A DNA stretch of 64,000 nt from Solibacillus sp. FSL H8-0538. Lineage in GTDB: Bacteria > Bacillota > Bacilli > Bacillales_A > Planococcaceae. This document shows positions 1 through 64,000 of this stretch, piece by piece. The notes beneath the pieces are model-generated. The model worked only from the letters and a program-made list of their open reading frames with translations. It had not been told where the DNA came from and ran no database searches. Location: the NCBI RefSeq assembly GCF_038003525.1, contig NZ_JBBOPI010000001.1:2595001-2659000 (forward strand), in the 5' to 3' direction. A program made the position numbers and the translations under genes. The first letter of the stretch is position 1. The number at the start of each line of letters is the position of its first letter.

Positions 1-189
1 TGGTATTCATTATACTTATCTTTACGACCTTAAATTTGCTGATTCATTTTAAAGTCATCAATCAAGTCGCTAATTTTAACGAAAACAAAAAACATCTTCC
101 AGTTATTTGTTATAAATAACTAAAAGAGAGTTTAATTTTTGAAATATAAATAGTTGTACGTTTATCATTGATTTAGTTCTTAACTGGAA

Positions 190-838
190 TGTCAACACTA
201 AACTGGACAACTTTTATAAGGACTGCTGCTTAAACTCAACTGGCGTTAGATAGCCCAGTGTTTGATGAATTCGAATGTTATTGAACCAGTTCACATAATC
301 CCAAAGTTCAAGATCCAGCTGTTCAAGGGAAAGGAAAGTGCGTTGGTACACAAATTGGATTTTAAAACTCTTAAATGTGGCTTCTGCTCATGTCTATCAT
401 TGGGACATCCTTTTGCACTTAGTGAACGTTGAATGCCGAATGTCTCGGTTACTTCTGCCATTAATTGATTATCAAATTCGGAACCACGGTCTGTGTGAAA
501 TAATTGTACGTTGGTTAAGTTGCCTTTAATACTGCTCAATGCTCTATAAACAAGCGCTGCGTCTTTGTTTGGCCCCGAACTTGCTCCAACTAGTTCTCGG
601 TTGAAAAGATCCGTAAATAAGCATACATAGTGCCATTTTTTTCCGACACGGACGTATGTTAAATCACTAACTAAAACAGATAATTCTTTTTCTTGGTGAA
701 ATTCACGGTTTAAAACATTGGCGACAATGGCTTCATTACTACTTTTTTTCTGAGGTTTGTAATAGGCCACTGTGTAATTAGATGAAATACTTAGTTGTTT
801 CATCATGCGACTGATACGACGTCTTGAAATGAATTTTT
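190..838 (-). mobile_element. Remnant of IS3-family element A (right part)
   Basis: This is the 3' part of an IS3-family element, covering the DDE half of OrfB and a probable right terminus at about 190-210 (TGTCAACACTAAACTGGACA). The 5' half of the element is missing: the coding frame stops abruptly at 838, where the terminal repeat of element B begins. No continuation of element A is visible beyond the far end of element B at 2243, so the left part was deleted rather than merely interrupted. Confidence 0.75.
214..838 (-). pseudogene. IS3-family transposase OrfB, truncated and frameshifted
   Basis: The reading frame shows an rve/DDE integrase core: VSDLTYVRVGKKWHYVCLF carries the first Asp and LFHTDRGSEFDNQL the second. 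A frameshift near 390-405 follows the CPND motif. In the next frame the protein resumes with AEATFK, which has the catalytic Glu, and ends with the typical IS3 tail DYVNWFNNIRIHQTLGYLTP and a stop at 214-216. The N-terminal HTH_21 region is lost at the junction with element B, where only SRRRISRMMKQ remains. It is inactive on sequence grounds, being both truncated and frameshifted. Confidence 0.85.
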
Positions 839-888
839 TGAACTGCGCCCCATTCAACGGACAGTTTAATAAAAAGCGATTTGGCAGT

Positions 889-1639
889 CTAAGCTGCAAT
901 GAGGTGGTTCCGGTATTCTGCTGGAGCCATCTTTTTTAGATTCCATTGCTTGCGTGAAGTATTGTAATACTCCATTAATGATCCACCATTTGATTAATTC
1001 GAATAAGTTATTCACCGACTTCAAATCGAGTTCATCTTAAAAATACCCAAAGAATGATTCCTTTGGGGCGTTATCAATACAATTGCCTCAGCGTGACATC
1101 GACTGTAGTATGCCGATTTTCTTTACGCGTTGTTGAAATTCAGGGTGTGTGTAATGCACTCTTTGATCTGAATTAATCATTGCTTCTGGATGGATATTGC
1201 CATCTAATGCTTCTTCGAGCTTTTCTAATGTACGGTAAACGATACGCATTTTTAAACTTGTTGGGAGTTCATACGCAACGATTTCGTGTGTTGCCACATC
1301 TTTAATACATGATAAATAGTTCGGGACTGTGAGATGTTCTTGCGTTGCTTTCGCTATTTTCTTATACGGATTGGCACTTCGGATTTTCGCAAAGAAATTG
1401 TACTTATGCATTAAACTAAGAATTTTCTTATGATTCATTGGGACCACCATTAATTCTGCCAACTTCATATAGAGCTGACGGTAACCTAGTTTCCCTTTAA
1501 ACGAATCATAAACACAACGTACAAATAAATAATCCTCGTAATCACGTTCATCACGAATCGCGTGCTTTTCTGTATTTTTAACCCACGAATAATAGCCACT
1601 TCGGCTTACGCCCGTTAATTCACAAAGGTAACGCGTCAT
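889..1639 (-). pseudogene. IS3-family OrfB transposase, multiply disrupted
   Basis: The N-terminal part (MTRYLCELTGVSRSGYYSWV, then a GYRQLYMKL motif) matches the HTH_21 region of IS3 OrfB. Compared with the family, about 35 residues are missing between TVPN and YLSCIKD, which removes the first catalytic Asp (the LTDITYL region). Further damage is visible: a TGA replaces an Arg codon after QSMSR (about 1088-1090), a TAA lies in the GYF-stop-DELDL segment, and an indel precedes the terminal motif RKQWNLKKMAPAEYRNHL. The ancestral stop is at 889-891. Confidence 0.85.
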
Positions 1640-1698
1640 ATTTTTTAACTAGTATTTTCGAATGACCTCATTAATTACTTGGTACTTTTCATACGGTG

Positions 1699-2067
1699 CT
1701 AGAACCGTTTCTTCGCCTGCCTTTTGAGTTCCTCCAACTTTTTTAACAGCTCTAATTCGGCCTCTAAATATTTAATACGGGCTTCTGCTTTTTCGAGCTT
1801 TTTATCAGCTGAAGGCTGTTTAGAAGAGGGACGTCCTGTACTACCTTTTCCTCGACGTTCCTCCAAAAATCCTTGTTAACCATAAATTTTATACGTTTTA
1901 CGCCAGCGCGATAATGAAGATTGCGCTTTCGTTAACCCAATGAAATCTAAATCAAATCCGTTTTCACGAAAGATTTGTGCAGGGCCTTTCCCAGCTATAT
2001 TTTCTTCGACTGCTTTGATTTTAAAATCTGCTGTATATTGAAAGGAACGATCAGATACTGATGCCAC
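1699..2067 (-). pseudogene. IS3-family OrfA with internal stop
   Basis: The first 63 codons encode an HTH transposase OrfA (YTADFKIKAVEENIAGKG, then LTKAQSSLSRWRKTY). A TAA at 1876-1878 interrupts the frame. Without it the frame continues through the usual basic linker (STGRPSSKQPSADKK) and leucine-zipper segment (KYLEAELELLKKLEELKRQ) to a TAG at 1699. Normal IS3 expression by frameshifting into OrfB is not possible in this copy. Confidence 0.8.
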
Positions 2068-2295
2068 GTTTGAATTTAATTCTAGTTGTCGATTCTGTTG
2101 TTCGTTAAAAATAATTTTACTAATGACGATTCCCCGTTACTAAATCTTAAATGATAGTATAACGGGATTTTGCCTTTTAAAAAACACAAAAACCCCGTAT
2201 AGGTCCACTTTTTTAAAGTGTCTACTATTCGGGGTTCAGTTCAGATACTTAATCTATCTTCATTATTCAACCATAAAATTCCCAAAAAAATAAAA

Positions 2296-2333
2296 TAAAG
2301 CATAAATATTAAAAACAGAAAATTTATGCTTTA
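2296..2333. terminator. AT-rich bidirectional hairpin
   Basis: A perfect 12-bp stem (TAAAGCATAAAT and its complement) around a 14-nt loop is flanked by T-rich sequence on the minus strand. It lies 105 bp beyond the stop of the small gene at 2439-2780 and is its likely terminator. A second short palindrome (AAAAAGCATAAGCTTTTT) lies at about 2394-2411. Confidence 0.55.
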
Positions 2334-2438
2334 CGTCACATTGATATGACTACATTTGTTTGAGGAGAGGATAAAAGAAATCAATAAATATCAAAAAGCA
2401 TAAGCTTTTTACGCCTACGCTTTATCAAAAAATTGATG

Positions 2439-2780
2439 TTAAGACATCGTTATTCTTTTACAAGCTATTTTTGCTGCTGGAATTCCAACACCAGCACCCA
2501 GTGCTGTATCTACTGATTCCCCCCAAGAACCACTGCTAGCCTTTATTTCGTTCCCAGCTGTAAAAACTCCCTCTGCTACAATTTCAACACAATCATAATA
2601 GTCTGGATTAGGATTACTTTCAAGATACTGTGCAGCTAATTCGTCTGCTTTCTTTTGTATTGAAACCCGACCTTGTTCAGCCAATGAACTAAAAACACTC
2701 TCAGCTTGCCCACCAAAATGTACTATTACGTCGTTAATGTCTTGACCAGTACGATGTATATCTCCCATTTCAAATGACAT
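2439..2780 (-). CDS. Hypothetical small protein (113 aa)
   Basis: I do not recognise this protein. The start at 2780 (MSFEMGDIH) is chosen because a strong ribosome binding site, GGGAGG, lies 8 nt upstream; an earlier in-frame ATG would overlap that site. The N-terminal ~55 residues look helical (GQDINDVIVHFGGQAESVF, then AEQGRVSIQKKADELAAQY). A glycine-rich segment near residue 95 (ALGAGVGIPAAKI) follows. No signal peptide or clear transmembrane segment is seen. It sits alone between IS remnants and an acetyltransferase gene, which fits an acquired gene. The helical N-terminus is loosely like small type VII secretion partners, but there is no WxG motif, so I assign no function. Confidence 0.5.
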   Translation of the reverse strand: MSFEMGDIHRTGQDINDVIVHFGGQAESVFSSLAEQGRVSIQKKADELAAQYLESNPNPDYYDCVEIVAEGVFTAGNEIKASSGSWGESVDTALGAGVGIPAAKIACKRITMS

Positions 2781-3464
2781 ATTTTGTCCTCCCAATCATT
2801 TAAATTTGAACATGTTTTTCAGTTCACATATATTTTCTCCAACTGAGATTAATCTTATCCTTCAACAACTGACCTAAATAATCTACTGTAGCTTTTGAAT
2901 AAAGTCCGATAAAAAGTAAGTTGCAAACGCCGATTTTATACAGAATGAAAACAACTGTTTTGAAACAAAGTTTGATCAAAACAGTTGGTTATTTATCTAG
3001 TTTGGTTTTTATAATAAAGATTGATTATTTCGGGATACGAATCTTCAATTAAAACCCCCGCTAGTTCAATAAAGAAAAAGGCTATGTTATGGGAAAAGGT
3101 TGATTTATTACGTTAAGGAATCCGCTGTATATGCAAGATTTTATTCAAAATAGGATTCAGTGCAATTTCTTTTGAACAGCATTGAAAGCTTTGTTGTATC
3201 TAAGTTCAAACGATAGTGCATAAAAAGGTGTATATGAATTAAATACAGAAAAACACTTAATACATTGATATGGCAACGTTTTAAGTGTTTTATTTCGTCC
3301 CAAAACTTTTATTTGGGAATGTTATTGTGAATTTGAATGTATACTCGGAGTAAAAAATGTCCCACCAGAATGGGGTTCCGTCATAATTAATTGGGTTTAC
3401 AAATTTTGGGGGTATACAAAAAAACAAGAGCAAACTTAATTCAGTCTGCCTATACAAACAATAT
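2781..3464. other. Intergenic stretch without recognisable gene
   Basis: About 680 bp of AT-rich sequence. I see no ORF of credible length with a ribosome binding site, no RNA gene and no repeat matching elsewhere in the window. Confidence 0.5.
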
Positions 3465-4022
3465 TTAACCCTGTAAATTCACCCAATCTTTTCTTAGTAA
3501 CCCCATGTAATAAATATCGTGGAATTTTCCAAACCTAAATAGTTCCTCTTTTAAAGTCCCTTCCAAAGAAAACCCACATTTTTCATAAGAGGCAACTGCT
3601 CTTTTATTGAAGCTAAATACCTGAAGCTTTACTTTATTTAAATTCATGTAATTAAATATAAAATCAATCAATATTTTCATAGAATCTGTTCCAAAACCTT
3701 TTCCTTGGTATTCGGCTCCAATAGAAACTCCAACATGACAAGTACTGTTTTTCCAATTTACTGAGTAAATAGATATTGTCCCAATAAAGATTTTTTCATC
3801 TTTCAGCTCAATTCCGAATATATATTCATCGTTTTTAGGATTTACTTCACTTAGAAACTTTTCATGGTCACTTTTAGTTGGCGGAAATGGAATCTCATCA
3901 TTCATTAATAATCGACTTTCCACAACATCTTCAATTGCATAGAAATTTTCATAATCATCTTTTGTAATTTTACGTAAAGCGATTCTATAACCTGTTAGAA
4001 AATTTTCAATATAATGCTTCAT
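3465..4022 (-). CDS. GNAT-family N-acetyltransferase (RimJ/RimL-like)
   Basis: The 185-residue protein has the GNAT fold signature. The acetyl-CoA loop is V-S-I-G-A-E-Y-Q-G-K-G-F-G-T (residues ~100-115), followed by an N-x-x-A-x-x-x-Y-E-K-x-G-F motif (NKRAVASYEKCGFSLEG) and the terminal G-x-F-H-D-I-Y-Y-M segment typical of RimJ/RimL enzymes that acetylate N-termini or small molecules. A GGAGGG site precedes two adjacent ATG codons; the second (4022) has the better 7-nt spacing, and the ATG at 4025 is the alternative. The substrate cannot be predicted. The gene stands alone in an IS-rich segment. Confidence 0.85.
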   Translation of the reverse strand: MKHYIENFLTGYRIALRKITKDDYENFYAIEDVVESRLLMNDEIPFPPTKSDHEKFLSEVNPKNDEYIFGIELKDEKIFIGTISIYSVNWKNSTCHVGVSIGAEYQGKGFGTDSMKILIDFIFNYMNLNKVKLQVFSFNKRAVASYEKCGFSLEGTLKEELFRFGKFHDIYYMGLLRKDWVNLQG

Positions 4023-4230
4023 CATTTTTCCCTCCAATTAATTAGCAGGGAACAGCAGTAAAGGTTATTCTACTGAACCCTTGCGGAATTTTTGATCTTG
4101 TTCCTGTGAAAACGTCTAATCCAATACATGCCATCATGAGTTCATCTCCCTTTACTTTTGATAGTTATATTGTATACAAAATTAACATTTTTTTCAATTG
4201 AGTTATTTAGCAAGTCTCAACCTTTAACTA

Positions 4231-4416
4231 ATGTTTTCGATAACCTCCCCTGATTCAAGAAGACATACAAAAATATATAAATGCAAAGACAGTTCAGATT
4301 GTCCAATCAAGACACTTTGTACAAAAGCCAAAGGCAACCACCAAGTACAAATCGTTCCCAAAGCGTCGTTTAGGAAAGTTTTTGAAATGTATGTTGCACT
4401 AAAGCACTCCGTTTAA
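4231..4416 (+). pseudogene. IS1182-type transposase fragment
   Basis: About 60 residues (K-I-Y-K-C-K-D-x-x-D-C-P-I-K-x-x-C-T-K-A-K-G-N) match the cysteine-rich C-terminal region of IS1182-family transposases, which normally reads YxCxxCxxCPxKxxC. One Cys is replaced by Ser. The catalytic core and both element ends are absent here, so this is a relic. Confidence 0.65.
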
Positions 4417-4501
4417 CATAAATATCCAAAAGAAAATTATCTCACCTCTAAGATAAACAAATAATCGAACTTTGTTATAAATGATCAATCTTTTTATAAA
4501 A

Positions 4502-4541
4502 CTACACAAGAAGCGTCTTCGTGATACTTTTTCTTGTGTAG
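4502..4541. terminator. Hairpin, possible terminator
   Basis: An 11-bp inverted repeat (CTACACAAGAA and TTCTTGTGTAG) encloses an 18-nt loop. Its position beyond the tRNA terminator suggests a secondary termination or structural site; function is uncertain. Confidence 0.4.
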
Positions 4542-4596
4542 AAAATGTGTAGAAACTTTTCATTTTCTATCCTTTTCTAACGTATTCCCAAAAAAG

Positions 4597-4643
4597 GAAA
4601 AGCGCCTCAAACCCTTGATACTAAAGGATTTGAAGCGCTTTTC
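4597..4643 (-). terminator. Rho-independent terminator of the tRNA-Arg gene
   Basis: Read on the minus strand, a long stem (GAAAAGCGCTTCAAATCCTT pairing with AAGGGTTTGAGGCGCTTTTC) ends in CCTTTTTTGG. It begins 36 nt beyond the tRNA 3' end. Confidence 0.8.
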
Positions 4644-4678
4644 AGTTGGTTCAAACTTGTTCTAACTGAACCTTGATA

Positions 4679-4752
<74 letters not shown>

Positions 4753-5057
4753 AATGTATTAACATGACATTTCTGACATGAAAGACAATATTTATTATAT
4801 GCCCTATATACAATAAAGTCAACACCATTTTAATACTAAATCATTATTATAATAAAATATTTTACTAACCGTTAATTTGTTATGAACAGCAGGCAATTAT
4901 TTAAAAAAGAAACACCCCGCTCCAAGATGCGGCCACTGAAAAAATCGATTCTTCACGAAAAACGTGATATAAATTTAAATATTGCATGGAAAAATCTTAT
5001 TGAAAGAAAGATTTATACTAAATAAATCCGAATTTCATTAGTTTTTCAATACCCTCC
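4753..5057. other. Intergenic region with possible solo IS1182 end
   Basis: No gene is visible. At about 4930-4943 the sequence GGCCACTGAAAAA differs by one base from the corresponding inner part (GGGCACTGAAAAA) of the terminal repeat of the intact IS1182-family element at 47801. It may be a solo terminus left by a decayed copy. Confidence 0.4.
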
Positions 5058-5100
5058 TACAAAATAGAGCGAGATGATAACTTATATTATGCGGTTAAGC
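5058..5100. repeat. Degenerate copy of the terminator-linked repeat
   Basis: A weak, 5'-truncated match (AAAATAGAGCGAGATGATAA, then TTATATTATGCGGTTAAG) to the dispersed family described at 7046-7128. It lies directly after the ysnB stop, without a clear terminator between. Confidence 0.5.
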
Positions 5101-5109
5101 GGCTTCTTA

Positions 5110-5610
5110 TTAGCGTCCTAGTACGATCTTATCAAATAATTCGTTATTAGCATTATAACAATTTACCGTAAATTGCTGAGTTGAAATATCAATTACGACA
5201 AAACTCTTTTCTGCAACACCACGTGGCTTTAACAGGCTACCTGGATTGACGAATAATGTACCGTCAATTAGTTCCGCGCCTAATACGTGCGAATGCCCAA
5301 AGCAGACGATATCCGCCTGGATTTCCTTTGAACGGTACACCAAGTTCATTGGGGACGACTTCACACCATATAGATGGCCGTGTGTAACGAATACGCGTAG
5401 TTCGCCTGCCGTAAATTGAATTTCATTTACATAGCCCGGGTCATGGTCACAATTGCCTGCGACACGCTCAACGCCCTGTAAATAAGGATGGTTGTACGGT
5501 AATTCACTATCGCCGCAATGAATTACAGTTTGTACATCTAGATGGTAGTTTTTGACGCGTTCAATAACTGCTGCATCGCCATGTGTATCACTCATTACCA
5601 ATAGTTTCAT
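5110..5610 (-). CDS. ysnB: YfcE/YsnB-family metallophosphoesterase
   Basis: The 166-residue protein has all motifs of the small MJ0936/YfcE calcineurin-like phosphodiesterases: D8-x-H10 (SDTHGD), G33-D34, G-N53-C-D, T-H77-G-H79 and G-H106-S-H108, which together bind two divalent metals. Members hydrolyse phosphodiester bonds in small substrates; the physiological substrate of YsnB is not established. The gene is the last of an rph-rdgB-ysnB run, starting 14 bp after the rdgB stop, and B. subtilis has the same order. Length is normal for the family. Confidence 0.9.
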   Translation of the reverse strand: MKLLVMSDTHGDAAVIERVKNYHLDVQTVIHCGDSELPYNHPYLQGVERVAGNCDHDPGYVNEIQFTAGELRVFVTHGHLYGVKSSPMNLVYRSKEIQADIVCFGHSHVLGAELIDGTLFVNPGSLLKPRGVAEKSFVVIDISTQQFTVNCYNANNELFDKIVLGR

Positions 5611-5624
5611 ACCGTCACCTCAAA

Positions 5625-6218
5625 TTATTTTAAAAGAGTAGCTAGCTCTAATGCTAATTTACGAATTGCGTTCCCACGATGAGAAATCGCACCCTTTTCG
5701 TCAGCTGATAATTCTGCCATATGGCGGTCTAAAGCAGGTACGAAAAAGATTGGATCATAACCAAAACCATTTGCGCCGCGTTTTTCATGTGCTATGACAC
5801 CTTCACACGTACCAAATACTGTAGAGGTTTCCATAGTCGGACCTGCAATCGCAAGTGCACAGCAAAAACGAGCCGTACGTTGTTCTTCAGGCACATCCTT
5901 CATGTTTTCAAGCACTTTTATCATATTGGCTTCATCGTCATGGTCGCCAGCATAGCGAGCAGAATAAACGCCCGGCTCGCCGCCTAACGCGTCTACTTGT
6001 AAACCACTGTCGTCCGCGATAACAATTGTGTTTAGTGCAGCAGCTAATGTTTCTGCCTTTAGCACTGCATTTTCTTCAAATGTTGTACCTGTTTCTTCAA
6101 TTTCCATATCCGGTGCAACGTCAAACATTGTAACTACTTCGTAACCAAATGGATTGAACAGTGCTTCAAAATCTTTAGCTTTACCTTTATTTTTCGTTGC
6201 AATGACTACTTGCTTCAT
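5625..6218 (-). CDS. rdgB: XTP/dITP pyrophosphatase (RdgB/HAM1)
   Basis: This enzyme removes dITP, dXTP, ITP and XTP from the nucleotide pool by hydrolysis to the monophosphate, preventing incorporation of deaminated purines. The signature is complete: T8-x-N10-x-x-K13 near the N-terminus, [10 protein letters not shown] at 41-50, A-D-D-S-G-L at 68-73 with the catalytic Asp pair, G-F-G-Y-D-P at 151-156 and S-H-R-G at 179-182. At 197 residues it has the family's usual length. Its ATG shares one base with the rph stop codon (TAATG), so the two are translationally coupled. Confidence 0.95.
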
Positions 6219-6970
6219 TAGGCTTCGCCCTTCCCAATTAAGCTCGCTAATTCACCAAGTGCTTCTCTTTGAATTTGGATTAATTGAGCAATTCCTGTTT
6301 CCCCAAGATCAAGTAGCGCATTTAGCTCTACACGTGAGAAAGTTGACTCTTCCCCTGTACCTTGTAATTCAACGAAGCGTCCATCTCCGGTCATCACGAT
6401 GTTCATATCCACTTCAGCAGCTGAGTCTTCAATATAGTTTAAGTCAAGAACTGCACCAATTTCTTCAATCATCCCAACACTTGTTGCAGCTAAATAGTCC
6501 ACAATTGGGAATTTAGCAAATGGCTTTACTTCGCCCATTTTCGCAAGGGCTTGTGTCATCGCAACGAATGCACCTGTAATGGATGCTGTTCGAGTACCAC
6601 CGTCCGCCTGGATCACGTCGCAGTCAATCCACACTGTTTTTTCGCCGAGTGCTTCTAAATCAACAACCGCACGTAATGCACGTCCGATTAAGCGTTGGAT
6701 TTCCATTGTACGGCCGTTTACTTTACCACGAGATGATTCACGTTGCGTACGCTGCTCTGTGGCTCTCGGAAGCATTGAATATTCTGCTGTAATCCAGCCC
6801 TTTCCTTGACCTCGTAGGAACCCAGGCACCTTCTCTTCAATCGTTGCTGTACAAATCACTTTCGTATTCCCTACTGTAATTAATACTGAACCTTCTGGGT
6901 GCATTAAATAATTATTTTCAATTTGAACTGGACGTAATTCATTCACAGCTCGGTTATCATGTCTAGTCAT
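6218..6970 (-). CDS. rph: Ribonuclease PH
   Basis: This phosphorolytic 3'-5' exoribonuclease trims tRNA precursors. The 250-residue protein starts with the conserved [14 protein letters not shown] segment and has the [17 protein letters not shown] motif near 53-69, the [15 protein letters not shown] helix at 86-100 and the phosphate-binding G-G-T-R at 124-127. It is the first gene of rph-rdgB-ysnB. In B. subtilis gerM lies between racE and rph; here only ~200 bp separate them, occupied by a terminator and a dispersed repeat. Confidence 0.95.
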
Positions 6971-7045
6971 TGTTGACCTCCTCTATATTCGCGCAATCAT
7001 CTTAACATAATTTCGGATAGCACAAAAGTAGTTGCGCCAGATTAT

Positions 7046-7128
7046 ATTAGAAAGACACATCTTGCCCAATATAGTGCGAGATGATCTCCTTCCTTATGTA
7101 GATACGAAAGTTATACTTTCTTACCTAC
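7046..7128. repeat. Terminator-linked bipartite repeat, full-length copy
   Basis: An 83-bp unit starting ATTAGAAAGACACATCTTGC and ending TTATACTTTCTTACCTAC. It consists of two imperfect palindromes: GACACATCTtGCCCaat with its partner GCGAGATGATctCC, and GTAGaTAcGAAAGTTATAC with its partner. Outer ends TTAGAAAG and CTTTCTTA are short inverted repeats. It lies directly beyond the U-tract of the racE terminator. Confidence 0.85.
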
Positions 7129-7129
7129 T

Positions 7130-7167
7130 AAAAGAAAAGACTCAAATAGATATACAATCTATTTGAG
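7130..7167 (-). terminator. racE terminator
   Basis: On the minus strand, stem CTCAAATAGA/TCTATTTGAG is followed by TCTTTTCTTTT, starting 6 nt after the racE stop codon. Confidence 0.85.
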
Positions 7168-7173
7168 CCATCA

Positions 7174-7968
7174 TTAAAATGTAATTCGGCGAATGTCTAA
7201 CTCTTCCTGATTTAGCCATCGCTCGCATATTGAACGAAAAATAGGGACAGAACCGGATGCATGAAACACATGCTTTGGCTTTTCTTCATCAGTTCGAAGC
7301 TGGCCATTGTATTGTAAAATCGCTTCTACATCTTTTGCTGTTTCTTCGGCTGAAGATAATACATGCACATTAGGTCCGACCGCTGCTTCAATTTGCTTTT
7401 GCAATATCGGGTAATGCGTGCAACCTAAAATTACTGTATCAAAGCGTTCTTCCTGAAGCGGCATTAATCCTGTTTCTACAAGATCGTACGAAAACTTCCC
7501 TTCGTATTCACCACTTTCAACAAGTGGTACAAACGTTGGACAAGCAAGTGGAATAATTTTCGCTTTCGTATTTAGCGATAGTAATGCTTGCTCGTAGGCA
7601 CCGCTTTTAATTGTGCCTTCCGTAGCGAGTACTACGACTTCATTACGCTTTGTTTTTTTCACTGCAGCTCGAGCACCTGCATTAATAACACCTAATACAG
7701 GGAAAGGCATATGTTTTTGCAAACTTTCTAATGCAACAGCTGTTGCTGTATTACAGGCTATGACAAGCATTTTGACATTCATTTTTTCAAGTGCCTTTGC
7801 CATTTGCCAAGTATATGTACGCACTTCCTGCTTTGAACGAGGCCCGTACGGACATCTTGCTGTATCACCTATATAATAAATTGTTTCATTTGGCAAAAGT
7901 TCCATAATCGCTTTTGCAACAGTTAATCCGCCTACTCCGGAGTCAATTACACCAATCGGGGCATTCAT
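7174..7968 (-). CDS. racE: Glutamate racemase
   Basis: The enzyme converts L-glutamate to D-glutamate for peptidoglycan synthesis without a cofactor. The 264-residue protein shows I-D9-S-G-V-G-G-L-T-V, the first catalytic cysteine in A-C72-N-T-A-T-A and the second in L-G-C183-T-H-Y-P. It lies 16 bp after the MarR gene ysmB, so gerE, ysmB and racE are consecutive as in B. subtilis. A Rho-independent terminator follows immediately. Length and motifs are canonical. Confidence 0.95.
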   Translation of the reverse strand: MNAPIGVIDSGVGGLTVAKAIMELLPNETIYYIGDTARCPYGPRSKQEVRTYTWQMAKALEKMNVKMLVIACNTATAVALESLQKHMPFPVLGVINAGARAAVKKTKRNEVVVLATEGTIKSGAYEQALLSLNTKAKIIPLACPTFVPLVESGEYEGKFSYDLVETGLMPLQEERFDTVILGCTHYPILQKQIEAAVGPNVHVLSSAEETAKDVEAILQYNGQLRTDEEKPKHVFHASGSVPIFRSICERWLNQEELDIRRITF

Positions 7969-7984
7969 TTGTACCGCCTCAATC

Positions 7985-8428
7985 CTATTTCATTAATAAA
8001 TGTAGTTTTTGTAAGTTTCTTAATAATTCTTCTGCTTCATTTTTGTCAAACTCACCCATAATATCACGCAAGTAATTTTGACGTTTTTCAATTACTTCTT
8101 CAATTATACGCTCGCCTTCAGCAAGTAAATGAATACGTACAACGCGGCGATCATGTTCATCACGCACACGCTGTACTAATTCATTTTTCTCCATACGATC
8201 TACTAAATCAGTTGTTGTACTAAATGCTAAATACATTTTTGTGGATAAATCCCCAATTGTCATATCACCTGATTCATGTAACCACTGAAGCGCAATAAAC
8301 TGCGGAGGTGTGATTGTATAATTACTTAAAATTTCGCGACCTTTTTGTTTAATTAAGTGTGAAATATAACGTAATTCTTTTTCTAAAATAGCTACGGATT
8401 CAAAGCTGTGTTTGTCATTATCATTCAT
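7985..8428 (-). CDS. ysmB: MarR-family transcriptional regulator YsmB
   Basis: The 147-residue protein has a MarR winged helix: helix-turn-helix around T-I-G-D-L-S-T-K-M-Y-L-A-F-S-T-T-T-D-L-V-D-R-M-E (residues ~75-100), followed by the wing with D-E-H-D-R-R-V-V-R-I-H-L (~112-123) and a C-terminal dimerisation helix. It is placed between gerE and racE exactly as ysmB is in B. subtilis. The ligand and targets are unknown. It may regulate its own operon with racE, but no operator was identified. Confidence 0.85.
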   Translation of the reverse strand: MNDNDKHSFESVAILEKELRYISHLIKQKGREILSNYTITPPQFIALQWLHESGDMTIGDLSTKMYLAFSTTTDLVDRMEKNELVQRVRDEHDRRVVRIHLLAEGERIIEEVIEKRQNYLRDIMGEFDKNEAEELLRNLQKLHLLMK

Positions 8429-8502
8429 CTAATCCATTCACTCCCCAAATACATATCGTAGTTCTATTGTGAAGTGTTTTTTCTGAAATAGCAAGTTCCC
8501 AA

Positions 8503-8724
8503 TCAGTTTAATGATAATTCTTGTAAACGTAGTAATTCAATTAGTGCCTGCGTTCGACTTGATACACCCAGTTTTTGAATCGTATTGGAAATGTGATTTC
8601 GCACCGTTTTTTCGCTTATCCCTAGTTTTCCCGAAATCTCTTTCGTTGAATAATCTTCAATTAATAACTGAAAGATTTCGCGTTCTCTTTTCGTTAACAG
8701 CGAACGATGCTGCGGGCTACTCAT
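8503..8724 (-). CDS. gerE: Spore germination / late mother-cell regulator GerE
   Basis: GerE is a free-standing LuxR-type DNA-binding protein that acts with sigma-K late in the mother cell to switch spore-coat genes on or off. The 73-residue protein is essentially one LuxR helix-turn-helix domain: L-T-K-R-E-R-E-I-F-Q-L-L (10-21), Y-S-T-K-E-I-S-G-K-L-G-I-S-E-K-T-V-R-N-H-I-S (25-46). B. subtilis GerE is 74 residues and lies in the same neighbourhood. It shows that the organism forms endospores. Confidence 0.93.
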   Translation of the reverse strand: MSSPQHRSLLTKREREIFQLLIEDYSTKEISGKLGISEKTVRNHISNTIQKLGVSSRTQALIELLRLQELSLN

Positions 8725-8794
8725 CTTGCAACACCCTCCTATCCTCTTCTATGTACAGTATGTTAAAAGAAGTTAGGCGGTGAGGGCGTTTTCA

Positions 8795-9241
8795 CTATTT
8801 CCCAAGCAATAATTTTTTTTCTTTTTCGCTAAGCGGTGCACCCTTACCTGTTTTGTAGTTCATTTGAACTAATGTTCCGCGCCCAGTAAAGCAAATTTCA
8901 TCGTTAGCGTTCTTCACCATATAATGAAGATCTAGAGAAGATTTACCCACACTTGCTGTCTTTACATAAATCGTCAGTACTTCGTCAAAAAACACTTGCT
9001 TTATGTAATCACATTGAATATCTGCGACAACTGTCATATTTTCGGTAGTTGGATCAGCTAAGTCTTTCATTAAATTAAGTGCCTTTAAGTATTCAATACG
9101 TGCGTATTCAAAATATGTAAAAATCACTGTATTATTAACATGACCGTTCAAATCTGTTTCTGAAAAACGAACTTGAACATCCACCGAAAATGTAAATCCA
9201 TTCATCCATTGTTGTGCATCAACAATATATGCTGCTCGCAT
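8795..9241 (-). CDS. ysmA: Acyl-CoA thioesterase, hotdog fold (YsmA)
   Basis: The 148-residue protein has the 4-hydroxybenzoyl-CoA thioesterase signature F-S-E-T-D-L-N-G-H-V-N-N-T-V-I-F-T-Y-F-E-Y-A-R, with the catalytic Asp in ETD and the nucleotide-binding helix downstream. It is predicted to hydrolyse acyl-CoA thioesters in the cytoplasm. The start ATG at 9241 is supported by AGGGGG 8 nt upstream; an out-of-frame ATG lies 4 nt before it. A FadR-like operator sits about 40 bp upstream, suggesting control by fatty-acid status, which has not to my knowledge been assigned to this gene. Confidence 0.85.
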   Translation of the reverse strand: MRAAYIVDAQQWMNGFTFSVDVQVRFSETDLNGHVNNTVIFTYFEYARIEYLKALNLMKDLADPTTENMTVVADIQCDYIKQVFFDEVLTIYVKTASVGKSSLDLHYMVKNANDEICFTGRGTLVQMNYKTGKGAPLSEKEKKLLLGK

Positions 9242-9282
9242 TCATACGTCCCCCTAATTTTAATTTGTGTATTCCCCTTTGT

Positions 9283-9300
9283 AAAATGAATACTCATTCA
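9283..9300. promoter_or_regulatory. FadR-like operator upstream of ysmA
   Basis: The sequence AAAATGAATACTCATTCA matches the B. subtilis FadR consensus (TGAATGA, 4-nt spacer MTAN, TCATTCA) at 16 of 18 positions. It lies ~42 bp upstream of the ysmA start. A second match occurs in the fad operon in this window. Confidence 0.6.
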
Positions 9301-9359
9301 TTATATCATAATAACGTATTACTATTCCAAAAAAACACATACATTTGGAATTCATAGAT

Positions 9360-9442
9360 GTTGGAAAGACACAGCTCGCCCAAAATAAGCCGAGCTGATG
9401 TCCTTGCTTATGCGGATGAGATAATTATACTTTCTTATCCAC
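9360..9442. repeat. Terminator-linked bipartite repeat, full-length copy
   Basis: An 83-bp copy: starts GTTGGAAAGACACAGCTCGC and ends ATACTTTCTTATCCAC. It abuts the U-tract of the sdhB terminator. The arms ACAGCTCGCCC and GCCGAGCTGATGT covary relative to other copies (CATCTC/GAGATG becomes CAGCTC/GAGCTG), which supports selection or copying of a base-paired structure. Confidence 0.85.
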
Positions 9443-9443
9443 T

Positions 9444-9480
9444 AAAAAAGCTAGCTCCCTCCGTCAAGAGAGAGCTAGCC
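9444..9480 (-). terminator. sdhB terminator
   Basis: Minus strand: GGCTAGCTCTCTC pairs with GAGGGAGCTAGC, followed by TTTTTT, 12 nt after the sdhB stop. Confidence 0.9.
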
Positions 9481-9492
9481 TTACATTTATAA

Positions 9493-10272
9493 TTAGTCAA
9501 CCATGTGGTCAGAACCGAAGAAGTTCTTGAACATTTGAACTGTTGTTGCACGGTTAAGTGAAGCAATAGAAGTTGTTAAAGGAATACCTTTTGGACAAGC
9601 AGCTACACAGTTTTGAGAGTTACCACAGTTTGCAAGACCACCGTCGCCCATGATAGCAGCTAAACGTTCGTCTTTATTCATCGCACCTGTTGGGTGTGTG
9701 TTGAATAGACGTACTTGTGATAATGGAGCTGGCCCCATGAATGAAGCACCTTCAGACACGTTTGGACATGCCTCCATACATACACCACAAGTCATACATT
9801 TAGATAATTCATAAGCCCATTGACGTTTGCGCTCAGGCATACGTGGACCTTCACCTAAATCATAAGTACCATCGATTGGAACCCATGCTTTTACTTTTTT
9901 CAGTGCATTGAACATACGGCTACGGTCTACCTGTAAGTCACGTACAACTGGGAAAGTTTTCATTGGCTCTAGGCGAATTGGTGTTGTTAACTTATCAACA
10001 AGTGCTGAACAAGATTGTTGCGGACGTCCGTTGATAACCATTGAACATGCGCCACAAACTTCTTCTAAACAGTTCATATCCCACGTTACAGGCGTAGTAG
10101 CTTTACCATCTGCTGTTACTGGGTATTTTTGAATATGCATTAATGCTGAAATTACGTTCATACCTGGACGGTAAGGAACTCGGAATTTCTCCCAACGTGT
10201 TCCACCGTTCTCCGTGTCTTGACGAAGGATCTCTATATCAATTATTTTGCCAGTGTTCGCTGTTGCTTCCAT
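9493..10272 (-). CDS. sdhB: Succinate dehydrogenase iron-sulfur subunit
   Basis: SdhB carries electrons from the flavin subunit to the membrane cytochrome through three iron-sulfur clusters. The [2Fe-2S] ligands are C68, C73, C76 and C88 (NCLEEVCGACSMVING, then QSCSA). The second domain supplies C159-x-x-C162-x-x-C165-x-x-x-C169-P and C216 with C222-x-x-x-C226-P for the [4Fe-4S] and [3Fe-4S] clusters. At 259 residues it matches the Bacillus-type enzyme. The gene starts two bases after the sdhA stop and ends the sdhCAB operon, followed by a strong terminator. Confidence 0.96.
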   Translation of the reverse strand: MEATANTGKIIDIEILRQDTENGGTRWEKFRVPYRPGMNVISALMHIQKYPVTADGKATTPVTWDMNCLEEVCGACSMVINGRPQQSCSALVDKLTTPIRLEPMKTFPVVRDLQVDRSRMFNALKKVKAWVPIDGTYDLGEGPRMPERKRQWAYELSKCMTCGVCMEACPNVSEGASFMGPAPLSQVRLFNTHPTGAMNKDERLAAIMGDGGLANCGNSQNCVAACPKGIPLTTSIASLNRATTVQMFKNFFGSDHMVD

Positions 10273-10274
10273 GA

Positions 10275-12032
10275 TTAGTTATCCCCTTTCGCAGAATAGT
10301 CACGTTTACGTGGTGGGATTAATGATACGTCTACCTCATCATACGTAATGATTGGTTCGCCAGTAGCTGGATCAAATTTCGCCATCGTTGTTTTTAAGAA
10401 GTCTTCATCGTTACGATCTGGGAATTCAGGTTTATAGTGAGCTCCGCGAGACTCGTTACGTAAAAGAGCGCCTTTAGTAATTACTTTTGCAAGATATAGC
10501 ATGTTTTTCAACTGACGCGTAAAGTGAGCACCTTGGTTACTCCATTTTTGCGTATCGTTAATGTTGATTTTTTCCCAACGCTCAAGTAATTCATTTAGTT
10601 TTTTATATGTTTCTTCTAAACGATCGTTGTGACGAACTACGGTTACATTGTCTGTCATCCATTCGCCAAGCTCTTTATGAATTAAGTAAGCGTTTTCTGT
10701 TCCATCCATTGAAAGAATTTCTTCCCATTTCGCTTTTTCTTCTGCTTCACGAGCTGTAAAGATGTCTTCTGGAAGATCTTCTGCATGTTTTTTCAGTTGC
10801 TTTACATATTCTACTGCGTTTGGTCCTGCAACCATACCGCCGTAAATTGCTGATAATAGTGAGTTTGCACCCAGACGGTTTGCACCATGTTGAGAGTAAT
10901 CACATTCACCCGCTGCAAATAAACCAGGAATTTCAGTCATTTGATCGTAATCTACCCATAGTCCGCCCATTGAATAGTGAACCGCTGGGAAGATTTTCAT
11001 TGGAAGTTTTCGTGGATCATCTCCAACGAATTTTTCATAAATTTCGATGATACCACCAAGTTTGATATCTAATTCATGTGGATCTTTATGAGAAAGATCT
11101 AGGTATACCATGTTTTCTCCGTTGATACCAAGTTTTTGGTTAACACATACGTCGAAGATTTCGCGTGTTGCGATATCACGTGGTACTAAGTTACCGTAAG
11201 CTGGGTACTTTTCTTCTAGGAAGTACCATGGTTTACCGTCTTTATATGTCCAAACACGGCCACCTTCACCACGAGCAGATTCTGACATTAGACGGTTTTT
11301 GTCGTCGCCAGGGATCGCTGTCGGGTGAATTTGGATGAACTCACCATTGGCATAAGAAGCACCTTGTTGGTAAACAATTGATGCTGCTGAACCCGTGTTG
11401 ATTACTGAGTTTGTTGTTTTACCGAAGATAATACCAGGACCACCCGTTGCCATAATAACCGCGTCACCACGGAACGATTTGATTTCTTCAGTTTTTAAAT
11501 CTTGCGCTACGATACCGCGGCATACGCCTTCGTCATCTGTAACAGCACCAAGGAATTCCCAGTGCTCATATTTCGTTACTAAACCTGCTACTTCATGTGA
11601 ACGAACTTGCTCATCAAGTGCATATAGTAATTGTTGACCAGTTGTTGCACCAGCAAATGCTGTACGGTGCATTAACGTACCGCCAAAACGACGGAAGTCA
11701 AGAAGACCTTCTGGTGTACGGTTAAACATTACGCCCATGCGGTCTAATAAGTGAATGATACCAGGTGCGGCATCAGCCATTGCTTTTACTGGTGGTTGGT
11801 TTGCTAAGAAATCCCCACCGTAAACTGTATCGTCAAAGTGGATCCATGGAGAATCCCCTTCACCTTTAGTGTTAACTGCGCCATTAATTCCGCCTTGCGC
11901 ACATACAGAGTGTGAGCGTTTTACTGGAACTAATGAGAATAATTCAACTGCAGTGCCTACTTCAGCTGCTTTAATCGTTGCCATTAAGCCGGCTAATCCG
12001 CCGCCTACGACGATGATTTTGCTTTTCGCCAT
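10275..12032 (-). CDS. sdhA: Succinate dehydrogenase flavoprotein subunit
   Basis: The 585-residue catalytic subunit oxidises succinate to fumarate on the cytoplasmic face. The FAD-binding motif V-V-G-G-G-L-A-G-L-M-A sits at the N-terminus. H-S-V-C-A-Q-G-G-I-N-G-A (residues ~41-52) is the region of covalent flavin attachment in this family, and S-E-S-A-R-G-E-G-G-R and H-Y-S-M-G-G-L-W-V-D are active-site segments. It lies between sdhC and sdhB; about 95 bp separate it from sdhC. Length and order match the B. subtilis operon. Confidence 0.96.
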   Translation of the reverse strand: MAKSKIIVVGGGLAGLMATIKAAEVGTAVELFSLVPVKRSHSVCAQGGINGAVNTKGEGDSPWIHFDDTVYGGDFLANQPPVKAMADAAPGIIHLLDRMGVMFNRTPEGLLDFRRFGGTLMHRTAFAGATTGQQLLYALDEQVRSHEVAGLVTKYEHWEFLGAVTDDEGVCRGIVAQDLKTEEIKSFRGDAVIMATGGPGIIFGKTTNSVINTGSAASIVYQQGASYANGEFIQIHPTAIPGDDKNRLMSESARGEGGRVWTYKDGKPWYFLEEKYPAYGNLVPRDIATREIFDVCVNQKLGINGENMVYLDLSHKDPHELDIKLGGIIEIYEKFVGDDPRKLPMKIFPAVHYSMGGLWVDYDQMTEIPGLFAAGECDYSQHGANRLGANSLLSAIYGGMVAGPNAVEYVKQLKKHAEDLPEDIFTAREAEEKAKWEEILSMDGTENAYLIHKELGEWMTDNVTVVRHNDRLEETYKKLNELLERWEKININDTQKWSNQGAHFTRQLKNMLYLAKVITKGALLRNESRGAHYKPEFPDRNDEDFLKTTMAKFDPATGEPIITYDEVDVSLIPPRKRDYSAKGDN

Positions 12033-12129
12033 GATTATTTCTCACTCCTCTTACATTGCTATTTACTTTCATCACCTGTTTGTTTTATACGTCCGTAACT
12101 ATGTATCAGTACTTCAAGTTACGTTAATA

Positions 12130-12744
12130 TTAAACAAATGCTAAAATTGCAGCTACACCAACAATACTTAACACTACGAAGAATGCTAATGTAATATATG
12201 TTGCCACTTGTTGTGATTTCTTTGATTGTGTAATTCCCCAGCTAACTAAGAACGACCATAAACCGTTCGCTAAGTGGAATGTTGCAGCTAAGATACCTAC
12301 GATGTAGAAAGCTAACATCAAAGGATTATTCACAATTTCTTGCATCATATCAAAGTTAACTTCTTCACCAAACGCCTTTTGAATACGCGTTTGGAAGAGA
12401 TGCCATGCAATGAATACTACTAAGAAAATACCTGTGAAACGTTGTAGTGCAAACATCCAGTTACGGAATGTGCTAAAACGCTTCGTATTGTTCGTAGCAG
12501 TAAACGCAATGTAAATTCCGTAAAATGCATGGAAAATTAATGGGATATAAATAACTACCCATTCAACTAGCAACAGCAGAGAATGTGGAACTAATTCCAT
12601 TACCCCCGTTGCATCATTGTAAGCTTGTTCACCGCCAACAGCAGTGAAGTTCAATGACAAGTGGAACGCCAAAAACAGACCTACTGGAACTACACCAAGT
12701 AAAGAATGCAAACGACGCCATAAAAATTCACGATCTTTCGACAA
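12130..12744 (-). CDS. sdhC: Succinate dehydrogenase cytochrome b558 subunit
   Basis: The 204-residue membrane anchor is the Bacillus-type single large cytochrome with five predicted transmembrane helices (around residues 15-35, 60-80, 95-118, 140-162 and 180-202). Histidines within the helices (for example in LGVVPVGLFLAFHL and FIAWHLFQT) are candidate axial ligands for two hemes b; electrons pass to menaquinone. It is the first gene of sdhCAB and is preceded by a good sigma-A promoter. Confidence 0.94.
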   Translation of the reverse strand: MSKDREFLWRRLHSLLGVVPVGLFLAFHLSLNFTAVGGEQAYNDATGVMELVPHSLLLLVEWVVIYIPLIFHAFYGIYIAFTATNNTKRFSTFRNWMFALQRFTGIFLVVFIAWHLFQTRIQKAFGEEVNFDMMQEIVNNPLMLAFYIVGILAATFHLANGLWSFLVSWGITQSKKSQQVATYITLAFFVVLSIVGVAAILAFV

Positions 12745-12853
12745 GACTGTTACCCCCCTTAGTACTTAAAATCCGAAGTCATTTACGTCACGAAATTGTT
12801 AACGTTTCGCATTGACTGCGCATTTCATAATGGTACAATATTATGACATGTCC

Positions 12854-12882
12854 ATTGTACTCTCAAGATTTACTAGCGTCAA
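12854..12882 (-). promoter_or_regulatory. Sigma-A promoter of sdhCAB
   Basis: On the minus strand, TTGACG (12882-12877) and TACAAT (12859-12854) are separated by exactly 17 bp, about 110 bp upstream of sdhC. Downstream, around 12797-12811, GCGAAACGTTAACA resembles a catabolite (cre) site in 11 of 14 positions, which would place it within the early transcribed region; this second site is tentative. Confidence 0.75.
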
Positions 12883-13015
12883 GGTAACTTCGAACATTTA
12901 ATACAAATGAAAAGCGTTAGATTTTACTGTTTTATTCCTGTTTTTTCTACAAATTGTATGCATTTTTTCTATTTAAGTCTGAATTATAAGAAAATTTACG
13001 AAAGAGGTTTTTTCC

Positions 13016-13429
13016 ATGGCAGTTGATCAAATGAAAACGATTCCAGCATTTGGCTACGAAATCGTTCGCGATAGCTTACTCTCTTCCATCCTCGGCAAGC
13101 ATGAAGAGGATGTTTTATACTGGGCGGGCAAACAAATAGCACGTAAATTCCCTTTATTTTCAATGACAGAGGCTGCTTCTTTTTTTCATGAAGCAGGCTG
13201 GGGTATATTATCGTTGGAAAAAGAGACCAAGGACGAGGCTTACTATTTTCTCACAAATGAACAGGATCTACTAAATATCGAAAATCGTTGCTTCCGTCTT
13301 GAGGCAGGCTTTTTAGCAGAACAAATGCAAAAAAACATTGGCTTCTTAACAGAGTGCTATGATGAAAAAAACGTCAAACAAAACACGGTTAAGTTTCATG
13401 TAAAGTGGGATTTAAAAGAACAGATGTAA
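13016..13429 (+). CDS. yslB: YslB, DUF2507 protein
   Basis: The 137-residue protein is divergent from sdhC in the position yslB holds in B. subtilis. It belongs to the DUF2507 family: N-terminal P-A-F-G-Y-E-I-V-R-D-S-L-L, a central L-Y-W-A-G-K-Q-I-A-R-K-F-P and A-S-F-F-H-E-A-G-W-G. The fold is related to the V4R/4-vinyl-reductase-like small ligand-binding domains. Function is unknown; no membrane segment or signal peptide is visible. Confidence 0.8.
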   Translation: MAVDQMKTIPAFGYEIVRDSLLSSILGKHEEDVLYWAGKQIARKFPLFSMTEAASFFHEAGWGILSLEKETKDEAYYFLTNEQDLLNIENRCFRLEAGFLAEQMQKNIGFLTECYDEKNVKQNTVKFHVKWDLKEQM

Positions 13430-13440
13430 TAAAACAAAAG

Positions 13441-13556
13441 TGCTAAAGCGCCTGTTCAGCCCCGACAGCTGCTTTCGAGCCCGAAGTGAAGCGCTCTTTG
13501 CCTTCGCTCGAGGGCAGACCGCGACCTCGAGGGGCTGGGGCTTTAGCCTAGACGTT
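13441..13556. repeat. Large GC-rich palindromic intergenic repeat
   Basis: A ~115-bp structured element directly after yslB. Outer arms CTAAAGC...AGCCCC (13443-13463) pair with GGGGCTGGGGCTTTAG (13531-13547); an inner arm pair CTCGAGG...CCTCGAG lies at 13507-13530. It is far richer in GC than its surroundings. The motif GCGCCTGTTCAGCCCCGACA recalls dispersed intergenic repeats I know from Bacillus genomes, but I cannot place it in a named family. Confidence 0.7.
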
Positions 13557-13613
13557 GCATTTACTTTTTTTTATGTTATCCACATAGCGTAATTTCATAA
13601 TTCCCCTAGCAGG

Positions 13614-13662
13614 AACAAAGGCGATTGTCAGCACAATTACTATGCGGACAATCGCCTTTGTT
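13614..13662. terminator. Bidirectional terminator between yslB and lysC
   Basis: A perfect 16-bp stem (AACAAAGGCGATTGTC and GACAATCGCCTTTGTT) around a 17-nt loop lies between the convergent ends of yslB and lysC. Confidence 0.75.
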
Positions 13663-13759
13663 AGGTTGTGATGAAGTTTGCAACGCTTAACCGATTTATG
13701 TGTTAATACGTATTTGTATACATCGCTTCGTTATCTGTTTTGAATGACTAGTCAAACAC

Positions 13760-14989
13760 CTATCCAATAGCTACTCTCTCCGCTAAATGGAATTCATCAT
13801 GAAGCGCATTTGCTGCCTGCACCATTGCCTCCTGTGGGACGACTACGGATACTTTAATTTCAGATGTACTGACCATTTTCACTGCAATATGCTCTTTTCT
13901 TAATCGATCAAACATACGAGCGGCTACCCCTGGGTTGGATACCATTCCTGAGCCAACAATCGATACTTTGGCTAAGCCCACTTCAAAATCGGCAAAGCTA
14001 AATCCTAGTGACAGCTTGCTAGACTCTAATACGCGTAACGCCTCAGCGAACTCTTCTTTAGCAATCGTAAAGGAAATCGTTGGCTTTACGCCATCAATGA
14101 CTGCCTGCACAATAATATCCACATTAATACTATTTTCCGCTAATATGCTAAAAATCTCCGCTAATGAAGCAGCCTCGTACGAATCATAGCCAATTGTTAA
14201 ACGAATTACGTCCGCTTCGTACGCAACACCGCGCACAATTAAATTTTTTTCCACTTCAACATCCCCTTTTAACAATGTTCCCTCTACATCGACTATGCTT
14301 GATCGTACGATGACAGGCATTTCAAATTTTTTGGCTAACTCGACAGCACGCGGGTGAATAATATGTGCACCTAAATTGGATAACTCCAGCATTTCATCAT
14401 ATGATAACTCCTTTAGTTTGCGTGCCGATTTGACAACGTTAGGATCTGCCGTATAAATACCATCTACATTCGTGTAAATGTCCACATGATCTGCACCTAA
14501 AGCCACCGCTAATGCAACAGCGGTCGTTTCCGAGCCACCCTTACCAAGCGTTGTAATATCCCCTTTGTCATCCACACCTTGAAAGCCGGCAACAATGACG
14601 ATTTCATCCTGTTCTAAATGATTCACAATGCGACTTGTGTCAACACGCTCAACTCGTGCGTTACGATGCTGCTGATTCGTTGTAACGCCAGCCTGCCAAC
14701 CTGCAAGTGAAGTTGCTTTCACACCACGTTCTTGAATGGCTATCGCGAGTAAAGCACTCGCCATTTGCGTGCCGGTTGCAATGAGCACATCCATTTCTCG
14801 TTTAGACGGTTCATCTGAAATGTCGGCTGCAAATTGTCTGAGCTCTCTTCGAATTGTCGTCATTGATGAAATGACGACAACTACATGTAAACCCCGCTGT
14901 TTTTCTTCTATTACGCGCTGTGCAACTAGTTGAATTTTTTCTGGTGTAGCAATTGCTGGTCCACCAAATTTAACGACGATTGTTCCCAT
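13760..14989 (-). CDS. lysC: Aspartokinase II-type protein (LysC), unusual active site
   Basis: The 409-residue protein aligns over its full length with B. subtilis LysC: an amino-acid-kinase domain (1-240) followed by two ACT domains (~250-409). Several positions expected in canonical aspartokinases differ. K-F-G-G-T-S is K-F-G-G-P-A (7-12), S-A-M-G-x-x-T is S-S-M-T-T-I-R (41-47), A-T-G-E-Q is A-T-G-T-Q (71-75), and G-R-G-G-S-D-T-T is G-K-G-G-S-E-T-T (149-156). K7 and S41 remain. The enzyme would phosphorylate aspartate for the lysine/threonine/diaminopimelate pathway, but these changes make activity or substrate uncertain. The regulatory half is well conserved. No lysine riboswitch is evident upstream. 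The position between yslB and uvrC is as in B. subtilis. Confidence 0.85.
   Translation of the reverse strand: MGTIVVKFGGPAIATPEKIQLVAQRVIEEKQRGLHVVVVISSMTTIRRELRQFAADISDEPSKREMDVLIATGTQMASALLAIAIQERGVKATSLAGWQAGVTTNQQHRNARVERVDTSRIVNHLEQDEIVIVAGFQGVDDKGDITTLGKGGSETTAVALAVALGADHVDIYTNVDGIYTADPNVVKSARKLKELSYDEMLELSNLGAHIIHPRAVELAKKFEMPVIVRSSIVDVEGTLLKGDVEVEKNLIVRGVAYEADVIRLTIGYDSYEAASLAEIFSILAENSINVDIIVQAVIDGVKPTISFTIAKEEFAEALRVLESSKLSLGFSFADFEVGLAKVSIVGSGMVSNPGVAARMFDRLRKEHIAVKMVSTSEIKVSVVVPQEAMVQAANALHDEFHLAERVAIG
14252..14269 (-). promoter_or_regulatory. Internal ribosome binding site and GTG start in lysC
   Basis: AAAGGGG (14269-14263) stands 8 nt before an in-frame GTG (14254-14252) at codon 246. 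The encoded V-E-K-N-L-I-V-R-G-V-A aligns with M-E-Q-N-L-I-V-R-G-I-A, the known internal start of the beta subunit of B. subtilis aspartokinase II. The gene therefore probably makes both alpha and beta chains. Confidence 0.7.
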
Positions 14990-15150
14990 TTCTTCACTCT
15001 CCTTTAATTTTGATAGATCACTCGCAGGAAGTAATACATACTATGTGCATCCCCCGCGGCTCACCGCTGTTACTAATAGAATTTGAATTGTGGTCAATAG
15101 AACTATGTTGTTACTAATAGAGCCCCTAACGTTACTAAAACCGAATACTC
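14990..15150. other. lysC leader region
   Basis: The lysC ribosome binding site (AAAGGAGAG) lies just before the start. I looked for the conserved L-box core of a lysine riboswitch in this stretch and do not see it. Confidence 0.4.
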
Positions 15151-15216
15151 CTATTAAAATAGAGCAAAATGATGTCCTTACTAATATGGAGGGGAAAGTT
15201 ATACTTCCTTATCCAC
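15151..15216. repeat. Terminator-linked repeat, 5'-degenerate copy
   Basis: Matches the 3' two thirds of the family: AAAATAGAGCAAAATGATGT, then GAAAGTTATACTTCCTTATCCAC ending in the terminal CCAC. The A-run of a minus-strand terminator starts at the next base. Confidence 0.75.
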
Positions 15217-15250
15217 AAAAAAAACGACCTTTCACATTCGTGAAAAGCCG
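15217..15250 (-). terminator. Terminator downstream of uvrC
   Basis: Minus strand: CGGCTTTTCAC pairs with GTGAAAGGTCG around GAAT, followed by TTTTTTTT. It lies ~250 bp after the uvrC stop, with no credible gene between. Confidence 0.75.
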
Positions 15251-15498
15251 CCTCAATGACAAAAAACTGTTAGTTGAGATAGCTCTCCAGAACGTGACAT
15301 TCTGACAGTCCTACATTTATTAAATGCACAACCAGCATATAGCTTGAACAATTCGCTACACACTTCGGCAGTCTCCCCTTTCGCTTGCAATCACAGGATT
15401 TGTTCAACCTCCTGCAAGCTACTCTTGAATGCTGCACCTCTATCAAAAAGTATTTAATTATTATTTCCAACAATAGCATAATGATCATGCTTTTTCAA

Positions 15499-17274
15499 TT
15501 ATTCTTTCTGAAAATAAGAATTAATCGAAATAGCGAGAGTACTTGGCATCCCCGCCTCTATTAACTCCTCGATGGTTGCCTCTCGAATTTTCTTTACTGA
15601 ACCAAAATGCTTTAATAGTTGCTGCTTACGCTTTGGCCCAACCCCTTCGATGCCATCTAGTACGGATGTAATCGCATGTGCCTGCTGCTGTTGACGTAAA
15701 AATGTAATGGCAAATCGGTGCACCTCATCTTGAATGCGTTGCAATAAATAAAAGCCGTCACTCGTTCGTTTCATCGCAATCGGCTCTGGTGGGTCACCGA
15801 ATAACAGCTGTGAAGTATTGTGTTTACTATCCTTTGCAAGGCCAGCAATCGGAATATACAACCCGAGTTCATCCTCAACGACTTCACGCGCAACTTCCAT
15901 TTGCCCTTTACCACCATCAATAATTATTAAATCCGGTAGTGGTAAATTCTCACGCAGTACCCGTATATACCGGCGGCGAATAACTTCCTGCATAGCACCG
16001 TAATCATCATGCTTTGCCGCTTCTCGTGTTTTGTATTTACGGTATTCCTTTTTTGCCGGTTTGCCGTCAATAAAGACGACCATTGCGGATACGGGATCAG
16101 CACCATGCATATGGCTATTATCAAATGCTTCGATACGCAGTGGTGGTGTAATGCCCATCGCCACACCTAATGCCTCACAAGCCCCCACCGTTCGTTCTTC
16201 TTGACGTTCAATCAGCTGAAACTTTTCATGGATCGCAATTTGCGCATTTTTAATTGCCATATCAACGAGTTCCTTCTTCGAGCCTCTTTTTGGAATAATA
16301 ACTTTTACGTCAAGTAAATTTTGTAATATTGTTTCATCCACAGTTGCAGGGATAAAAATCTCTTTTGGTTTTAAGTGCTGCGGTGATTCATAAAAGCGGC
16401 CAACAAACGTTAAAAACTCCTCATCTGGATCCCCGTAAATTGGGAAAACTGAAACATCTCGTTCAATTAACTTACCTTGTCGGACGAAGAATACTTGCGC
16501 GCACATCCAGCCCTTTTCTACAGCATAGCCGAATACATCGCGGTCCGATAAATCGCCTGTCACAATTTTTTGCTTTTGCATAACTGTTTCAATATGGGCG
16601 ATTTGATCGCGAAATTCCTTGGCACGCTCAAACTCAAGCTTGTCAGCCGCCTCCAGCATTTTTTCTTCCAAATCCTTTTTTACATCTACATAGCCGCCGT
16701 TTAGAAATTTCGAAATTTCCTCAATCATATTTTCATAAACTTGCTCATCAATATCCTTTACACAAGGCGCAAGACATTGCCCTAGATGATAATACAAACA
16801 AACTTGATTTGGCAGCTGTGCACATTTTCGTAATGGATAAATACGATCGAGCATTTTGCGCGTTTCATTTGCAGCAAAGGCATTCGGATAAGGACCAAAA
16901 TATTTCGCTTTATCCTTCTTCACTTTGCGGGTTGTTAAAATACGCGGATACTTTTCATTCGTTATTTTTATATATGGATACGTTTTGTCATCCGTTAGCA
17001 TAATATTATATTTTGGATCATGTAGCTTAATGAGGTTCAACTCTAATATAAGTGCTTCTAGGTTACTGGATGTGACGATATATTCAAAATCCACAATCTC
17101 GCTAACGAGTCGCGCTGTTTTTCCATTATGGCTACCGGTAAAGTAAGAACGCACACGATTTTTCAACACCTTGGCCTTGCCGACATAAATAATCGTGCCT
17201 TGTCGGTCCTTCATTAAATAGCAGCCAGATTCTTCTGGTAAAATGGCTAACTTTGCTTGTATTATGTCATTCAT
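15499..17274 (-). CDS. uvrC: Excinuclease ABC subunit C
   Basis: UvrC makes both incisions around bulky lesions recognised by UvrA-UvrB in nucleotide excision repair. The 591-residue protein has the GIY-YIG nuclease near the N-terminus (residues ~14-40, with G-C-Y-L-M-K and I-I-Y-V-G-K-A), the cysteine segment [13 protein letters not shown] (~159-171), a UVR motif near 205-235, the RNase H-like EndoV domain starting around 370 and a C-terminal double helix-hairpin-helix ([11 protein letters not shown]). It follows trxA as in B. subtilis. Length is standard. Confidence 0.96.
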
Positions 17275-17326
17275 GCGATCACCTGAATTTTTGTCGTATA
17301 TGGCTATAGTACCCTAAATAGAGGAA

Positions 17327-17409
17327 GTTAGAAAGATACATCTTGCCATCAAAATAGGGTTCGATTTTGATATTTATTAAGTGGTTAAGTAAGCTTTACT
17401 TTCTTATCC
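17327..17409. repeat. Terminator-linked bipartite repeat, full-length copy
   Basis: An 83-bp copy starting GTTAGAAAGATACATCTTGC and ending CTTTACTTTCTTATCC. It lies between uvrC and trxA, directly beyond the U-tract of the trxA terminator. Its second palindrome is diverged in the left arm (GTGGTTAAGTAAGC). Confidence 0.8.
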
Positions 17410-17443
17410 AAAAAAAGCCGCATGCACTATGGCACGCGGCTTT
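17410..17443 (-). terminator. trxA terminator
   Basis: Minus strand: AAAGCCGCGTGCC pairs with GCATGCGGCTT, followed by TTTTT; 13 nt after the trxA stop. Confidence 0.88.
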
Positions 17444-17455
17444 TGACTGTTTAAA

Positions 17456-17770
17456 TTATTTGTTATCGTTAATGAAGTCGATAAGCGCTTCTTTAGGTTG
17501 GTAGCCAGCAGTTTTTGCTTTTAGCTCACCATCAACGAATAATAATAAAGATGGAATAGACATGATTTGGTACTCAGCTGCTGTACCTTGGTTGTTGTCT
17601 ACATCTACTTTAACGATTTTCACGTCGCCACCGATTTCAGCGTCTAACTCTTCTAAAACTGGAGCGATCATTTTACATGGGCCACACCAAGTTGCCCAGA
17701 AGTCTACAAGAACTACGCCTTCAGCGATTTCTTGCTCAAAGTTTTGATCAGTACCGTGTACAATTGCCAT
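17456..17770 (-). CDS. trxA: Thioredoxin
   Basis: This small cytoplasmic protein-disulfide reductase is reduced by thioredoxin reductase and donates electrons to many enzymes. The 104-residue protein has the canonical F-W-A-T-W-C29-G-P-C32 active site, the cis-proline loop M-S-I-P-S (around residue 75) and the conserved D-F-W. It stands between etfA and uvrC in the same order as in B. subtilis and has its own terminator. Confidence 0.97.
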
Positions 17771-18019
17771 TATAAATAGCCTCCTTAAATAACATCTGCA
17801 TGTAGTATAGCACGATTTACCAAATAAAAAACACCAATATGCTTACTAAGTATTAGCGATTTAGTGAGTCATTGAAAATATTAAGATTATAGCAGCTTTA
17901 TACTCTACCAATATTTTGAGCTTTTAAAGTAACACATAGAATCGTTTTACTTCCTCAATGTTCCAGTGCACTAAAGAATTCATCGACTCTTAGCGTCATT
18001 AAAAGCATTGTAAAAAAAG

Positions 18020-18078
18020 ATTAGAAAGACACAACTCACCTAAAATAAGGAGAGATGCTGTCCATACTTATGTAGATA
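18020..18078. repeat. Terminator-linked repeat, internally deleted copy
   Basis: Contains the first palindrome in full (ATTAGAAAGACACAACTCAC and its partner GAGAGATGCTGTCC) and TACTTATGTAGATA, but lacks the GAAAGTTATACTTTC core of the second palindrome. It runs directly into the etfA terminator. Confidence 0.75.
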
Positions 18079-18112
18079 AAAAAGCGACGGAGTTCTTAAG
18101 CTCCGCCGCTTT
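18079..18112 (-). terminator. etfA terminator
   Basis: Minus strand: AAAGCGGCGGAG pairs with CTCCGTCGC (one mismatch), followed by TTTTTT; 7 nt after the etfA stop. Confidence 0.85.
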
Positions 18113-18118
18113 CAACCA

Positions 18119-19096
18119 TTATGCGTTTACTTTTAACGCTTTAAATTCTTGGATTAACATTGGCACAACTTCGAATAAGTCACCAACGATTCCGTAGTCA
18201 GCTACTTTAAAAATATTCGCTTCTGGATCTTTGTTGATCGCTACGATTACTTTAGAGTTTGACATACCCGCTAAATGTTGGATTGCCCCAGAAATTCCAG
18301 CTGCAATATAAAGATCAGGCGTTACTACTTTACCAGTTTGTCCAATTTGTAATGAGTAATCACAGTATTCTGCGTCACATGCTCCACGAGAAGCACCAAC
18401 TGCACCGCCTAGTAAGTTAGCTAACTCTTTTAATGGCCCGAAACCCTCTTCCGATTTCACACCACGACCACCAGCGACAACTACTTTCGCTTCTGAAAGG
18501 TCTACCCCGTCAGTTGATTTACGAACAACTTCTTTAATAATTGTGCGTAAGTTTGTGATATCTACTGATAATGAAGATACATTGCCCGTGCGAGAAGCAT
18601 CTTGCTCAAGAGGTGCAATATTGTTTGGACGAATTGTTGCGAAAACAACGCCGTCTTTTACTTTCACTTTTTCAAACGCTTTCCCAGAATAGATTGGGCG
18701 GATGAATACTGCAGCATCGCCAGTACCCTCGATTTCTGTAACGTCAGAAATTAAACCCGATTTTAAACGAGAAGCAATTTTTGGTGATAAGTCTTTCCCT
18801 AGAGAAGTATGACCGAAAATGATTGCTTCTGGTTTTTCTTGTTCAGCAACTGCAAGGAATGCTTGGCTGAAGCCATCAGATGTATATGTTTTTAAATGCG
18901 GGTGCTCAACAGTTATGACACGGTCTACACCGTACGCGATTAACTCTGAAGCTACTCCAGCAATACTGTCACCGATTAAAACGCCCACTACTTCGCCGCC
19001 GTCAGCTACTTGTTTACCAGCTGCAATTGCTTCGAATGATACGTTACGTAGGCTACCTTCACGAACTTCACCTAATACTAACACTTTTTTTGACAT
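18119..19096 (-). CDS. etfA: Electron transfer flavoprotein alpha subunit
   Basis: EtfA with EtfB forms the FAD/AMP-containing flavoprotein that takes electrons from acyl-CoA dehydrogenases to the menaquinone pool. The 325-residue protein has the variable N-terminal domain and the conserved C-terminal FAD domain: G-G-R-G-V-K-S-E-E-G-F (about 210-220), G-A-S-R-G-A-C-D (~235-242), Q-I-G-Q-T-G-K-V-V-x-P-x-L-Y-I-A-x-G-I-S-G-A-I-Q-H (~252-276) and A-I-N-K-D-P-E-A-N-I-F. It ends the lcfA-fadR-fadB-etfB-etfA set. Confidence 0.96.
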   Translation of the reverse strand: MSKKVLVLGEVREGSLRNVSFEAIAAGKQVADGGEVVGVLIGDSIAGVASELIAYGVDRVITVEHPHLKTYTSDGFSQAFLAVAEQEKPEAIIFGHTSLGKDLSPKIASRLKSGLISDVTEIEGTGDAAVFIRPIYSGKAFEKVKVKDGVVFATIRPNNIAPLEQDASRTGNVSSLSVDITNLRTIIKEVVRKSTDGVDLSEAKVVVAGGRGVKSEEGFGPLKELANLLGGAVGASRGACDAEYCDYSLQIGQTGKVVTPDLYIAAGISGAIQHLAGMSNSKVIVAINKDPEANIFKVADYGIVGDLFEVVPMLIQEFKALKVNA

Positions 19097-19240
19097 GTAT
19101 ATCCCTCCATTACCATCTAAGATTCTTAATCGATTTCACCTTGGCGTAATCGCGGGCCTGCATAACGCAGCTAAGTTAGTCGTTGTCTCATGAATGCGAT
19201 GAACTTAGACTAACACCCTAAGATTGACTCCACCTTAAAA

Positions 19241-20014
19241 TTAGATTACTTTTGCTTCTGTATGAAGTAAGTTTACTAGTTCTTTTACTTGAGCTGGTAA
19301 TTCACCTGCTAATACGCGACCTGCTGCTTTTTGAGGAGGTAAGTAGATTTCAATCGTTTCTACTTTCACTTCAACGTCATCTTCGTCGATATCTAAATCG
19401 TCAAGCTCAAGCTCTGCAAGCGGTTTCTTCTTGGCCTTCATAATGCCCGGTAATGAAGGATAACGTGGCTCGTTTAAGCCTTGTTGTGCCGTTACTAAGA
19501 GTGGTAAAGAAGTTTCAAGAATTTCTGAATCCCCTTCGATATCACGTACGATTTTTACGTTTGTGCCAGTGATTTCAAGGCTAGTAATTGTCGTTACGTA
19601 GTTAATGCCTAAAAGATCTGCTAAGCGTGGTCCAACTTGACCAGAACCACCGTCGATTGCAACGTTACCTGCTAAAATTAAGTCCGCGTCTTTATCTTTT
19701 AAGTATTCAGCTAAAATAAAGGATGCTGAATATTGATCCAGCTCGTCTAAATCATCTTCTGTATTAATTAATACTGCTTCATCTGCACCCATTGCAAGCG
19801 CTGTACGAAGTTGCTTTTCAGCGTCCTCGCCACCAATTGTTATGACTGTGACTTTACCGCCTAGTGCATCACGTTTTTGGATTGCTTCTTCAATTGCGTA
19901 CTCATCGTATGGATTGATGATGAACTCAGCACCGTCTTCTTGAATTTTGCCGCCAGATACAACGATTTTTTCTTCTGTGTCAAACGTACGTTTTACTAAT
20001 ACAAAAATATTCAT
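19241..20014 (-). CDS. etfB: Electron transfer flavoprotein beta subunit
   Basis: The 257-residue partner of EtfA binds AMP and contacts the dehydrogenase. Recognisable segments are the N-terminal V-L-V-K-R-T-F-D-T, A-L-A-M-G-A-D-E-A-V-L-I, the nucleotide loop A-G-N-V-A-I-D-G-G-S-G-Q-V-G-P and the E-P-R-Y-P-S-L-P-G-I-M-K-A-K-K-K-P signature (~185-203). It follows fadB by 26 bp. The 144-bp gap to etfA contains no gene. Confidence 0.95.
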   Translation of the reverse strand: MNIFVLVKRTFDTEEKIVVSGGKIQEDGAEFIINPYDEYAIEEAIQKRDALGGKVTVITIGGEDAEKQLRTALAMGADEAVLINTEDDLDELDQYSASFILAEYLKDKDADLILAGNVAIDGGSGQVGPRLADLLGINYVTTITSLEITGTNVKIVRDIEGDSEILETSLPLLVTAQQGLNEPRYPSLPGIMKAKKKPLAELELDDLDIDEDDVEVKVETIEIYLPPQKAAGRVLAGELPAQVKELVNLLHTEAKVI

Positions 20015-20040
20015 TAGTCAGACCTCCTAAAAGCTATATT

Positions 20041-20814
20041 TTATTTGCCTGTAAAGACTGGTTCACGTTTTTCGATAAATGCCTGAATACCTTCTTTTGC
20101 ATCTTGTGAGACGAAAACTGTACCGAAACTTTGCGCTTCCGCAGCAACACCTTCATGGAATGTAGGCGTTTTCGAATACTGTAGCATTTGAATCGCTGTT
20201 TTAAGTGCAATTGGGCTCTTCTTGGCAATTTTCTTCGCAATCTCGATTGTTTTTGGAAGGAGCTCTTCTTCGGAGAATGCACGGTTTGCTAATCCCCACT
20301 GAACTGCCTCAATACCTGAGATTGGCTCGCTTGTAAACATCATTTCGGCTGCTTTTGCTATACCAACATAGCGTGGTAGACGTTGAGTTCCGGCAAAACC
20401 AGGAATAATGCCTAGTGAAAGCTCTGGTAAACCGAGCTTTGCACTCTCTGTGACAAAACGCATATGGCAACCCATCGCTAGCTCTAACCCACCGCCTAGA
20501 GCAGCCCCGTGGATCGCAGCGATTACCGGTTTTGAGAATGACTCCAAACGTTCAAATACGATTTGGCCATTTTTCGCGAGTCCCGCAAACTCTTCACCAG
20601 ATGCAATCCCAGTAAACTCTTTAATATCTGCACCCGCTGAAAAGAATCGTCCTTCTCCGTGAAGAACGAGGACACGAACCGCTTCATCATTTTCAACTGC
20701 ATCTAAAAATGCATCCACATCTTTAATTAACCCCTGTGACAATGCATTTGCAGGCGGTCTTGAAATAGTAGCGATTGCTACCCCTTCTTCAACTTGCCAA
20801 CTTAGAAACTCCAT
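20041..20814 (-). CDS. fadB: Enoyl-CoA hydratase
   Basis: This crotonase-fold enzyme hydrates trans-2-enoyl-CoA to 3-hydroxyacyl-CoA in fatty-acid beta-oxidation. The 257-residue protein shows the oxyanion-hole segments [12 protein letters not shown] (~57-68) and [13 protein letters not shown] (~104-116). The two catalytic glutamates are expected in G-G-L-E-L and [10 protein letters not shown]. It lies 15 bp after fadR and before etfB, the B. subtilis fad operon order. Confidence 0.93.
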
Positions 20815-20829
20815 TCTCCCACACCCCTT

Positions 20830-21411
20830 TTAAGCTTTTAACCCATTTAGTAGCAATTCCCTTACTTTCGGAGAGAGCTCCATTAAATCATAACGATAAT
20901 CATTCATTACCCATGTTGTTGTCATTTCATCGACTGTGCCAAAGACCATTTGACGTGCAATACGAACATCCATCGTTGGATTGAATTCTCCCGATACCAT
21001 ACCTTCAATTAAAATCTGATCAAGTAGCATCAAATATTCTTTTAGAATTGAATTAATTTTCAGTCTAATTTCTTTATTCGACTGCCGTAGTTCTAATTGA
21101 GTTACAGTTGCTAGATGGCGATCACTCGACAATACGCTAAAATGGTTTTCGATCATCTGTCCTAATTTCTCAGATGATGTACTTCCATTTTTTATTATAT
21201 CTTGTAAATTGTCTACAAAAAGCCCCATTTTTTCTTGAAAAACAGAAATTAATATATCTTCTTTGTTTTTGAAGTATAAATAAATAGTGCCATCTGCAAC
21301 GCCAGCCTGTTTTGCAATTTTTGACACTTGCGCCTGATGATAACCGTTTTCTGCAATCGCAATGACAGCAGCATCGATTATTTGTTTATATTTGGGTTTG
21401 TTTCGTTTCAA
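20830..21411 (-). CDS. fadR: TetR-family fatty-acid regulator FadR
   Basis: FadR (YsiA) of Bacillus represses beta-oxidation genes and is released from DNA by long-chain acyl-CoA. The 193-residue protein has a TetR N-terminal domain (K-Q-I-I-D-A-A-V-I-A-I-A-E-N-G-Y, recognition helix V-A-D-G-T-I-Y-L-Y-F-K-N-K-E-D-I-L) and a helical ligand domain. It lies between lcfA and fadB. A near-perfect FadR operator is 30 bp upstream, so autoregulation together with the downstream fadB-etfBA genes is likely. Confidence 0.92.
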   Translation of the reverse strand: MKRNKPKYKQIIDAAVIAIAENGYHQAQVSKIAKQAGVADGTIYLYFKNKEDILISVFQEKMGLFVDNLQDIIKNGSTSSEKLGQMIENHFSVLSSDRHLATVTQLELRQSNKEIRLKINSILKEYLMLLDQILIEGMVSGEFNPTMDVRIARQMVFGTVDEMTTTWVMNDYRYDLMELSPKVRELLLNGLKA

Positions 21412-21443
21412 GTTGTTTCACCACCAAAAAAAAATCGAAAACA

Positions 21444-21461
21444 TGAATGACCATTCATTCA
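21444..21461. promoter_or_regulatory. FadR operator between lcfA and fadR
   Basis: TGAATGACCATTCATTCA matches the B. subtilis FadR consensus (TGAATGA, MTAN spacer, TCATTCA) in 17 of 18 positions, extended by flanking ACA/TGT to a longer palindrome. It lies ~33 bp upstream of the fadR start and implies a second, internal promoter for fadR-fadB-etfBA. Confidence 0.8.
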
Positions 21462-21510
21462 TGTTTTCATATTATAATTTGTTCAACATTCTGTCAATAG
21501 TTAACTGAAT

Positions 21511-23202
21511 TTATTTTGCTTCTTGCCCTGCCAATTTTGCTTTTTCTTCATCAATAAGCGTTCGACGCAAAATTTTCCCTACTGCCGTTTTTGGTAAAAC
21601 TTCGCGGAACTCATAAAAACGCGGTACCTTATAAGTAGCTAAATTTTGTCGGCAATAGTTATTTAATTCTTTATCAGATACTGTAAACCCTTCTTTTAAC
21701 ACTATATATGCCTTTACTGTTTCACCGCGATACGGGTCTGGAATACCTGCAACTACACATTCCTGCACAGCCTCATGCTCATATAGCACTTCCTCTACCT
21801 CACGTGGATAAATATTAAAACCGCCAGCAATAATCATATCTTTCTTGCGGTCTACTACATAGAAATAACCTTTTTCATCCATATAACCAAGATCCCCTGT
21901 TAAGAACCAGCCGTCTGCAAAAGTCATCGCAGTATCCTCAGGACGATTCCAGTAGCCCTTCATTACTTGCGGCCCTTTAATCGCAATTTCACCAATTTCA
22001 CCAACTGGCAAGATTTCTGTATCCCCTGAACGTAAAATAACTGCATCTGTATCTGGCCACGGTACACCAACTGATCCTGGTACACGGTTTTCCCAAATGA
22101 AGTTTGCATGTGTAACGGGTGAAGTTTCCGTTAATCCATACCCTTCAACTAGCTTTCCACCTGTAATCTCTTCAAAGCGCTCCTGTACTTCAACTGGTAG
22201 TGGCGCCGAACCACTTAAGCAAGCCTTAATTGAAGATAAATCATATTTTGCTAAATCAGGATGACTTAATAACCCAATGTACATGGTTGGCGCACCCGGG
22301 AAGAGCGTTGGTTTTTGCTTATCAATCGTTTTCAATGCTTGCTCAACATCAAACTTCGGTAATAGCACCATACGACCCTGTTGCATTACAGATAAAATAA
22401 GAACGGTTGTCATACCATAAACATGAAAGAATGGTAGAATTCCTAAAATTGTTTCCTGCCCCTTCTCGCAACGGTACATCCATGCATCACACATCATCGT
22501 GTTAGCAATTAAGTTTTTGTGCGTTAGCATGACACCTTTTGGAGAGCCAGTTGTTCCTCCTGTATATTGCAGTAATGCTAGGTCATTGTCGAAATCAAAC
22601 GGAACATCGAGCACTTTTAACTGTGCAGAACGTAGAATCTCTGTGAATAAGTGATTAATACCACTGTGCTCAACTTTTACGCTAAAGCCATATTGTTTCT
22701 TTTGAATGAATGGATACACTAAGTTTTTCGGGAACGGTAAGTAATCCTTAATCCCTGTTACTATAACATTTTCAAGCTTTGTATTTTTTAAAATCTTCAT
22801 AGCACGCGGATATAAAATATCCATTACTAAAATCACTTTGGCTCCTGAGTCTGCCATTTGATATTGTAGCTCACGTTCTGTATACAGTGGATTCGTTTGT
22901 ACAACGATTCCCCCAGCATACATTATACCGTAGTATGCAATGACCGATTGCGGACAGTTTGGCAGCATAATTGCTACTCGGTCGCCCTTCTCCACCCCTA
23001 GAGTACGCAAGTAGTTCGCAAATTTCAAAGCAGATTCATAAAGCTCACGGTACGTAATGTCTTTCCCCATAAAGTGAATGGCCACTTTTGATGGATTCGC
23101 TTTATACGCATCCGTTAAAAACTGATTTACTGGGATTCTCGGTAAATCCAACGAATGCGGTATTTCTTGCGGATAATTTGCTAGCCATACCTTTTCTGCC
23201 AT
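21511..23202 (-). CDS. lcfA: Long-chain fatty-acid-CoA ligase
   Basis: The enzyme activates fatty acids to acyl-CoA with ATP, feeding beta-oxidation. The 563-residue protein carries the AMP-binding signature Y-T-G-G-T-T-G-S-P-K-G-V-M (~200-212), the Y-G-L-T-E-T-S motif (~337), G-W-F-L-T-G-D-L-G-Y (~417) and D-R-K-K-D-M-I-I-A-G-G-F-N (~431-443). The start at 23202 is preferred because GGGGGAG lies ~7 nt upstream; the longer frame would add nine residues containing that site. It heads the fad operon; B. subtilis LcfA is 560 residues. Confidence 0.93.
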   Translation of the reverse strand: MAEKVWLANYPQEIPHSLDLPRIPVNQFLTDAYKANPSKVAIHFMGKDITYRELYESALKFANYLRTLGVEKGDRVAIMLPNCPQSVIAYYGIMYAGGIVVQTNPLYTERELQYQMADSGAKVILVMDILYPRAMKILKNTKLENVIVTGIKDYLPFPKNLVYPFIQKKQYGFSVKVEHSGINHLFTEILRSAQLKVLDVPFDFDNDLALLQYTGGTTGSPKGVMLTHKNLIANTMMCDAWMYRCEKGQETILGILPFFHVYGMTTVLILSVMQQGRMVLLPKFDVEQALKTIDKQKPTLFPGAPTMYIGLLSHPDLAKYDLSSIKACLSGSAPLPVEVQERFEEITGGKLVEGYGLTETSPVTHANFIWENRVPGSVGVPWPDTDAVILRSGDTEILPVGEIGEIAIKGPQVMKGYWNRPEDTAMTFADGWFLTGDLGYMDEKGYFYVVDRKKDMIIAGGFNIYPREVEEVLYEHEAVQECVVAGIPDPYRGETVKAYIVLKEGFTVSDKELNNYCRQNLATYKVPRFYEFREVLPKTAVGKILRRTLIDEEKAKLAGQEAK

Positions 23203-23453
23203 AAACCTCTCCCCCTTTGCTTCAAACACTTTAATATTCTGATTATTATTATAATTAAAAAAGGAAATACTTTCAAATAGATTTTATTTGTATTCTGTTT
23301 TTTAGCTCGTTTATACACATTTTTTCTTTATTATCGTTATAAATTCTATAACATTCTTTTAATCAGAACCGTTACAGTTGGTGTTTTATTTTATAAATAT
23401 ACTTTTCTAGATAAAGTAATATTCCTATTAATTTTTATAAAAAAATCAACAAA
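23203..23453. other. lcfA upstream region
   Basis: An AT-rich stretch expected to hold the lcfA promoter. No close FadR half-site pair is visible here. Confidence 0.4.
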
Positions 23454-23492
23454 GGCTGTGCCGAAAGTGAGCGTTTCACTTTTGGCACAGCC
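23454..23492 (-). terminator. Terminator of the mutS2-yshE run
   Basis: A 17-bp stem (GGCTGTGCCGAAAGTGA with TCACTTTTGGCACAGCC) lies 12 nt beyond the small ORF at 23505. On the minus strand it is followed by TTTGTTGATTTTTTT. Confidence 0.85.
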
Positions 23493-23504
23493 CCGTATTT
23501 AATG

Positions 23505-23588
23505 TTAAATTGTTAGTAAATAATACACGCCAATGATCAAGAAGATGCCACAGACGATCATTAATACTTTTGCTAATTTCTCCATCAT
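23505..23588 (-). CDS. Small single-pass membrane protein (27 aa)
   Basis: A short ORF, MMEKLAKVLMIVCGIFLIIG followed by seven residues ending in TI, with one hydrophobic helix over nearly its whole length and a short basic-acidic N-terminus. A ribosome binding site (GGAGAG) stands 4 nt before the first ATG and 7 nt before the second (23585). It begins 8 bp after the yshE stop and is followed at once by a terminator, so it is the last gene of the transcript. The family is unknown to me; the ribosome site and position make it more likely a real membrane microprotein than chance. Confidence 0.6.
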   Translation of the reverse strand: MMEKLAKVLMIVCGIFLIIGVYYLLTI

Positions 23589-23595
23589 TTCTCTC

Positions 23596-24009
23596 CTACG
23601 AAATACTTGCCCCAATGACAAATGATAAGCCGACAGAAATTGTAAACGAAATAAAACCAACTGAGCGGTTATCCGTTTCAATTTCCTCGTCAACTTTAAA
23701 GCGCGGTGTTAAAAACTCAAATAAAATATACGCGAAAATCAAGAGGGTGAATCCGTAAAGCCCCCAGCCAATCATTTCACCAAGCGATGTATGACGCTCT
23801 ATCGAATAGCGGAAAATATTACATACACCTAAAATTTTACCGCCCGTTGCTAATGCTACTGCCACATTACCCTTTTTTATTTCTTCCCAGTTTTTATATT
23901 TCGTAACGATTTCAAATAATACCATCGATACAACTAAACAAAGGACAACGACGCTAAAATAACCTGCTGTTTCTACTAAAGGATGTTGCCAAAAAATCAA
24001 ACCTAGCAT
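23596..24009 (-). CDS. yshE: DUF350 membrane protein YshE
   Basis: The 137-residue protein has four predicted transmembrane helices (about 15-35, 48-66, 82-102 and 116-136) and the DUF350 pattern (K-G-N-V-A-V-A-L-A-T-G-G-K-I-L-G-V). The function of DUF350 proteins is unknown. Its start is preceded by AAAAGGGG, and it follows mutS2 by 15 bp, the same arrangement as in B. subtilis. Confidence 0.85.
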   Translation of the reverse strand: MLGLIFWQHPLVETAGYFSVVVLCLVVSMVLFEIVTKYKNWEEIKKGNVAVALATGGKILGVCNIFRYSIERHTSLGEMIGWGLYGFTLLIFAYILFEFLTPRFKVDEEIETDNRSVGFISFTISVGLSFVIGASIS

Positions 24010-24024
24010 CTATTCATCCCCTTT

Positions 24025-26391
24025 TTATTTAAATTCTACTACAGTCACACCAAATCCACCTTCAGCCGCTTCACCGTAACGATAGGACTTCACACGCTTG
24101 TTGCCCTTTAAGTAGCTTTGAATCCCTTGACGGAGCGCCCCTGTCCCCTTACCGTGAATAATGGATACACGCGGATAATTGGCTAGCAGTGCATCATCCA
24201 AATATTTCTCTGTACGGATTAATGCATCTTCATAGCGTTCACCACGAAGGTCTAGCTCAAGCTTCACATGACTCGTACGATTTTTCACGTTCGTCATTGT
24301 GCGTGTCACCTGTTCTTTTTCCGGCTTAATGTATTGTAAATCCGCTTCAGGCAGTTTCATTTTTAAAATCCCAATTTGAACTACCCACTCATTACCAGCT
24401 GCTTTTTTAAGAAGCGTCCCTTTTTGACCATAGCTTAGTACTTTTACTTCATCACCCGGTTGTAGGTTTTGTACGCGCTCACGGTTTGCGACAGCCTTTT
24501 GTAACACTTTATTTTCTTTTGGTGCCGCTTCATCCAGACGTTTTTTCACATCGATAAGCTCATGATCCTTTACCAAATCCGCAGCATTTTTCTTCATTTC
24601 GCGAAGCTCTGCGATTATCTTTTCTGCTTCTGCTTTCGCATTGTCAACGATTTTACGCGCTTTGTCTTTTGCTTTTTTCTCTAAATTCTCTTTTTTATCA
24701 TCATAAGTGCGCAAGCGTTCATCTAATTGCTCACGTAACGTTTTCGCTTCTTCTAATAACACATGTGCCTCGTCCGCCTCACGTTCAGAGCGACGACGGC
24801 TTTCCTCAAGCGAAGCAATCATGGATTCAACTTCGTGACGATCCGTACCTGTAAACGATTTTGCCCGATCAATTACTGTAGCATTTAAGCCTAAGCGTTT
24901 AGAAATTTCAAAGGCATTCGAACGGCCTGGTACACCAATAAGTAAACGATAGGTCGGACTTAATGTTTCCACATCAAATTCCACACTCGCATTGACAACA
25001 GAAGGACGGTTATAGCCGTACGCTTTTAACTCAGGATAGTGCGTTGTTGCCATGATACGCGCACCGTACCCAACGACTTCGTCTAAAATCGAAATGGCTA
25101 GCGCGGCACCTTCTTGCGGATCTGTACCTGCACCTAATTCGTCAAATAAAATGAGGGACTTGTCATCAAACTTACTTAAAATATCAACAATATTCACCAT
25201 ATGAGAGGAGAACGTTGACAGTGATTGCTCGATCGACTGCTCATCACCGATATCCGCGAAAATTTGTTCAAATACAGCCAACTCCGAACCATCAAGCGCA
25301 GGTACTGGTAATCCAGACTGTGCCATTAACGTACAAAGACCCACTGTTTTTAATGTTACCGTTTTACCACCTGTATTTGGACCTGTAATAACGATTGCCG
25401 TCACATCACGGCCAAATTCAATCGTATTTGGCACCGCTTCTTCCATCGCAAGTAACGGGTGGCGTGCACGTACTAAACGTGTATATCCTTCGTTATTCAT
25501 TTTCGGCTTCGTACATTTATTCGCTTGGCCGTACTTCCCTTTTGCAAGAACGACATCCACTTCACCAAGAAGCTGTACAAGAACAAATAGGTCATGACCT
25601 ACTTCTTGAACTTTAGCCGTTAGCTCTGCTAAAATACGGTCAATTTCAGCTTTTTCTTTTACCTTTAATCGTTGGACTTCATTATTTGCTTGAACAACTG
25701 CATCCGGCTCAATGAATAATGTTTGACCTGATGCTGATTGATCATGGACGATACCGCCGTAATGCGAACGATACTCTTGCTTTACTGGAATAACGAAGCG
25801 GTCATTACGAATCGTTATTATTGCATCTGATAGCATTTTTGTTGCATTCGAGCCGCGCGTTAAGCTTTCCAGTTTTTGACGTACTTTTGCTTCTTCAGAA
25901 CGCAGCGATTGGCGAATTGAGCGTAGCGTCGTACTTGCTGAATCTAATACGGCACCGTTCTCATCGATGCAGGCATTAATTTCGTGCTGCAGCGCCGTAA
26001 GTACAGGCATTTGCTCCTTCCGCTCGATGAAATGCGGGATGTCAATCGCACCTTCTGTTTCAATGTCCTCGATAAAATTCCGTAAAATGCGGCTTGCTCG
26101 AATGGTACTGGCAATTTCCATTAACTCCATCGGGCTTAGCATGCCGCCGATTTGCGCGCGTCTTGCATGAGGGCGTACATCAAAAATACCGCCCATTGGT
26201 ACATTGGCTTTGACACGGAGGATCGCTAAACCTTCATCCATCTCCTCAAGTAGCTCAACGACCGTATCAAAATTCGTTTCTGGTACTAATTCATCCAGTG
26301 CTGCTTTTCCGATTGAGTTCGAACAAAAACGAGCGACTTGCTCGCGGATTTTATCAAATTCTAGTGTTTTCAATGCTCGCGTTTCGATCAT
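24025..26391 (-). CDS. mutS2: MutS2-family ATPase/endonuclease
   Basis: MutS2 lacks mismatch-recognition domains; it is implicated in suppression of recombination and in ribosome rescue through its Smr domain. The 788-residue protein has the core/lever region, the ATPase Walker A G-P-N-T-G-G-K-T (~331), Walker B L-I-L-F-D-E-L-G-A-G-T-D-P, a long charged coiled-coil (about 510-640) and a C-terminal Smr domain with L-D-L-R-G-E-R-Y and H-G-K-G-T-G-A-L-R. The ATG at 26391 is chosen for its AGGAGGT site 8 nt upstream; an earlier GTG overlaps that site. It lies between polX and yshE. Confidence 0.94.
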   Translation of the reverse strand: MIETRALKTLEFDKIREQVARFCSNSIGKAALDELVPETNFDTVVELLEEMDEGLAILRVKANVPMGGIFDVRPHARRAQIGGMLSPMELMEIASTIRASRILRNFIEDIETEGAIDIPHFIERKEQMPVLTALQHEINACIDENGAVLDSASTTLRSIRQSLRSEEAKVRQKLESLTRGSNATKMLSDAIITIRNDRFVIPVKQEYRSHYGGIVHDQSASGQTLFIEPDAVVQANNEVQRLKVKEKAEIDRILAELTAKVQEVGHDLFVLVQLLGEVDVVLAKGKYGQANKCTKPKMNNEGYTRLVRARHPLLAMEEAVPNTIEFGRDVTAIVITGPNTGGKTVTLKTVGLCTLMAQSGLPVPALDGSELAVFEQIFADIGDEQSIEQSLSTFSSHMVNIVDILSKFDDKSLILFDELGAGTDPQEGAALAISILDEVVGYGARIMATTHYPELKAYGYNRPSVVNASVEFDVETLSPTYRLLIGVPGRSNAFEISKRLGLNATVIDRAKSFTGTDRHEVESMIASLEESRRRSEREADEAHVLLEEAKTLREQLDERLRTYDDKKENLEKKAKDKARKIVDNAKAEAEKIIAELREMKKNAADLVKDHELIDVKKRLDEAAPKENKVLQKAVANRERVQNLQPGDEVKVLSYGQKGTLLKKAAGNEWVVQIGILKMKLPEADLQYIKPEKEQVTRTMTNVKNRTSHVKLELDLRGERYEDALIRTEKYLDDALLANYPRVSIIHGKGTGALRQGIQSYLKGNKRVKSYRYGEAAEGGFGVTVVEFK

Positions 26392-26421
26392 TAAGAACAC
26401 CTCCTGTTAGTCTTAGTTAGT

Positions 26422-28131
26422 TTATTTATTTTTCTTTATGAAAGCCTCAAATTGCTCTATATTCCATGTATTGACGATTAAATCTCTTTTCAGCCATGCT
26501 TTTTGTGCATATTTTGTCCCAATATCCATGAAACGCAGTTGTTCAATCGCATGTGCATCTGTATTAATGGCAATTGGGACGTTTTTATCCATTGCTAATA
26601 CTAAATGTTCAATGCATAAATCAAGGCGGTACGGGTTGGCATTTAACTCTAAAATCTTCCCATGTTCCGCTGCCCATTCAATCAACAGTGGGACGTCCGG
26701 ATTATAGCCCTCACGCTGACCAATCACACGCCCTGTTGGATGGGCAATCATATGCACGTATGGATTTTCAATTGCTGTTTTCAGTCTTGCCATAATTTTA
26801 TCTTGAGACTGCGTAAAACTAGAATGAATAGACGCAATAACAAAGTCTAATTCCCTCATCAGATCATCGTCAAAATCAAGTGTCCCATCAGGTAAAATAT
26901 CCATTTCAGTTCCGCGGTATAAACGGAAGTTCGAGTGTATTTCGTTAAATGCAAAAATCTCAAGCTTTTGTTTGTCAAGACGTTCTGGTGTTAAGCCGTT
27001 TGCCACCTTTAAATATTGCGAGTGGTCCGTAATAACACCATGAGTATAGCCACGTGCAATAAGTGCCTCACCCATTTCAACCACTGAATGCGCACCATCA
27101 GACCAAGTTGTATGCATATGCAAATCAGAGACAATATCTTCAAGCTTTACTAAATCGTCAAGCTCATCTAAGCGTTCTAGCTCCTTGCCGCTCTCCCGAA
27201 CAGTTGGTGGGATGAACGGTAAATCAAAATGTGCAAAAAATGCTTCTTCGGTATTAAATGTAGCAACCGTTCCGTCCGGCTGCTCCACACCGTACTCACT
27301 AATCTTCTTTCCTTGATCTTTCGCTAACTGACGCATGCGAATATTATGATCTTTTGAGCCAGTAAAATGATGCAGCGCTGTTGCATATTCGCTCAGCTTC
27401 ACCAGTCTAAAATCTACACTTACAGGCTCTTCACGGTCTAATACTACGGAAATTTTCGTATCTCCTGCAGCAACCGTTTCTAAAATGGCTAAACGTGTTA
27501 AAATCGCCTCGCGCACAACTTCGTAATCATCAGTAGCAATGATGAAATCTACGTCCTTACTCGTTTCGCTCACACGACGGAAGCTTCCAGCAACCGAGAA
27601 CTTTTGAATTTCAGGTAGCCCAGCAAGGAGCTCATTAATTTCTAACACAACGGGCTCTAGCTGCCATACTGGTAAACGTTCAGCACGTGCACCAAAATTC
27701 GCTAACTCCTTTAAAATTTTCTCTTCTGTTTTTGCACCAAAGCCAGCAAGTGCCTGCACTTTACCCGTTTCACACGCTTCTTTTAATGAATCCGCATCTA
27801 CTACAGCCAGCTCTTTGTATAATTTTGCTAACTTTTTACCGCCTAGTCCCGGTAGTTTCAATAATGGAACAAGTCCTTTTGGCACAGCTGCTTCAAGCTC
27901 TTTTAATACGCTGGATTCACCTGTTGTAATTAAATCTACAATTACAGCCGCAGTTCCTTTGCCGATGCCTTTAATCGCTGTAATATCTTCAATTTCACTT
28001 AGAGAACGCTCATCTGCCTCTAGTGCAACCGCTGCTTTACGAAAGGCGGATACTTTAAACGGATTTTCCCCTTGCAACTCTAAATACAAAGCAATTTTCT
28101 CTAACGTACGAATAATCGTTTTTTTATTCAT
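26422..28131 (-). CDS. polX: DNA polymerase X with PHP exonuclease domain
   Basis: A base-excision-repair polymerase. The 569-residue protein starts with helix-hairpin-helix segments (residues ~1-120), then the Pol X palm with G-S-F-R-R and D-V-D-F-I-I (~183-198) and a further metal Asp in V-S-V-D-F-R. The C-terminal PHP domain starts D-L-H-M-H-T-T-W-S-D-G (~340) and supplies 3'-5' exonuclease and AP-endonuclease activity in B. subtilis. Position between cvpA and mutS2 and length match B. subtilis YshC/PolX. Confidence 0.93.
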   Translation of the reverse strand: MNKKTIIRTLEKIALYLELQGENPFKVSAFRKAAVALEADERSLSEIEDITAIKGIGKGTAAVIVDLITTGESSVLKELEAAVPKGLVPLLKLPGLGGKKLAKLYKELAVVDADSLKEACETGKVQALAGFGAKTEEKILKELANFGARAERLPVWQLEPVVLEINELLAGLPEIQKFSVAGSFRRVSETSKDVDFIIATDDYEVVREAILTRLAILETVAAGDTKISVVLDREEPVSVDFRLVKLSEYATALHHFTGSKDHNIRMRQLAKDQGKKISEYGVEQPDGTVATFNTEEAFFAHFDLPFIPPTVRESGKELERLDELDDLVKLEDIVSDLHMHTTWSDGAHSVVEMGEALIARGYTHGVITDHSQYLKVANGLTPERLDKQKLEIFAFNEIHSNFRLYRGTEMDILPDGTLDFDDDLMRELDFVIASIHSSFTQSQDKIMARLKTAIENPYVHMIAHPTGRVIGQREGYNPDVPLLIEWAAEHGKILELNANPYRLDLCIEHLVLAMDKNVPIAINTDAHAIEQLRFMDIGTKYAQKAWLKRDLIVNTWNIEQFEAFIKKNK

Positions 28132-28148
28132 CTGCCATTCCTCCTTCG

Positions 28149-28233
28149 TTAAAAAGACACATCTCTCCCCAAAATCGGGCGAAATGATGTGCTTTCTTTT
28201 TGGGTATCCTAAAAGTTATACTTTCTAATCCGC
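28149..28233. repeat. Terminator-linked bipartite repeat, full-length copy
   Basis: An 85-bp copy beginning TTAAAAAGACACATCTCTCC and ending AAAGTTATACTTTCTAATCC plus GC. It sits between polX and cvpA, directly beyond the U-tract of the cvpA terminator. Confidence 0.8.
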
Positions 28234-28235
28234 TT

Positions 28236-28269
28236 AAAAAAACTTCCCTCAAAAATCGAGAGAAGCGCA
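28236..28269 (-). terminator. cvpA terminator
   Basis: Minus strand: CTTCTCTC pairs with GAGGGAAG, followed by TTTTTTT; ~17 nt after the cvpA stop. Confidence 0.8.
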
Positions 28270-28285
28270 TCAACTAGATTTTCAA

Positions 28286-28825
28286 TTAATTCGAGTAAAT
28301 ATACCACCAATTTTGGAACATACTCGTTAAGATTGGTGTATGCTCTAAAATTAGATTCGTTAAAAGTGAACCGCTCAATATGGTTTGTATGGATTCAAGC
28401 GGCAATAACGCCACCACATACAACCCGATAAACATAAGGAAATAGAATTCTACGAAGCAGAATACCGCACCTAGTAAGTAATTTAATGATTTTAATACTG
28501 GTAAATACGTTAAGAAATCAAACATTGACCCGACAATTTGTAATGCAATCTTCACAACATAAAAAATAATAGCAAATGCAAACACACGATAAAACGTACG
28601 GTCGACATCAAGTGTATCCAGTACAAGTGTCATCGTCGTATTTTCAGAAAAGCCTGGATATGGGATCCATAGCACAAATTTTTGAGCCAATGGTTTATAA
28701 TAAATAAATGCAACAAGGAGTGCGATGAAAAAACTCCCTAAATGAATCGCTTGAACGACAAATCCACGTTTCGCACCTACGATTAAACTAGCAGCAAAAA
28801 TGATTAGTAAAATTATATCTAGCAT
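28286..28825 (-). CDS. cvpA: CvpA-family membrane protein (YshB)
   Basis: The 179-residue protein has a CvpA domain with four to five transmembrane helices. The N-terminal M-L-D-I-I-L-L-I-I-F-A-A-S-L-I-V-G-A-K-R-G-F is typical. The family was named for colicin V production in E. coli; its role in Bacillales is not settled, though cell-envelope stress links have been reported in other bacteria. It starts 5 bp after zapA, so the two are coupled, as in B. subtilis yshA-yshB. Confidence 0.88.
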   Translation of the reverse strand: MLDIILLIIFAASLIVGAKRGFVVQAIHLGSFFIALLVAFIYYKPLAQKFVLWIPYPGFSENTTMTLVLDTLDVDRTFYRVFAFAIIFYVVKIALQIVGSMFDFLTYLPVLKSLNYLLGAVFCFVEFYFLMFIGLYVVALLPLESIQTILSGSLLTNLILEHTPILTSMFQNWWYIYSN

Positions 28826-28830
28826 TCACT

Positions 28831-29091
28831 TCAATCCTTTAACTGTTTCAATTGTTCTTCGAGCTGTTCAACTTGCGCTTTTAATACTAAATATTCGTGA
28901 ACAGAATTAACTGCGGTAAGGACTGCTAGCTTTGCGCTATCTAGAGCAGGATTGTGCACACTAATTTCACGCATTTTATCGTCCACAATGGATGCCACTA
29001 AGCGCATATGACCTGTAGTCTCTGTGCCCACCATTTTATATGTATGACCGTATATTTCCACTGAAATCCGATTTTTTTCTTGTTCAGCCAA
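28831..29091 (-). CDS. zapA: Cell-division protein ZapA (TTG start)
   Basis: ZapA binds FtsZ and promotes Z-ring bundling at mid-cell. The 86-residue protein has the ZapA signature [16 protein letters not shown] near the N-terminus and a C-terminal coiled coil ([11 protein letters not shown]). I place the start at the TTG at 29091, which has GGGGGG 7 nt upstream and gives the family length (B. subtilis: 85); the longer ATG frame adds 29 residues that resemble nothing in the family. Confidence 0.9.
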
Positions 29092-29685
29092 AGTAATACC
29101 CCCCACAAATCGTAAGTAACGACAGTAATTCAAGCATCCAAGCCAAGAGAATAAACGACAATTCCTAGCTGGCTTCACAAATTAAACACAAGCTTAATCC
29201 GATTCCTGTTCAGTCGATTTCTGTAATTTTCATACTATATATCATACCATTAATAGTTTACATATAGCAACTTGATAACTTTCAAAACCCTTTACTATCA
29301 AGCTTCTAATAAATTTATCTGAAAATTAAATTTGCTTAACAGTGCCAGTAACTTGACTAAGTGTTACTAGTATAATCGGCACTTCTAATAGGCTATTCTA
29401 TAATAGAAATGGCGTATGAATCCTACTCAAAACCGGGACTTTTCAGATTACCAAGACCCTTACCTGGTTTTCTTCTAATGTTGCGAGAGCTGTTAGTACT
29501 TGTGCTCTCACTTTTTCAGACATCATTTTTCCTGCTTCATACTAGCCATTACGCGCTACTGTTGTGTTGGTAAAAGCAGTTTCATATTTCCAGGCTTTTT
29601 TCATTTTGCTATTTGCAAAAGCCTAAAATTAATATACATTCAAAAGACAATCTTCGAACAATAAGTAAAAGAAAGGAAACTACTT
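29092..29685. other. Intergenic region between divergent zapA and rnhC
   Basis: About 590 bp without a credible gene. It should hold the promoters of zapA-cvpA and rnhC; I cannot single them out reliably. Confidence 0.4.
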
Positions 29686-30621
29686 ATGACAAATATTGTA
29701 TTATTACTCTCCGCTGAGGAGCAAACTAAAGTCCAGTTTCATTATGCGACTTCACGTATTGATCGAAAGGCACCTGGTGTGATCTTCGCAGCCAAACTAT
29801 CTGATACGACGATAACTATGTATAAATCTGGAAAGTTGATGTTCCAGGGAGGAGGTGCTGAGCGTGAGGCCGCGCGTTGGGGAACTGCTTCGAGCACGCC
29901 TACAAAATCAACATCAACCGCTAAAGGTGACAAACTACCAGAAAACTTTGCGGCAATGTCTGTAATCGGTTCCGACGAGACAGGCACTGGTGATTATTTC
30001 GGTCCAGTCACCGTAGCAGCAGTTTATGTGCCTGCAGACAAAATTGAGCTCGTACGTGAACTCGGCGTCAAAGATTCCAAAATGCTAACCGATGACTACA
30101 TGCGCCAAATCGCACCTGATTTAAAAAAAGTATGTGTGCACAGCGTTTTAATATTGCACAACGAAAAATATAATCAAATTCAAGCGCGTGGTTGGTCTCA
30201 AGGAAAAATCAAAGCATTACTGCACAACCAAGCGCTGAAGCATGTCCTTAATAAAATCGCACCTGAAAAGCCGGAACATATTTTAATTGACCAATTTGCG
30301 GAGCGGAGCATTTACTATAACCATCTAAAAAACGAAAAAGAAATTGTGCGTGAAAATGTACTGTTTTCAACAAAGGCTGAAAACTTACATGTTGCAGTCG
30401 CAACTGCTTCTATTTTAGCGCGCTATGCATTCCTTAAAGAAATGGATCAACTTGCAGAAATCGTTGGCTACCCACTTCAAAAGGGGGCTAGTAATAAAGT
30501 GGATGAAATGGCCGCCCGAATTTGGATGAAGCACGGTGAGGAAACACTGCGGTCCATGACAAAATGGCATTTCGCCAATACCGAAAAAGCCCGTAAACTT
30601 GTTTTGAAGAAAAAATCATAA
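29686..30621 (+). CDS. rnhC: Ribonuclease HIII
   Basis: RNase HIII cleaves RNA in RNA-DNA hybrids, including R-loops. The 311-residue protein has an N-terminal TBP-like substrate-binding domain (~1-80) and a type-2 RNase H catalytic domain starting I-G-S-D-E-T-G-T-G-D-Y-F-G-P-V (~94-108), where the D-E pair is catalytic. Further acidic residues occur in L-G-V-K-D-S-K and H-I-L-I-D-Q-F-A. It is divergent from zapA, as in B. subtilis. The sequence D-E rather than D-E-x-G variants, together with the TBP-like domain, distinguishes it from RNase HII. Confidence 0.94.
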   Translation: MTNIVLLLSAEEQTKVQFHYATSRIDRKAPGVIFAAKLSDTTITMYKSGKLMFQGGGAEREAARWGTASSTPTKSTSTAKGDKLPENFAAMSVIGSDETGTGDYFGPVTVAAVYVPADKIELVRELGVKDSKMLTDDYMRQIAPDLKKVCVHSVLILHNEKYNQIQARGWSQGKIKALLHNQALKHVLNKIAPEKPEHILIDQFAERSIYYNHLKNEKEIVRENVLFSTKAENLHVAVATASILARYAFLKEMDQLAEIVGYPLQKGASNKVDEMAARIWMKHGEETLRSMTKWHFANTEKARKLVLKKKS

Positions 30622-30711
30622 ATAAAACCTATTCAATCCACGTAATCTCCAAAAAAATCGGCCCAATTCCCTAAAAAAAAAAAATCATACACCAGAAATC
30701 TAATAACAAAA

Positions 30712-30749
30712 AACCAGCAGTACTAGTTCACTCACTAGTACTGCTGGTT
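30712..30749 (-). terminator. MFS transporter terminator
   Basis: A 16-bp stem (AACCAGCAGTACTAGT with its complement) around a 6-nt loop, followed on the minus strand by TTTTTGTT; 13 nt after the stop at 30762. Confidence 0.9.
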
Positions 30750-30761
30750 GTCGTTTACTTA

Positions 30762-32294
30762 TTATTTTGCTACTGTTTCTGAATTTGCTGGTTTTGCTGA
30801 ATACTCGGCTTTGCGGCCAGATACATCAACACGTTTTAAGAAGAATGATAATACTAAAGCAACCGCTGAAATGATTGTTGCGATCAAGAATGTGTGGTTA
30901 ATACCCGCTAAAGAAGCTTGCTGTGTAATTTGAGCTGTTAACTCAGCAATTTGCGCTTCAGTTGGTGCAGCTGTTGCATTTGCTGCGGCTGCCTGCGCTT
31001 CTGCTGCCAGTTCAGCTGCTTTTTCTTTAATCGCGTTTGTCATAATTGTTACTAATACTGCCGTTCCAATTGCACCTGCAACTTGTTGCGCGGTGTTGTT
31101 AATCGCTGTCGCATGCGGGTTCATTTTCATCGGTAACGAATTTAAACCGTTTGTCATAATTGGCATCATGACTAATGAAATACCAAGCATACGTACTGTA
31201 TAAACTGTGATGATATAAGCATAAGAAGTATCTAGTTCCAACTTTGTTAAGAAATAAGTTGACACAGTCATAATGATTAAACCGATAATGGCTAAAATAC
31301 GCGGACCAAATTTATCGAATAATTTACCTGTAATTGGTGACATGATTCCCATAACAAGTGCACCTGGTAACATCATCAAACCTGCATCGAACGGGGAAAT
31401 ACCACGAACGTTTTGTACGTATGCTGGTGTTAAAATCATACCTGAGAACATTGCTACAGAAAGAACCATTGAGATCACTGAAGCTAATGCGAACATTGGA
31501 TATTTATAAATTTTAATTTCCAATAAAGGCTGTTCCATTTTTAATTGTCGGAGGATGAAGATGATTAAGCCAATTGCACCAATAATGATTGTACCGTATA
31601 CTTCCGGCGCATCCCAGCCTGCAGAACCAGCTGAACTGAAACCATATAATAATCCGCCAAAACCAATTGTTGATAATACTAATGAGAAATAGTCCAGTTT
31701 AACAGGACGTGTTTCCATTACGTTCTCAAGCTTCCAAACTGCAAGCCCTAAACTAATTATTGCAAACGGAATAATCATTTCAAATAATAGGCGCCAGTCA
31801 TAATGCTCAACAATCCAACCTGAAATTGTCGGGCCAATAGCTGGCGCTGCGAACATAACTAAACCGAAAATCCCCATTGCTGTTCCGCGCTTCTCAATAG
31901 GGAAGCTGGTAAGCATAACGTTCATCAATAACGGAGACATTGTTGCTGCTCCTGCTGCTTGAACCATACGCCCAGCAAGTAACAAAGCAAATGATGGTGC
32001 GAATGCCGCTAAAATTGTACCGACTAAAAATAACGCCATTGAAGTAATGAAAATATGGCGGTTTTTAAAGCGTGTAATTAAGAAGGCTGAAGCTGGTACT
32101 AATATACCACTTACGAGCATATAACCCGTTGATAGCCATTGTACTGTTGAGTAATCCTTAATATTTAAGTCAGTCATAATTGTTGGTAATGCAACGTTTA
32201 ACAGCGTGTTATTTAAAAACGCTACGAATGTACCTACGAACAAAATGGCGATCATTAAATAAGGAGGCTTTTTTGTTTGAGTTTGTTGTGACAT
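30762..32294 (-). CDS. MFS multidrug efflux transporter, DHA2 (EmrB/QacA) family
   Basis: A proton-driven exporter with 14 predicted transmembrane helices. The N-terminal motif D1-like segment N-T-L-L-N-V-A-L-P-T-I and motif C-like V-M-F-A-A-P-A-I-G-P-T-I-S-G-W-I (~150-165) place it in the 14-TM DHA2 family. A large Ala-rich cytoplasmic or external loop (A-A-E-A-Q-A-A-A-A-N-A-T-A-A-P-T) precedes the last helix. The start at 32294 (MSQQTQTKKPP) follows an AGAGGG site; the longer frame adds 29 unlikely residues. It is divergent from a TetR gene, the usual arrangement of a drug-responsive pump. Substrates cannot be inferred. Confidence 0.9.
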   Translation of the reverse strand: MSQQTQTKKPPYLMIAILFVGTFVAFLNNTLLNVALPTIMTDLNIKDYSTVQWLSTGYMLVSGILVPASAFLITRFKNRHIFITSMALFLVGTILAAFAPSFALLLAGRMVQAAGAATMSPLLMNVMLTSFPIEKRGTAMGIFGLVMFAAPAIGPTISGWIVEHYDWRLLFEMIIPFAIISLGLAVWKLENVMETRPVKLDYFSLVLSTIGFGGLLYGFSSAGSAGWDAPEVYGTIIIGAIGLIIFILRQLKMEQPLLEIKIYKYPMFALASVISMVLSVAMFSGMILTPAYVQNVRGISPFDAGLMMLPGALVMGIMSPITGKLFDKFGPRILAIIGLIIMTVSTYFLTKLELDTSYAYIITVYTVRMLGISLVMMPIMTNGLNSLPMKMNPHATAINNTAQQVAGAIGTAVLVTIMTNAIKEKAAELAAEAQAAAANATAAPTEAQIAELTAQITQQASLAGINHTFLIATIISAVALVLSFFLKRVDVSGRKAEYSAKPANSETVAK

Positions 32295-32467
32295 GTTTAT
32301 GTTCCCTCTCTTTATTAACAATTTTACATATAAAAACTTCACTTGACCTATTCTATACTCGCAGTCCAAAAATATCAACATTTTTTATACTGACATGTTC
32401 AAAACGTTGATTTAAAAGTATTCATACAGTAGAATAAAGGTATAAAACAGTTGCAAGAGGAGAGCAT

Positions 32468-33352
32468 ATGAACAATCGAAAACGCCAGGTGATTCAATCG
32501 TCTCTAGAATTATTTACCGAAAAGGGGTTTCAAAACACATCAATTCAGGATATTTTACAACGAGCAAATATATCTAAGGGGACGTTTTACAACTATTTCT
32601 CATCTAAGAATGAATGTTTCATGGCTATTTTAGAGCAAAACCGTTATGAGGCCAGCTTACGCCGACATGAAATCTTACTCGGCAAAGATAAAACCGATAT
32701 CGAAGTATTGGCACAGCAAACTGCTGTCCTCATGCAAATTAATCAAAAGCAAAATTTATTTTCCTTATTTGAAGCGATTTTCCACTCAGGCGATATTGAA
32801 ATGAAAAAACTAATTGCACATCACCGTTTATATGAGATTCAATGGCTCACGGAGCGATTAATTGATGTGTTCGGGGAAGAAGCCCGCCCATATTCTTATG
32901 AATGTTCCGTATTATTTTTCGGTATTGTATATCACATGTCGATGTCTTACATTAGTACACATGAAATGAGGCTCGAAGCAGTAGTTCTAGCACGCACATC
33001 TTTACGCCACATTAGTGCGATCGTGCCAAAAATGATCGAAACAAAAGAAGTCCTTTTAACGGCTGATAATATTCAAATTTTAGAAAATAAATTAGCGACA
33101 AATAAAATGACAAAAGAAATTATAGTCGATCGTCTAGCTGGCTTCTATGAACGATTGAACGACCATGACCCCCAACCGCTTGGCGAGCAATTCACGGCAA
33201 GTCTTGTTGAAGAGTTTTCCAAGGACAACCCGCGTTACGCTGTTATTGAAGCCTTGCTAAAACCCTTCCGAGAATCGTTCCACAACACTTCACACGAAGC
33301 TGAATCAAAGGAACTCGCTAATTTTATGTGGTATTTAGTGAAAAAAGCTTAA
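32468..33352 (+). CDS. TetR-family regulator, divergent from MFS pump
   Basis: The 294-residue protein has a TetR DNA-binding domain (V-I-Q-S-S-L-E-L-F-T-E-K-G-F-Q-N-T-S-I-Q-D-I, recognition helix I-S-K-G-T-F-Y-N-Y-F-S-S-K). It is longer than the usual ~190-200 residues because of an extra ~90-residue helical C-terminal region. The start has AGAGGAG 6 nt upstream. It likely represses the adjacent efflux gene from the 173-bp shared intergenic region, which carries no perfect palindrome I can point to. Confidence 0.88.
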   Translation: MNNRKRQVIQSSLELFTEKGFQNTSIQDILQRANISKGTFYNYFSSKNECFMAILEQNRYEASLRRHEILLGKDKTDIEVLAQQTAVLMQINQKQNLFSLFEAIFHSGDIEMKKLIAHHRLYEIQWLTERLIDVFGEEARPYSYECSVLFFGIVYHMSMSYISTHEMRLEAVVLARTSLRHISAIVPKMIETKEVLLTADNIQILENKLATNKMTKEIIVDRLAGFYERLNDHDPQPLGEQFTASLVEEFSKDNPRYAVIEALLKPFRESFHNTSHEAESKELANFMWYLVKKA

Positions 33353-33379
33353 TACTATCATTAACTTATCATGTTCAAA

Positions 33380-33451
33380 ATTAGCAAAACACATCTCCCC
33401 CAAAAACAGGGCGGGTTGGTGCGGTTATGGAAGTTATATTTTCTTACCCAC
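33380..33451. repeat. Terminator-linked repeat, 72-bp copy
   Basis: Starts ATTAGCAAAACACATCTCCC and ends GTTATATTTTCTTACCCAC. It is shortened between the two palindromes. It abuts the U-tract of the dbpA terminator and lies 28 bp after the convergent TetR gene. Confidence 0.8.
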
Positions 33452-33452
33452 T

Positions 33453-33495
33453 AAAAAAAGGCGAAATCCAAATTACTTTTGGATTCCGCCTTTTT
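33453..33495 (-). terminator. dbpA terminator
   Basis: Minus strand: AAAGGCGGAATCCAAAA pairs with TTTGGATTTCGCC, followed by TTTTTTT. Confidence 0.9.
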
Positions 33496-33496
33496 A

Positions 33497-34939
33497 TTAT
33501 TTATTCGCTTCGTAAACCTTTAACAACTTACCTTTAATTTTTGTATTTTTCATCGCTTTCAACACGATTGGGCCTTTATTATTTAAAATCTCCACAAAAG
33601 TATTCACATCTAAAATTGTGATAATTCCAATATCCGCCACAGTCATACCTGGAATTTTGGCAATCGTCCCAACAAAATCAACTGCGCGCAGCTTTTTCTT
33701 TTTGCCACCATTAAAATACAGCTTCATAATTTGTGCATCTATCTTTTCGCCCTTAGCTTTTTTCAACTTAGGCAGCGCGTTCATCTTTTTCTCAAAGGAA
33801 ATTTGCTGATCAAATACTTCTTCACTCGTTGGCAGTGGCATCGTTGGAATTTTAAACCCGATATAGTCCTCAATCCCCGCTAAAAACTCATGCTCATTCG
33901 GTGTAACAAATGTAATTGCCTTACCGTTTAAGCCAGCACGTCCTGTACGGCCTGTTCGATGCACATATGCCTCTTTTTCTAATGGTAAATCATAATTAAT
34001 TACATGCGTAATATTATCAATGTCAATACCGCGCGCCGCTACGTCTGTTGCTACCAAATAACGGAAATCACCGCGTTTAAAATCGTTCATGACCATAAGG
34101 CGTGTAGATTGCTCCATGCCGCCATGAATTTTATCGACACTGAATTCTAAATCATAAAGTGCGTCATGTACCTCATCCACACGGTCCTTTGTACGACAGA
34201 AAATAATACAGCTATCCGGATTTTGAACGACGAGTACATCCTGCAGCATTTTCACCTTTGCTTGCTCTGGTACTTCCATTACCGCATGCTCAATCGTAGC
34301 CGTTGTTAAACCTGTTGCTTGAATTTCTACATCTGTCGGCTGCTGCATATATTGAACCGCTAAGTTTTTCACCGCATCCGGAAGTGTTGCAGAAAATAGC
34401 ATCGTGATGCGCTCTTTTGGTACATAAGCTAAAATCGCTTCTACTTGTTCGATAAAGCCCATATTTAACATTTCATCTGCTTCATCAATTACTAAATAGC
34501 GGACTTTTTCTAGGTTCAATGTCCCCTTTTCGATATGATCAAGCACACGACCCGGCGTCCCTACTGCAATATGTGTCTTTTGCTTTAGCTCTGTTTGCTG
34601 ATAGCGGAACGGTTGCTTACCATACAGTGCCGCTGCCTTAATACGTTTGAAACGTCCGATATTTGTAAAATCTTCTTTCACTTGAACTGCTAATTCGCGT
34701 GTTGGTGTTAAAACTAATGCTTGCGGCTTATTTTCTAACCAGTCCACTTGCTCACAAATTGGAATCGCATAAGAAGCTGTTTTACCGCTCCCTGTTTGTG
34801 ATTTCACAATAACATCTTTATTATTTAGTACTAACGGGAGTACTTTACTTTGTACTTCAGTTGGCTCTTTATAGCCTAGCCCATTTAATGCATCCAATAT
34901 TTCATTACTTAATGGATATTGTTGAAAACGATTACTCAT
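33497..34939 (-). CDS. dbpA: DEAD-box RNA helicase DbpA
   Basis: The 480-residue ATP-dependent helicase acts in large-subunit ribosome assembly. Motifs are complete: Q-motif near the N-terminus, S-Q-T-G-S-G-K-T (~46-53), [14 protein letters not shown] (~150), S-A-T, and [10 protein letters not shown] (~330). The C-terminal ~75 residues form the DbpA RNA-binding domain ([14 protein letters not shown]) that recognises hairpin 92 of 23S rRNA in YxiN/DbpA. B. subtilis DbpA is 479 residues. Confidence 0.93.
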
Positions 34940-35091
34940 ATAGCTACCTCATTTATACGTATCTTATTTTTGTTAAGTTTTATTATACATGAATCAAGAC
35001 GGAATGTATGCGCCAGGCAAAATTGGAATAATTGTATAATTCCTTAAATATACTATCTTTAAATAAAGTCACGTCAGATAGGAGGAATTCA

Positions 35092-35547
35092 ATGATTAAG
35101 AAAGCGGTTGACGATTTACATTTAATGAAGCTCATTCCTCAAGCATTACAAATTTTATTGAATTGCTGCCTAATATTGCTTGCACTTATTTTATCTTTTC
35201 TACTAGTGAAGGAATTAATTGACTTTATTGATGTCCTTTCTAAAACCGGGACAAGTGATTACAAACTCTTCCTTGCAAATATTCTCATCTTTTTCTTATA
35301 CTTCGAATTCATCACGATGATTGTGAAATACTTTAAAGAAGACTATCACTTCCCACTACGCTACTTTATTTATATAGGCATAACTGCTATGGTGCGACTA
35401 ATTATCGTAGATCATGAACACCCAATGGATACACTAATGTACTCTCTTGTTATTTTAGTATTAATTATTGGCTATTTTATTATTAATATTACACCGAGGG
35501 AGCGGCCAAAAAAACCATGGTTCGAGATGAACAAAGAAAGCGAATAA
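35092..35547 (+). CDS. PsiE-family membrane protein
   Basis: The 151-residue protein has four predicted transmembrane helices and the PsiE family pattern, with conserved acidic and histidine residues around [23 protein letters not shown] and D-H-E-H-P. PsiE was named for phosphate-starvation induction in E. coli; its function is unknown. The start at 35092 has AGGAGG 7 nt upstream; the upstream extension of the frame lacks such a site. Confidence 0.8.
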
Positions 35548-35561
35548 TAAATCTTTTATTC

Positions 35562-35592
35562 AGCAGTTGCTCCTTATAGCAACTGCTTTTCA
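35562..35592 (+). terminator. Terminator of the PsiE-like gene
   Basis: AGCAGTTGCT and AGCAACTGCT form a stem followed by TTTTC. Confidence 0.75.
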
Positions 35593-35737
35593 AATGTAAA
35601 CACATATAAATTTGGACTCTTCTCCCAAAAGCTTTTCAATACATATTTCTAGGATGTTATTACAAAGTGCCAACTTCTAAAGGACCATCTAATTTTCATT
35701 TCTATAGATGATTTTAGGATGGGCTTATCCTTCAACT

Positions 35738-36640
35738 TTAATTAGTTAGATTCAGGCTAGGATCAATTATTCCAATAAACTTCTTCGTCGCACGAGACAG
35801 CGGTACTGTTTTCAAATAACAAATCCCGATATGGCGCTTCGGGATGTCCTCTTGTAAAATTACCTCATGCAAAATGCCCTTTTCTAAATAGTCCTTCGAA
35901 AATTCCTTCGTCACGCAGGCAATTCCTAAATTTATCTTCGCAAACTCCAGGACTAAATCATGCGAGCCAAGCTCGAACTCAGGTGAGATAAGATAATATC
36001 CCTTCTCCTTTAAATATTGCTCCACATATTTGCGAGAGTTCGCCTTTTTCTCTAAAAAAATGAGTGGCATTTTCATTAAAAGCTCTAAACTTATTGGTTT
36101 CAGCGTTAAGTTTCGATACTTTTCGCCGCACACAAAAATGTCTTGGATCTCCTTGACAGGGATTACTTGAAGTTGCTCATCGCGAATCGGTAAATTACAA
36201 ATGCTTACATCTGCCTCACCTGACTTGATGAACGCCAAAATTTCACTCGTCGTGCCGTTTAAAACCTTCAGCTTAATACCAGGGTATTTCGTATGAAAAG
36301 TCTCCAAATAGGGTAATAAAAAATAGCGTGAAATCGTATCACCTACACCAATTCGTAGTTGGCCAGTCGTTAATTTCTTGAATTCTAAAATCTTTTCTTC
36401 CCCTGCGTCTATTATCCCTAAGGCTGAGTTAACATATTCGTGTAACAGTTTTCCCTCATTTGTTAAAGTTACCCCTTTTGGAGTGCGGTAAAATAAATGT
36501 GTTTCTAAATCTTTTTCTAGCTTTGAAATTGCCTGGCTCACTGCTGGCTGCGTCATAAACAATTCTGTAGCAGCCTTCGAGAAGCTTTTATTTCGACTCA
36601 CCACATTAAAAATACGATATAGATCTAATTTCCCAACCAC
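35738..36640 (-). CDS. LysR-family transcriptional regulator
   Basis: The 300-residue protein has a typical LysR N-terminal helix-turn-helix (L-Y-R-I-F-N-V-V-S-R-N-K-S-F-S-K-A-A, then T-Q-P-A-V-S-Q-A-I-S-K-L-E-K) and a periplasmic-binding-like effector domain from ~90. It is divergent from the CofE-like gene with 116 bp between them, so it probably controls that gene. A T-N11-A-like AT-rich palindrome (ATATTAAAAATATTAAT) lies around 36660-36677. The effector is unknown. Confidence 0.88.
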   Translation of the reverse strand: MVGKLDLYRIFNVVSRNKSFSKAATELFMTQPAVSQAISKLEKDLETHLFYRTPKGVTLTNEGKLLHEYVNSALGIIDAGEEKILEFKKLTTGQLRIGVGDTISRYFLLPYLETFHTKYPGIKLKVLNGTTSEILAFIKSGEADVSICNLPIRDEQLQVIPVKEIQDIFVCGEKYRNLTLKPISLELLMKMPLIFLEKKANSRKYVEQYLKEKGYYLISPEFELGSHDLVLEFAKINLGIACVTKEFSKDYLEKGILHEVILQEDIPKRHIGICYLKTVPLSRATKKFIGIIDPSLNLTN

Positions 36641-36756
36641 ATAAGCACCCCTTATATTACATATTAAAAATATTAATTTTACTTATATCATGTTAGGAGT
36701 GTATAGTAAATGTATAAAGTAAATGAAACATTCGTTAACTCAGAGGAGAGATTATT

Positions 36757-37947
36757 TTGGAACGTGTAGTAGGTACAGTAGTAAGAGGTCTTCGTGGCCC
36801 AATCATCAATGAGGGCGACAACATCGCAGACATCGTAGTAGAAACAGTTTTAAATGCAGCGAAAGTAGAAGGCTATTCAATCGAAGATCGCGACATCGTA
36901 ACAGTAACAGAATCAGTGGTTGCTCGTGCACAAGGTAACTATGCAACAATCGAAGATATCGCAGCAGATGTAAGCGCTAAATTCGGTGACGATACTGTTG
37001 GTGTAATCTTCCCAATTTTAAGCCGTAACCGTTTCTCAAACATTTTACGCGGTATTGCAAAAGGCACGAAAAAAATCGTGTTAATGCTAAGCTATCCATC
37101 TGATGAAGTTGGTAACCACCTTGTTTCGATCGACGAGCTTGACGATAAAGGCGTTAACCCATGGACAGACGTATTAACAGAAGCTGAGTTCCGCGGACAT
37201 TTTGGCTACAAAAAGCACACTTTCACTGGTGTTGATTATATTGAATACTATAAAGAGTTAATCGAAGCTGAAGGCGCAACTTGTGAAGTAATTTTCTCTA
37301 ACAATGCAAAAACAATTTTAGAGTACACAAAAAACGTTTTAACTTGCGATATTCACTCACGCTTCCGCACAAAACGCATTTTAACAAACAATGGTGCTGA
37401 AAAAGTATTCGGTTTAGACAATATTCTTTCTTCTTCAAACAACGGTAGTGGATGTAATGAGGCTTACGGTCTTCTTGGCTCAAACAAAGCAACTGAAGAT
37501 AGCGTAAAATTATTCCCGAACAACTGCCAACCAATTGTGGACGACATCCAAGCTCAAATCAAAGAAGCAACGGGGAAATTAGTTGAAGTTATGGTTTATG
37601 GCGATGGCGCATTCAAAGATCCAGTGGGGAAAATTTGGGAACTTGCTGACCCAGTTGTATCACCAGCATACACTGCAGGTCTTGATGGAACACCAAACGA
37701 AGTAAAACTAAAATACTTAGCAGACAATGATTTTGCTGACCTACGCGGCGAAGAATTAAAAGCGGCTATTTCTGAATTCATTCAAAATAAAGATGAAGAT
37801 TTAACAGGTCAAATGGCTGCTCAAGGTACGACACCTCGTAAACTTACTGACTTAATCGGTTCTTTATCTGACTTAACTTCTGGTTCTGGTGACAAAGGTA
37901 CACCAATGATCTACATCCAAGGTTACTTCGATAACTATACAAAATAA
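36757..37947 (+). CDS. CofE-like (coenzyme F420-0:glutamate ligase family) protein, TTG start
   Basis: The 396-residue protein belongs to the F420_ligase/CofE superfamily, which adds glutamate to coenzyme F420-0 with GTP in archaea and actinobacteria. The N-terminal domain with I-I-N-E-G-D-N-I-A-D-I-V and V-V-T-E-S-V-V-A-R-A-Q-G matches the family. F420 is not made by Bacillus-type bacteria as far as I know, and no other cof or fbi gene is in this window, so the true substrate is probably another acid-amine ligation. The start is TTG with GAGGAGAG 6 nt upstream. A divergent LysR gene and a strong terminator mark it as a single-gene unit. Confidence 0.75.
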   Translation: MERVVGTVVRGLRGPIINEGDNIADIVVETVLNAAKVEGYSIEDRDIVTVTESVVARAQGNYATIEDIAADVSAKFGDDTVGVIFPILSRNRFSNILRGIAKGTKKIVLMLSYPSDEVGNHLVSIDELDDKGVNPWTDVLTEAEFRGHFGYKKHTFTGVDYIEYYKELIEAEGATCEVIFSNNAKTILEYTKNVLTCDIHSRFRTKRILTNNGAEKVFGLDNILSSSNNGSGCNEAYGLLGSNKATEDSVKLFPNNCQPIVDDIQAQIKEATGKLVEVMVYGDGAFKDPVGKIWELADPVVSPAYTAGLDGTPNEVKLKYLADNDFADLRGEELKAAISEFIQNKDEDLTGQMAAQGTTPRKLTDLIGSLSDLTSGSGDKGTPMIYIQGYFDNYTK

Positions 37948-37953
37948 GATGAC

Positions 37954-37985
37954 AAGAAGTCGTGCATGCACGGCTTCTTTTTTTC
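37954..37985 (+). terminator. Terminator of the CofE-like gene
   Basis: AAGAAGTCGTGCATGCACGG plus CTTCTT forms a tight stem followed by TTTTTTT, 7 nt after the stop. Confidence 0.88.
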
Positions 37986-37994
37986 GTCCATTAA

Positions 37995-38038
37995 AAAAGC
38001 TTGGATTGATAGGGCTCCCCCTATCAATCCAAGCTTTT
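37995..38038 (-). terminator. Terminator of the membrane GGDEF gene
   Basis: An ~18-bp stem (AAAAGCTTGGATTGATAGG with its complement) directly precedes the stop of the gene at 38041 on the convergent strand. Confidence 0.85.
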
Positions 38039-38040
38039 CA

Positions 38041-39546
38041 TTATTCCATTACCACTACTAGTTCATTCATTGAGTATTGATCTTTGCCAGCCTCTTTCGA
38101 TTGGTACAGTGCTAGGTCTGCACGTACATATAAATCTATTTCCTTTTCGTTCGGATCGGTACTAATGGCACCACCCATACTTACTGACAAGTACGCCCAA
38201 ACATCCGTTTCCTGCGTCTGATACTTGAAGCTACGAATTTTCCGTAAGACTGCGTTGGCGATGCGTTCAAGTTGCTGCTCGTTCACATTATTTACAACAA
38301 TACCAAACTCGTCTCCACCTAACCGAACTACAAAGCCATTATTGCCAATCACTTTTGCGAGTGCATCCGCAGTGTCGATTAGCACCTTGTCCCCTACAGC
38401 ATGGCCAAAGCGATCATTTGCTAGCTTAAAGTTATCCAAGTCCACTAGCAATAAACCCGGGGTATTCTCTTTACGTTTACTTAATAATCGCTCGATTTTC
38501 GCCAAATAAGTTGCTCGGTTATACGCACCTGTAAGCGGGTCATACGTTGCTAAATTAATCGTTTTCGATAAAATTTTCGTAATAACAATCAGTAAAATTA
38601 GCGCTGTAATTAAGGATACTACGACTAAAAATATCATTTGTTGCGTATTTTGAGCAAGTGCAGCAAGCTCTGTTTTATTTCCGTATTTTATGTAAACAAT
38701 GCGTTTTGAGGACTCCCCGCGAATCGTTTCTGCCTCATATGGTAGGAATCGATATGTTTCCTTGTAACCATCCCCAATATCGACCACATACTGCGTAGGT
38801 TTCATCGTTTTCTTTGCTAGCTCAAAGTGCTCTTGAAAATTCTTTGGCATATCTACCACACTAATGCGTTGATGTCCAGTTTCGCCTAAGAAAACCCCAC
38901 CTTTATTAATTGTTTGTACTTCTAGTAAATCACTGTATTTCTCAATTAAATAGTTTGCAGTTTTCACAAAATTAAATGTTTGAAAAACCGGTACATCATT
39001 TAAATTTACACCAAGCTCTAGCAAATATTTATGATCGCTCGTCGCTAAATAGCTAAACTTACGTATTTCTCCAGTCGTTGTTGAAACATCAATGCCATCT
39101 GTATAATATTTCCCATCTGCACGACGTTCATCTAATAATTTTGCAAAGACCGAACAGCATTCTGAAAAATTTAACCCTAAATCCTGCTTAAACGTTGTTT
39201 TTACAACTGCATTTTTCTCATCCAATATATAAATATCCATGCCATGCTCTGCGCTAAGTTCTTCTAAATCCCATGATTCAATATCGTTATTACGATCATA
39301 AAGTTCTTTTAGGGCTTGCAATTCCTTCTGCATCTCATTGGAAACCGTTTTATCAAAATAATAATGTGCATTATCGACCGTTTGCATATCGATTAATATA
39401 TGTTTTTCAATGAGCTCCCGGCTTTGTGCCTCTTGTGCTTCAATATTTGTAATTAAAATTTGTCGATTCACATAGGATATTACTGCAACTAAAACTAAAG
39501 CAAATGTCATTAACGAAATAAATAATTTAAACCGAAGCTTTCTCAT
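38041..39546 (-). CDS. Membrane diguanylate cyclase with extracellular sensor
   Basis: A predicted c-di-GMP synthase of 501 residues. A transmembrane helix (~7-27) is followed by a ~270-residue extracellular region with Cache-like character (Y-I-L-D-E-K-N-A-V-V-K-T-T), a second helix (~305-327) and a cytoplasmic GGDEF domain from ~335. The active motif G-G-D-E-F is intact, preceded by D-P-L-T-G-A-Y-N-R. The allosteric RxxD inhibitory site upstream of GGDEF is absent (G-N-N-G-F-V-V-R-L). The ligand of the sensor is unknown. It precedes an exopolysaccharide-like locus 2.5 kb away. Confidence 0.88.
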   Translation of the reverse strand: MRKLRFKLFISLMTFALVLVAVISYVNRQILITNIEAQEAQSRELIEKHILIDMQTVDNAHYYFDKTVSNEMQKELQALKELYDRNNDIESWDLEELSAEHGMDIYILDEKNAVVKTTFKQDLGLNFSECCSVFAKLLDERRADGKYYTDGIDVSTTTGEIRKFSYLATSDHKYLLELGVNLNDVPVFQTFNFVKTANYLIEKYSDLLEVQTINKGGVFLGETGHQRISVVDMPKNFQEHFELAKKTMKPTQYVVDIGDGYKETYRFLPYEAETIRGESSKRIVYIKYGNKTELAALAQNTQQMIFLVVVSLITALILLIVITKILSKTINLATYDPLTGAYNRATYLAKIERLLSKRKENTPGLLLVDLDNFKLANDRFGHAVGDKVLIDTADALAKVIGNNGFVVRLGGDEFGIVVNNVNEQQLERIANAVLRKIRSFKYQTQETDVWAYLSVSMGGAISTDPNEKEIDLYVRADLALYQSKEAGKDQYSMNELVVVME

Positions 39547-40159
39547 CTCTCTTTATCTCCATATAATTCCCTTTATAATAGTAAAAAATTTAGCAAGATA
39601 GTATTTTCCACAAAATAATACACACTAATACCAAATTACTTTATTTACCAATTACATAATTCTACTATATACATAATATTTAAACAATACATCACGGAAT
39701 TAACTGTGATGTTTCTGCATAAATTATTCAAAAGTATGCAAGATAAAGAAGACAACCTCTGTGTAAGTTGAACCACCTTTCAGTAAAATAATATTATTTA
39801 GACTCGGCCTTAAATTTGAGTCTCCCTTGCTCCACTTTTTCATGAAACACTTTTAAATACCATTAGTATTTTTAGTGATTAAAAAATAGAAGTGAAAACT
39901 TACATCATCCGTGCCTTTCTCAGCGGCTGGTATACATGCACATCCATACGATATTGCTCCAATGACCACACTTGCGTTGATCATTAGCTAATAACAATAG
40001 CAGTAGCGTTTACCAAAGCCCTGAGTATAGATACAAAATTTCACATATAAACAGTCCTTTCCTCCTTCTGATTAACTTCATATGCATAAAGTTATTTAAT
40101 TCCCTTAAAATTAATGATAAAATTATGTGAATTTTATCAAAAAAGAATAGGTGTTAATA
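39547..40159. other. Intergenic region without recognised gene
   Basis: About 610 bp, AT-rich. A short hairpin GACTC...GAGTC lies near 39800-39822. Around 39900-40070 the minus strand has a good ribosome site followed by ATG and an immediate TGA, suggesting a decayed small gene, but nothing identifiable remains. Confidence 0.4.
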
Positions 40160-41548
40160 ATGAAGATTAAATTATTTAGAAAAAAGAACGTACGTAAACT
40201 ATTAATGCAAAAAGGGGACGTCCAATTAAAAAAAACAATGGGCGCCTTTGATTTAATTTTATTAGGCGTTGGCGCAATTGTTGGGACAGGTATTTTCATT
40301 CTTCCCGGTACCGTTGCCTCGGAACACTCTGGTCCTGCTATTGTATTTTCATTTATTATTGCAGCCATCGTTTGTGCTCTCGCTGGTATGTGTTATTCAG
40401 AATTTGCCTCTGCCGTACCGGTAACAGGCAGCGCTTATACGTATAGCTATATTGTATTTGGTGAGGTAATTGCTTGGTTAGTTGGTTGGGCATTATTACT
40501 GGAATACGGTCTTGCAACAGCGGCGGTAGCAACAGGTTGGTCCGGTTATTTAAGTTCCCTACTTGCAGGATTTAATATCGAAATCCCACATGCGATCTCT
40601 GGGCCATTTAGTCCTGAAAATGGTACGTATATTAACTTACCGGCGATTTTCATTGTACTTGTCATTGGGTATTTATTAACACTTGGCATTAAAGAATCCA
40701 CTCGCTTTAATACGATTATGGTCGGTATAAAAGTAACCGTAATATTATTATTTATTATTGTCGGCATATTTTATGTAGAGCCACCCAACTGGACACCATT
40801 TATGCCGTTCGGAATGAGTGGAGTTTTATCCGGTGCTGCACTTGTATTTTTTGCTTACCTTGGTTTTGATGCGGTTTCATCTGCTGCTGAAGAAGTAAAA
40901 AACCCGCAACGTAATATGCCAATTGGAATTATCGGCTCCCTGTTTATTTGTACATTATTATATGTGGCGGTTTCACTTGTTTTAACTGGGATGGTGCCGT
41001 ACACAAGCTTAAATGTTAGTGACCCAGTAAGCTACGCAATGCAGCTTGCACACCAGAGTTGGATTGCAGGAATTATTTCACTTGGCGCAGTTGTCGGAAT
41101 GATGACCGTTATATTAGTTATGATGTACGGCGGCACACGCTTACTGTATGCAATTGGTCGCGATGGTCTACTTCCTAAAGTTATGAGTGAGATCCACCCA
41201 AAATATAAAACACCAGTTAAAAATACATGGATTTTCGCTACAATGATTGCGTGTTGTGCTGGCTTCATACCTCTTGATAAATTAACGGAACTAGTAAATA
41301 TGGGTACGTTAATCGCCTTCACCATCGTTTCAATCGGTATTATTTGGCTACGCAAAAACAAAGATATCACTGCTGGTGGCTTTAAAGTTCCGTTCTATCC
41401 GATATTACCGATTCTTTCGTTCGTAATGTGTATCTTCCTTATTAGCCAACTCTCTTTTCATACATGGATCGCATGCGGCATTTGGTTCTTAATCGGACTA
41501 ACTGTGTACTTGATTTATGGGAAATGGCATAGTGTGATGGAAAAATAA
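40160..41548 (+). CDS. APC-family amino-acid permease
   Basis: The 462-residue protein has 12 predicted transmembrane helices and the APC superfamily signature G-A-I-V-G-T-G-I-F-I-L-P-G in helix 1 (~37-49), which binds the amino-acid substrate backbone, and F-F-A-Y-L-G-F-D-A-V-S-S-A-A-E-E in helix 6. It is closest in style to the YfnA/CAT cationic amino-acid group. The ATG at 40160 is preferred (AGG 8 nt upstream) over the GTG three codons earlier. It stands alone; substrate not determinable. Confidence 0.88.
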   Translation: MKIKLFRKKNVRKLLMQKGDVQLKKTMGAFDLILLGVGAIVGTGIFILPGTVASEHSGPAIVFSFIIAAIVCALAGMCYSEFASAVPVTGSAYTYSYIVFGEVIAWLVGWALLLEYGLATAAVATGWSGYLSSLLAGFNIEIPHAISGPFSPENGTYINLPAIFIVLVIGYLLTLGIKESTRFNTIMVGIKVTVILLFIIVGIFYVEPPNWTPFMPFGMSGVLSGAALVFFAYLGFDAVSSAAEEVKNPQRNMPIGIIGSLFICTLLYVAVSLVLTGMVPYTSLNVSDPVSYAMQLAHQSWIAGIISLGAVVGMMTVILVMMYGGTRLLYAIGRDGLLPKVMSEIHPKYKTPVKNTWIFATMIACCAGFIPLDKLTELVNMGTLIAFTIVSIGIIWLRKNKDITAGGFKVPFYPILPILSFVMCIFLISQLSFHTWIACGIWFLIGLTVYLIYGKWHSVMEK

Positions 41549-41995
41549 TTTGAATTTTGTTTGAGCCTGCCCTCGAAAGTTGTGAAAAATGACTTTTGGG
41601 GGTAATTTGGTTTTACGCTATTTTACATTTGCCAATCGGAAATTCTCCGCTCTTCCTAATAAAGAGTAATTGGTTTCGGAACAATTTTAGACTCCTTCTG
41701 ATTTCGCTACTTACTATGGCATCGCGATGGAGCTAACTAGAATAACGAAAGCCATTTTACGCAATGAAGAGGTTGTATTACTTGTTAGCTGACCGTTAAA
41801 GGGAGAGTGTGCTCACAACAAAGTATATATTGTAATTCCTTTGAACTTTAATAGATTCGGAAGGAAAACACCGTAGAGCTTTCTTTAAAAGTAGAAAATT
41901 AAAGGCGCGCTGATTCTGTGAATACATTAAAAGAAAACGAAGAACCATATTGGATGTAACATAGAGCCTATTTGTTTTCGTTTTTTAAAACAGCA
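41549..41995. other. Intergenic region without recognised gene
   Basis: About 450 bp. An imperfect hairpin (CCCTCGAAAGT with ACTTTTGGGGG, 41570-41602) follows the permease and may end its transcript. I recognise nothing else. Confidence 0.4.
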
Positions 41996-42035
41996 AAAAG
42001 CCTCTTGCCACTATTAAAATAGGCGAGAGGCTTTT
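41996..42035 (-). terminator. Terminator of the GT2 gene
   Basis: AAAAGCCTCTTGCC pairs with GGCGAGAGGCTTTT; followed on the minus strand by GCTGTTTTAAAAAA; 17 nt after the stop. Confidence 0.82.
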
Positions 42036-42051
42036 GGATTTCAACTAACAT

Positions 42052-43425
42052 TTATACACTCGAATTAGAAGCTTTTTCAATTGTATAGTCCCTTCCAGTC
42101 CGGGCTACTTTATTCCAACCATCTTTCTTCACAAAATACGCGAGGCTACCAATTAGAATAATGAAAAGCGTAATAAAACGATACACTAAAAACTCCAGAA
42201 TTACTGTTATAACGATATAGAAATAATCTTTTTTAGCATATCGGTGGCCATAATCATGAGCAATCATTAAAGAGGCAACCACATAAAAAAGATTAACAAT
42301 CAAACTAAACCCAAGAAATAATATATAACCCTTCAATGGAATATCCAAAAATATAAAAATAATGACAATCATGTTATAGACTGTGAAAAAAGAAGCCATT
42401 ATACCTGTTAAAAACGAATCCAATATAAAGAAAAAAGAAACACGATTCGTAAACACAGTACGGAAAAATACGCCCGCATATTTCACTAAACAATCCATAA
42501 ATGCTTTCTGCCAACGAATTCTTTGCTTATATAAATCTTGCCAAGATTCGGGTACTTCTGTGTAACATATTGATTCGGGTATGAATAATACTTTAAGTCC
42601 CTTATGCTTTAGAATATATTGTTGAATACGCAACGTAATATCAATGTCTTCTCCAATTGTATCTCTGTATCCACCAATTTCTAATAAAACTTTTCGATCA
42701 AAAGCACCAAAGGCACCTGAAATAATCGAAAGCGCATTGGATTTAGCTAAAGAAGCTTTTAATATATAAAACCCTCTTAAATATTCTAAAATTTGAAAAC
42801 GAACGATTTGTTTCATGTTGCTAAGGCTAGGAACGAATTTACCATTTTCTAGTTTTCGACCTTGCAGAACATGGACATTCCCCCCGACTGCTATCACATT
42901 TGAATCAATAAACGCATTATTTATAATAGATAAAGCCTGTTTTTCTAAAATACTATCCGCATCAAGCGTAATAACAATTTCCTTTGAGGCATATGCAATA
43001 CCTGCATTTAACGAGTCTGCCTTTCCTCCGTTCACTTTATCTATAACAAGAACATGAGGGAATTTAGAAGATTTGTAAATACCTTTTATCGGCCTATACG
43101 ATAATTCTTCAATTATATCCAAATGGTCCGTCTTTATTTCTAAAGATAGTAAATCTATTAAAACATCCATTGTTTGGTCTGTGGATCCATCGTTAATAAA
43201 TATTATTTCATAGTTGTTATACTGTAATGAACTCATACCATGAATGGTAGTTTGTAAGATTGATTCTTCATTATAGCAAGGTATTAAAATACTCATGCCT
43301 TTTTCAGATGTAGCAATTTTTGTTATGTATTTCGGTTTTTTCGCTCTACCGAAATAAGCTCCTATAATATGGTATAGCGGAAATACAATACATAATATAA
43401 AAAGTGTTAATGAAAACCAGTACAT
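42052..43425 (-). CDS. Membrane family-2 glycosyltransferase (processive polysaccharide synthase type)
   Basis: The 457-residue protein resembles the PgaC/IcaA/NodC-type and cellulose-synthase-like GT2 enzymes that polymerise and export beta-linked polysaccharides. It has an N-terminal helix (~3-25), a cytoplasmic GT-A domain with I-N-D-G-S-T-D (~76-82), the metal-binding T-L-D-A-D-S, G-E-D-I-D-I-T (acceptor motif) and Q-R-I-R-W (product-binding), and four C-terminal helices. Its ribosome site GGAGG lies inside the last codons of the upstream GH16 pseudogene, so the two were one operon. The sugar donor cannot be predicted. Two diguanylate cyclases lie nearby. Confidence 0.88.
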   Translation of the reverse strand: MYWFSLTLFILCIVFPLYHIIGAYFGRAKKPKYITKIATSEKGMSILIPCYNEESILQTTIHGMSSLQYNNYEIIFINDGSTDQTMDVLIDLLSLEIKTDHLDIIEELSYRPIKGIYKSSKFPHVLVIDKVNGGKADSLNAGIAYASKEIVITLDADSILEKQALSIINNAFIDSNVIAVGGNVHVLQGRKLENGKFVPSLSNMKQIVRFQILEYLRGFYILKASLAKSNALSIISGAFGAFDRKVLLEIGGYRDTIGEDIDITLRIQQYILKHKGLKVLFIPESICYTEVPESWQDLYKQRIRWQKAFMDCLVKYAGVFFRTVFTNRVSFFFILDSFLTGIMASFFTVYNMIVIIFIFLDIPLKGYILFLGFSLIVNLFYVVASLMIAHDYGHRYAKKDYFYIVITVILEFLVYRFITLFIILIGSLAYFVKKDGWNKVARTGRDYTIEKASNSSV

Positions 43426-43427
43426 TT

Positions 43428-44284
43428 TTATCCTCCAATTTTTGAATAAGCCTTAACGTAATCGATATCAAAAGAAGAAGGAAAAGGTGTAAGACTGTCA
43501 GGATTCCCTGGCCAATTTCCACCAATAGCTAAATTAATAATCAGATACATCGGTTCATCCGGTACGCCCTATTTGCTTGTAAAAACCAGTTCGTCGTCCA
43601 CATACCATCGAAGTTCATGTTTATTGCATTCAATAACATAATTATGAAAGTCTAAAAAGGAAGGGAGAGAATAGGTTTTAGAGTAGCTGCCTAATTTCCC
43701 ACTAGATTCTGTATGATTCACCACATAAATCTTAGATGGGTCGTTGCCAACTACTTCAAAAACATCAATTTCCAGAAGGGTTTTATTTTCGCAGCGGGAA
43801 GGAGCCAAATAGCTGGGAACAAACCTTGCCCCGCAGGAAAATTCACTCTTATTTCAATCCTATTATTTTTGAAGTTTTTCTTTTGAAATGTAGTAATCTG
43901 TCCAGAGGTATATTGATGATTCTTATAGGATTCCTTTTATCCAGTTAAATGAAGAATTCCAACTTGGACTTGGCTATTTTCTTCTTTATAAAACTGAAGT
44001 TCATTGTTGTAATTGTTGTCTTTTTCCATAAAGCTCCATTTGTAAATCGAATGATTGGCATCATCAAAAGTGTCTTTCCATACCTTTCTCCACGTACCAC
44101 TCTCGGTCGTTTTAACCTCTTCCGACTGACTATCTGGGATTTGGTCATCAAAACCTTTTTCACTATATAAATTCCCATTCATTGTTTCTGTAACATCGTT
44201 TTTATTTTCTTGATATAACGTGAATTTTACGATTCCAAAACTTACAACAATGGAAGTCATGAATACAAAAAGAGTAGCTCCCAT
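43428..44284 (-). pseudogene. GH16 beta-glucanase-like gene, frameshifted and interrupted
   Basis: Spliced across frames this encodes a ~285-residue membrane-anchored GH16 hydrolase. An N-terminal helix (V-F-M-T-S-I-V-V-S-F-G-I-V) and T-W-R-K-V-W-K-D-T-F-D are in the first frame; Y-T-S-G-Q-I-T-T and P-A-G-Q-G-L-F-P-A-I-W-L-L-P in a second; the catalytic E-I-D-V-F-E, then V-V-N-H-T-E-S and D-F-H-N-Y-V-I-E in a third. A TAG after V-F-T-S-K (43569-43571) then interrupts the frame, which continues P-M-Y-L-I-I-N-L-A-I-G-G-N-W-P-G to a stop at 43428. At least two frameshifts and one nonsense codon make it inactive. The terminal region overlaps the GT2 ribosome site. Confidence 0.85.
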
Positions 44285-44460
44285 AAGATATCCCCTCCAT
44301 AAAGAGCAGAGATTCCCATTTTCTAAAGGGCATATTTACCCTTCCACAATCTTAATACCTATTTTTATAGCGGTCAAAGGTAAGTATTTCATTTTTTAAC
44401 ATATAAATTTATAATAAAATCATATATTTATTATCTCTTTGTTTTACCGAGGGAATTTAC

Positions 44461-44487
44461 ATTAGAAAGTTATACTTTCTTATCTAC
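44461..44487. repeat. Terminator-linked repeat, minimal copy
   Basis: Only ATTAGAAAGTTATACTTTCT then TATCTAC remain: the 5' end is fused to the second palindrome, and the first palindrome is lost. It abuts the U-tract of the next terminator. With the copy at 18020, which lacks the other palindrome, it shows that the element is modular. Confidence 0.75.
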
Positions 44488-44516
44488 AAAAAAAATAACC
44501 AGGAGATCCTGGTTAT
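44488..44516 (-). terminator. Terminator of the secreted GH16 gene
   Basis: Minus strand: ATAACCAGG and CCTGGTTAT around a 4-nt loop, followed by TTTTTTTT, ~80 nt after the stop at 44597. Confidence 0.85.
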
Positions 44517-44596
44517 CCGTTACTAAAAAACTATTTTGTTCTATGTAAATCTTATGTCCTCATAACTTCATTTCACAAAATCCTTAAAAAAAGGAT

Positions 44597-45361
44597 TCAA
44601 TATGGAGTAAATACGAACCGATCGATAATAATCTCTGCAGATTTTTTATTCATTGGTGCCTTTCCTTCAAACTGCCAGAAATTTATATGTACTTTCTCAT
44701 TCTTACTATCTGGTATATCTTTTCCCTTGTAGGACCAATTTTTTAATAAGCTCGAATTCCCTGGATTTTTAAATGACTTATGTCCATATGATTTAAAATT
44801 TATGCTCTTTTGTGTCCATGTAAAACTATGGGTAGAATAGTTACTATTTAGTTTTGTTGAAAATGCAAGAAAATTTTCTGGCATTGTGTATGGGAGAACT
44901 GTATAAGAGCTATTCAGTCCATTTACTTGTCCCCATTTGGCAAATTCAATATCAATTTCTCTATATTTCTTCTCTTTTACATCCTCAGAATCTTCATCAT
45001 AAGTAAACAAACCTAATACAAGGTTTGGATCTAACTTATCTGGGCGCCCAGTAATTAAAAAACGATACGTACCATACCCTAAAGTTTTTTCATTTATTAG
45101 TTCAGTGCTATACCATTTACCGTTCCGCTTAACGACTTTTAGATGTAGCCTGCCTCGGCTGTCTACCCATACATCTCTCTTATCGGATGACCAATAGTTC
45201 TGTCCAGGTCCCCACTTGCTCGTACCTGAATTTTTCACTGTCCAAGTATACCCACTCCATTCGATCGTTTTTTGATCCTTGGCCAGAACGTGTTCGACTA
45301 AAATCAGAATAGGGAAGGCAGTTAATAATGCAAGCAAAATTTTTCTCCAGTATTTCTTCAT
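44597..45361 (-). CDS. Secreted GH16-family glycoside hydrolase
   Basis: A 254-residue exported protein with a signal peptide (K-K-Y-W-R-K-I-L-L-A-L-L-T-A-F-P-I-L-I-L, cleavage probably near VLA-KD). The fold is the GH16 beta-jelly roll. The catalytic signature R-E-I-D-I-E-F-A-K-W-G (~136-146) contains the nucleophile and acid/base glutamates in the E-I-D-I-E arrangement of lichenase-like enzymes, and S-T-H-S-F-T-W-T-Q and I-N-F-W-Q-F-E-G follow. The ATG at 45361 is supported by GAGGG 7 nt upstream; the TTG two codons earlier overlaps it. It probably trims the polymer of the adjacent GT2 synthase; this is inference from position. Confidence 0.82.
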   Translation of the reverse strand: MKKYWRKILLALLTAFPILILVEHVLAKDQKTIEWSGYTWTVKNSGTSKWGPGQNYWSSDKRDVWVDSRGRLHLKVVKRNGKWYSTELINEKTLGYGTYRFLITGRPDKLDPNLVLGLFTYDEDSEDVKEKKYREIDIEFAKWGQVNGLNSSYTVLPYTMPENFLAFSTKLNSNYSTHSFTWTQKSINFKSYGHKSFKNPGNSSLLKNWSYKGKDIPDSKNEKVHINFWQFEGKAPMNKKSAEIIIDRFVFTPY

Positions 45362-45545
45362 ATCCAATCCCTCATCTTTCTTTACAGCACTTTATTGTGT
45401 ATAAGAGCTCTCCTTATTTATATCGGAAAAATTTTAAGATGATTAGATGTCTACGGTTAATTTTGTTATCTTTTTCTTATTTTTTCTCGATTCATACACA
45501 CAAATGTCAAAAAGAGATTATTTAATACAATTATTTTCCACTAAT
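45362..45545. other. Upstream region of the GH16 gene
   Basis: AT-rich, with no gene seen. It should contain the promoter of the secreted GH16 gene. Confidence 0.35.
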
Positions 45546-45587
45546 AAAGGTGTAGATGAAATCAGTAGTTGATTCATCTACACCTTT
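45546..45587. terminator. Strong hairpin between GH16 and PAS-GGDEF genes
   Basis: A 15-bp perfect stem (AAAGGTGTAGATGAA with its complement), followed by T on the plus strand. It probably ends the rsbQ/PAS-GGDEF transcript, whose stop is ~170 bp away. Confidence 0.7.
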
Positions 45588-45759
45588 TAAATTGAACTGC
45601 TAATAAGTTTATTGTCTAACATAGTGGAGCCTATTCAATATCGCCTTTACTTTTGATACGGGTCTTCGTGTTTGGTCTGAAGCACGGCAACTCCTCAAAA
45701 ATGAAGACCCTCCCATTCTATATATGAACTATAGGCGCTTTCTTCTAGTGCGATTTCAT

Positions 45760-46740
45760 TTATTTTAGCTCTCTATAATGTGTGGCGCGATTTCTACCAT
45801 TTTCCTTAGAAGCATAGAGTGCTTGATCTGCCTTGCTTATAATTAACGCTTCTGAATCCTGTTCAATAAATGTCGCTACACCCACACTCACGGTTAAACT
45901 ACCTGTTTCTGTCCATTCCGCTCTTTCAACCTCTTGATTTAACTTCTGAGCAATAAATATGGCTGCATCCTCATCCGTATTCGGCAGAATTATTACGAAT
46001 TCCTCACCACCAAATCGCGCCGCAACATCATCCGGTCGCGCTTGCTTTTTTAAAATGTTTGCTAATTTCACAAGGACAATATCTCCAATTTGGTGGCCAT
46101 ATGTATCGTTCACTTTTTTGAAATGATCAATATCAATAATAAGTAGAGAGAACGTATTTTGTTCTTTATAGTACAATTCAATCTGCTCTTCTAGCTTTTC
46201 TTGGAAGAATCTTCTGTTTGGTATACCCGTGAGCTTATCTGTATTCGATATTTCAACTAACCCTGAATTAATTTCCATCAGCTCAATCTGTTTCTTTTCA
46301 ATTTCAAGATAGATTTGTTCTAGTTTTTCAAAAGCTAGATTCTTTTCTAAATAGGCCTCTTCCATTTGTTTTTTAGTCGAACGTAATTCTAACTCATAAC
46401 CAATTCGCCGCTTCATTTGAACTAAAACACAGTCAATTATTTCTATACCATCCAGCTCAAATCGTCTTGCATTCATCAAATAAGGAACGGACTCTCCCAT
46501 TTGGTTTTTACAATTAATGAATAGCTCTTCGACATGCCCATATAAATTAATATTAGGATAAAAATAAGAATGAAAAACCAGCTTATTCCCCGTCGTCAAT
46601 AACAGTTCAAAATGCTTTCCTATTAAATTCTCTTGCTTGTAGCCCATCCATTCTAGCAAGGTATTATTGACCTCGAGAATATAGCCATTTTGGTCAATTG
46701 TTAGGAACCCACAAGGCGCCTCTCTTAATCGTTCATCCAT
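45760..46740 (-). CDS. PAS-GGDEF diguanylate cyclase paired with RsbQ-like hydrolase
   Basis: A cytoplasmic 326-residue protein. An N-terminal PAS domain (~1-115: A-P-C-G-F-L-T-I-D-Q-N-G-Y-I-L-E-V-N, then G-K-H-F-E-L-L-L-T) is similar in style to the PAS domain of RsbP. A coiled-coil linker (~120-165) joins it to a GGDEF domain with D-K-L-T-G-I-P-N-R-R and the active G-G-E-E-F. An RxxD inhibitory site (R-P-D-D) lies five residues before GGEEF. It is predicted to make c-di-GMP. The gene starts 21 bp after the rsbQ stop and is co-transcribed with it, replacing the PAS-phosphatase rsbP that accompanies rsbQ in B. subtilis. Confidence 0.88.
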   Translation of the reverse strand: MDERLREAPCGFLTIDQNGYILEVNNTLLEWMGYKQENLIGKHFELLLTTGNKLVFHSYFYPNINLYGHVEELFINCKNQMGESVPYLMNARRFELDGIEIIDCVLVQMKRRIGYELELRSTKKQMEEAYLEKNLAFEKLEQIYLEIEKKQIELMEINSGLVEISNTDKLTGIPNRRFFQEKLEEQIELYYKEQNTFSLLIIDIDHFKKVNDTYGHQIGDIVLVKLANILKKQARPDDVAARFGGEEFVIILPNTDEDAAIFIAQKLNQEVERAEWTETGSLTVSVGVATFIEQDSEALIISKADQALYASKENGRNRATHYRELK

Positions 46741-46761
46741 AATTGATCTCCCTTTTATAAA

Positions 46762-47562
46762 TTAATTGCTAAGATAATCGATAATAATTTTAGTTGTTTC
46801 TAAAGGCTGACTAATATGCGGATAATGCCCTCTTGCATCTATGGTTTGAAGCGTACTATTTTGTAAATGCTTATTTAAATATTGTCCTACTTCTATTGGA
46901 ACGATGCTATCATTCGCGCATTGAATAATTAGTGTAGGTACCTTTACTAATGGTACACTCGCACGATAATCTGAAAAGAATGTTACCTCCGCAAATTCCC
47001 TTGCTATACGCGGGTTCGTTGAGACAAAACTATTCTCTAGTTCTTGCGTTAACTTAGAATCCTTAGGTTGGTCCATCGCAAATGGGGCCATATAGCTTGC
47101 CCATCCTGCAAAATTCATCTCCATCATAGCAAGTAATTCTTTAATATCATTTAGTTCAAAACCACCAACATAACCGTCTGTATCATTTAAATAACAAGGC
47201 GATGGCCCAATCATAATTAACTTTTCGAAGTAATCCGGTCGCTCAATCGCAGCTAGCATACCAATCATCGAACTAATAGAATGACCTATGAATAGTACAT
47301 GTTGAAGATCCATTTCTTCGATTATATCAAGGACATCCTGCATATAACCTTTAAGCGTACTATATTTTTCAGATTGGTACGAAGTGATATCTGAATTTCC
47401 TGACCCTACATAATCAAATAAAATAACTCTATAGTTCTCTGCAAATTTAGGAGCGATATATTGCCACATGCTCTGATCACACCCAAATCCATGTGCAAAA
47501 ATAACCGTTTGTTCTCCCTGGCCCATCATCTTTACATTATTTCGTTTCATCACATCATTCAT
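46762..47562 (-). CDS. rsbQ: RsbQ-like alpha/beta hydrolase
   Basis: The 266-residue protein closely follows B. subtilis RsbQ, a serine hydrolase that activates the phosphatase RsbP on energy stress. Shared segments include H-G-F-G-C-D-Q-S-M-W, V-I-L-F-D-Y-V-G-S-G, M-I-G-P-S-P-C-Y-L-N-D and F-F-S-D-Y-R. The triad is S95 (G-H-S-I-S), D218 (A-N-D) and H246 (R-G-H-Y-P-H). The start at 47562 has AAGGTGGGG upstream; a GTG four codons earlier overlaps that site. RsbQ is related to plant KAI2/D14 receptors and binds small hydrophobic ligands. Here its operon partner is a PAS-GGDEF protein. Confidence 0.9.
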   Translation of the reverse strand: MNDVMKRNNVKMMGQGEQTVIFAHGFGCDQSMWQYIAPKFAENYRVILFDYVGSGNSDITSYQSEKYSTLKGYMQDVLDIIEEMDLQHVLFIGHSISSMIGMLAAIERPDYFEKLIMIGPSPCYLNDTDGYVGGFELNDIKELLAMMEMNFAGWASYMAPFAMDQPKDSKLTQELENSFVSTNPRIAREFAEVTFFSDYRASVPLVKVPTLIIQCANDSIVPIEVGQYLNKHLQNSTLQTIDARGHYPHISQPLETTKIIIDYLSN

Positions 47563-47852
47563 AAAAATCCCCACCTTTTTCTAATTAATCTCCCTACATT
47601 TATTTTGAACGATTACTATTTAAATATCTAGTAAAATTTTACTATTTATATTCTTTCTAACGGAGTAAATATTTTTTCTTTTGTTCATTGTTCTGCATCT
47701 GTAAAAGAATTACTTTCTCTTAATAAGAGTGACTTGGCTATATATTCATTTTTATAAAGCTTCATTCTTTAATAAAAAAAAACAGCCCACCACAATTGGC
47801 GAGGGCACTGAAAAACTTACGTTTTTTATGATGGTTTCGTTTTTCAAATAAG

Positions 47853-47895
47853 AATAAGGCACTTTCTGTTCGAATCGAACGGAAAGTGCCTTATT
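47853..47895 (-). terminator. Transposase terminator inside the IS1182 element
   Basis: AATAAGGCACTTTCTGTTCG pairs with CGAACGGAAAGTGCCTTATT-type arms (one mismatch) around a 3-nt loop, 15 nt after the transposase stop. Confidence 0.8.
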
Positions 47896-47909
47896 TCTTT
47901 GTCTATTAC

Positions 47910-49370
47910 TTACACTTTTTCATTTAGCAGTTTCAATATTCGTTTGAGATTCACCGCAAATATCGTTGTGGCACCTTGGATTTGCATGCCAAATAAACCC
48001 GCTGATATGGCTGTTTTATAGCCATGCGGATTTTTTAATTCACTATTTTTCGCCTCTATTTTATAACGGTTTTTCGCAAGCTGTTTAAATGCATCAGTTT
48101 CTTGGAAAGCAGCTTGTTCTTCATGTTCAATTGATTTAATGGTCACATTATAGGTTTTACTTTTTGCCTCATCCTTATAACAGCCCTCACGCATCTGGCA
48201 GACTTTACATTTTTCAATATCAAAATAAAATGCCATTTTCGGATTTTTATTCTTATTTTTATTCTTAGAAAGTGCCTTTCGAATAGCTAGATGCCCAGCT
48301 GGACAGACAAACATACCAGCATCTTTATTGTAATCAAATTCGATTTTTCGTTGTCCGCTACCGTTTGTAATGACTGAATTTAACTTTGAAATTAATTGGA
48401 GCTCTTTTGATTTAGCATATTGTAAGTTATCTTTCGCAGAATAAGCGGCGTCACCAATCACCGTTTCAATTTCCATACCTGCCTCTTTACTTTTTTCAAC
48501 TAGTTCTTGAAGATAATGACCATCACTTTTTTCACCTGTTGTCACAACCGCAGCCGTAATAATTCGTTCATCACTCATCGCAATATGCGTTTTGAAACCA
48601 AAGAAAGCCGAGTCAGCCGACTTATGTCCAACCCGCGCATCGGGATCATTTGAATAGCTTAACTGATTCTCATAATCATCAATCACTTCTTTTAAAACAT
48701 TTAATTTTTCTTTCACAGCCGGGATTTGTGCAACCTTTGATTGCGTTTCCACCACTTCAACTACTTGACGACAGTAATCTAATTCTTCTGTGACTTCATT
48801 TGACGTAGGCTTCTCAGGGAATTTTCCAACCATGTTTTCGTCGAGTTGATACACGGCTTTACGTACATTTTTAGATTTTTCCTGTAAAAATTCTTTTGGC
48901 GATTTTTGATTATAACGAGCCTTTGTATGGGTAGCGTCAACGATGACCATTTTACTTAGTAGTAGCCCTTTTTCTAAGGCAATTTCAACTGTTTTCTGAA
49001 TCAGTAAATCTATTAAATTCACATCTTGGAGACGAAGTCGACGGAATTTTGTCAGTGAACTTGAATCGATTACATCATCTTCTGGTGCCATCTCTAAAAA
49101 ATATTTAAAGGACATATCGTATTTTGAACGCTCGACAAGGTCGGCATCCGATAGATCATGAATCACTTTTAATAGTAAATATTTAAACATACGAATCGGT
49201 GGAATCGCGTTACGGCCATTATCTAAACAGTATTTCGATTTTAGTTCGTCTAGAATAAATGAGAAATCCACAAGTTCATTAATTTGGCGAAGCATATTGT
49301 CCTTTGGGATAATTAAATCGTACAACGCCATGTACGGGCTCAAATTGAATGTTTCCTGTTTAGAAATCAT
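47910..49370 (-). CDS. IS1182-family transposase
   Basis: A 486-residue transposase with an N-terminal DUF772-type domain (S-P-Y-M-A-L-Y-D-L-I-I-P-K-D-N-M-L-R, then I-P-P-I-R-M-F-K-Y-L-L-L-K), a DDE core (V-I-V-D-A-T-H-T-K-A-R-Y for the first Asp; G-D-A-A-Y-S-A-K-D for the second; and the C-terminal Y-K-I-E-A-K-N-S-E-L-K containing the Glu) and a cysteine cluster C-x-x-C-x-x-R-E-G-C (~395). The start at 49370 has AGGTGG 7 nt upstream; the longer frame runs into the GC-rich repeat and lacks such a site. All catalytic motifs look intact. Confidence 0.92.
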   Translation of the reverse strand: MISKQETFNLSPYMALYDLIIPKDNMLRQINELVDFSFILDELKSKYCLDNGRNAIPPIRMFKYLLLKVIHDLSDADLVERSKYDMSFKYFLEMAPEDDVIDSSSLTKFRRLRLQDVNLIDLLIQKTVEIALEKGLLLSKMVIVDATHTKARYNQKSPKEFLQEKSKNVRKAVYQLDENMVGKFPEKPTSNEVTEELDYCRQVVEVVETQSKVAQIPAVKEKLNVLKEVIDDYENQLSYSNDPDARVGHKSADSAFFGFKTHIAMSDERIITAAVVTTGEKSDGHYLQELVEKSKEAGMEIETVIGDAAYSAKDNLQYAKSKELQLISKLNSVITNGSGQRKIEFDYNKDAGMFVCPAGHLAIRKALSKNKNKNKNPKMAFYFDIEKCKVCQMREGCYKDEAKSKTYNVTIKSIEHEEQAAFQETDAFKQLAKNRYKIEAKNSELKNPHGYKTAISAGLFGMQIQGATTIFAVNLKRILKLLNEKV

Positions 49371-49462
49371 GGTCGCACCACCTTTTATTAGTACTTTAAT
49401 TATACAAGAAATGTGTGCGATTATACGAGGGAAGAGCCCTTCTTGTGATGAAAGTAGTTCCA

Positions 49463-49587
49463 GTTGATTGGAATGGAGGCGGCGACTTCTGCGGGAACAG
49501 CACGAGCGGAAGCACCCGGACTGAGCGAAGCGAGGGAGAAGGCTGGAGCCGTGCCCGCGAAAAGCGTCCGCCGGAATGGAAATCAAC
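49463..49587. repeat. GC-rich palindromic-ended repeat inside the IS1182 element
   Basis: A 125-bp segment bounded by GTTGATT and AATCAAC, with further pairing of GGCGG and CCGCC just inside. It is much richer in GC than the IS or the chromosome. The GGAGGCGGCGACTTCTGCGGG motif (split here: GGAGGCGGCGA then CTTCTGCGGG) recalls dispersed intergenic repeats I know from Bacillus-type genomes. Confidence 0.6.
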
Positions 49588-49680
49588 GGCATCGAAGAAA
49601 AAAAGCGTCCAGTAACGAATTTCCGTTCTTGGACGCTCTTACTTATAGCTGAAGGACTTTTTCAGTGCCCTCCAATTGGC

Positions 49681-49818
49681 TAGACTGTTATCATTTAACA
49701 CTATTAAGGAGAACCTTACTTACTTATTAATCGGTTCACCGTAATGTATCTAAATGAGGGTTTTTTATAATATTTTTAAAGACTGGTTAAAATTATTAGG
49801 GTAAAAATCTATACTAGC
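49681..49818. other. Old 3' flank of the decayed gene
   Basis: Contains half of the reconstructed terminator hairpin (GGCTAGACTGTT at 49677-49688). Nothing else is recognised. Confidence 0.35.
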
Positions 49819-50082
49819 TTATTCATACCTATAAAACGGGTTAACATCGTCCCAAGCGTCCCTCATTTTAGTCTTAGGAAATTTGCCATTGTCCTCTTCC
49901 TTAGCAACGGTACATACGTAAAAATATTTATCCAACAACTCATAAACATTGAAGTATGTAAGTGTACCTTCGATTGCAGCATTAGTTATGATGTGAGGTA
50001 TATATTTTTAGAAAGCATATGTTCATAAATAAGTTTATTTCTTATATCTCCAGAAACTATTATTTCTTCCGCTTTTTTGTTA
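49819..50082 (-). pseudogene. Decayed unknown gene (C-terminal ~85 codons)
   Basis: Two minus-strand frames join into one protein-like sequence. The upstream piece reads ...E-E-I-I-V-S-G-D-I-R-N-K-L-I-Y-E-H-M-L-S-K-N-I-Y-L-T, then a frameshift near 50005, then P-H-I-I-T-N-A-A-I-E-G-T-L-T-Y-F-N-V-Y-E-L-L-D-K-Y-F-Y-V and on to F-Y-R-Y-E with a stop at 49819. No start codon with a ribosome site is found. The family is not recognised. The terminator-like hairpin hit by the IS1182 element lies ~130 bp downstream and was probably this gene's terminator. Confidence 0.5.
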
Positions 50083-50109
50083 TAAAATCGGACATGCTAT
50101 GTTTCTTGG

Positions 50110-50140
50110 AAAGGCCGTCTAAGACTGACGGTCTCTTTGT
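50110..50140 (+). terminator. Terminator-like hairpin
   Basis: AAAGGCCGTC and GACGGTCTCTTT around TAAGACT, followed by GTTTT. No complete gene lies upstream on the plus strand, so it may be a relic. Confidence 0.5.
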
Positions 50141-50495
50141 TTTATTTATGTCTGAAAAACTCAAGCTAATTATAGGTTTATCCTTTTTTTGAATTAGGCA
50201 TTAATTTCTGGTATAAAAGCTGATTTACAACAACTTTCGTATATATAGATAAAAGCACATACATGGGGTCAATAGAATCATATTTTATACAGAAGAAAAT
50301 AAAGATTCCGATGGATTATTGCATTAAAGACTAAAATGGATGAAAGCTAAACATTCATTAACAAAAAATTATATGCATTGACAACCACTCATTTTTCAAA
50401 AGACATCCTAATTAGTTCATGCACTGCAAGTTCGTAAAGATACGTACCCTAGGAGTTCTTATCATTCAAAAATTTAATTAAGGAGGAATTACAAT

Positions 50496-51095
50496 TTGAT
50501 ACATCCTGATACAGAAATTAGGTATGTAAGTGATGAAGTCGGTATTGGTGTGTTTGCAACAAAGTTAATCCCTAAAGGAACTATTATCTGGATTCAAGAT
50601 GAATTAGATATGGTTCTTGATGAGGATTATATTGAAAGCCTTGATGAAGCTAGACAAGAGTATATATATAAATACTCCTATGAAGATGATGATGGGTATG
50701 TTCTATGTTGGGACCATGCAAGGTATATGAATCATAGTTTTAATTATAATTGTGTAGATACAGCATATGGTTTTGAGTTAGCTGTAAGAGACATTCATCC
50801 TGGTGAACAAATAACGTGTGATTACAGTGCAATGGGTGAAGATGAAGAGTTTGAATGTATACCAGAAGAAGGCTCATCTAGAACAAAAATAACCGTCAAT
50901 GACTATTTAATTTATTATAAAGAGTGGGATGAGAAAGCAGCTGAAGCGTTTAAGTATTTTAATAAAGTAGACCAGCCGTTAAAACATTTAATAAAAGCAG
51001 AATTATTAGAAAAAGTAACTGCAGTAGCTAATGGAACTGAACCGCTAGACTCCATCCTTCCTTTGTTTATTTATGACGAAGAGGATGAATCGTAA
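50496..51095 (+). CDS. SET-domain protein (TTG start)
   Basis: The 199-residue cytoplasmic protein has a small SET domain of the lysine-methyltransferase type: G-I-G-V-F-A-T-K-L-I-P-K-G-T-I-I-W (~15-31), the cofactor/pseudoknot motif R-Y-M-N-H-S-F-N-Y-N-C (~78-88) and G-E-Q-I-T-C-D-Y-S (~108-116). The protein is strongly acidic, and no pre-SET zinc cluster is evident. The start is TTG with AAGGAGG 9 nt upstream; no ATG alternative lies near. Bacterial SET proteins of this size occur sporadically and their substrates are mostly unknown. It is a single-gene unit downstream of an IS. Confidence 0.82.
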   Translation: MIHPDTEIRYVSDEVGIGVFATKLIPKGTIIWIQDELDMVLDEDYIESLDEARQEYIYKYSYEDDDGYVLCWDHARYMNHSFNYNCVDTAYGFELAVRDIHPGEQITCDYSAMGEDEEFECIPEEGSSRTKITVNDYLIYYKEWDEKAAEAFKYFNKVDQPLKHLIKAELLEKVTAVANGTEPLDSILPLFIYDEEDES

Positions 51096-51332
51096 ATACA
51101 ATATTATAATGAAAGAAGAGCGAACATAAAAAGCTCTCCTTTTATTTTGTTAATAGCATAAAAAGGATTTTGAACAGATGTGGTATTATTCTATGTTTAG
51201 TAAATACCCTATAAATTGAGGTTCAATAAAATAAGTATTTTTGTTATTACCGATACATTCATTAGAACCGCACTTACTTATGGTACGGTTCCCCCTATCA
51301 CAATTAATACATTATTGTAGCCAAACCCCAAA
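51096..51332. other. Intergenic region after the SET gene
   Basis: A weak hairpin at about 51117-51137 followed by CCTTTTATTTT may end the SET transcript; a second, GAACCG/CGGTTC, lies at 51267-51293. No gene is seen. Confidence 0.4.
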
Positions 51333-51458
51333 TTAGGATTTGGCCTTTTCCTGCTCCCCTAAAATCTTGTCCATTATTTTATCCTTCACAACCGGATGTT
51401 TTACTTCCGTTTTGACCATTTGATCAAGTAGCTTTTTCGGATCCTTTTTCTCTATCAT
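51333..51458 (-). CDS. Small charged protein overlapping the isochorismatase gene (41 aa)
   Basis: A 41-residue highly charged ORF: M-I-E-K-K-D-P-K-K-L-L-D-Q-M-V-K-T-E-V-K, then H-P-V-V-K-D-K-I-M-D-K-I-L-G-E-Q and a Lys-rich end. Its ATG overlaps the TGA of the isochorismatase-type gene (ATGA), the classic arrangement for translational coupling, so no separate ribosome site is needed. It is predicted helical and soluble. I do not recognise the family. The overlap and codon pattern make it a likely real gene. Confidence 0.6.
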   Translation of the reverse strand: MIEKKDPKKLLDQMVKTEVKHPVVKDKIMDKILGEQEKAKS

Positions 51459-51994
51459 TTAATAATTTTACTAATGGCCTTAAATGCGTCACCTTTTGCA
51501 ATTTGTTGTATTTCAAATAGGCACATTTCTACGCTTGTCATGTTGGCACCGAGTTGAAGCATCTTTTGAATGCCGACTTCGCGATTGCCAGCTGTTCGTG
51601 ATGTTACACAGTCTGCTAATACTTCCACCTCGTAGCCCATGTCAAGTAAATGTGCTGCTGTTTGGTATACACAAATATGCGTTTCAATGCCGGCGATTAA
51701 TACTGTTTTGCGGCCTGTTGCTTCTAGCTTTGTAACAAATTCTTCATTATCATACGCGCTGAACGTAATTTTTTCGATTGGCTGCTCGCCTTCTAAATAC
51801 TGTGCGATTTCTTCTACTGTGTGTCCCAGTCCTTTTGGGTATTGTTCTAGCCATAAAATCGGTAGCTCGAGGACCTTTGCACCTTGAACGATATTGGCAA
51901 TATTATTAATAACAAAAGCACTTTCATCAACAATTTCAGCAAGCTTCCCTTGAATATCAATTAATACGAGTACTGTTTCTTCTTTTTTAAGCAT
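51455..51994 (-). CDS. Isochorismatase-family cysteine hydrolase
   Basis: The 179-residue protein has the isochorismatase-like fold: V-L-V-L-I-D-I-Q-G (catalytic Asp13), K-I-T-F-S-A-Y (Lys ~75) and G-I-E-T-H-I-C-V-Y-Q-T-A (nucleophilic Cys ~108), the triad of YcaC/nicotinamidase-like enzymes. The immediate relatives are YcaC-type hydrolases of unknown substrate. A ribosome site AGGAGG lies before the start. A 41-residue ORF overlaps its stop codon. Confidence 0.87.
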   Translation of the reverse strand: MLKKEETVLVLIDIQGKLAEIVDESAFVINNIANIVQGAKVLELPILWLEQYPKGLGHTVEEIAQYLEGEQPIEKITFSAYDNEEFVTKLEATGRKTVLIAGIETHICVYQTAAHLLDMGYEVEVLADCVTSRTAGNREVGIQKMLQLGANMTSVEMCLFEIQQIAKGDAFKAISKIIK

Positions 51995-52128
51995 AAAAAA
52001 TCCTCCTTTATGTAAGTGTTTTAAATAATTCTATTATACTTGAATTTTTTTACATGTGACGATATTTTTTCGTGAATTGAACGAAACCCCACATCACGGT
52101 ATAGTGGAGGAAGATAAGGAGGTTTTAC

Positions 52129-52614
52129 ATGCTACGACTTAGTTGGCTCATTAGTATGAGCATTTCGCTTTTTGGCGTTATGATAATAGAAAACTTTTTC
52201 ACGCTGAGCCCAGAAGGACAGCCTGGTGCTGGCAATCTCGGTGCAATTGGACTAGCGCTTGTGATGCCGTTTTTATTACTTAGTATATTGACGACGTACC
52301 GCTTTTTCCTGCAAGTTTCTCGTCGCTCAACCGACCGAATGATGGGTACTATAATGTTGTTTTTCGGATTTGCGTTAATCGGCGTGCTTGTATACTACGC
52401 GATTGATTATAAAAACGAGGCATTTGCTGCACTCGGTGGAAATACGAATAATCCGGAGTCCACAATTTACGGCTATCCGCTACTAAATCAATATACAAAT
52501 CATATTTTCATTAATTTTTATACGTTTGCAGTAGTGCACACAACATTTGCCTTAATTGGGGCAATTGTTGGGATATTTAAGCCAAAAAAACCACCTACGC
52601 TAAATGAAGAATAA
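52129..52614 (+). CDS. Hypothetical four-helix membrane protein
   Basis: A 161-residue protein with four predicted transmembrane helices (~5-25, 38-60, 73-93 and 128-150) and a hydrophilic segment with N-T-N-N-P-E-S-T-I-Y-G-Y-P-L-L-N-Q-Y-T-N between helices 3 and 4. AAGGAGG precedes the ATG. I do not recognise the family. It is followed 113 bp later by a LysE-type exporter on the same strand. Confidence 0.65.
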   Translation: MLRLSWLISMSISLFGVMIIENFFTLSPEGQPGAGNLGAIGLALVMPFLLLSILTTYRFFLQVSRRSTDRMMGTIMLFFGFALIGVLVYYAIDYKNEAFAALGGNTNNPESTIYGYPLLNQYTNHIFINFYTFAVVHTTFALIGAIVGIFKPKKPPTLNEE

Positions 52615-52727
52615 AATTTCATAAACATTTCATGTACTACTTCAGGCAGGAAATTCAATAATTTTAGCGCATCCTTTGAATTTGTGTGCTATATTTAGTC
52701 GCATTAACTAGGTTTTGAGGTGAGAGT

Positions 52728-53369
52728 ATGATAGACAATTTATTGATTTTTATAATGATTGCAACGATGCTCGTTATTATTCCGGGCGTGGATTTTTTAC
52801 TCGTAACGAAAAACACATTAAATTACGGTAAACATGCCGGTCATTTTACAACATTGGGTATCTTATTAGGATTAACAGTATGGACGATTTTAGCTGTTTT
52901 AGGCTTGGCTACTATTGTGGCAAACTCCATCATATTATTTACAATCATTAAATACTTAGGGGCGATTTATTTACTATGGCTTGGAGTGCAAGCGTTACTA
53001 GCACGTAAGTCTACAATGGCAGATTTACTTAAGCCTAACCAAAATAGTTCGGTGAAGAAACATACATATCGCTCTTGCTTTGCCCAAGGTGCACTCAATG
53101 ATTTACTAAATCCGAAAACGCTACTTGTTTATATGACATTAATGCCACAGTTTATTAATACGAATAATTCGATTACCCCACAGCTAATCACACTTGCTGT
53201 TATTTTAATGGTCATATCCGTCGTGTGGTTTATCATTATTGTATTTATTTTAGATATTATACGCGGATGGTTTTTACGTCCATCTGTACAGTCTATTTTC
53301 AACAAAGCTACTGGCGTGATGCTGATCTTTTTAGGCATCTGTGTTGCTTTAGAAGAAAAAACAATTTAA
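52728..53369 (+). CDS. LysE/RhtB-family exporter
   Basis: The 213-residue protein has six predicted transmembrane helices and the LysE-type signature: P-G-V-D-F-L-L-V-T-K-N-T-L-N-Y-G (~19-34), G-A-I-Y-L-L-W-L-G-V-Q-A-L (~77-89) and G-A-L-N-D-L-L-N-P-K-T-L-L-V-Y (~120-134). Such proteins export amino acids or homoserine derivatives; the substrate is not predictable. AGGTGAGAG precedes the start. A bidirectional terminator follows. Confidence 0.88.
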   Translation: MIDNLLIFIMIATMLVIIPGVDFLLVTKNTLNYGKHAGHFTTLGILLGLTVWTILAVLGLATIVANSIILFTIIKYLGAIYLLWLGVQALLARKSTMADLLKPNQNSSVKKHTYRSCFAQGALNDLLNPKTLLVYMTLMPQFINTNNSITPQLITLAVILMVISVVWFIIIVFILDIIRGWFLRPSVQSIFNKATGVMLIFLGICVALEEKTI

Positions 53370-53380
53370 CTCAACAAAGT

Positions 53381-53412
53381 AAAGGCGCCCGATTTTAGGA
53401 CGCCTTTTTTTA
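53381..53412. terminator. Bidirectional terminator after the LysE-type gene
   Basis: AAAGGCGCC...GGACGCCTTT stem with TTTTTT on the plus strand, shared with the convergent gene ending at 53410. Confidence 0.75.
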
Positions 53413-54030
53413 CCCTTTATACGCAATTTCCACTAAATTAAGGTTGTCCACTCTAAAATCTGTGCCGTACTGAATGCTACAATACAGCTCGCCAATATCT
53501 TTACCAGGACGAATGATGCCCACTCCAGTAAACGGCTTTCCAATATAAGGTTGGAGTACGTAAAAATTATTTAAATACTGCCGATTAAATGATTCTTCTA
53601 TAAAGCTACGGTCAAATACGATTGCAATATACTGATTATTCTCTGCAACAGTTAATACAGCTACTTGTCCTACAAGTTCTATATTTACAAACTCACCCAT
53701 CACAAGCCGTGTTTCACCGATATCACGAATGGATAGCTGTGAAACGAAACGCTTGCGTAGCTTCGGACCGCGAATCCATTTAAGCTCGTCCAATGTTTGC
53801 TGGTCAAATAAAGCTAGCTGCTCGCCTATCGATTGTTTTTTTGTGCGTGTTATTTTTTTCTCCTTTGGCAATGGCAGGCTTGGATGAACTAATTCGTGTT
53901 CCTTTTGTTCGGCTTGTTGAAAGAGCTTATACGCATCGCGAAGTGCGCGCTGCCGTCGTTCATAATGCAATGTAGCCATGATGTGCACACTTTTCGGTTC
54001 ACGCTCTAAAAGGATTAGCGGAACTTTCAT
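53410..54030 (-). CDS. Hypothetical protein (206 aa)
   Basis: A soluble basic protein with no recognisable domain. The first ~75 residues contain a charged helical segment (Y-E-R-R-Q-R-A-L-R-D-A-Y-K-L-F-Q-Q-A-E-Q-K-E), then a mainly beta-rich C-terminal part (~100-206: I-G-E-T-R-L-V-M-G-E-F-V-N-I-E-L-V-G-Q-V-A-V). GAGGTGATGAC precedes the ATG. It lies downstream of no obvious operon partner. Function unknown. Confidence 0.65.
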   Translation of the reverse strand: MKVPLILLEREPKSVHIMATLHYERRQRALRDAYKLFQQAEQKEHELVHPSLPLPKEKKITRTKKQSIGEQLALFDQQTLDELKWIRGPKLRKRFVSQLSIRDIGETRLVMGEFVNIELVGQVAVLTVAENNQYIAIVFDRSFIEESFNRQYLNNFYVLQPYIGKPFTGVGIIRPGKDIGELYCSIQYGTDFRVDNLNLVEIAYKG

Positions 54031-54160
54031 GTCATCACCTCATTCAATTTTTTTAGTTCTTGGGGTTATGTATGGCATACAATCAATTCCTACAACATTA
54101 TAAAACTTTATCTATATAGTACGTGCTTACTCTCTCATCCAATGTTGTATCATATGCAAA

Positions 54161-54208
54161 AAAACTGTGTAACAACCCTATTTCGAGGATTATTACACAG
54201 TTTTTATT
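54161..54208. terminator. pheT terminator
   Basis: AAAACTGTGTAA pairs with TTACACAGTTTT; T-runs flank it on both strands. It lies ~95 nt beyond the pheT stop. Confidence 0.75.
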
Positions 54209-54299
54209 TTTATAATTACCGTTGTTATACACTACTGTTGTTTTATTAGTAATCGTTACTTCCATAATAGCAACAATGGTATTTAACCTAACCTTATAA

Positions 54300-56708
54300 T
54301 TAGCGTACTTCTGCGCCAGCTTCTGTTAGTGCTTTTAAAACTTTATTATGTGCGGCTACTACTTCTTCGTCTGTTAATGTACGTTCTGGATCGAAGTAAG
54401 TTAATGAGAAGGCTACAGATTTTTTACCTGGTGCCATTTTCTCCCCTTCGTATACGTCGAATACTTTAACGTCTTTAAGCAGTTTTGTGCCTGCGCCTTT
54501 AATAATGCTGACAATTTCACCTGCCGCATGAGTGCGGTCAAGCTCTAATGCGATATCACGCGTCATTACTGGGAAACGTGGAACTGCGTTGTAGTAAAGC
54601 ACTTCTGTCGTTGCGCCTAAAATCGCGTGTAAGTTTAGCTCAGCTACATATGTTTCTTTGACGCCTGCTTTTTTCTGTTCAGCTGGATGAAGTTGGCCGA
54701 TTAAACCAACTTTTTCACCGTCTAGAAGTACGTTTGCCGTGCGTCCTGGGTGTAAGCCGTCGATTAGCGCTTTTTCGTATGATACGCGGCCTGTTAACGC
54801 TAGTTTCGCGAAAACTGCTTCTACGATACCTTTTACTACGAAGAAATCAACGTTTTTCTTCTCGCCCTGCCAAGTATTGTCAATCCATTTACCAGTTAAC
54901 ATAAGTGCTAAATGTTCTTCTTCAAATGGCAGTTCTTCTGCAGTTTGACCAAGGAATACTGAACCCACTTCATAAAGTGCGACAGAGTCTCCTTGACGTG
55001 CTACATTGTACGCAGCTGCTTCCACTAAGTGTGGGATTAAGCTTTGGCGTAATGTTGAACGTTCTTCAGACATTGGCATTAGAAGTTTTGTTGTTTCTTC
55101 TGCTTTTAGAGCAAATTTTTGAGAAGCTTCTGCAGAAGTTAATGAGTACGTCACTGCTTGGTAAAGACCTGCGCCTTCCATAACGTTACGAACGACACGA
55201 CGAGCTGCTTGATACGGTGATAAGCCCCCAACTTGCTCACCTGATTCAGGTAATGTTAACGGAATTTCATCGTAGCCGTACATACGTGCAATTTCTTCCA
55301 CGATGTCCTCCTCGATTTTTATATCTTGACGACGTGTTGGTGCATCTATGATTAATAACCCATTAACTACTTCTACGTCGAATTTTAGACGTCCTAAAAT
55401 AGAAAGCATATCTTCAAGTGAGATTTTCATTCCTAGACGTGTATTGATGAAGTCTGGAGATACGACAACGCGTGCTGGAGTTTTATCTAACTCGTCAACC
55501 AGTACTGTCCCTTCTAGTACTTCCCCACCTGCAAGCTCCACTAATAACTGTGCCGCGCGTTCTGCAGCTGGTAATACACGGTTTGGATCTACGCCTTTTT
55601 CGAAACGTGCAGACGAATCTGAACGTAAGCCAAGGTCTTTTGATGTACGACGAACTGAACTACCTGCGAAATAAGCTGCTTCAATAACAACAGTAGTCGT
55701 TGCATCTGAAACCTCTGATTTTGCCCCACCCATAACACCTGCTACTGCTTCAGGCTCTACACCATTTGTAATTAAGTAGTTATGTGCTTGTAATGTGCGT
55801 TCTGCATCATCTAAAGTGATAATTTTTTCGCCATCACGGGCTGGACGCGTTACAATTTCACCAGTACCTAATTTGTCGTAATCAAATGCATGAAGTGGTT
55901 GGCCGTATTCCATTAAGATGTAGTTTGTAATATCGACTACATTATTATGTGGACGTACGCCAGCCGCCATTAAGTAATGTTGTAACCAAAGTGGAGATTC
56001 AGCTACTTTGACATTTTTAATAACTTTTGCAGCGTATAATGGGTTTGCTTCAGTATCTTCAACACGAAGTTGAAGGACATCTGCTGCTTTTTCAGTTGAA
56101 GCAGTGTATGTGATTTCCGGTAGCTTCACATCTGTTGAAAGAATGGCTGCTACTTCATATGCCACACCTAACATTGATAAAGCATCTGAACGGTTTGGTG
56201 TTAAACCAAGCTCTAAAATTGTATCGCGTAAGCCTAATAATTCAAGTGCATCTGAACCTGGTACACTGTCAGCTGGTAGTACGTAAATACCTTCAGCATA
56301 AGCTTTTGGTACAAGACGACCTTCAACACCTAGCTCTTGTAATGAACAGATCATCCCGTTTGATTCTTGTCCACGAAGTTTTGCTTTTTTAATTTTAATG
56401 CCGCCTGGTAATTTTGCGCCTGGGCGTGCAACGATTACTTTTTGACCCTCATCAACGTTTGGTGCGCCACATACGATTTGTTGTAACTCTTCTTCACCAA
56501 CGTCTACTTGGCAAACATTTAATTTATCTGCTTCTGGGTGTTTTTCTTTTGCTACGACATGTCCGACAACGACATTTGACATGCCATGAGAACGGTCGAT
56601 TATTGCGTCTACTTCAATTCCTGAGCGCGTAATTTTTTCCGCTAACTCTGCAGGAGCTATATTTTGTGTGTCTACATATTGACTAAGCCATTTTAATGAT
56701 ACTAACAT
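54300..56708 (-). CDS. pheT: Phenylalanyl-tRNA synthetase beta subunit
   Basis: The beta chain of the (alpha-beta)2 enzyme carries editing and tRNA-binding functions. The 802-residue protein has the N-terminal M-L-V-S-L-K-W-L domain, an EMAP-like tRNA-binding domain (~45-150), the B3/B4 editing domain (~210-390), B5 (~410-475) and a C-terminal anticodon-binding ferredoxin fold (FDX-ACB, ~710-802; R-F-P-V-M-T-R-D-I-A). The start at 56708 has AAGGAGG 9 nt upstream and gives family length (B. subtilis 804); the longer frame overlaps pheS. It follows pheS by 13 bp and shares its T-box control. Confidence 0.96.
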   Translation of the reverse strand: MLVSLKWLSQYVDTQNIAPAELAEKITRSGIEVDAIIDRSHGMSNVVVGHVVAKEKHPEADKLNVCQVDVGEEELQQIVCGAPNVDEGQKVIVARPGAKLPGGIKIKKAKLRGQESNGMICSLQELGVEGRLVPKAYAEGIYVLPADSVPGSDALELLGLRDTILELGLTPNRSDALSMLGVAYEVAAILSTDVKLPEITYTASTEKAADVLQLRVEDTEANPLYAAKVIKNVKVAESPLWLQHYLMAAGVRPHNNVVDITNYILMEYGQPLHAFDYDKLGTGEIVTRPARDGEKIITLDDAERTLQAHNYLITNGVEPEAVAGVMGGAKSEVSDATTTVVIEAAYFAGSSVRRTSKDLGLRSDSSARFEKGVDPNRVLPAAERAAQLLVELAGGEVLEGTVLVDELDKTPARVVVSPDFINTRLGMKISLEDMLSILGRLKFDVEVVNGLLIIDAPTRRQDIKIEEDIVEEIARMYGYDEIPLTLPESGEQVGGLSPYQAARRVVRNVMEGAGLYQAVTYSLTSAEASQKFALKAEETTKLLMPMSEERSTLRQSLIPHLVEAAAYNVARQGDSVALYEVGSVFLGQTAEELPFEEEHLALMLTGKWIDNTWQGEKKNVDFFVVKGIVEAVFAKLALTGRVSYEKALIDGLHPGRTANVLLDGEKVGLIGQLHPAEQKKAGVKETYVAELNLHAILGATTEVLYYNAVPRFPVMTRDIALELDRTHAAGEIVSIIKGAGTKLLKDVKVFDVYEGEKMAPGKKSVAFSLTYFDPERTLTDEEVVAAHNKVLKALTEAGAEVR

Positions 56709-56721
56709 TGGTTGGTCCTCC

Positions 56722-57759
56722 TTACGCCTCTGTGCGGTGGAATTGTGATAGGAAACGTGTGTCATTTGTATAGAAATGACGGATATCATCCACCCCGTAT
56801 TTTAACATCGCGATACGTTCTGCACCGATACCGAATGCAAAGCCTGACACTTTCTTCGGATCGTAGCCAGCCATTTCAAGTACATTCGGGTGAACCATAC
56901 CAGCACCTAAAATTTCGATCCAGCCAGTTTTCTTACAAACGTTACAGCCTGATCCGCCACATTTGAAGCAAGAAACGTCTACTTCTACAGATGGCTCTGT
57001 GAATGGGAAGAATGATGGACGTAGGCGGATTTCACGTTCTTCACCGAACATTTTCTTCGCTAGTGCATTAAGTGTTCCTTTAAGATCGCTCATGCGGATG
57101 TTTTCGCCGATGACAAGGCCTTCTATTTGCATGAATTGGTGTGAGTGCGTTGCGTCATCTGTATCACGACGGAATACTTTACCTGGGCAGATGATGCGGA
57201 TTGCTTCGCCTTTTTTCGCTTCCATTGTACGGGCTTGTACTGGAGACGTATGTGTTCGAAGTAAGATTTCTTCTGAGATATAGAATGAATCTTGCATATC
57301 ACGTGCCGGGTGACCTTTTGGCAAGTTAAGTGCTTCAAAGTTGTAGTAATCTTTCTCGACTTCTGGACCTTCTGCAATCTCATAACCCATTGCGACGAAT
57401 AAGTCCTCAATTTCTTCGATTACGCGAGTAAGTGGATGACGGTTTCCCGCTTTCACTGTTGCACCTGGTAAAGTTACGTCGATTGACTCATTTTCAAGCT
57501 GTTCAAGGATGGCTTGCTCTTCCAGTGCAGTTACTTTTGTTTCTAGCACAGCTGTTACGTTTTCACGTACTGTGTTGACAAGTGCCCCCATTTTTGGACG
57601 TTCCTCAGCAGATAATTTACCCATACCTTTAAGTAAATCTGTGATTGGTCCTTTTTTACCTAAATAGGCAACGCGGACGTCATTTAGTTCTTTTAGGTCG
57701 CTAGCTGCTTCAATTTTCGCTAACGCTTCTTGTTCTAGTTGCTTTAATTGTTGTTCCAT
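56722..57759 (-). CDS. pheS: Phenylalanyl-tRNA synthetase alpha subunit
   Basis: The catalytic subunit charges tRNA-Phe. The 345-residue protein begins with a coiled-coil arm (~1-85) and continues with the class II core: motif 2 around [11 protein letters not shown] and [26 protein letters not shown], and the C-terminal motif 3 [14 protein letters not shown] (~311-324). It is the first gene of pheST and is preceded by a T-box leader whose attenuator is followed by a copy of the dispersed repeat. Confidence 0.97.
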
Positions 57760-57917
57760 TGTTTGAATTCCTCCTTGTAAAAGTGCGTGCAGCCAAAAAA
57801 ATGTTTGTTCATGGGCATTTGCAGGTGATCTCTATCAGTTATGGCGAGTTATCTATCTCGTCAGAAAAGTTATCTATCATTCGCCCACAAAACACAGGCC
57901 AAACACATTGTTTAGGC

Positions 57918-58002
57918 ATTAGAAAGACACATCTCACCCCAAAATAGGGGGAAGATGATGTCCTTTATTATGTGGTTATGGAAGTTATACTTTCTTAACC
58001 AC
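57918..58002. repeat. Terminator-linked repeat inside the pheS leader
   Basis: A full 85-bp copy starting ATTAGAAAGACACATCTCAC and ending TTATACTTTCTTAACCAC. It begins right beyond the U-tract of the T-box terminator, so it is transcribed only when the T-box reads through. It lies ~160 bp before the pheS start codon. Confidence 0.88.
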
Positions 58003-58270
58003 AAAAAACCCCGCCCCTATAAAAGGGACGAGGACGAGTTTCGCGGTACCACCCTAGTTATTGCAACTCGTGCAATCACTTCATTTGAAATAACGACTCT
58101 TCGCCGGCTAACCTTTCATCAGGCGTACTGAATCCCGGTAGCTGCTCGCGGGGTGAACTTCAATATTCATGTTTGTACGCAAGCTTACAGTCAAGGCTCG
58201 CATTCCCTAAAACAAACAATAGAACATCTACTCTTCCCGGTCGATGCATTTTAATCATTATTAATTTACA
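58003..58270 (-). promoter_or_regulatory. T-box riboswitch controlling pheST
   Basis: The minus-strand leader has the T-box core AGGGTGGTACCGCGA (58055-58041), which pairs with the 3' end of uncharged tRNA, and a Rho-independent terminator CCTCGTCCC/GGGGCGGGG followed by TTTTTT (58035-58003). Upstream, stem I contains a GAAGTTCACC specifier segment; the TTC at 58157-58155 is the Phe codon, consistent with the downstream genes. AGAGTAG near 58230 is a stem I motif. Uncharged tRNA-Phe should cause antitermination. Confidence 0.92.
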
Positions 58271-58308
58271 TCTTTCATAGTACGACAGTTTCGTTTTCGT
58301 TTCAAGCG

Positions 58309-59070
58309 TTAACGTACAAATGCATACAGTAAAATCCCAGTAGCAACAGCGACATTTAGTGATTCTGCTTGTCCTAAAAGCGGGATAATGACATTTTGAT
58401 CTGTTTTTGCAAGAAGTTGCGGACTAATACCACTACCTTCATTGCCAACGATTAATGCAAATGCATCACTTGCTTCAATGTCTTTATAAGATACAGACTC
58501 TTCTAATGAAGTACCGTATACTTGCACTCCATCCTCTTGTAGGTTTTCCACCCATTCAAGTAACTCGCCGCGCACTACGGGAATATGGAAGTGAGAGCCT
58601 TGAGCAGAGCGCACTGTTTTTGGATTAAATGCATCCGCACAGCCTTTTCCTAAAATAACAGCATCAATACCTGCAGCATCTGCTGTGCGAATCATCGTGC
58701 CGATATTGCCTGGATCTTGCACGGCATCCACAAGTAACACTTTACGCCAGCCTGCCATTTCAATTTCAGTTGCCATGCGCTGTTTGCAATGTGCAAACAC
58801 ACCTTGAGAGCTTTCTGTTTCTGCAATTTCTTTTGCAACAGCTTCATTTACTTGTACCATTTCTACTTCGTCAATTGCCCAAAGTAAAGGTAGGTCGACA
58901 TCTTCACGTACGATAATTTGTACGATTTGGTCACTATTTTTCAATGCTTCTTCTACTAAATGGAAACCTTCTACGATAAATTCACCTGATTTTTCACGTT
59001 CTTTGCGCGTTGTCACAAGCTTTTTCCAGTGCTTTACTAGAGAATTCTGTGTTGATTCGATTCGTTTCAT
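58309..59070 (-). CDS. ysgA: SpoU/TrmH-family RNA 2'-O-methyltransferase YsgA
   Basis: The 253-residue protein has an N-terminal RNA-binding SpoU substrate domain (S-L-V-K-H-W-K-K-L, F-I-V-E-G-F-H-L-V-E-E-A) and the SPOUT catalytic domain with motif 1 D-A-V-Q-D-P-G-N-I-G-T-M-I-R-T-A-D-A-A-G (~122-141), motif 2 L-I-V-G-N-E-G-S-G-I-S (~205-215) and motif 3 I-P-L-L-G-Q-A-E-S-L-N-V-A-V-A (~229-243). It methylates rRNA or tRNA ribose; the exact site is not inferable. B. subtilis ysgA likewise lies upstream of pheS. Confidence 0.9.
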   Translation of the reverse strand: MKRIESTQNSLVKHWKKLVTTRKEREKSGEFIVEGFHLVEEALKNSDQIVQIIVREDVDLPLLWAIDEVEMVQVNEAVAKEIAETESSQGVFAHCKQRMATEIEMAGWRKVLLVDAVQDPGNIGTMIRTADAAGIDAVILGKGCADAFNPKTVRSAQGSHFHIPVVRGELLEWVENLQEDGVQVYGTSLEESVSYKDIEASDAFALIVGNEGSGISPQLLAKTDQNVIIPLLGQAESLNVAVATGILLYAFVR

Positions 59071-59149
59071 ATTGTTTACGTACCGTCCTTAAATAATTAT
59101 TTCTTTTATTATACTGCATTTTTGACAAAGAATCATTTTACCACGTCAT

Positions 59150-59206
59150 GTTGGAAAAACACAGTTTGTTCAAAATCGAGTGAACCGACTTCTTTTCTCA
59201 TCCACC
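59150..59206. repeat. Terminator-linked repeat, degenerate copy
   Basis: A diverged copy (GTTGGAAAAACACAGTTTG, CAAAATCGAGTGAACCGA, CTCATCCAC) lacking the TTATAC core. It lies between the divergent ysgA and sspI, where no clear terminator follows: an exception to the family's placement. Confidence 0.55.
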
Positions 59207-59295
59207 GAAAAAATCCCCTACTAGTATTTAATGGAATGATATTTTTTCGAAACAAGCTAAATTAAAGGACTTTTTACCCGTATTTCAAATAAAAC

Positions 59296-59325
59296 GAATC
59301 AACTATTTGAAAACAACCTACACTA
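59296..59325 (+). promoter_or_regulatory. Possible sigma-G promoter of sspI
   Basis: GAATC and TACACTA are separated by 18 bp, close in form to forespore promoters (GHATR, 18 bp, CATWWTA) but with mismatches in both boxes. sspI is expected to be forespore-expressed. Confidence 0.35.
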
Positions 59326-59347
59326 TAAAGAAAAAGGAGGTTGCATA

Positions 59348-59557
59348 ATGGATTTTCAAATTCGACAAGCAATTACATCAAATGTTACAGGACAGACTGC
59401 TGAGGAGTTTACGGACATTGTTGCGGATGCCATTGATCGTGGTGAGGAACATTTACTCCCAGGACTTGGAGTATTTTTAGAAAAATGGTGGACGAGCGCT
59501 AGCGATGCAGAACGACAAGCCTTCTCACAAAAATTAGCACAAAATTTCGCTTCGTAA
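59348..59557 (+). CDS. sspI: Small acid-soluble spore protein SspI
   Basis: The 69-residue protein matches SspI: M-D-F-Q-I-R-Q-A-I at the N-terminus, D-A-I-D-R-G-E-E-H-L-L-P-G-L-G-V-F-L-E-K-W-W in the centre. It is a minor spore-core protein made in the forespore. AAAGGAGG lies 8 nt before the ATG. B. subtilis sspI (ysfA) is divergent from ysgA in the same way. It has its own terminator. Confidence 0.93.
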   Translation: MDFQIRQAITSNVTGQTAEEFTDIVADAIDRGEEHLLPGLGVFLEKWWTSASDAERQAFSQKLAQNFAS

Positions 59558-59584
59558 CCGAGCAGCCATTGCTCGGTTTTTTAA
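59556..59584 (+). terminator. sspI terminator
   Basis: AACCGAGCA and TGCTCGGTT stem overlapping the stop codon, followed by TTTTTT. Confidence 0.9.
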
Positions 59585-59637
59585 TTTTCTAAATATTTTC
59601 TCTATGATATAGTTACTCTATACAAGGGGGTTTGAAA

Positions 59638-61011
59638 ATGGCTTACATAGTTGAAGAAATTACTATTTTACTTAAAAAAATATTATCGGAGGAGCAAATT
59701 TCCACAAATTTAACTGTCCGTGAACTGCATGGACGTGATGAATCCTATCATGAACCTGCCCTACCTGATATTGTTGTGTTTCCAAAAACGGCACAGCAAG
59801 TAAGTGACATTTTGAAAGTTGCCAATGCGCACCGAATTCCGGTCGTGCCGTTTGGTGTTGGTTCAAGTCTTGAAGGACATGTAATACCTTATGACCGTGG
59901 AATTACGATTGATTTTAGTGAAATGAATGCCATATTGGAAATTCGAGATGAGGATTTACTTGTTAAAGTGCAGCCTGGTGTGACACGTTCGCAGTTAAAT
60001 AAGGAACTGAAAAAACACGGCTTGTTTTTCTCAGTTGATCCAGGTGCGGATGCAACTTTAGGTGGAATGGCCGCAACGAATGCAAGCGGCACAACTGCTG
60101 TCAAATACGGCGTCATGCGTGACCAGGTTCATGATTTAGAAGTTGTACTGGCAAACGGGGACATTATTCATACGGGGAGCTCTGCAGCAAAATCCTCATC
60201 TGGCCTACATTTGAATGGTCTATTTGTTGGCTCTGAAGGAATATTAGGCTGTATTACGGAACTCACATTGCGCGTTTACGGGATACCAGAGTTTGAAGTA
60301 GCGGGCCGCGCTATATTTGCATCAAATGAGGCTGCTATACAAGCAGTCGTAGCGATTACACAAGCAGGCATTCCAATCGGCCGCGTAGAGCTCGTTGATA
60401 GCGCATCAGTTCATCAGGTAAACGCTTATAGCGAAACGAACTATCCAGAGCGTCCAACCCTATTTGTTGAATTCCACGGCAATGAGGCTGGTCTTGCGCA
60501 AGATATTGAATTTGCGACAGAAATTTTCAATGATTTCGGCTGTGAGGATATCCAGTTTGAAAAGGATACAGCTGCGCGAAATAAGTTATGGGAGGGGCGC
60601 CATCACTTAGCCTATGCATATATTCATAGTTTCCCGAGTAAAAAGCTAATGAGTACCGACGTCTGTGTACCGATTTCACAACTTGCATCTTCCATTGATT
60701 TTGCTCGTGTAGAAATGGATCAGCTTGGTCTAGATGGCGGCATTGTTGGGCATGTGGGCGATGGCAATTTTCACGCGCTCTTAATGATTAATATGAAAGA
60801 CCCCGAGGAAATAGCGAAATCCATTGCTTATAATGAAAAATTAGTAAAGTTCGCCATTGCGCGCGGTGGCACTTGTACAGGGGAGCATGGCGTTGGTGTC
60901 GGCAAACGCAAATATCAAGTACAGGAACATGGTGCAGCACTTGATGTCATGAAGGCTATTAAAGCAACACTTGACCCGAACAATATTATGAATCCGAATA
61001 AGCTTCTATAA
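59638..61011 (+). CDS. glcD: GlcD-like FAD-linked oxidase (glycolate/lactate oxidase type)
   Basis: The 457-residue VAO/PCMH-family flavoprotein oxidises 2-hydroxy acids such as glycolate or D-lactate. The FAD domain shows V-V-P-F-G-V-G-S-S-L-E-G-H (~69-81), P-G-A-D-A-T-L-G-G-M-A-A-T-N-A-S-G (~139-155) and G-L-F-V-G-S-E-G-I-L-G (~195-205). The C-terminal domain has G-H-V-G-D-G-N-F-H (~367-375) and G-T-C-T-G-E-H-G-V-G (~412-421). The ATG at 59638 is chosen for AAGGGGG 7 nt upstream. B. subtilis has glcD followed by glcF nearby; here no glcF follows. Confidence 0.9.
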   Translation: MAYIVEEITILLKKILSEEQISTNLTVRELHGRDESYHEPALPDIVVFPKTAQQVSDILKVANAHRIPVVPFGVGSSLEGHVIPYDRGITIDFSEMNAILEIRDEDLLVKVQPGVTRSQLNKELKKHGLFFSVDPGADATLGGMAATNASGTTAVKYGVMRDQVHDLEVVLANGDIIHTGSSAAKSSSGLHLNGLFVGSEGILGCITELTLRVYGIPEFEVAGRAIFASNEAAIQAVVAITQAGIPIGRVELVDSASVHQVNAYSETNYPERPTLFVEFHGNEAGLAQDIEFATEIFNDFGCEDIQFEKDTAARNKLWEGRHHLAYAYIHSFPSKKLMSTDVCVPISQLASSIDFARVEMDQLGLDGGIVGHVGDGNFHALLMINMKDPEEIAKSIAYNEKLVKFAIARGGTCTGEHGVGVGKRKYQVQEHGAALDVMKAIKATLDPNNIMNPNKLL

Positions 61012-61068
61012 TTAGAAAGACACATTTTTCCCCAATAGTGTGCGAGATGCGGTTCATTCTTAACTACT
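61011..61068. repeat. Terminator-linked repeat, shortened copy after glcD
   Basis: Starts ATTAGAAAGACACATTTTTC overlapping the last base of the glcD stop and ends CATTCTTAACTAC. It lies upstream, not downstream, of a terminator with respect to the plus-strand gene, unlike the copies linked to minus-strand genes. The TTATAC core is missing. Confidence 0.7.
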
Positions 61069-61072
61069 AAAC

Positions 61073-61110
61073 AAAGCGGTCCATCAGATGGTTTGATGAA
61101 ACCGCTTTTT
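61073..61110 (+). terminator. glcD terminator
   Basis: AAAGCGGT...ACCGCTTT stem with an inner CATCA/GATG helix, followed by TTTTTG. Confidence 0.85.
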
Positions 61111-61263
61111 GTTCATTTCATTTCCACATGTTCAATCTAATATTTATACACTTACCCACCGTCAATTGGAATGGCCGACGTAATTTTAGGTGCGCTTGCT
61201 GGGGCAATTGAAATTATCGGTACGCCATATAGCGCAGGGTTTGGCACTGCTTGTTTTTTTGAT

Positions 61264-61380
61264 TTTAGTGCGTTCAGCTTGGTCTTTAGTGCGTTCGCGA
61301 CCCTCTTTAGTTCGTTCAGCAGCGTGTTTAGTTTGTTCACACCTGCAATTATGCGGATACCATTTTTTAGTGTGTTCAGC
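61264..61380. repeat. 21-bp imperfect tandem repeat
   Basis: Units of the form TTTAGTGCGTTCAGC plus 6 variable bases start at 61264, 61285, 61306 and 61327 with an exact 21-bp period; a further unit starts at 61366 after a 39-bp step. On the minus strand this would encode heptads E-R-T-K-x-x-x, within an open frame of 100 codons (61186-61488) that lacks a convincing ribosome site. Surrounding 61111-61645 holds no other recognised gene. Confidence 0.7.
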
Positions 61381-61645
61381 AGCCCACTCAGTACCCTCAC
61401 CAATCTCTTCCCAACAATAAAAAGAACAACCCAGCGTCTCCCAGGTTGTTCTCATATGTAGTGATGAGGCTATCCATCTTGACAACATTCATCACATTTG
61501 TAGTATATTCATGCATTGCAGCGTCTCCCGCACATCCATGAATAAGAACTACACCAATGCCTATTCGCCACGTCCTGCTTCCAGACATTGGGTATTTCAC
61601 AAAATGAAGGCCGCTACCCGCGAACCCAGCATTTATTAATTGGTA

Positions 61646-62611
61646 TTAAGCAAGCACAGATGCTAGTACTGCTTTTTGAGCATGAAGTCTATTTTCAGCT
61701 TGTTCGAAAATGTAAGAATTAGGTCCATCAATAACTGATGTTGCCACTTCTTCCTCACGATGAGCTGGTAAGCAGTGCAGGAACATATAATCTGGCTTCG
61801 CATGCGTAACTAACTCTTCGTTAATTTGGTAACCCGCGAAGTCTTTTAAGCGTTGTGCCGTTTCTTCCTCTTGACCCATTGACGTCCAAACATCTGCATA
61901 TACTGCATCAGCATCTTTCACCGCAAGTACTGGATCGTTTGTTACGTATACTGTACTACCATTTGTTACTGCAATTGCTTTTGCTTTTTCGATAATTTCT
62001 AAGTCGCATTCGTAGCCAACTGGTGTAGCCACTACTACGTCCATTCCTACATGGGCTGCCGCAACAACTAAAGCATGCGCTACATTATTACCGTCACCTA
62101 CGTAAGCAAGTTTCAAACCTTTTAACTCACCTTTATTTTCAGCAATTGTTTCAATGTCTGCAAGTGCTTGGCATGGATGATCAATATCTGTTAATCCGTT
62201 AATAACAGGAATTGTCGCGTACGCAGCAAGTTCTTTTACCATCTCATGAGAGTTTGCGCGAATCATGATCCCGTCTAAATAGCCTGATAACACACGACCT
62301 GTATCTGAAATCGGCTCGCCTCGACCAATTTGCATATCGCGTGCATTCATAAACATGCCGTAGCCACCTAGCTGTTGCATGCCTACTTCAAACGATACGC
62401 GCGTACGTGTTGAACTTTTTTCAAAAATCATGCCTAGTGTTTTACCTTCTAACAAACGAGGACATTTGCCTGCTTTTGTAATTGTTTTTAATTGAGTCGC
62501 TAATTTTATTAAGTCTTGAACTTCTTCACTTGTATAGTCAAGTAATGTTAGTAAGTCTTTGCCCTTAAGACTTGTTACTAACTTCAGTTGTACTTCCTCT
62601 AACAGTTTCAT
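61646..62611 (-). CDS. argF: Ornithine carbamoyltransferase
   Basis: The enzyme makes citrulline from ornithine and carbamoyl phosphate in arginine synthesis. The 321-residue protein has the carbamoyl-phosphate motif S-S-T-R-T-R (~66-71), D-H-P-C-Q-A (~144-149), the nucleotide-like segment Y-V-G-D-G-N-N-V-A (~169-177) and H-C-L-P-A-H-R (~283-289). AAAGGAG lies 9 nt before the ATG. Here argF is a single gene, away from other arg genes. ArgR-type sites may lie in the AT-rich 62640-62700 region, but none is convincing by eye. Confidence 0.95.
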
Positions 62612-62861
62612 AATACTTTCGCTCCTTTAAGGTTAATCATATTCCATATTATACATATGCATAATTATAAAATCAAGTGAATTAATATTTTATTTTTAAA
62701 AAATCTAAATTTTACATTAATTCATTTATTAATACCACATTTCTTTCAACACAACCTTATTTAATACGTTTTAACTCACTTATCATTATTCATCTTATTT
62801 TTATTTTTATGCATTTTTTGTATATTATTTTTTCTTTATTATTCACTTATATACAAAATTA
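62612..62861. other. AT-rich upstream region of argF
   Basis: About 250 bp, very AT-rich, expected to hold the argF promoter and any ArgR box. No gene is visible. Confidence 0.4.
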
Positions 62862-62889
62862 AAAGCCTCCTCTTAGAAGAGAAGGCTTT
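62862..62889 (-). terminator. ysdC terminator
   Basis: Minus strand: AAAGCCTTCTCTTC pairs with GAGGAGGCTTTT and is followed by AATTTTG; 11 nt after the ysdC stop. Confidence 0.8.
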
Positions 62890-62899
62890 ACGATTGCAG

Positions 62900-63988
62900 T
62901 TATTCAAAAATAATTTTATTCACTGTATCACGGTCTAGCTTTTTGATCACCGCAACGATTAATTTTACTGCATTTTCATAGTCATCACGGTGAAGGATAC
63001 CTGCGTGTGAGTGGATGTAGCGTGTTGCTACGCCAATTGCTAGCGATGGTACACCGTTTGCTGTTATGTGAATGGAACCTGCGTCTGTTCCACCGCCAGC
63101 GAGTGCTTCAAATTGATACGGAATGTTGTTTTCTTCTGCAATGTCGATAACGAAGTCACGTAGTCCATTATGTGCAACCATTGACGCGTCGTAAATAACG
63201 ATTTGCGGCCCGGCACCCATTTTTGATGTGGACTCTTTAGGTGTTACGCCCGGTGTGTCTCCAGCAATGCCGACATCAACTGCAAAACCGATATCTGGCT
63301 CAATTTTATGTGTAGAAGTTTTTGCACCGCGTAAGCCGACTTCTTCTTGCACGTTTCCTACGCCGTACACGATATTAGGATGTTGCTCGTCTTTCAGTGC
63401 ACGTAGCACATCAATGGCAATCGCACAGCCGATTCGGTTATCCCATGCTTTTGCGAGTAGATGCTTGTCGTTTCTCATGACGTTGAATTCAAAATATGGT
63501 GTGACCATATCTCCAGGTAACACGCCCCAGCTTAGTGCTTCTTCCTTTGAGGTAGCACCGATATCGATGAACATTGCCTTAATATCCACTATTTTATTTC
63601 GTGCTTCAACAGGTAAAATATGGGGCGGTTTTGAACCGATGACGCCAATGACTTCCTCCCCTTTACGTGTTGTAATCGTTACGCGCTGCGCTAGCATTAC
63701 TTGACTCCACCAGCCCCCAACTGTTTGGAAGCTTATAAAGCCACGGTCATCGATTTTAGTAACCATAAAGCCCACTTCATCTAAGTGACCGGCTACCATA
63801 ATTTTGGGGCCGTTTGCATCGCCTACTTTTTTTGCGATTAAGCTGCCAAGGTTATCTGTTTCGATTTCATCTACGAATGGTGCGATATACTTTTTCATCA
63901 CTTCACGCGGTGCACGTTCATTACCAGCAATTCCGTTTGCATCAGTTAACTCTTTAAGCATTTGTAACGTTGGGTCTAGCTGTGTCAT
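62900..63988 (-). CDS. ysdC: M42-family metallo-aminopeptidase (YsdC)
   Basis: The 362-residue protein belongs to the M42 glutamyl/tetrahedral aminopeptidases (sometimes annotated as endoglucanase). Metal-site motifs are present: [13 protein letters not shown] (~64-76; His and Asp), A-W-D-N-R-I-G-C (~180-187; bridging Asp), Q-E-E-V-G-L-R-G (~213-220; catalytic Glu and ligand), A-V-D-V (~237) and the C-terminal [10 protein letters not shown] (His ligand). It trims peptides in the cytoplasm as a large oligomer. The start lies 12 bp from the window end, with GAGGGTGA upstream. B. subtilis YsdC is 361 residues. Confidence 0.92.
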
Positions 63989-64000
63989 TATTTCACCCTC

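Follow-up and report, generated by a model that had tools for sequence, protein, structure and literature searches.

A fork-oriented 82-nt repeat inserted 3′ of terminator T-tracts in a Solibacillus genome, a probable non-autonomous single-strand mobile element

Introduction

Among the systems closest to the repeat described here, IS200/IS605 elements are reported to prefer the lagging-strand template and to mirror the direction of replication (PMC5371812); in one published genome, IS605 copies had no strand preference, 10 of 22 being leading (PMC7290912). ISDra2 inserts 3′ of TTGAT (PMC2806898), and group IIC introns make use of the stem-loops of terminators (PMC7161350).

We analysed a repeat in Solibacillus sp. 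FSL H8-0538 (Bacillota; Planococcaceae), starting from a 64,000-nt stretch (contig NZ_JBBOPI010000001.1, positions 2,595,001 to 2,659,000), called the window below. A first-pass annotation, made from the letters of the window, had listed a dozen copies beyond Rho-independent terminators and had offered two explanations, a MITE or a host-domesticated 3′-boundary element.

Results

Copies in the window

A covariance model (R1) was built from six window copies, which match it by construction; the boundaries of the window copies (Table 1) were counted by hand. The model supported 11 of the 12 listed copies (E 2e-18 to 0.036), the exception being the one at 5058 (E 0.99), and ab initio repeat families took in most of the copies named earlier. 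The remaining matches in the window were weak or were minus-strand shadows of the palindromic hairpin 2, and were left uncounted. Under a hairpin rule scored without a control set, a minus-strand stem-loop abutted the T-tract in 10 of the 12 listed copies (ΔG −12.9 to −24.0 kcal/mol), the exceptions being 59150 (−2.3) and 5058 (no stem-loop). Pfam agreed on the racemase, SdhB-like, UvrC, thioredoxin, EtfA, CvpA and DbpA assignments, and the T-box claimed at the pheS site was present as a leader; at the supposed GH16 site, the neighbouring ORF (44597–45367) had no Pfam match. On read-through, the copies at the riboswitch and T-box hairpins (15132–15216 and 57919–58002) would be inside the leader.

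Table 1. Repeat copies and adjoining leader elements in the window (positions count from its first letter; ΔG, adjoining stem-loop, kcal/mol)
Feature	Position	Strand	Context	ΔG
Full element, 82 nt, GTAG...TTTCTAA	7047..7128	-	3′ of racemase-gene terminator (hairpin 7139-7169)	-16.8
Full element	9361..9442	-	3′ of sdhB-like gene terminator	-24.0
Decayed full element	15132..15216	-	Directly after terminator-like hairpin past lysine riboswitch	-18.4
Lysine riboswitch	15272-15450	-	Upstream of hairpin beside the 15132..15216 copy	
Full, diverged element	17328..17410	-	After thioredoxin-gene terminator	-19.9
Short form, most of hairpin 2 gone	18021..18077	-	After etfA terminator	-19.4
Full element	28149..28233	-	After cvpA-like gene terminator	-12.9
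Internally deleted element	33381..33451	-	After dbpA-like gene terminator	-21.8
Hairpin-2 half alone	44455..44487	-	After terminator-like hairpin	-14.1
Full element	57919..58002	-	At terminator-like hairpin of T-box leader	-17.9
T-box leader	58021-58253	-	Its hairpin adjoins the 57919..58002 copy	
Short, decayed copy (E 0.036)	59151..59205	-	After T-tract without clear hairpin	-2.3
Short form	61012..61067	-	Adjoining hairpin T-rich-tailed on both strands	-15.3
Claimed copy 5058, unsupported (E 0.99)	5041..5138	-	No hairpin	

Copy number and structure of the element

We then searched the whole genome with R1, scoring the best 150 of 1958 first-look candidates; 148 of these matches were chromosomal and 2 lay on a 192-kb second contig. 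A hand count over 800 kb, taken as 40 samples of 20 kb at even spacing, gave 50 matches at E ≤ 1e-5 after removal of two reverse-strand shadows, which extrapolates to about 230 copies on the chromosome.

Among the best-scoring matches, both ends were located in 147 chromosomal copies, and the modal length was 82 nt (103 copies). The repeat given earlier as ~83–85 bp is genuine, and its element proper is 82 nt in these 103. On the T-tract strand the element reads GTRG...TTTCTAA, with two hairpins and the ends GTAGATAAGAAAG. The order on this strand is terminator hairpin, T-tract, a single A, G or T, and then the element itself, made up of GTRG with hairpin 2, then hairpin 1 and its bulged Ts, and lastly TTTCTAA. 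In the best 148 chromosomal copies, each of positions −7 to −2 was T in 80–95%, and the base at −1 was A, G, T or C in 79, 32, 35 and 2 copies, with GTRG (either GTAG or GTGG) starting next. The right end TTTCTAA was located in 147 of these 148 (≤3 mismatches over 12 nt), and the position following it was T in 90 of the 147.

In the consensus fold, hairpin 2 spans 14 bp, and hairpin 1 is longer and has T bulges at 37 and 45. Across 99 distinct sequences, compensatory alternatives occurred at pairs 3–29, 5–27 and 48–69, pairs 7–25 and 8–24 were A–C in 43 and 38 sequences, respectively, and Watson–Crick cells over all pairs numbered 2733 of 3267 compared with 2589 expected. Covariation was confined to those three pairs and may stem from subfamilies. 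When window copies were folded singly on the plus strand, three of four beat their shuffles (z −3.7 to −6.1), and the fold of the copy at 17327 was at shuffle level (z −0.17). In the predicted fold GTRG is paired with CYAC, pair 3–29 being one that covaries. Hairpins lie at or near both ends, with hairpin 2 beginning at the left end itself and so not strictly subterminal. The short inverted ends reported earlier (TTAGAAAG / CTTTCTTA) proved to be the outer part of hairpin 1 in this fold, not terminal inverted repeats of the DDE type.

Short forms without hairpin 2 occurred repeatedly and would fit deletion between ATAAG repeats. Assignment to the nearest consensus divided the best-scoring chromosomal copies into subfamilies of 42, 12, 60 and 33, and a neighbour at ≥97.5% was present for 28 of 103 ungapped copies.

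Preference for terminators

A T-tract-abutting stem-loop with ΔG ≤ −8 was found at 99 of the 148 best copies, compared with 471 of 3321 repeat-free intergenic T-tracts (odds ratio 12); the other 49 chromosomal copies had no such hairpin. Within the stretches sampled for this test, the hairpin was present at 22 of 26 copies. The preference was seen both near gene 3′ ends (63/82 copies, 197/621 control T-tracts; odds ratio 7.1) and away from them (36/66 copies, 274/2700 controls; odds ratio 10.6). The first-pass annotation had singled out enrichment beside terminators as a deciding test, and genome-wide the copies were enriched there. Hairpins were commoner at old copies (41/51; <90% identity to a subfamily consensus) than at young ones (33/52; ≥95%), which indicates that selective retention may add to targeting.

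Filled and empty sites

Two sites could be compared in filled and empty form. At one, an IS200-type element (L056) holds a copy of the repeat at its transposase stop codon, and L054 provides the empty sequence; 20 of the 21 IS200 right ends compared were without the L056 insertion, with L193 representing the same copy as L054. At the other, genome G149 carries a relative of ~88 nt after a hairpin and T-tract, and G125 and G113 are empty, the hairpin being present in all three. The terminator-like hairpins at both sites are older than the insertion. The empty sequence in both comparisons was T-tract-A^T, and at these two sites insertion was precise, 3′ of the T-tract and without target duplication. 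Across 147 chromosomal copies, no flank matches were detected at k = 6–9, and the four at k = 4 equalled the shuffled maximum. Together with the enrichment for hairpins and T-tracts, the two empty sites support the original proposal of mobile insertion at terminator T-tracts. Shared vertical descent at orthologous loci would have told against that proposal. The one locus compared across relatives had empty sites instead, and some other loci do look shared by eye (for example L033/L044).

At the second empty site, genome G119 has an unrelated insert of ~230 bp (L240:2022–2255), ending GGCGTAATTGA, in the T-tract position used by the G149 repeat. Judged by eye, this insert is perhaps a TnpB/IS605-type remnant.

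Replication polarity

The orientation of the copies followed fork movement, which had not been noticed earlier. The chromosome's first gene, recognised by eye, is presumably dnaA, and GC skew switches between two samples, one at 1.78 Mb and the other at 1.87 Mb. The T-strand was the lagging-strand template in 134 of the 148 best chromosomal copies, in 46 of the 50 copies of the even samples (by hand) and in 24 of the 26 copies inside the stretches sampled for the hairpin test; leading-strand ORFs numbered 521 of 693 (75%). When stratified by gene end and hairpin, the polarity gave a Mantel–Haenszel odds ratio of 6.6 (χ2 51.3), with ORFs near copies called on shorter stretches than control ORFs. 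The excess over control was present in all four strata (leading/lagging, copies v. control: 59/4 v. 154/43; 19/0 v. 306/118; 31/5 v. 135/139; 25/5 v. 984/1442). Against a strict terminator control the excess was modest (84/92 copies, 131/165 controls; p = 0.014). The orientation bias goes beyond the strand bias of genes and terminators, with a smaller excess under the strict terminator control. Polarity was alike in young (48/52) and old (46/51) copies, which favours insertion bias over later purging.

The polarity extended to relatives. Three genomes from the genus of G149, each a single contig, were scored with the terminus taken as the contig midpoint and with rows matching only query genes or the terminator hairpin removed; 53 of 61 copies among the matches listed agreed (p = 0.04 against 75%).

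Distribution among relatives

Carriers numbered at least 8 of 151 family genomes (E ≤ 1e-7) and, among 261 genomes from the order, at least 17 (E ≤ 1e-6), spanning at least 5 of the 19 family genera including that of the present genome. At class level there were at least 3 of 398 (E ≤ 1e-5), namely this genome, G029 with a weak single match, and G427. All these counts are lower bounds because only 10–28 candidates per genome were scored in the large searches. The element is ~88 nt in Solibacillus-group relatives and ~91 nt in a second Bacilli family, represented by G427 (contamination 8%), which gave 9 matches among 10 candidates scored. In the G427 copies the left hairpin matches the subfamily A consensus exactly, but the right hairpin is different; six of the nine follow a hairpin of ΔG ≤ −8, scored without a control. 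This sister repeat (L265–L273) is very homogeneous.

Viral contigs gave no exact-pattern match to the repeat, and plasmids and phages gave partial weak matches or none, except for a plasmid of Sporomusa termitida with a 75% match to the G427 form (L274:3001–3120). Spread by phages or plasmids was rejected on these grounds. In the Sporomusa relative a second GAAAGTATAAG start comes at once, which suggests a tandem arrangement. No Rfam family matched, either in the window at gathering scores or at four loci at E ≤ 1.

Resident IS200 elements and candidate enzymes

Three Y1 genes of the IS200 type were found in this genome, along with a single weak, partial Y1 match. We examined 20 IS200-type elements of the family for their insertion sites; all 19 with a left end found directly follow a hairpin and T-tract under a relaxed rule applied without a control (14/19 under a first rule, which mis-anchored the T-tract in five). 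L209 was dropped because no left end was found, and L193, whose left end is rearranged, was left out. The elements after terminator-like hairpins (L055, L056, L194–L211) have their transposase in the same direction. Their polarity matched that of the repeat in all 11 hand-picked rows, drawn from four genomes whose chromosome is a single contig; G045 and G126-fragment rows were left out and would agree, and distant Y1 matches elsewhere were unused. This likeness in target and polarity is shared behaviour and not proof of mobilisation.

The ends of the repeat bore no resemblance to those of the resident IS200 elements. A Y1 match co-occurred with the repeat in 7 of the 17 carrier genomes found; the other 10 gave no Y1_Tnp match, among them G082 and G119 (both single-contig and 99% complete). 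Co-occurrence did not support resident IS200 TnpA as the sole mobiliser, the seven other family carriers all lying outside the 43 genomes that matched a TnpA search.

None of the Y1 and TnpB loci examined contained an autonomous element with the repeat's ends. The four TnpB loci had no repeat ends, except that L250 matched weakly over 34 nt (E 0.037), and a weak model match lay near a G113 IS200 (E 0.045). RAYT-like Y1 proteins were present in carriers (L245, L246 and L256), below the NCBIfam cut-off and without flanking repeats. RAYT-like loci were set aside, with no flanking repeats at the loci examined.

Discussion

We propose, with a probability of roughly 0.68, that the repeat is a non-autonomous, IS200/IS605-like single-strand mobile element that targets a terminator hairpin and its T-tract. 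Replication polarity and hairpin anatomy together suggest this route. The element would move as folded single-stranded DNA, and an IS200/IS605-type Y1 HUH transposase would cut and join it in trans at replication forks. The folded terminator, the T-rich DNA and the A may be recognised as a likeness of the element's own right end, in which a hairpin is followed by TTTCTAA. A candidate for the enzyme is the resident IS200 TnpA, whose target preference is the same. Counting against a Y1 route, hairpin 2 starts at the insertion point rather than subterminally.

The left end bears on a related explanation, in which the repeat is a REP/REPIN-type element whose GTRG is the GTAG tag and whose RAYT was ancestral and has been lost here. 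GTAG or GTGG is found at this end as in GTAG REPs, but here it is paired with CYAC, with one pair covarying, and the tag of REPs is reported to be unpaired (PMC3733652). Y1 proteins for which a RAYT model was the sole NCBIfam match, below cut-off, occur in three scanned genomes (G149, G124 and G258); however, this genome has no RAYT-like match apart from the one weak partial Y1 match, and at six RAYT-like loci in carriers (L245, L246 and L256–L259) no repeat lies within ~1.5 kb. We therefore consider a RAYT origin unlikely. We regard as still less probable a host-domesticated element kept by selection at operon ends for back-up termination, protection of RNA 3′ ends or supercoil relief. Covarying pairs, the position after terminators and the greater frequency of hairpins at old than at young copies would agree with such a role, but the orthologous site is empty in relatives, one insertion lies inside an IS200 copy, some copies are decayed or internally deleted, and others sit at riboswitch and T-box hairpins. 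Presence in some relatives and absence in others, together with the IS200 insertion and the decay, argues against a conserved host function; the 3′-boundary role suggested at first may be a later use of the element.

An element of 82 nt is too small to contain a group II ribozyme, no Rfam group II match was found, and a search of the genome for RVT_1 (PF00078) yielded nothing at E ≤ 0.001, all of which makes retrotransposition in the manner of a group IIC intron very improbable. That route has in its favour the same class of target, a terminator stem-loop with a T-rich IBS1 after it (PMC7161350). The other explanation in the first-pass annotation, a MITE, would in its ordinary form be mobilised by a DDE transposase, with polarity coming from gene strand bias alone. 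The repeat is indeed short, non-coding and multicopy, and 75% of ORFs are leading, but the polarity exceeds control in all four strata. Since neither target duplication nor terminal inverted repeats were seen, a conventional MITE is unsupported, and we give it scarcely any weight.

The reading as a single-strand element joins three things that are usually separate, namely the hairpins of terminators, transposition by single strands and the polarity of replication. If it is true, terminators serve as targets at the DNA level in addition to signalling in RNA, the ends of operons offer a parasite refuges in which it can rise to hundreds of copies, and resident IS200 elements are a ready system in which to test structural target recognition. 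The copies at T-box and riboswitch hairpins also fall within regulated leaders. More tentatively, terminators folded as single-stranded DNA on the lagging-strand template might generally serve single-strand transposons in these Bacillota as landing sites. IS200 elements and unrelated short repeats would alike take the hairpin and T-tract for their own right end and find in operon ends safe and plentiful targets.

In searches of open-licence PMC papers, we recognised none that describes this repeat or IS200 elements targeting terminators. Several described systems nevertheless share parts of its character. Group IIC introns have in common with it the target of terminator stem-loop and T-rich sequence; they are RNA/RT elements, and this genome has no RT match (PMC7161350). 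GTAG REPs and REPINs are likewise short hairpins with GTRG at one end, intergenic, high in copy number and thought to be mobilised in trans; the repeat differs in its paired tag, its fixed T-tract flank and the lack of an identified RAYT in the genome (PMC3733652, PMC3116915).

Two further groups are known from Haloquadratum (PMC3119063). The small mobile repeats SMR-A and SMR-B are also 80–110 bp long, make no target duplication and have no known mobiliser, and SMR-A resembles the present repeat in its strong preference for palindromes; SMRs differ in having inverted terminal repeats and in targeting other mobile elements. The palindrome-associated transposable elements (PATEs), of the IS605 type, are likewise non-coding, have near-terminal palindromes and lack their own transposase (PMC3119063). 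Repeat-mediated internal deletions yield short forms of PATEs, as they may here, and their insertions are strain-specific although nearly all the IS200-type transposases are broken (PMC3119063). The palindromes of PATEs have relatives in those of IS605-type transposons, whereas no parent was found for the repeat, and the IS605-type target is described as an oligonucleotide of 4–6 nt, whereas the repeat uses a hairpin and T-tract (PMC3119063). The IS200-type elements of the same family differ from the repeat in encoding TnpA and in having other end sequences, and they share with it the site 3′ of hairpin and T-tract, the orientation and the polarity.

Follow-up and report, generated by a model that had tools for sequence, protein, structure and literature searches.

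We propose that two adjacent minus-strand genes in the window, the 64,000-nucleotide stretch of Solibacillus sp. FSL H8-0538 DNA analysed here, form a two-gene RsbQ/RsbP-PAS sensory unit in which RsbQ binds a PAS domain and controls c-di-GMP synthesis through a diguanylate cyclase, a reading to which we give a probability of roughly 0.78. The RsbQ protein, a hydrolase of the KAI2/D14 type, would bind or turn over a small hydrophobic molecule and would directly contact the F-alpha region of the PAS domain, changing the PAS dimer. A long helix would then carry the change to the GGDEF domains and alter c-di-GMP synthesis, with feedback by the c-di-GMP product at an RPDD site. That RsbQ touches the PAS domain in the window pair is something we infer, such contact having been shown for the RsbQP proteins of B. 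subtilis, and RsbQ may either raise or lower c-di-GMP. Such modules have a precedent, since Nadezhdin, Brody and Price (2011; PMC3183031) described 45 rsbQ/PAS gene pairs whose outputs were a PP2C phosphatase, a histidine kinase or a diguanylate cyclase, the cyclase outputs occurring in both Gram-positive and Gram-negative bacteria. The window pair is a further member of that module, sharing with its cyclase form the gene order, the close spacing, the RsbQ triad, an N-terminal RsbP-type PAS domain with the class residues, the lack of a DIT motif, the helical linker and the GGDEF output. Nothing about it is different in kind; no relative in Lysinibacillus or Solibacillus is mentioned in the text of the 2011 paper, and the window genome is without sigma-B. 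The initial annotation had read the locus as a hydrolase gating a cyclase through a PAS domain, and that molecular reading is well supported, but the novelty it implied is not: systems of this type have been in print since 2011, and no other arrangement is as common in the Planococcaceae. Its further suggestions of an energy signal and a biofilm-type output gained no support here.

The first gene of the pair (46762-47562, minus strand) encodes an RsbQ-like alpha/beta hydrolase of 266 aa from an ATG start, an alternative GTG start being possible upstream at 47574. When the protein was compared with solved structures by phmmer, B. subtilis RsbQ (1wom) was the top match (E=4e-96, 52% identity across 264 aa), ahead of a bacterial homologue and, after it, the plant KAI2/D14 receptors, with E values down to ~1e-67. 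The triad S95/D218/H246 aligns with S96/D219/H247 of 1wom, and each of its members (S95, 47278-47280; D218, 46909-46911; H246, 46825-46827; all minus strand) is invariant across 23 diverse relatives. The pocket and gate residues F27, V97, F136 and F196 in RsbQ numbering correspond to F26, I96, F135 and F195 in the window protein, where I96 is a conservative change and the three phenylalanines are invariant in the alignment of 23 diverse RsbQ relatives. As judged from full-length similarity and the Ser-Asp-His triad, the hydrolase is a clear member of the RsbQ family, just as the initial annotation had described it. Its likeness to the karrikin and strigolactone receptors KAI2 and D14 is that of the same hydrolase family over near-full length with the same triad. 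The plant receptors signal via F-box and SMXL proteins, not through a PAS-GGDEF protein, and RsbQ is of interest as a bacterial relative of these receptors with a known signalling partner. In the literature we found no identified ligand of RsbQ for any bacterium.

The cyclase gene (45760-46740, minus strand) lies 21 bp downstream of rsbQ and encodes a PAS-helix-GGDEF protein of 326 aa, an organization given by Pfam and by an AlphaFold model (pLDDT 89.7, pTM 0.56). An RsbP-type PAS domain (residues 1-112, 46405-46740), recognized by residue matches to RsbP and by profile and matched by PAS_9 over residues 9-105 (E=2e-8), is joined to the GGDEF domain (residues 166-318, 45787-46245; PF00990, E=8e-48) by what is predicted to be a single, unbroken signalling helix of 57 residues (109-165, 46246-46416), all on the minus strand. 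The C-terminal output is thus GGDEF without a SpoIIE/PP2C domain, unlike that of RsbP. The active-site motif GGEEF (residues 244-248, 45997-46011, minus strand) is present in 43 of 43 aligned cyclase-type proteins, and the metal- and substrate-binding residues D203, N211 and D212 are intact and invariant. The inhibitory-site motif RPDD (residues 235-238, 46027-46038, minus strand) is an RxxD located five residues before GGEEF, as in the canonical I-site, and 23 of the 43 proteins have RxxD at the same position. The intact GGEEF, the RxxD site and the 21-bp spacing are all as first annotated. The protein therefore carries the intact motifs of an active diguanylate cyclase, from which we infer c-di-GMP as its product. 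Signalling by c-di-GMP is plausible in this genome because 19 GGDEF, about 12 EAL and 2 PilZ matches were found there. The window encodes another GGDEF protein (501 aa, 38041-39546) some 6 kb downstream of the pair.

The PAS domain is related to that of RsbP. Nine residues mark the PAS domains encoded next to RsbQ (PMC3183031), and the window domain has C10, L13, L48, K53 (basic in the consensus), Y59, E72 and P86, all numbered as in RsbP, along with the conserved P62. Its V55 and F56 agree with the hydrophobic/aromatic character of the class at 55/56. Like the RsbP-PAS class, it has no DIT motif, and it is the most N-terminal domain of a protein encoded directly downstream of rsbQ. It scored 165 bits with a PAS profile from which the window sequence had been left out and 86 bits with a profile made from nine PP2C-linked, RsbP-type PAS domains only. 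The RsbP-type profile matched no PAS domain in the other GGDEF proteins of the genome, among which the best score with the broad PAS profile was 17 bits. A PAS domain unrelated to RsbP, which would have spoken against the initial annotation, is therefore not what the gene encodes. Overall, the pair resembles B. subtilis RsbQ-RsbP in its hydrolase, 52% identical to RsbQ, and in a PAS domain that matches the RsbP-type profile at 86 bits; it differs in having a GGDEF in place of a PP2C output, V55/F56 in place of F55/C56, and a genome without sigma-B in place of the sigma-B pathway. In the PP2C-linked class as a whole, F55 is followed by C, I, M or (once) F at position 56, whereas in the cyclase-linked class position 55 is variable and F56 is near-invariant. 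Since the F55A mutation of RsbP disrupts RsbQ-PAS binding (PMC3183031), and since residue 55 is V here with F56 near-invariant, the RsbQ contact is possibly not identical in the cyclase class and may be shifted by one residue.

In the published two-hybrid experiments, the PAS domain was both necessary and sufficient for RsbQ binding (PMC3183031). That signalling needs both the RsbQ active site and the RsbQ-PAS contact was shown for B. subtilis RsbQP only. Within the open-access literature, we found no directly relevant work on RsbQ with GGDEF proteins or diguanylate cyclases beyond the 2011 paper, and no RsbQ/PAS-DGC pair with a measured ligand, binding or enzyme activity. Evolutionary distances offer some indication of such contact. 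RsbQ distance correlated with PAS distance given GGDEF at a partial r of 0.585 and with GGDEF distance given PAS at 0.376 (bootstrap difference 0.05-0.35, n=167), a stronger correlation with PAS being expected if RsbQ touches the PAS domain. This coevolution signal, in which shared phylogeny also plays a part, provides modest support for the contact.

The pair is widespread and held together. Within the Planococcaceae, 136 of 261 genomes carry rsbQ, and in a survey of 156 rsbQ genes (nearly all from this family, with a few other Bacillota and one genome counted twice) the following gene encoded a PAS-DGC in 128, a PAS-PP2C in 15, an RsbR-type STAS protein in 7, a PAS protein with a shortened frame in 3, and none or another product in 3, the median gap between rsbQ and the PAS-DGC gene being 7 bp. 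The textbook RsbQ-RsbP pair is thus the minority form in this survey, and the comparison of rsbQ neighbours that the initial annotation had called for shows the hydrolase-cyclase pair to be conserved. At 80 further named genomic loci, which partly overlap the 156-gene set, an adjacent PAS protein was found nearly everywhere: PAS-DGC partners in Paenibacillus, Lysinibacillus, Kurthia, Sporosarcina, Viridibacillus, Cohnella and others, GAF-GGDEF or GAF-kinase partners in Cyanobacteria (a DGC in several), and kinase partners in Acidobacteriota, Bacteroidota and Gemmatimonadota. The flanks in the window are wholly different from those in four close relatives, but the pair is kept together. Purifying selection acts on both genes, with a dN/dS against the two nearest relatives of ~0.11 in rsbQ and of 0.11-0.18 in the cyclase gene.

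These observations bear on whether RsbQ is a signalling protein here at all. Its fold is common to many metabolic hydrolases, and one could imagine an ordinary metabolic esterase that is merely co-transcribed with the cyclase; such an enzyme would hardly be expected to stay adjacent to its neighbour in nearly all relatives despite changing flanks, or to keep the pairing across phyla with different outputs. Direct RsbQ-PAS contact has been published (PMC3183031), and the protein matched no NCBIfam metabolic family at its cut-off, so that we consider this explanation very improbable. About as improbable is a module that still feeds sigma-B or some other PP2C pathway, with c-di-GMP as a side product. 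Sigma-B passed the profile cut-off in 70 of the 71 rsbQ-bearing family genomes tested, which would favour such a link, but the sole exception is the window's own genome (99.96% complete), where neither sigma-B nor rsbW was found over the cut-off and where the best sigma-B profile match is sigF inside the spoIIA operon. The only SpoIIE-type PP2Cs of this genome are one SpoIIE-sized protein and one receiver-PP2C, meaning that rsbP is absent as well and can be rejected as the true RsbQ partner elsewhere in the genome; an intact rsbP combined with a pair that is not conserved, against which the initial annotation had set its own reading, is the opposite of what we see. Because sigma-B, rsbW and rsbP are all missing, the module cannot feed sigma-B in this genome, yet the pair is under purifying selection, and the idea is contradicted here save for the case of a sigma-B too divergent for the profile to recognize. 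Having the RsbQ-PAS-cyclase pair but no sigma-B, such a genome offers a simple setting for reading the RsbQ signal as c-di-GMP, free of the stress-response background.

How RsbQ would act on the PAS domain is a finer question within the main reading. Two models were proposed in PMC3183031, one in which RsbQ delivers a product to the PAS domain (Model 1) and one in which it serves as a receptor (Model 2), and the same authors noted that the assumption of energy sensing by the module was without experimental support. In the receptor version, RsbQ would be the primary sensor, with ligand occupancy altering a standing RsbQ-PAS complex and hydrolysis acting as a timer or being unneeded. We place this narrower version somewhat below even odds. 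It draws on the homology of RsbQ to plant KAI2/D14 (E down to ~1e-67), on the invariant pocket residues F26, F135 and F195, and on its earlier proposal in PMC3183031, but the triad is intact in 23 of 23 aligned relatives, just as one would expect were catalysis to supply the PAS domain with a product, and sequence cannot separate the two. Control of a cyclase by RsbQ through its PAS domain, the reading we prefer, embraces both.

It is tempting to speculate that in Bacillales c-di-GMP was the original output of RsbQ-PAS and that RsbP control of sigma-B is a derived output swap, although we regard this as rather unlikely. If true, the window species, having kept the module without sigma-B, would be a natural demonstration of RsbQ signalling independent of the general stress response. 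A quick tree, unrooted and lacking B. subtilis RsbQ, was built from 136 RsbQ proteins; in it the PP2C-linked proteins formed one supported group among the cyclase-linked ones, and so did the RsbR-linked proteins. The RsbR-linked genes belong to a second rsbQ type found in one genus (g12), which is directly followed by a gene for an RsbR-type STAS protein of 284-295 aa (stressosome class; best PDB matches RsbR, E=1e-28). They are located at L073:1497-5177 (minus strand), L070, L086, L143, L156, L179 and L181, and at L073 a single strand carries, in this order, rsbQ1, PAS-DGC, rsbQ2 and an rsbR-like gene. The three outputs reported in the 2011 survey do not include this STAS partner, whose RsbQs are one group nested in the cyclase-linked RsbQs. 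The RsbQ at another locus (L188; record title Neobacillus vireti DSM 15602) shares 89% identity with that of the window; since this exceeds the identity of the nearest family members, it suggests horizontal transfer or a mislabelled record. The PAS frame at that locus is seemingly interrupted near its start.

As for expression of the pair, an Rfam scan of 44000-50400 found no riboswitch, and a promoter scan for the rsbQ/cyclase pair gave no site above chance. A perfect palindrome, TAGTAAAATTTTACTA, lies upstream of rsbQ at 47629-47644 and is nearly preserved in just the two closest relatives; across the family, the regions upstream of rsbQ show no enrichment for it, and it was set aside. Farther upstream, 238 bp from the rsbQ start, is an insertion sequence (47793-49680) with 15-bp terminal inverted repeats (47801-47815 and 49658-49672), a transposase gene at 47910-49592 on the minus strand, and an 8-bp flanking repeat, CAATTGGC. 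Because this flanking repeat is perfect, it suggests a fairly recent insertion, one that appears to have left the nearest upstream region of rsbQ intact.
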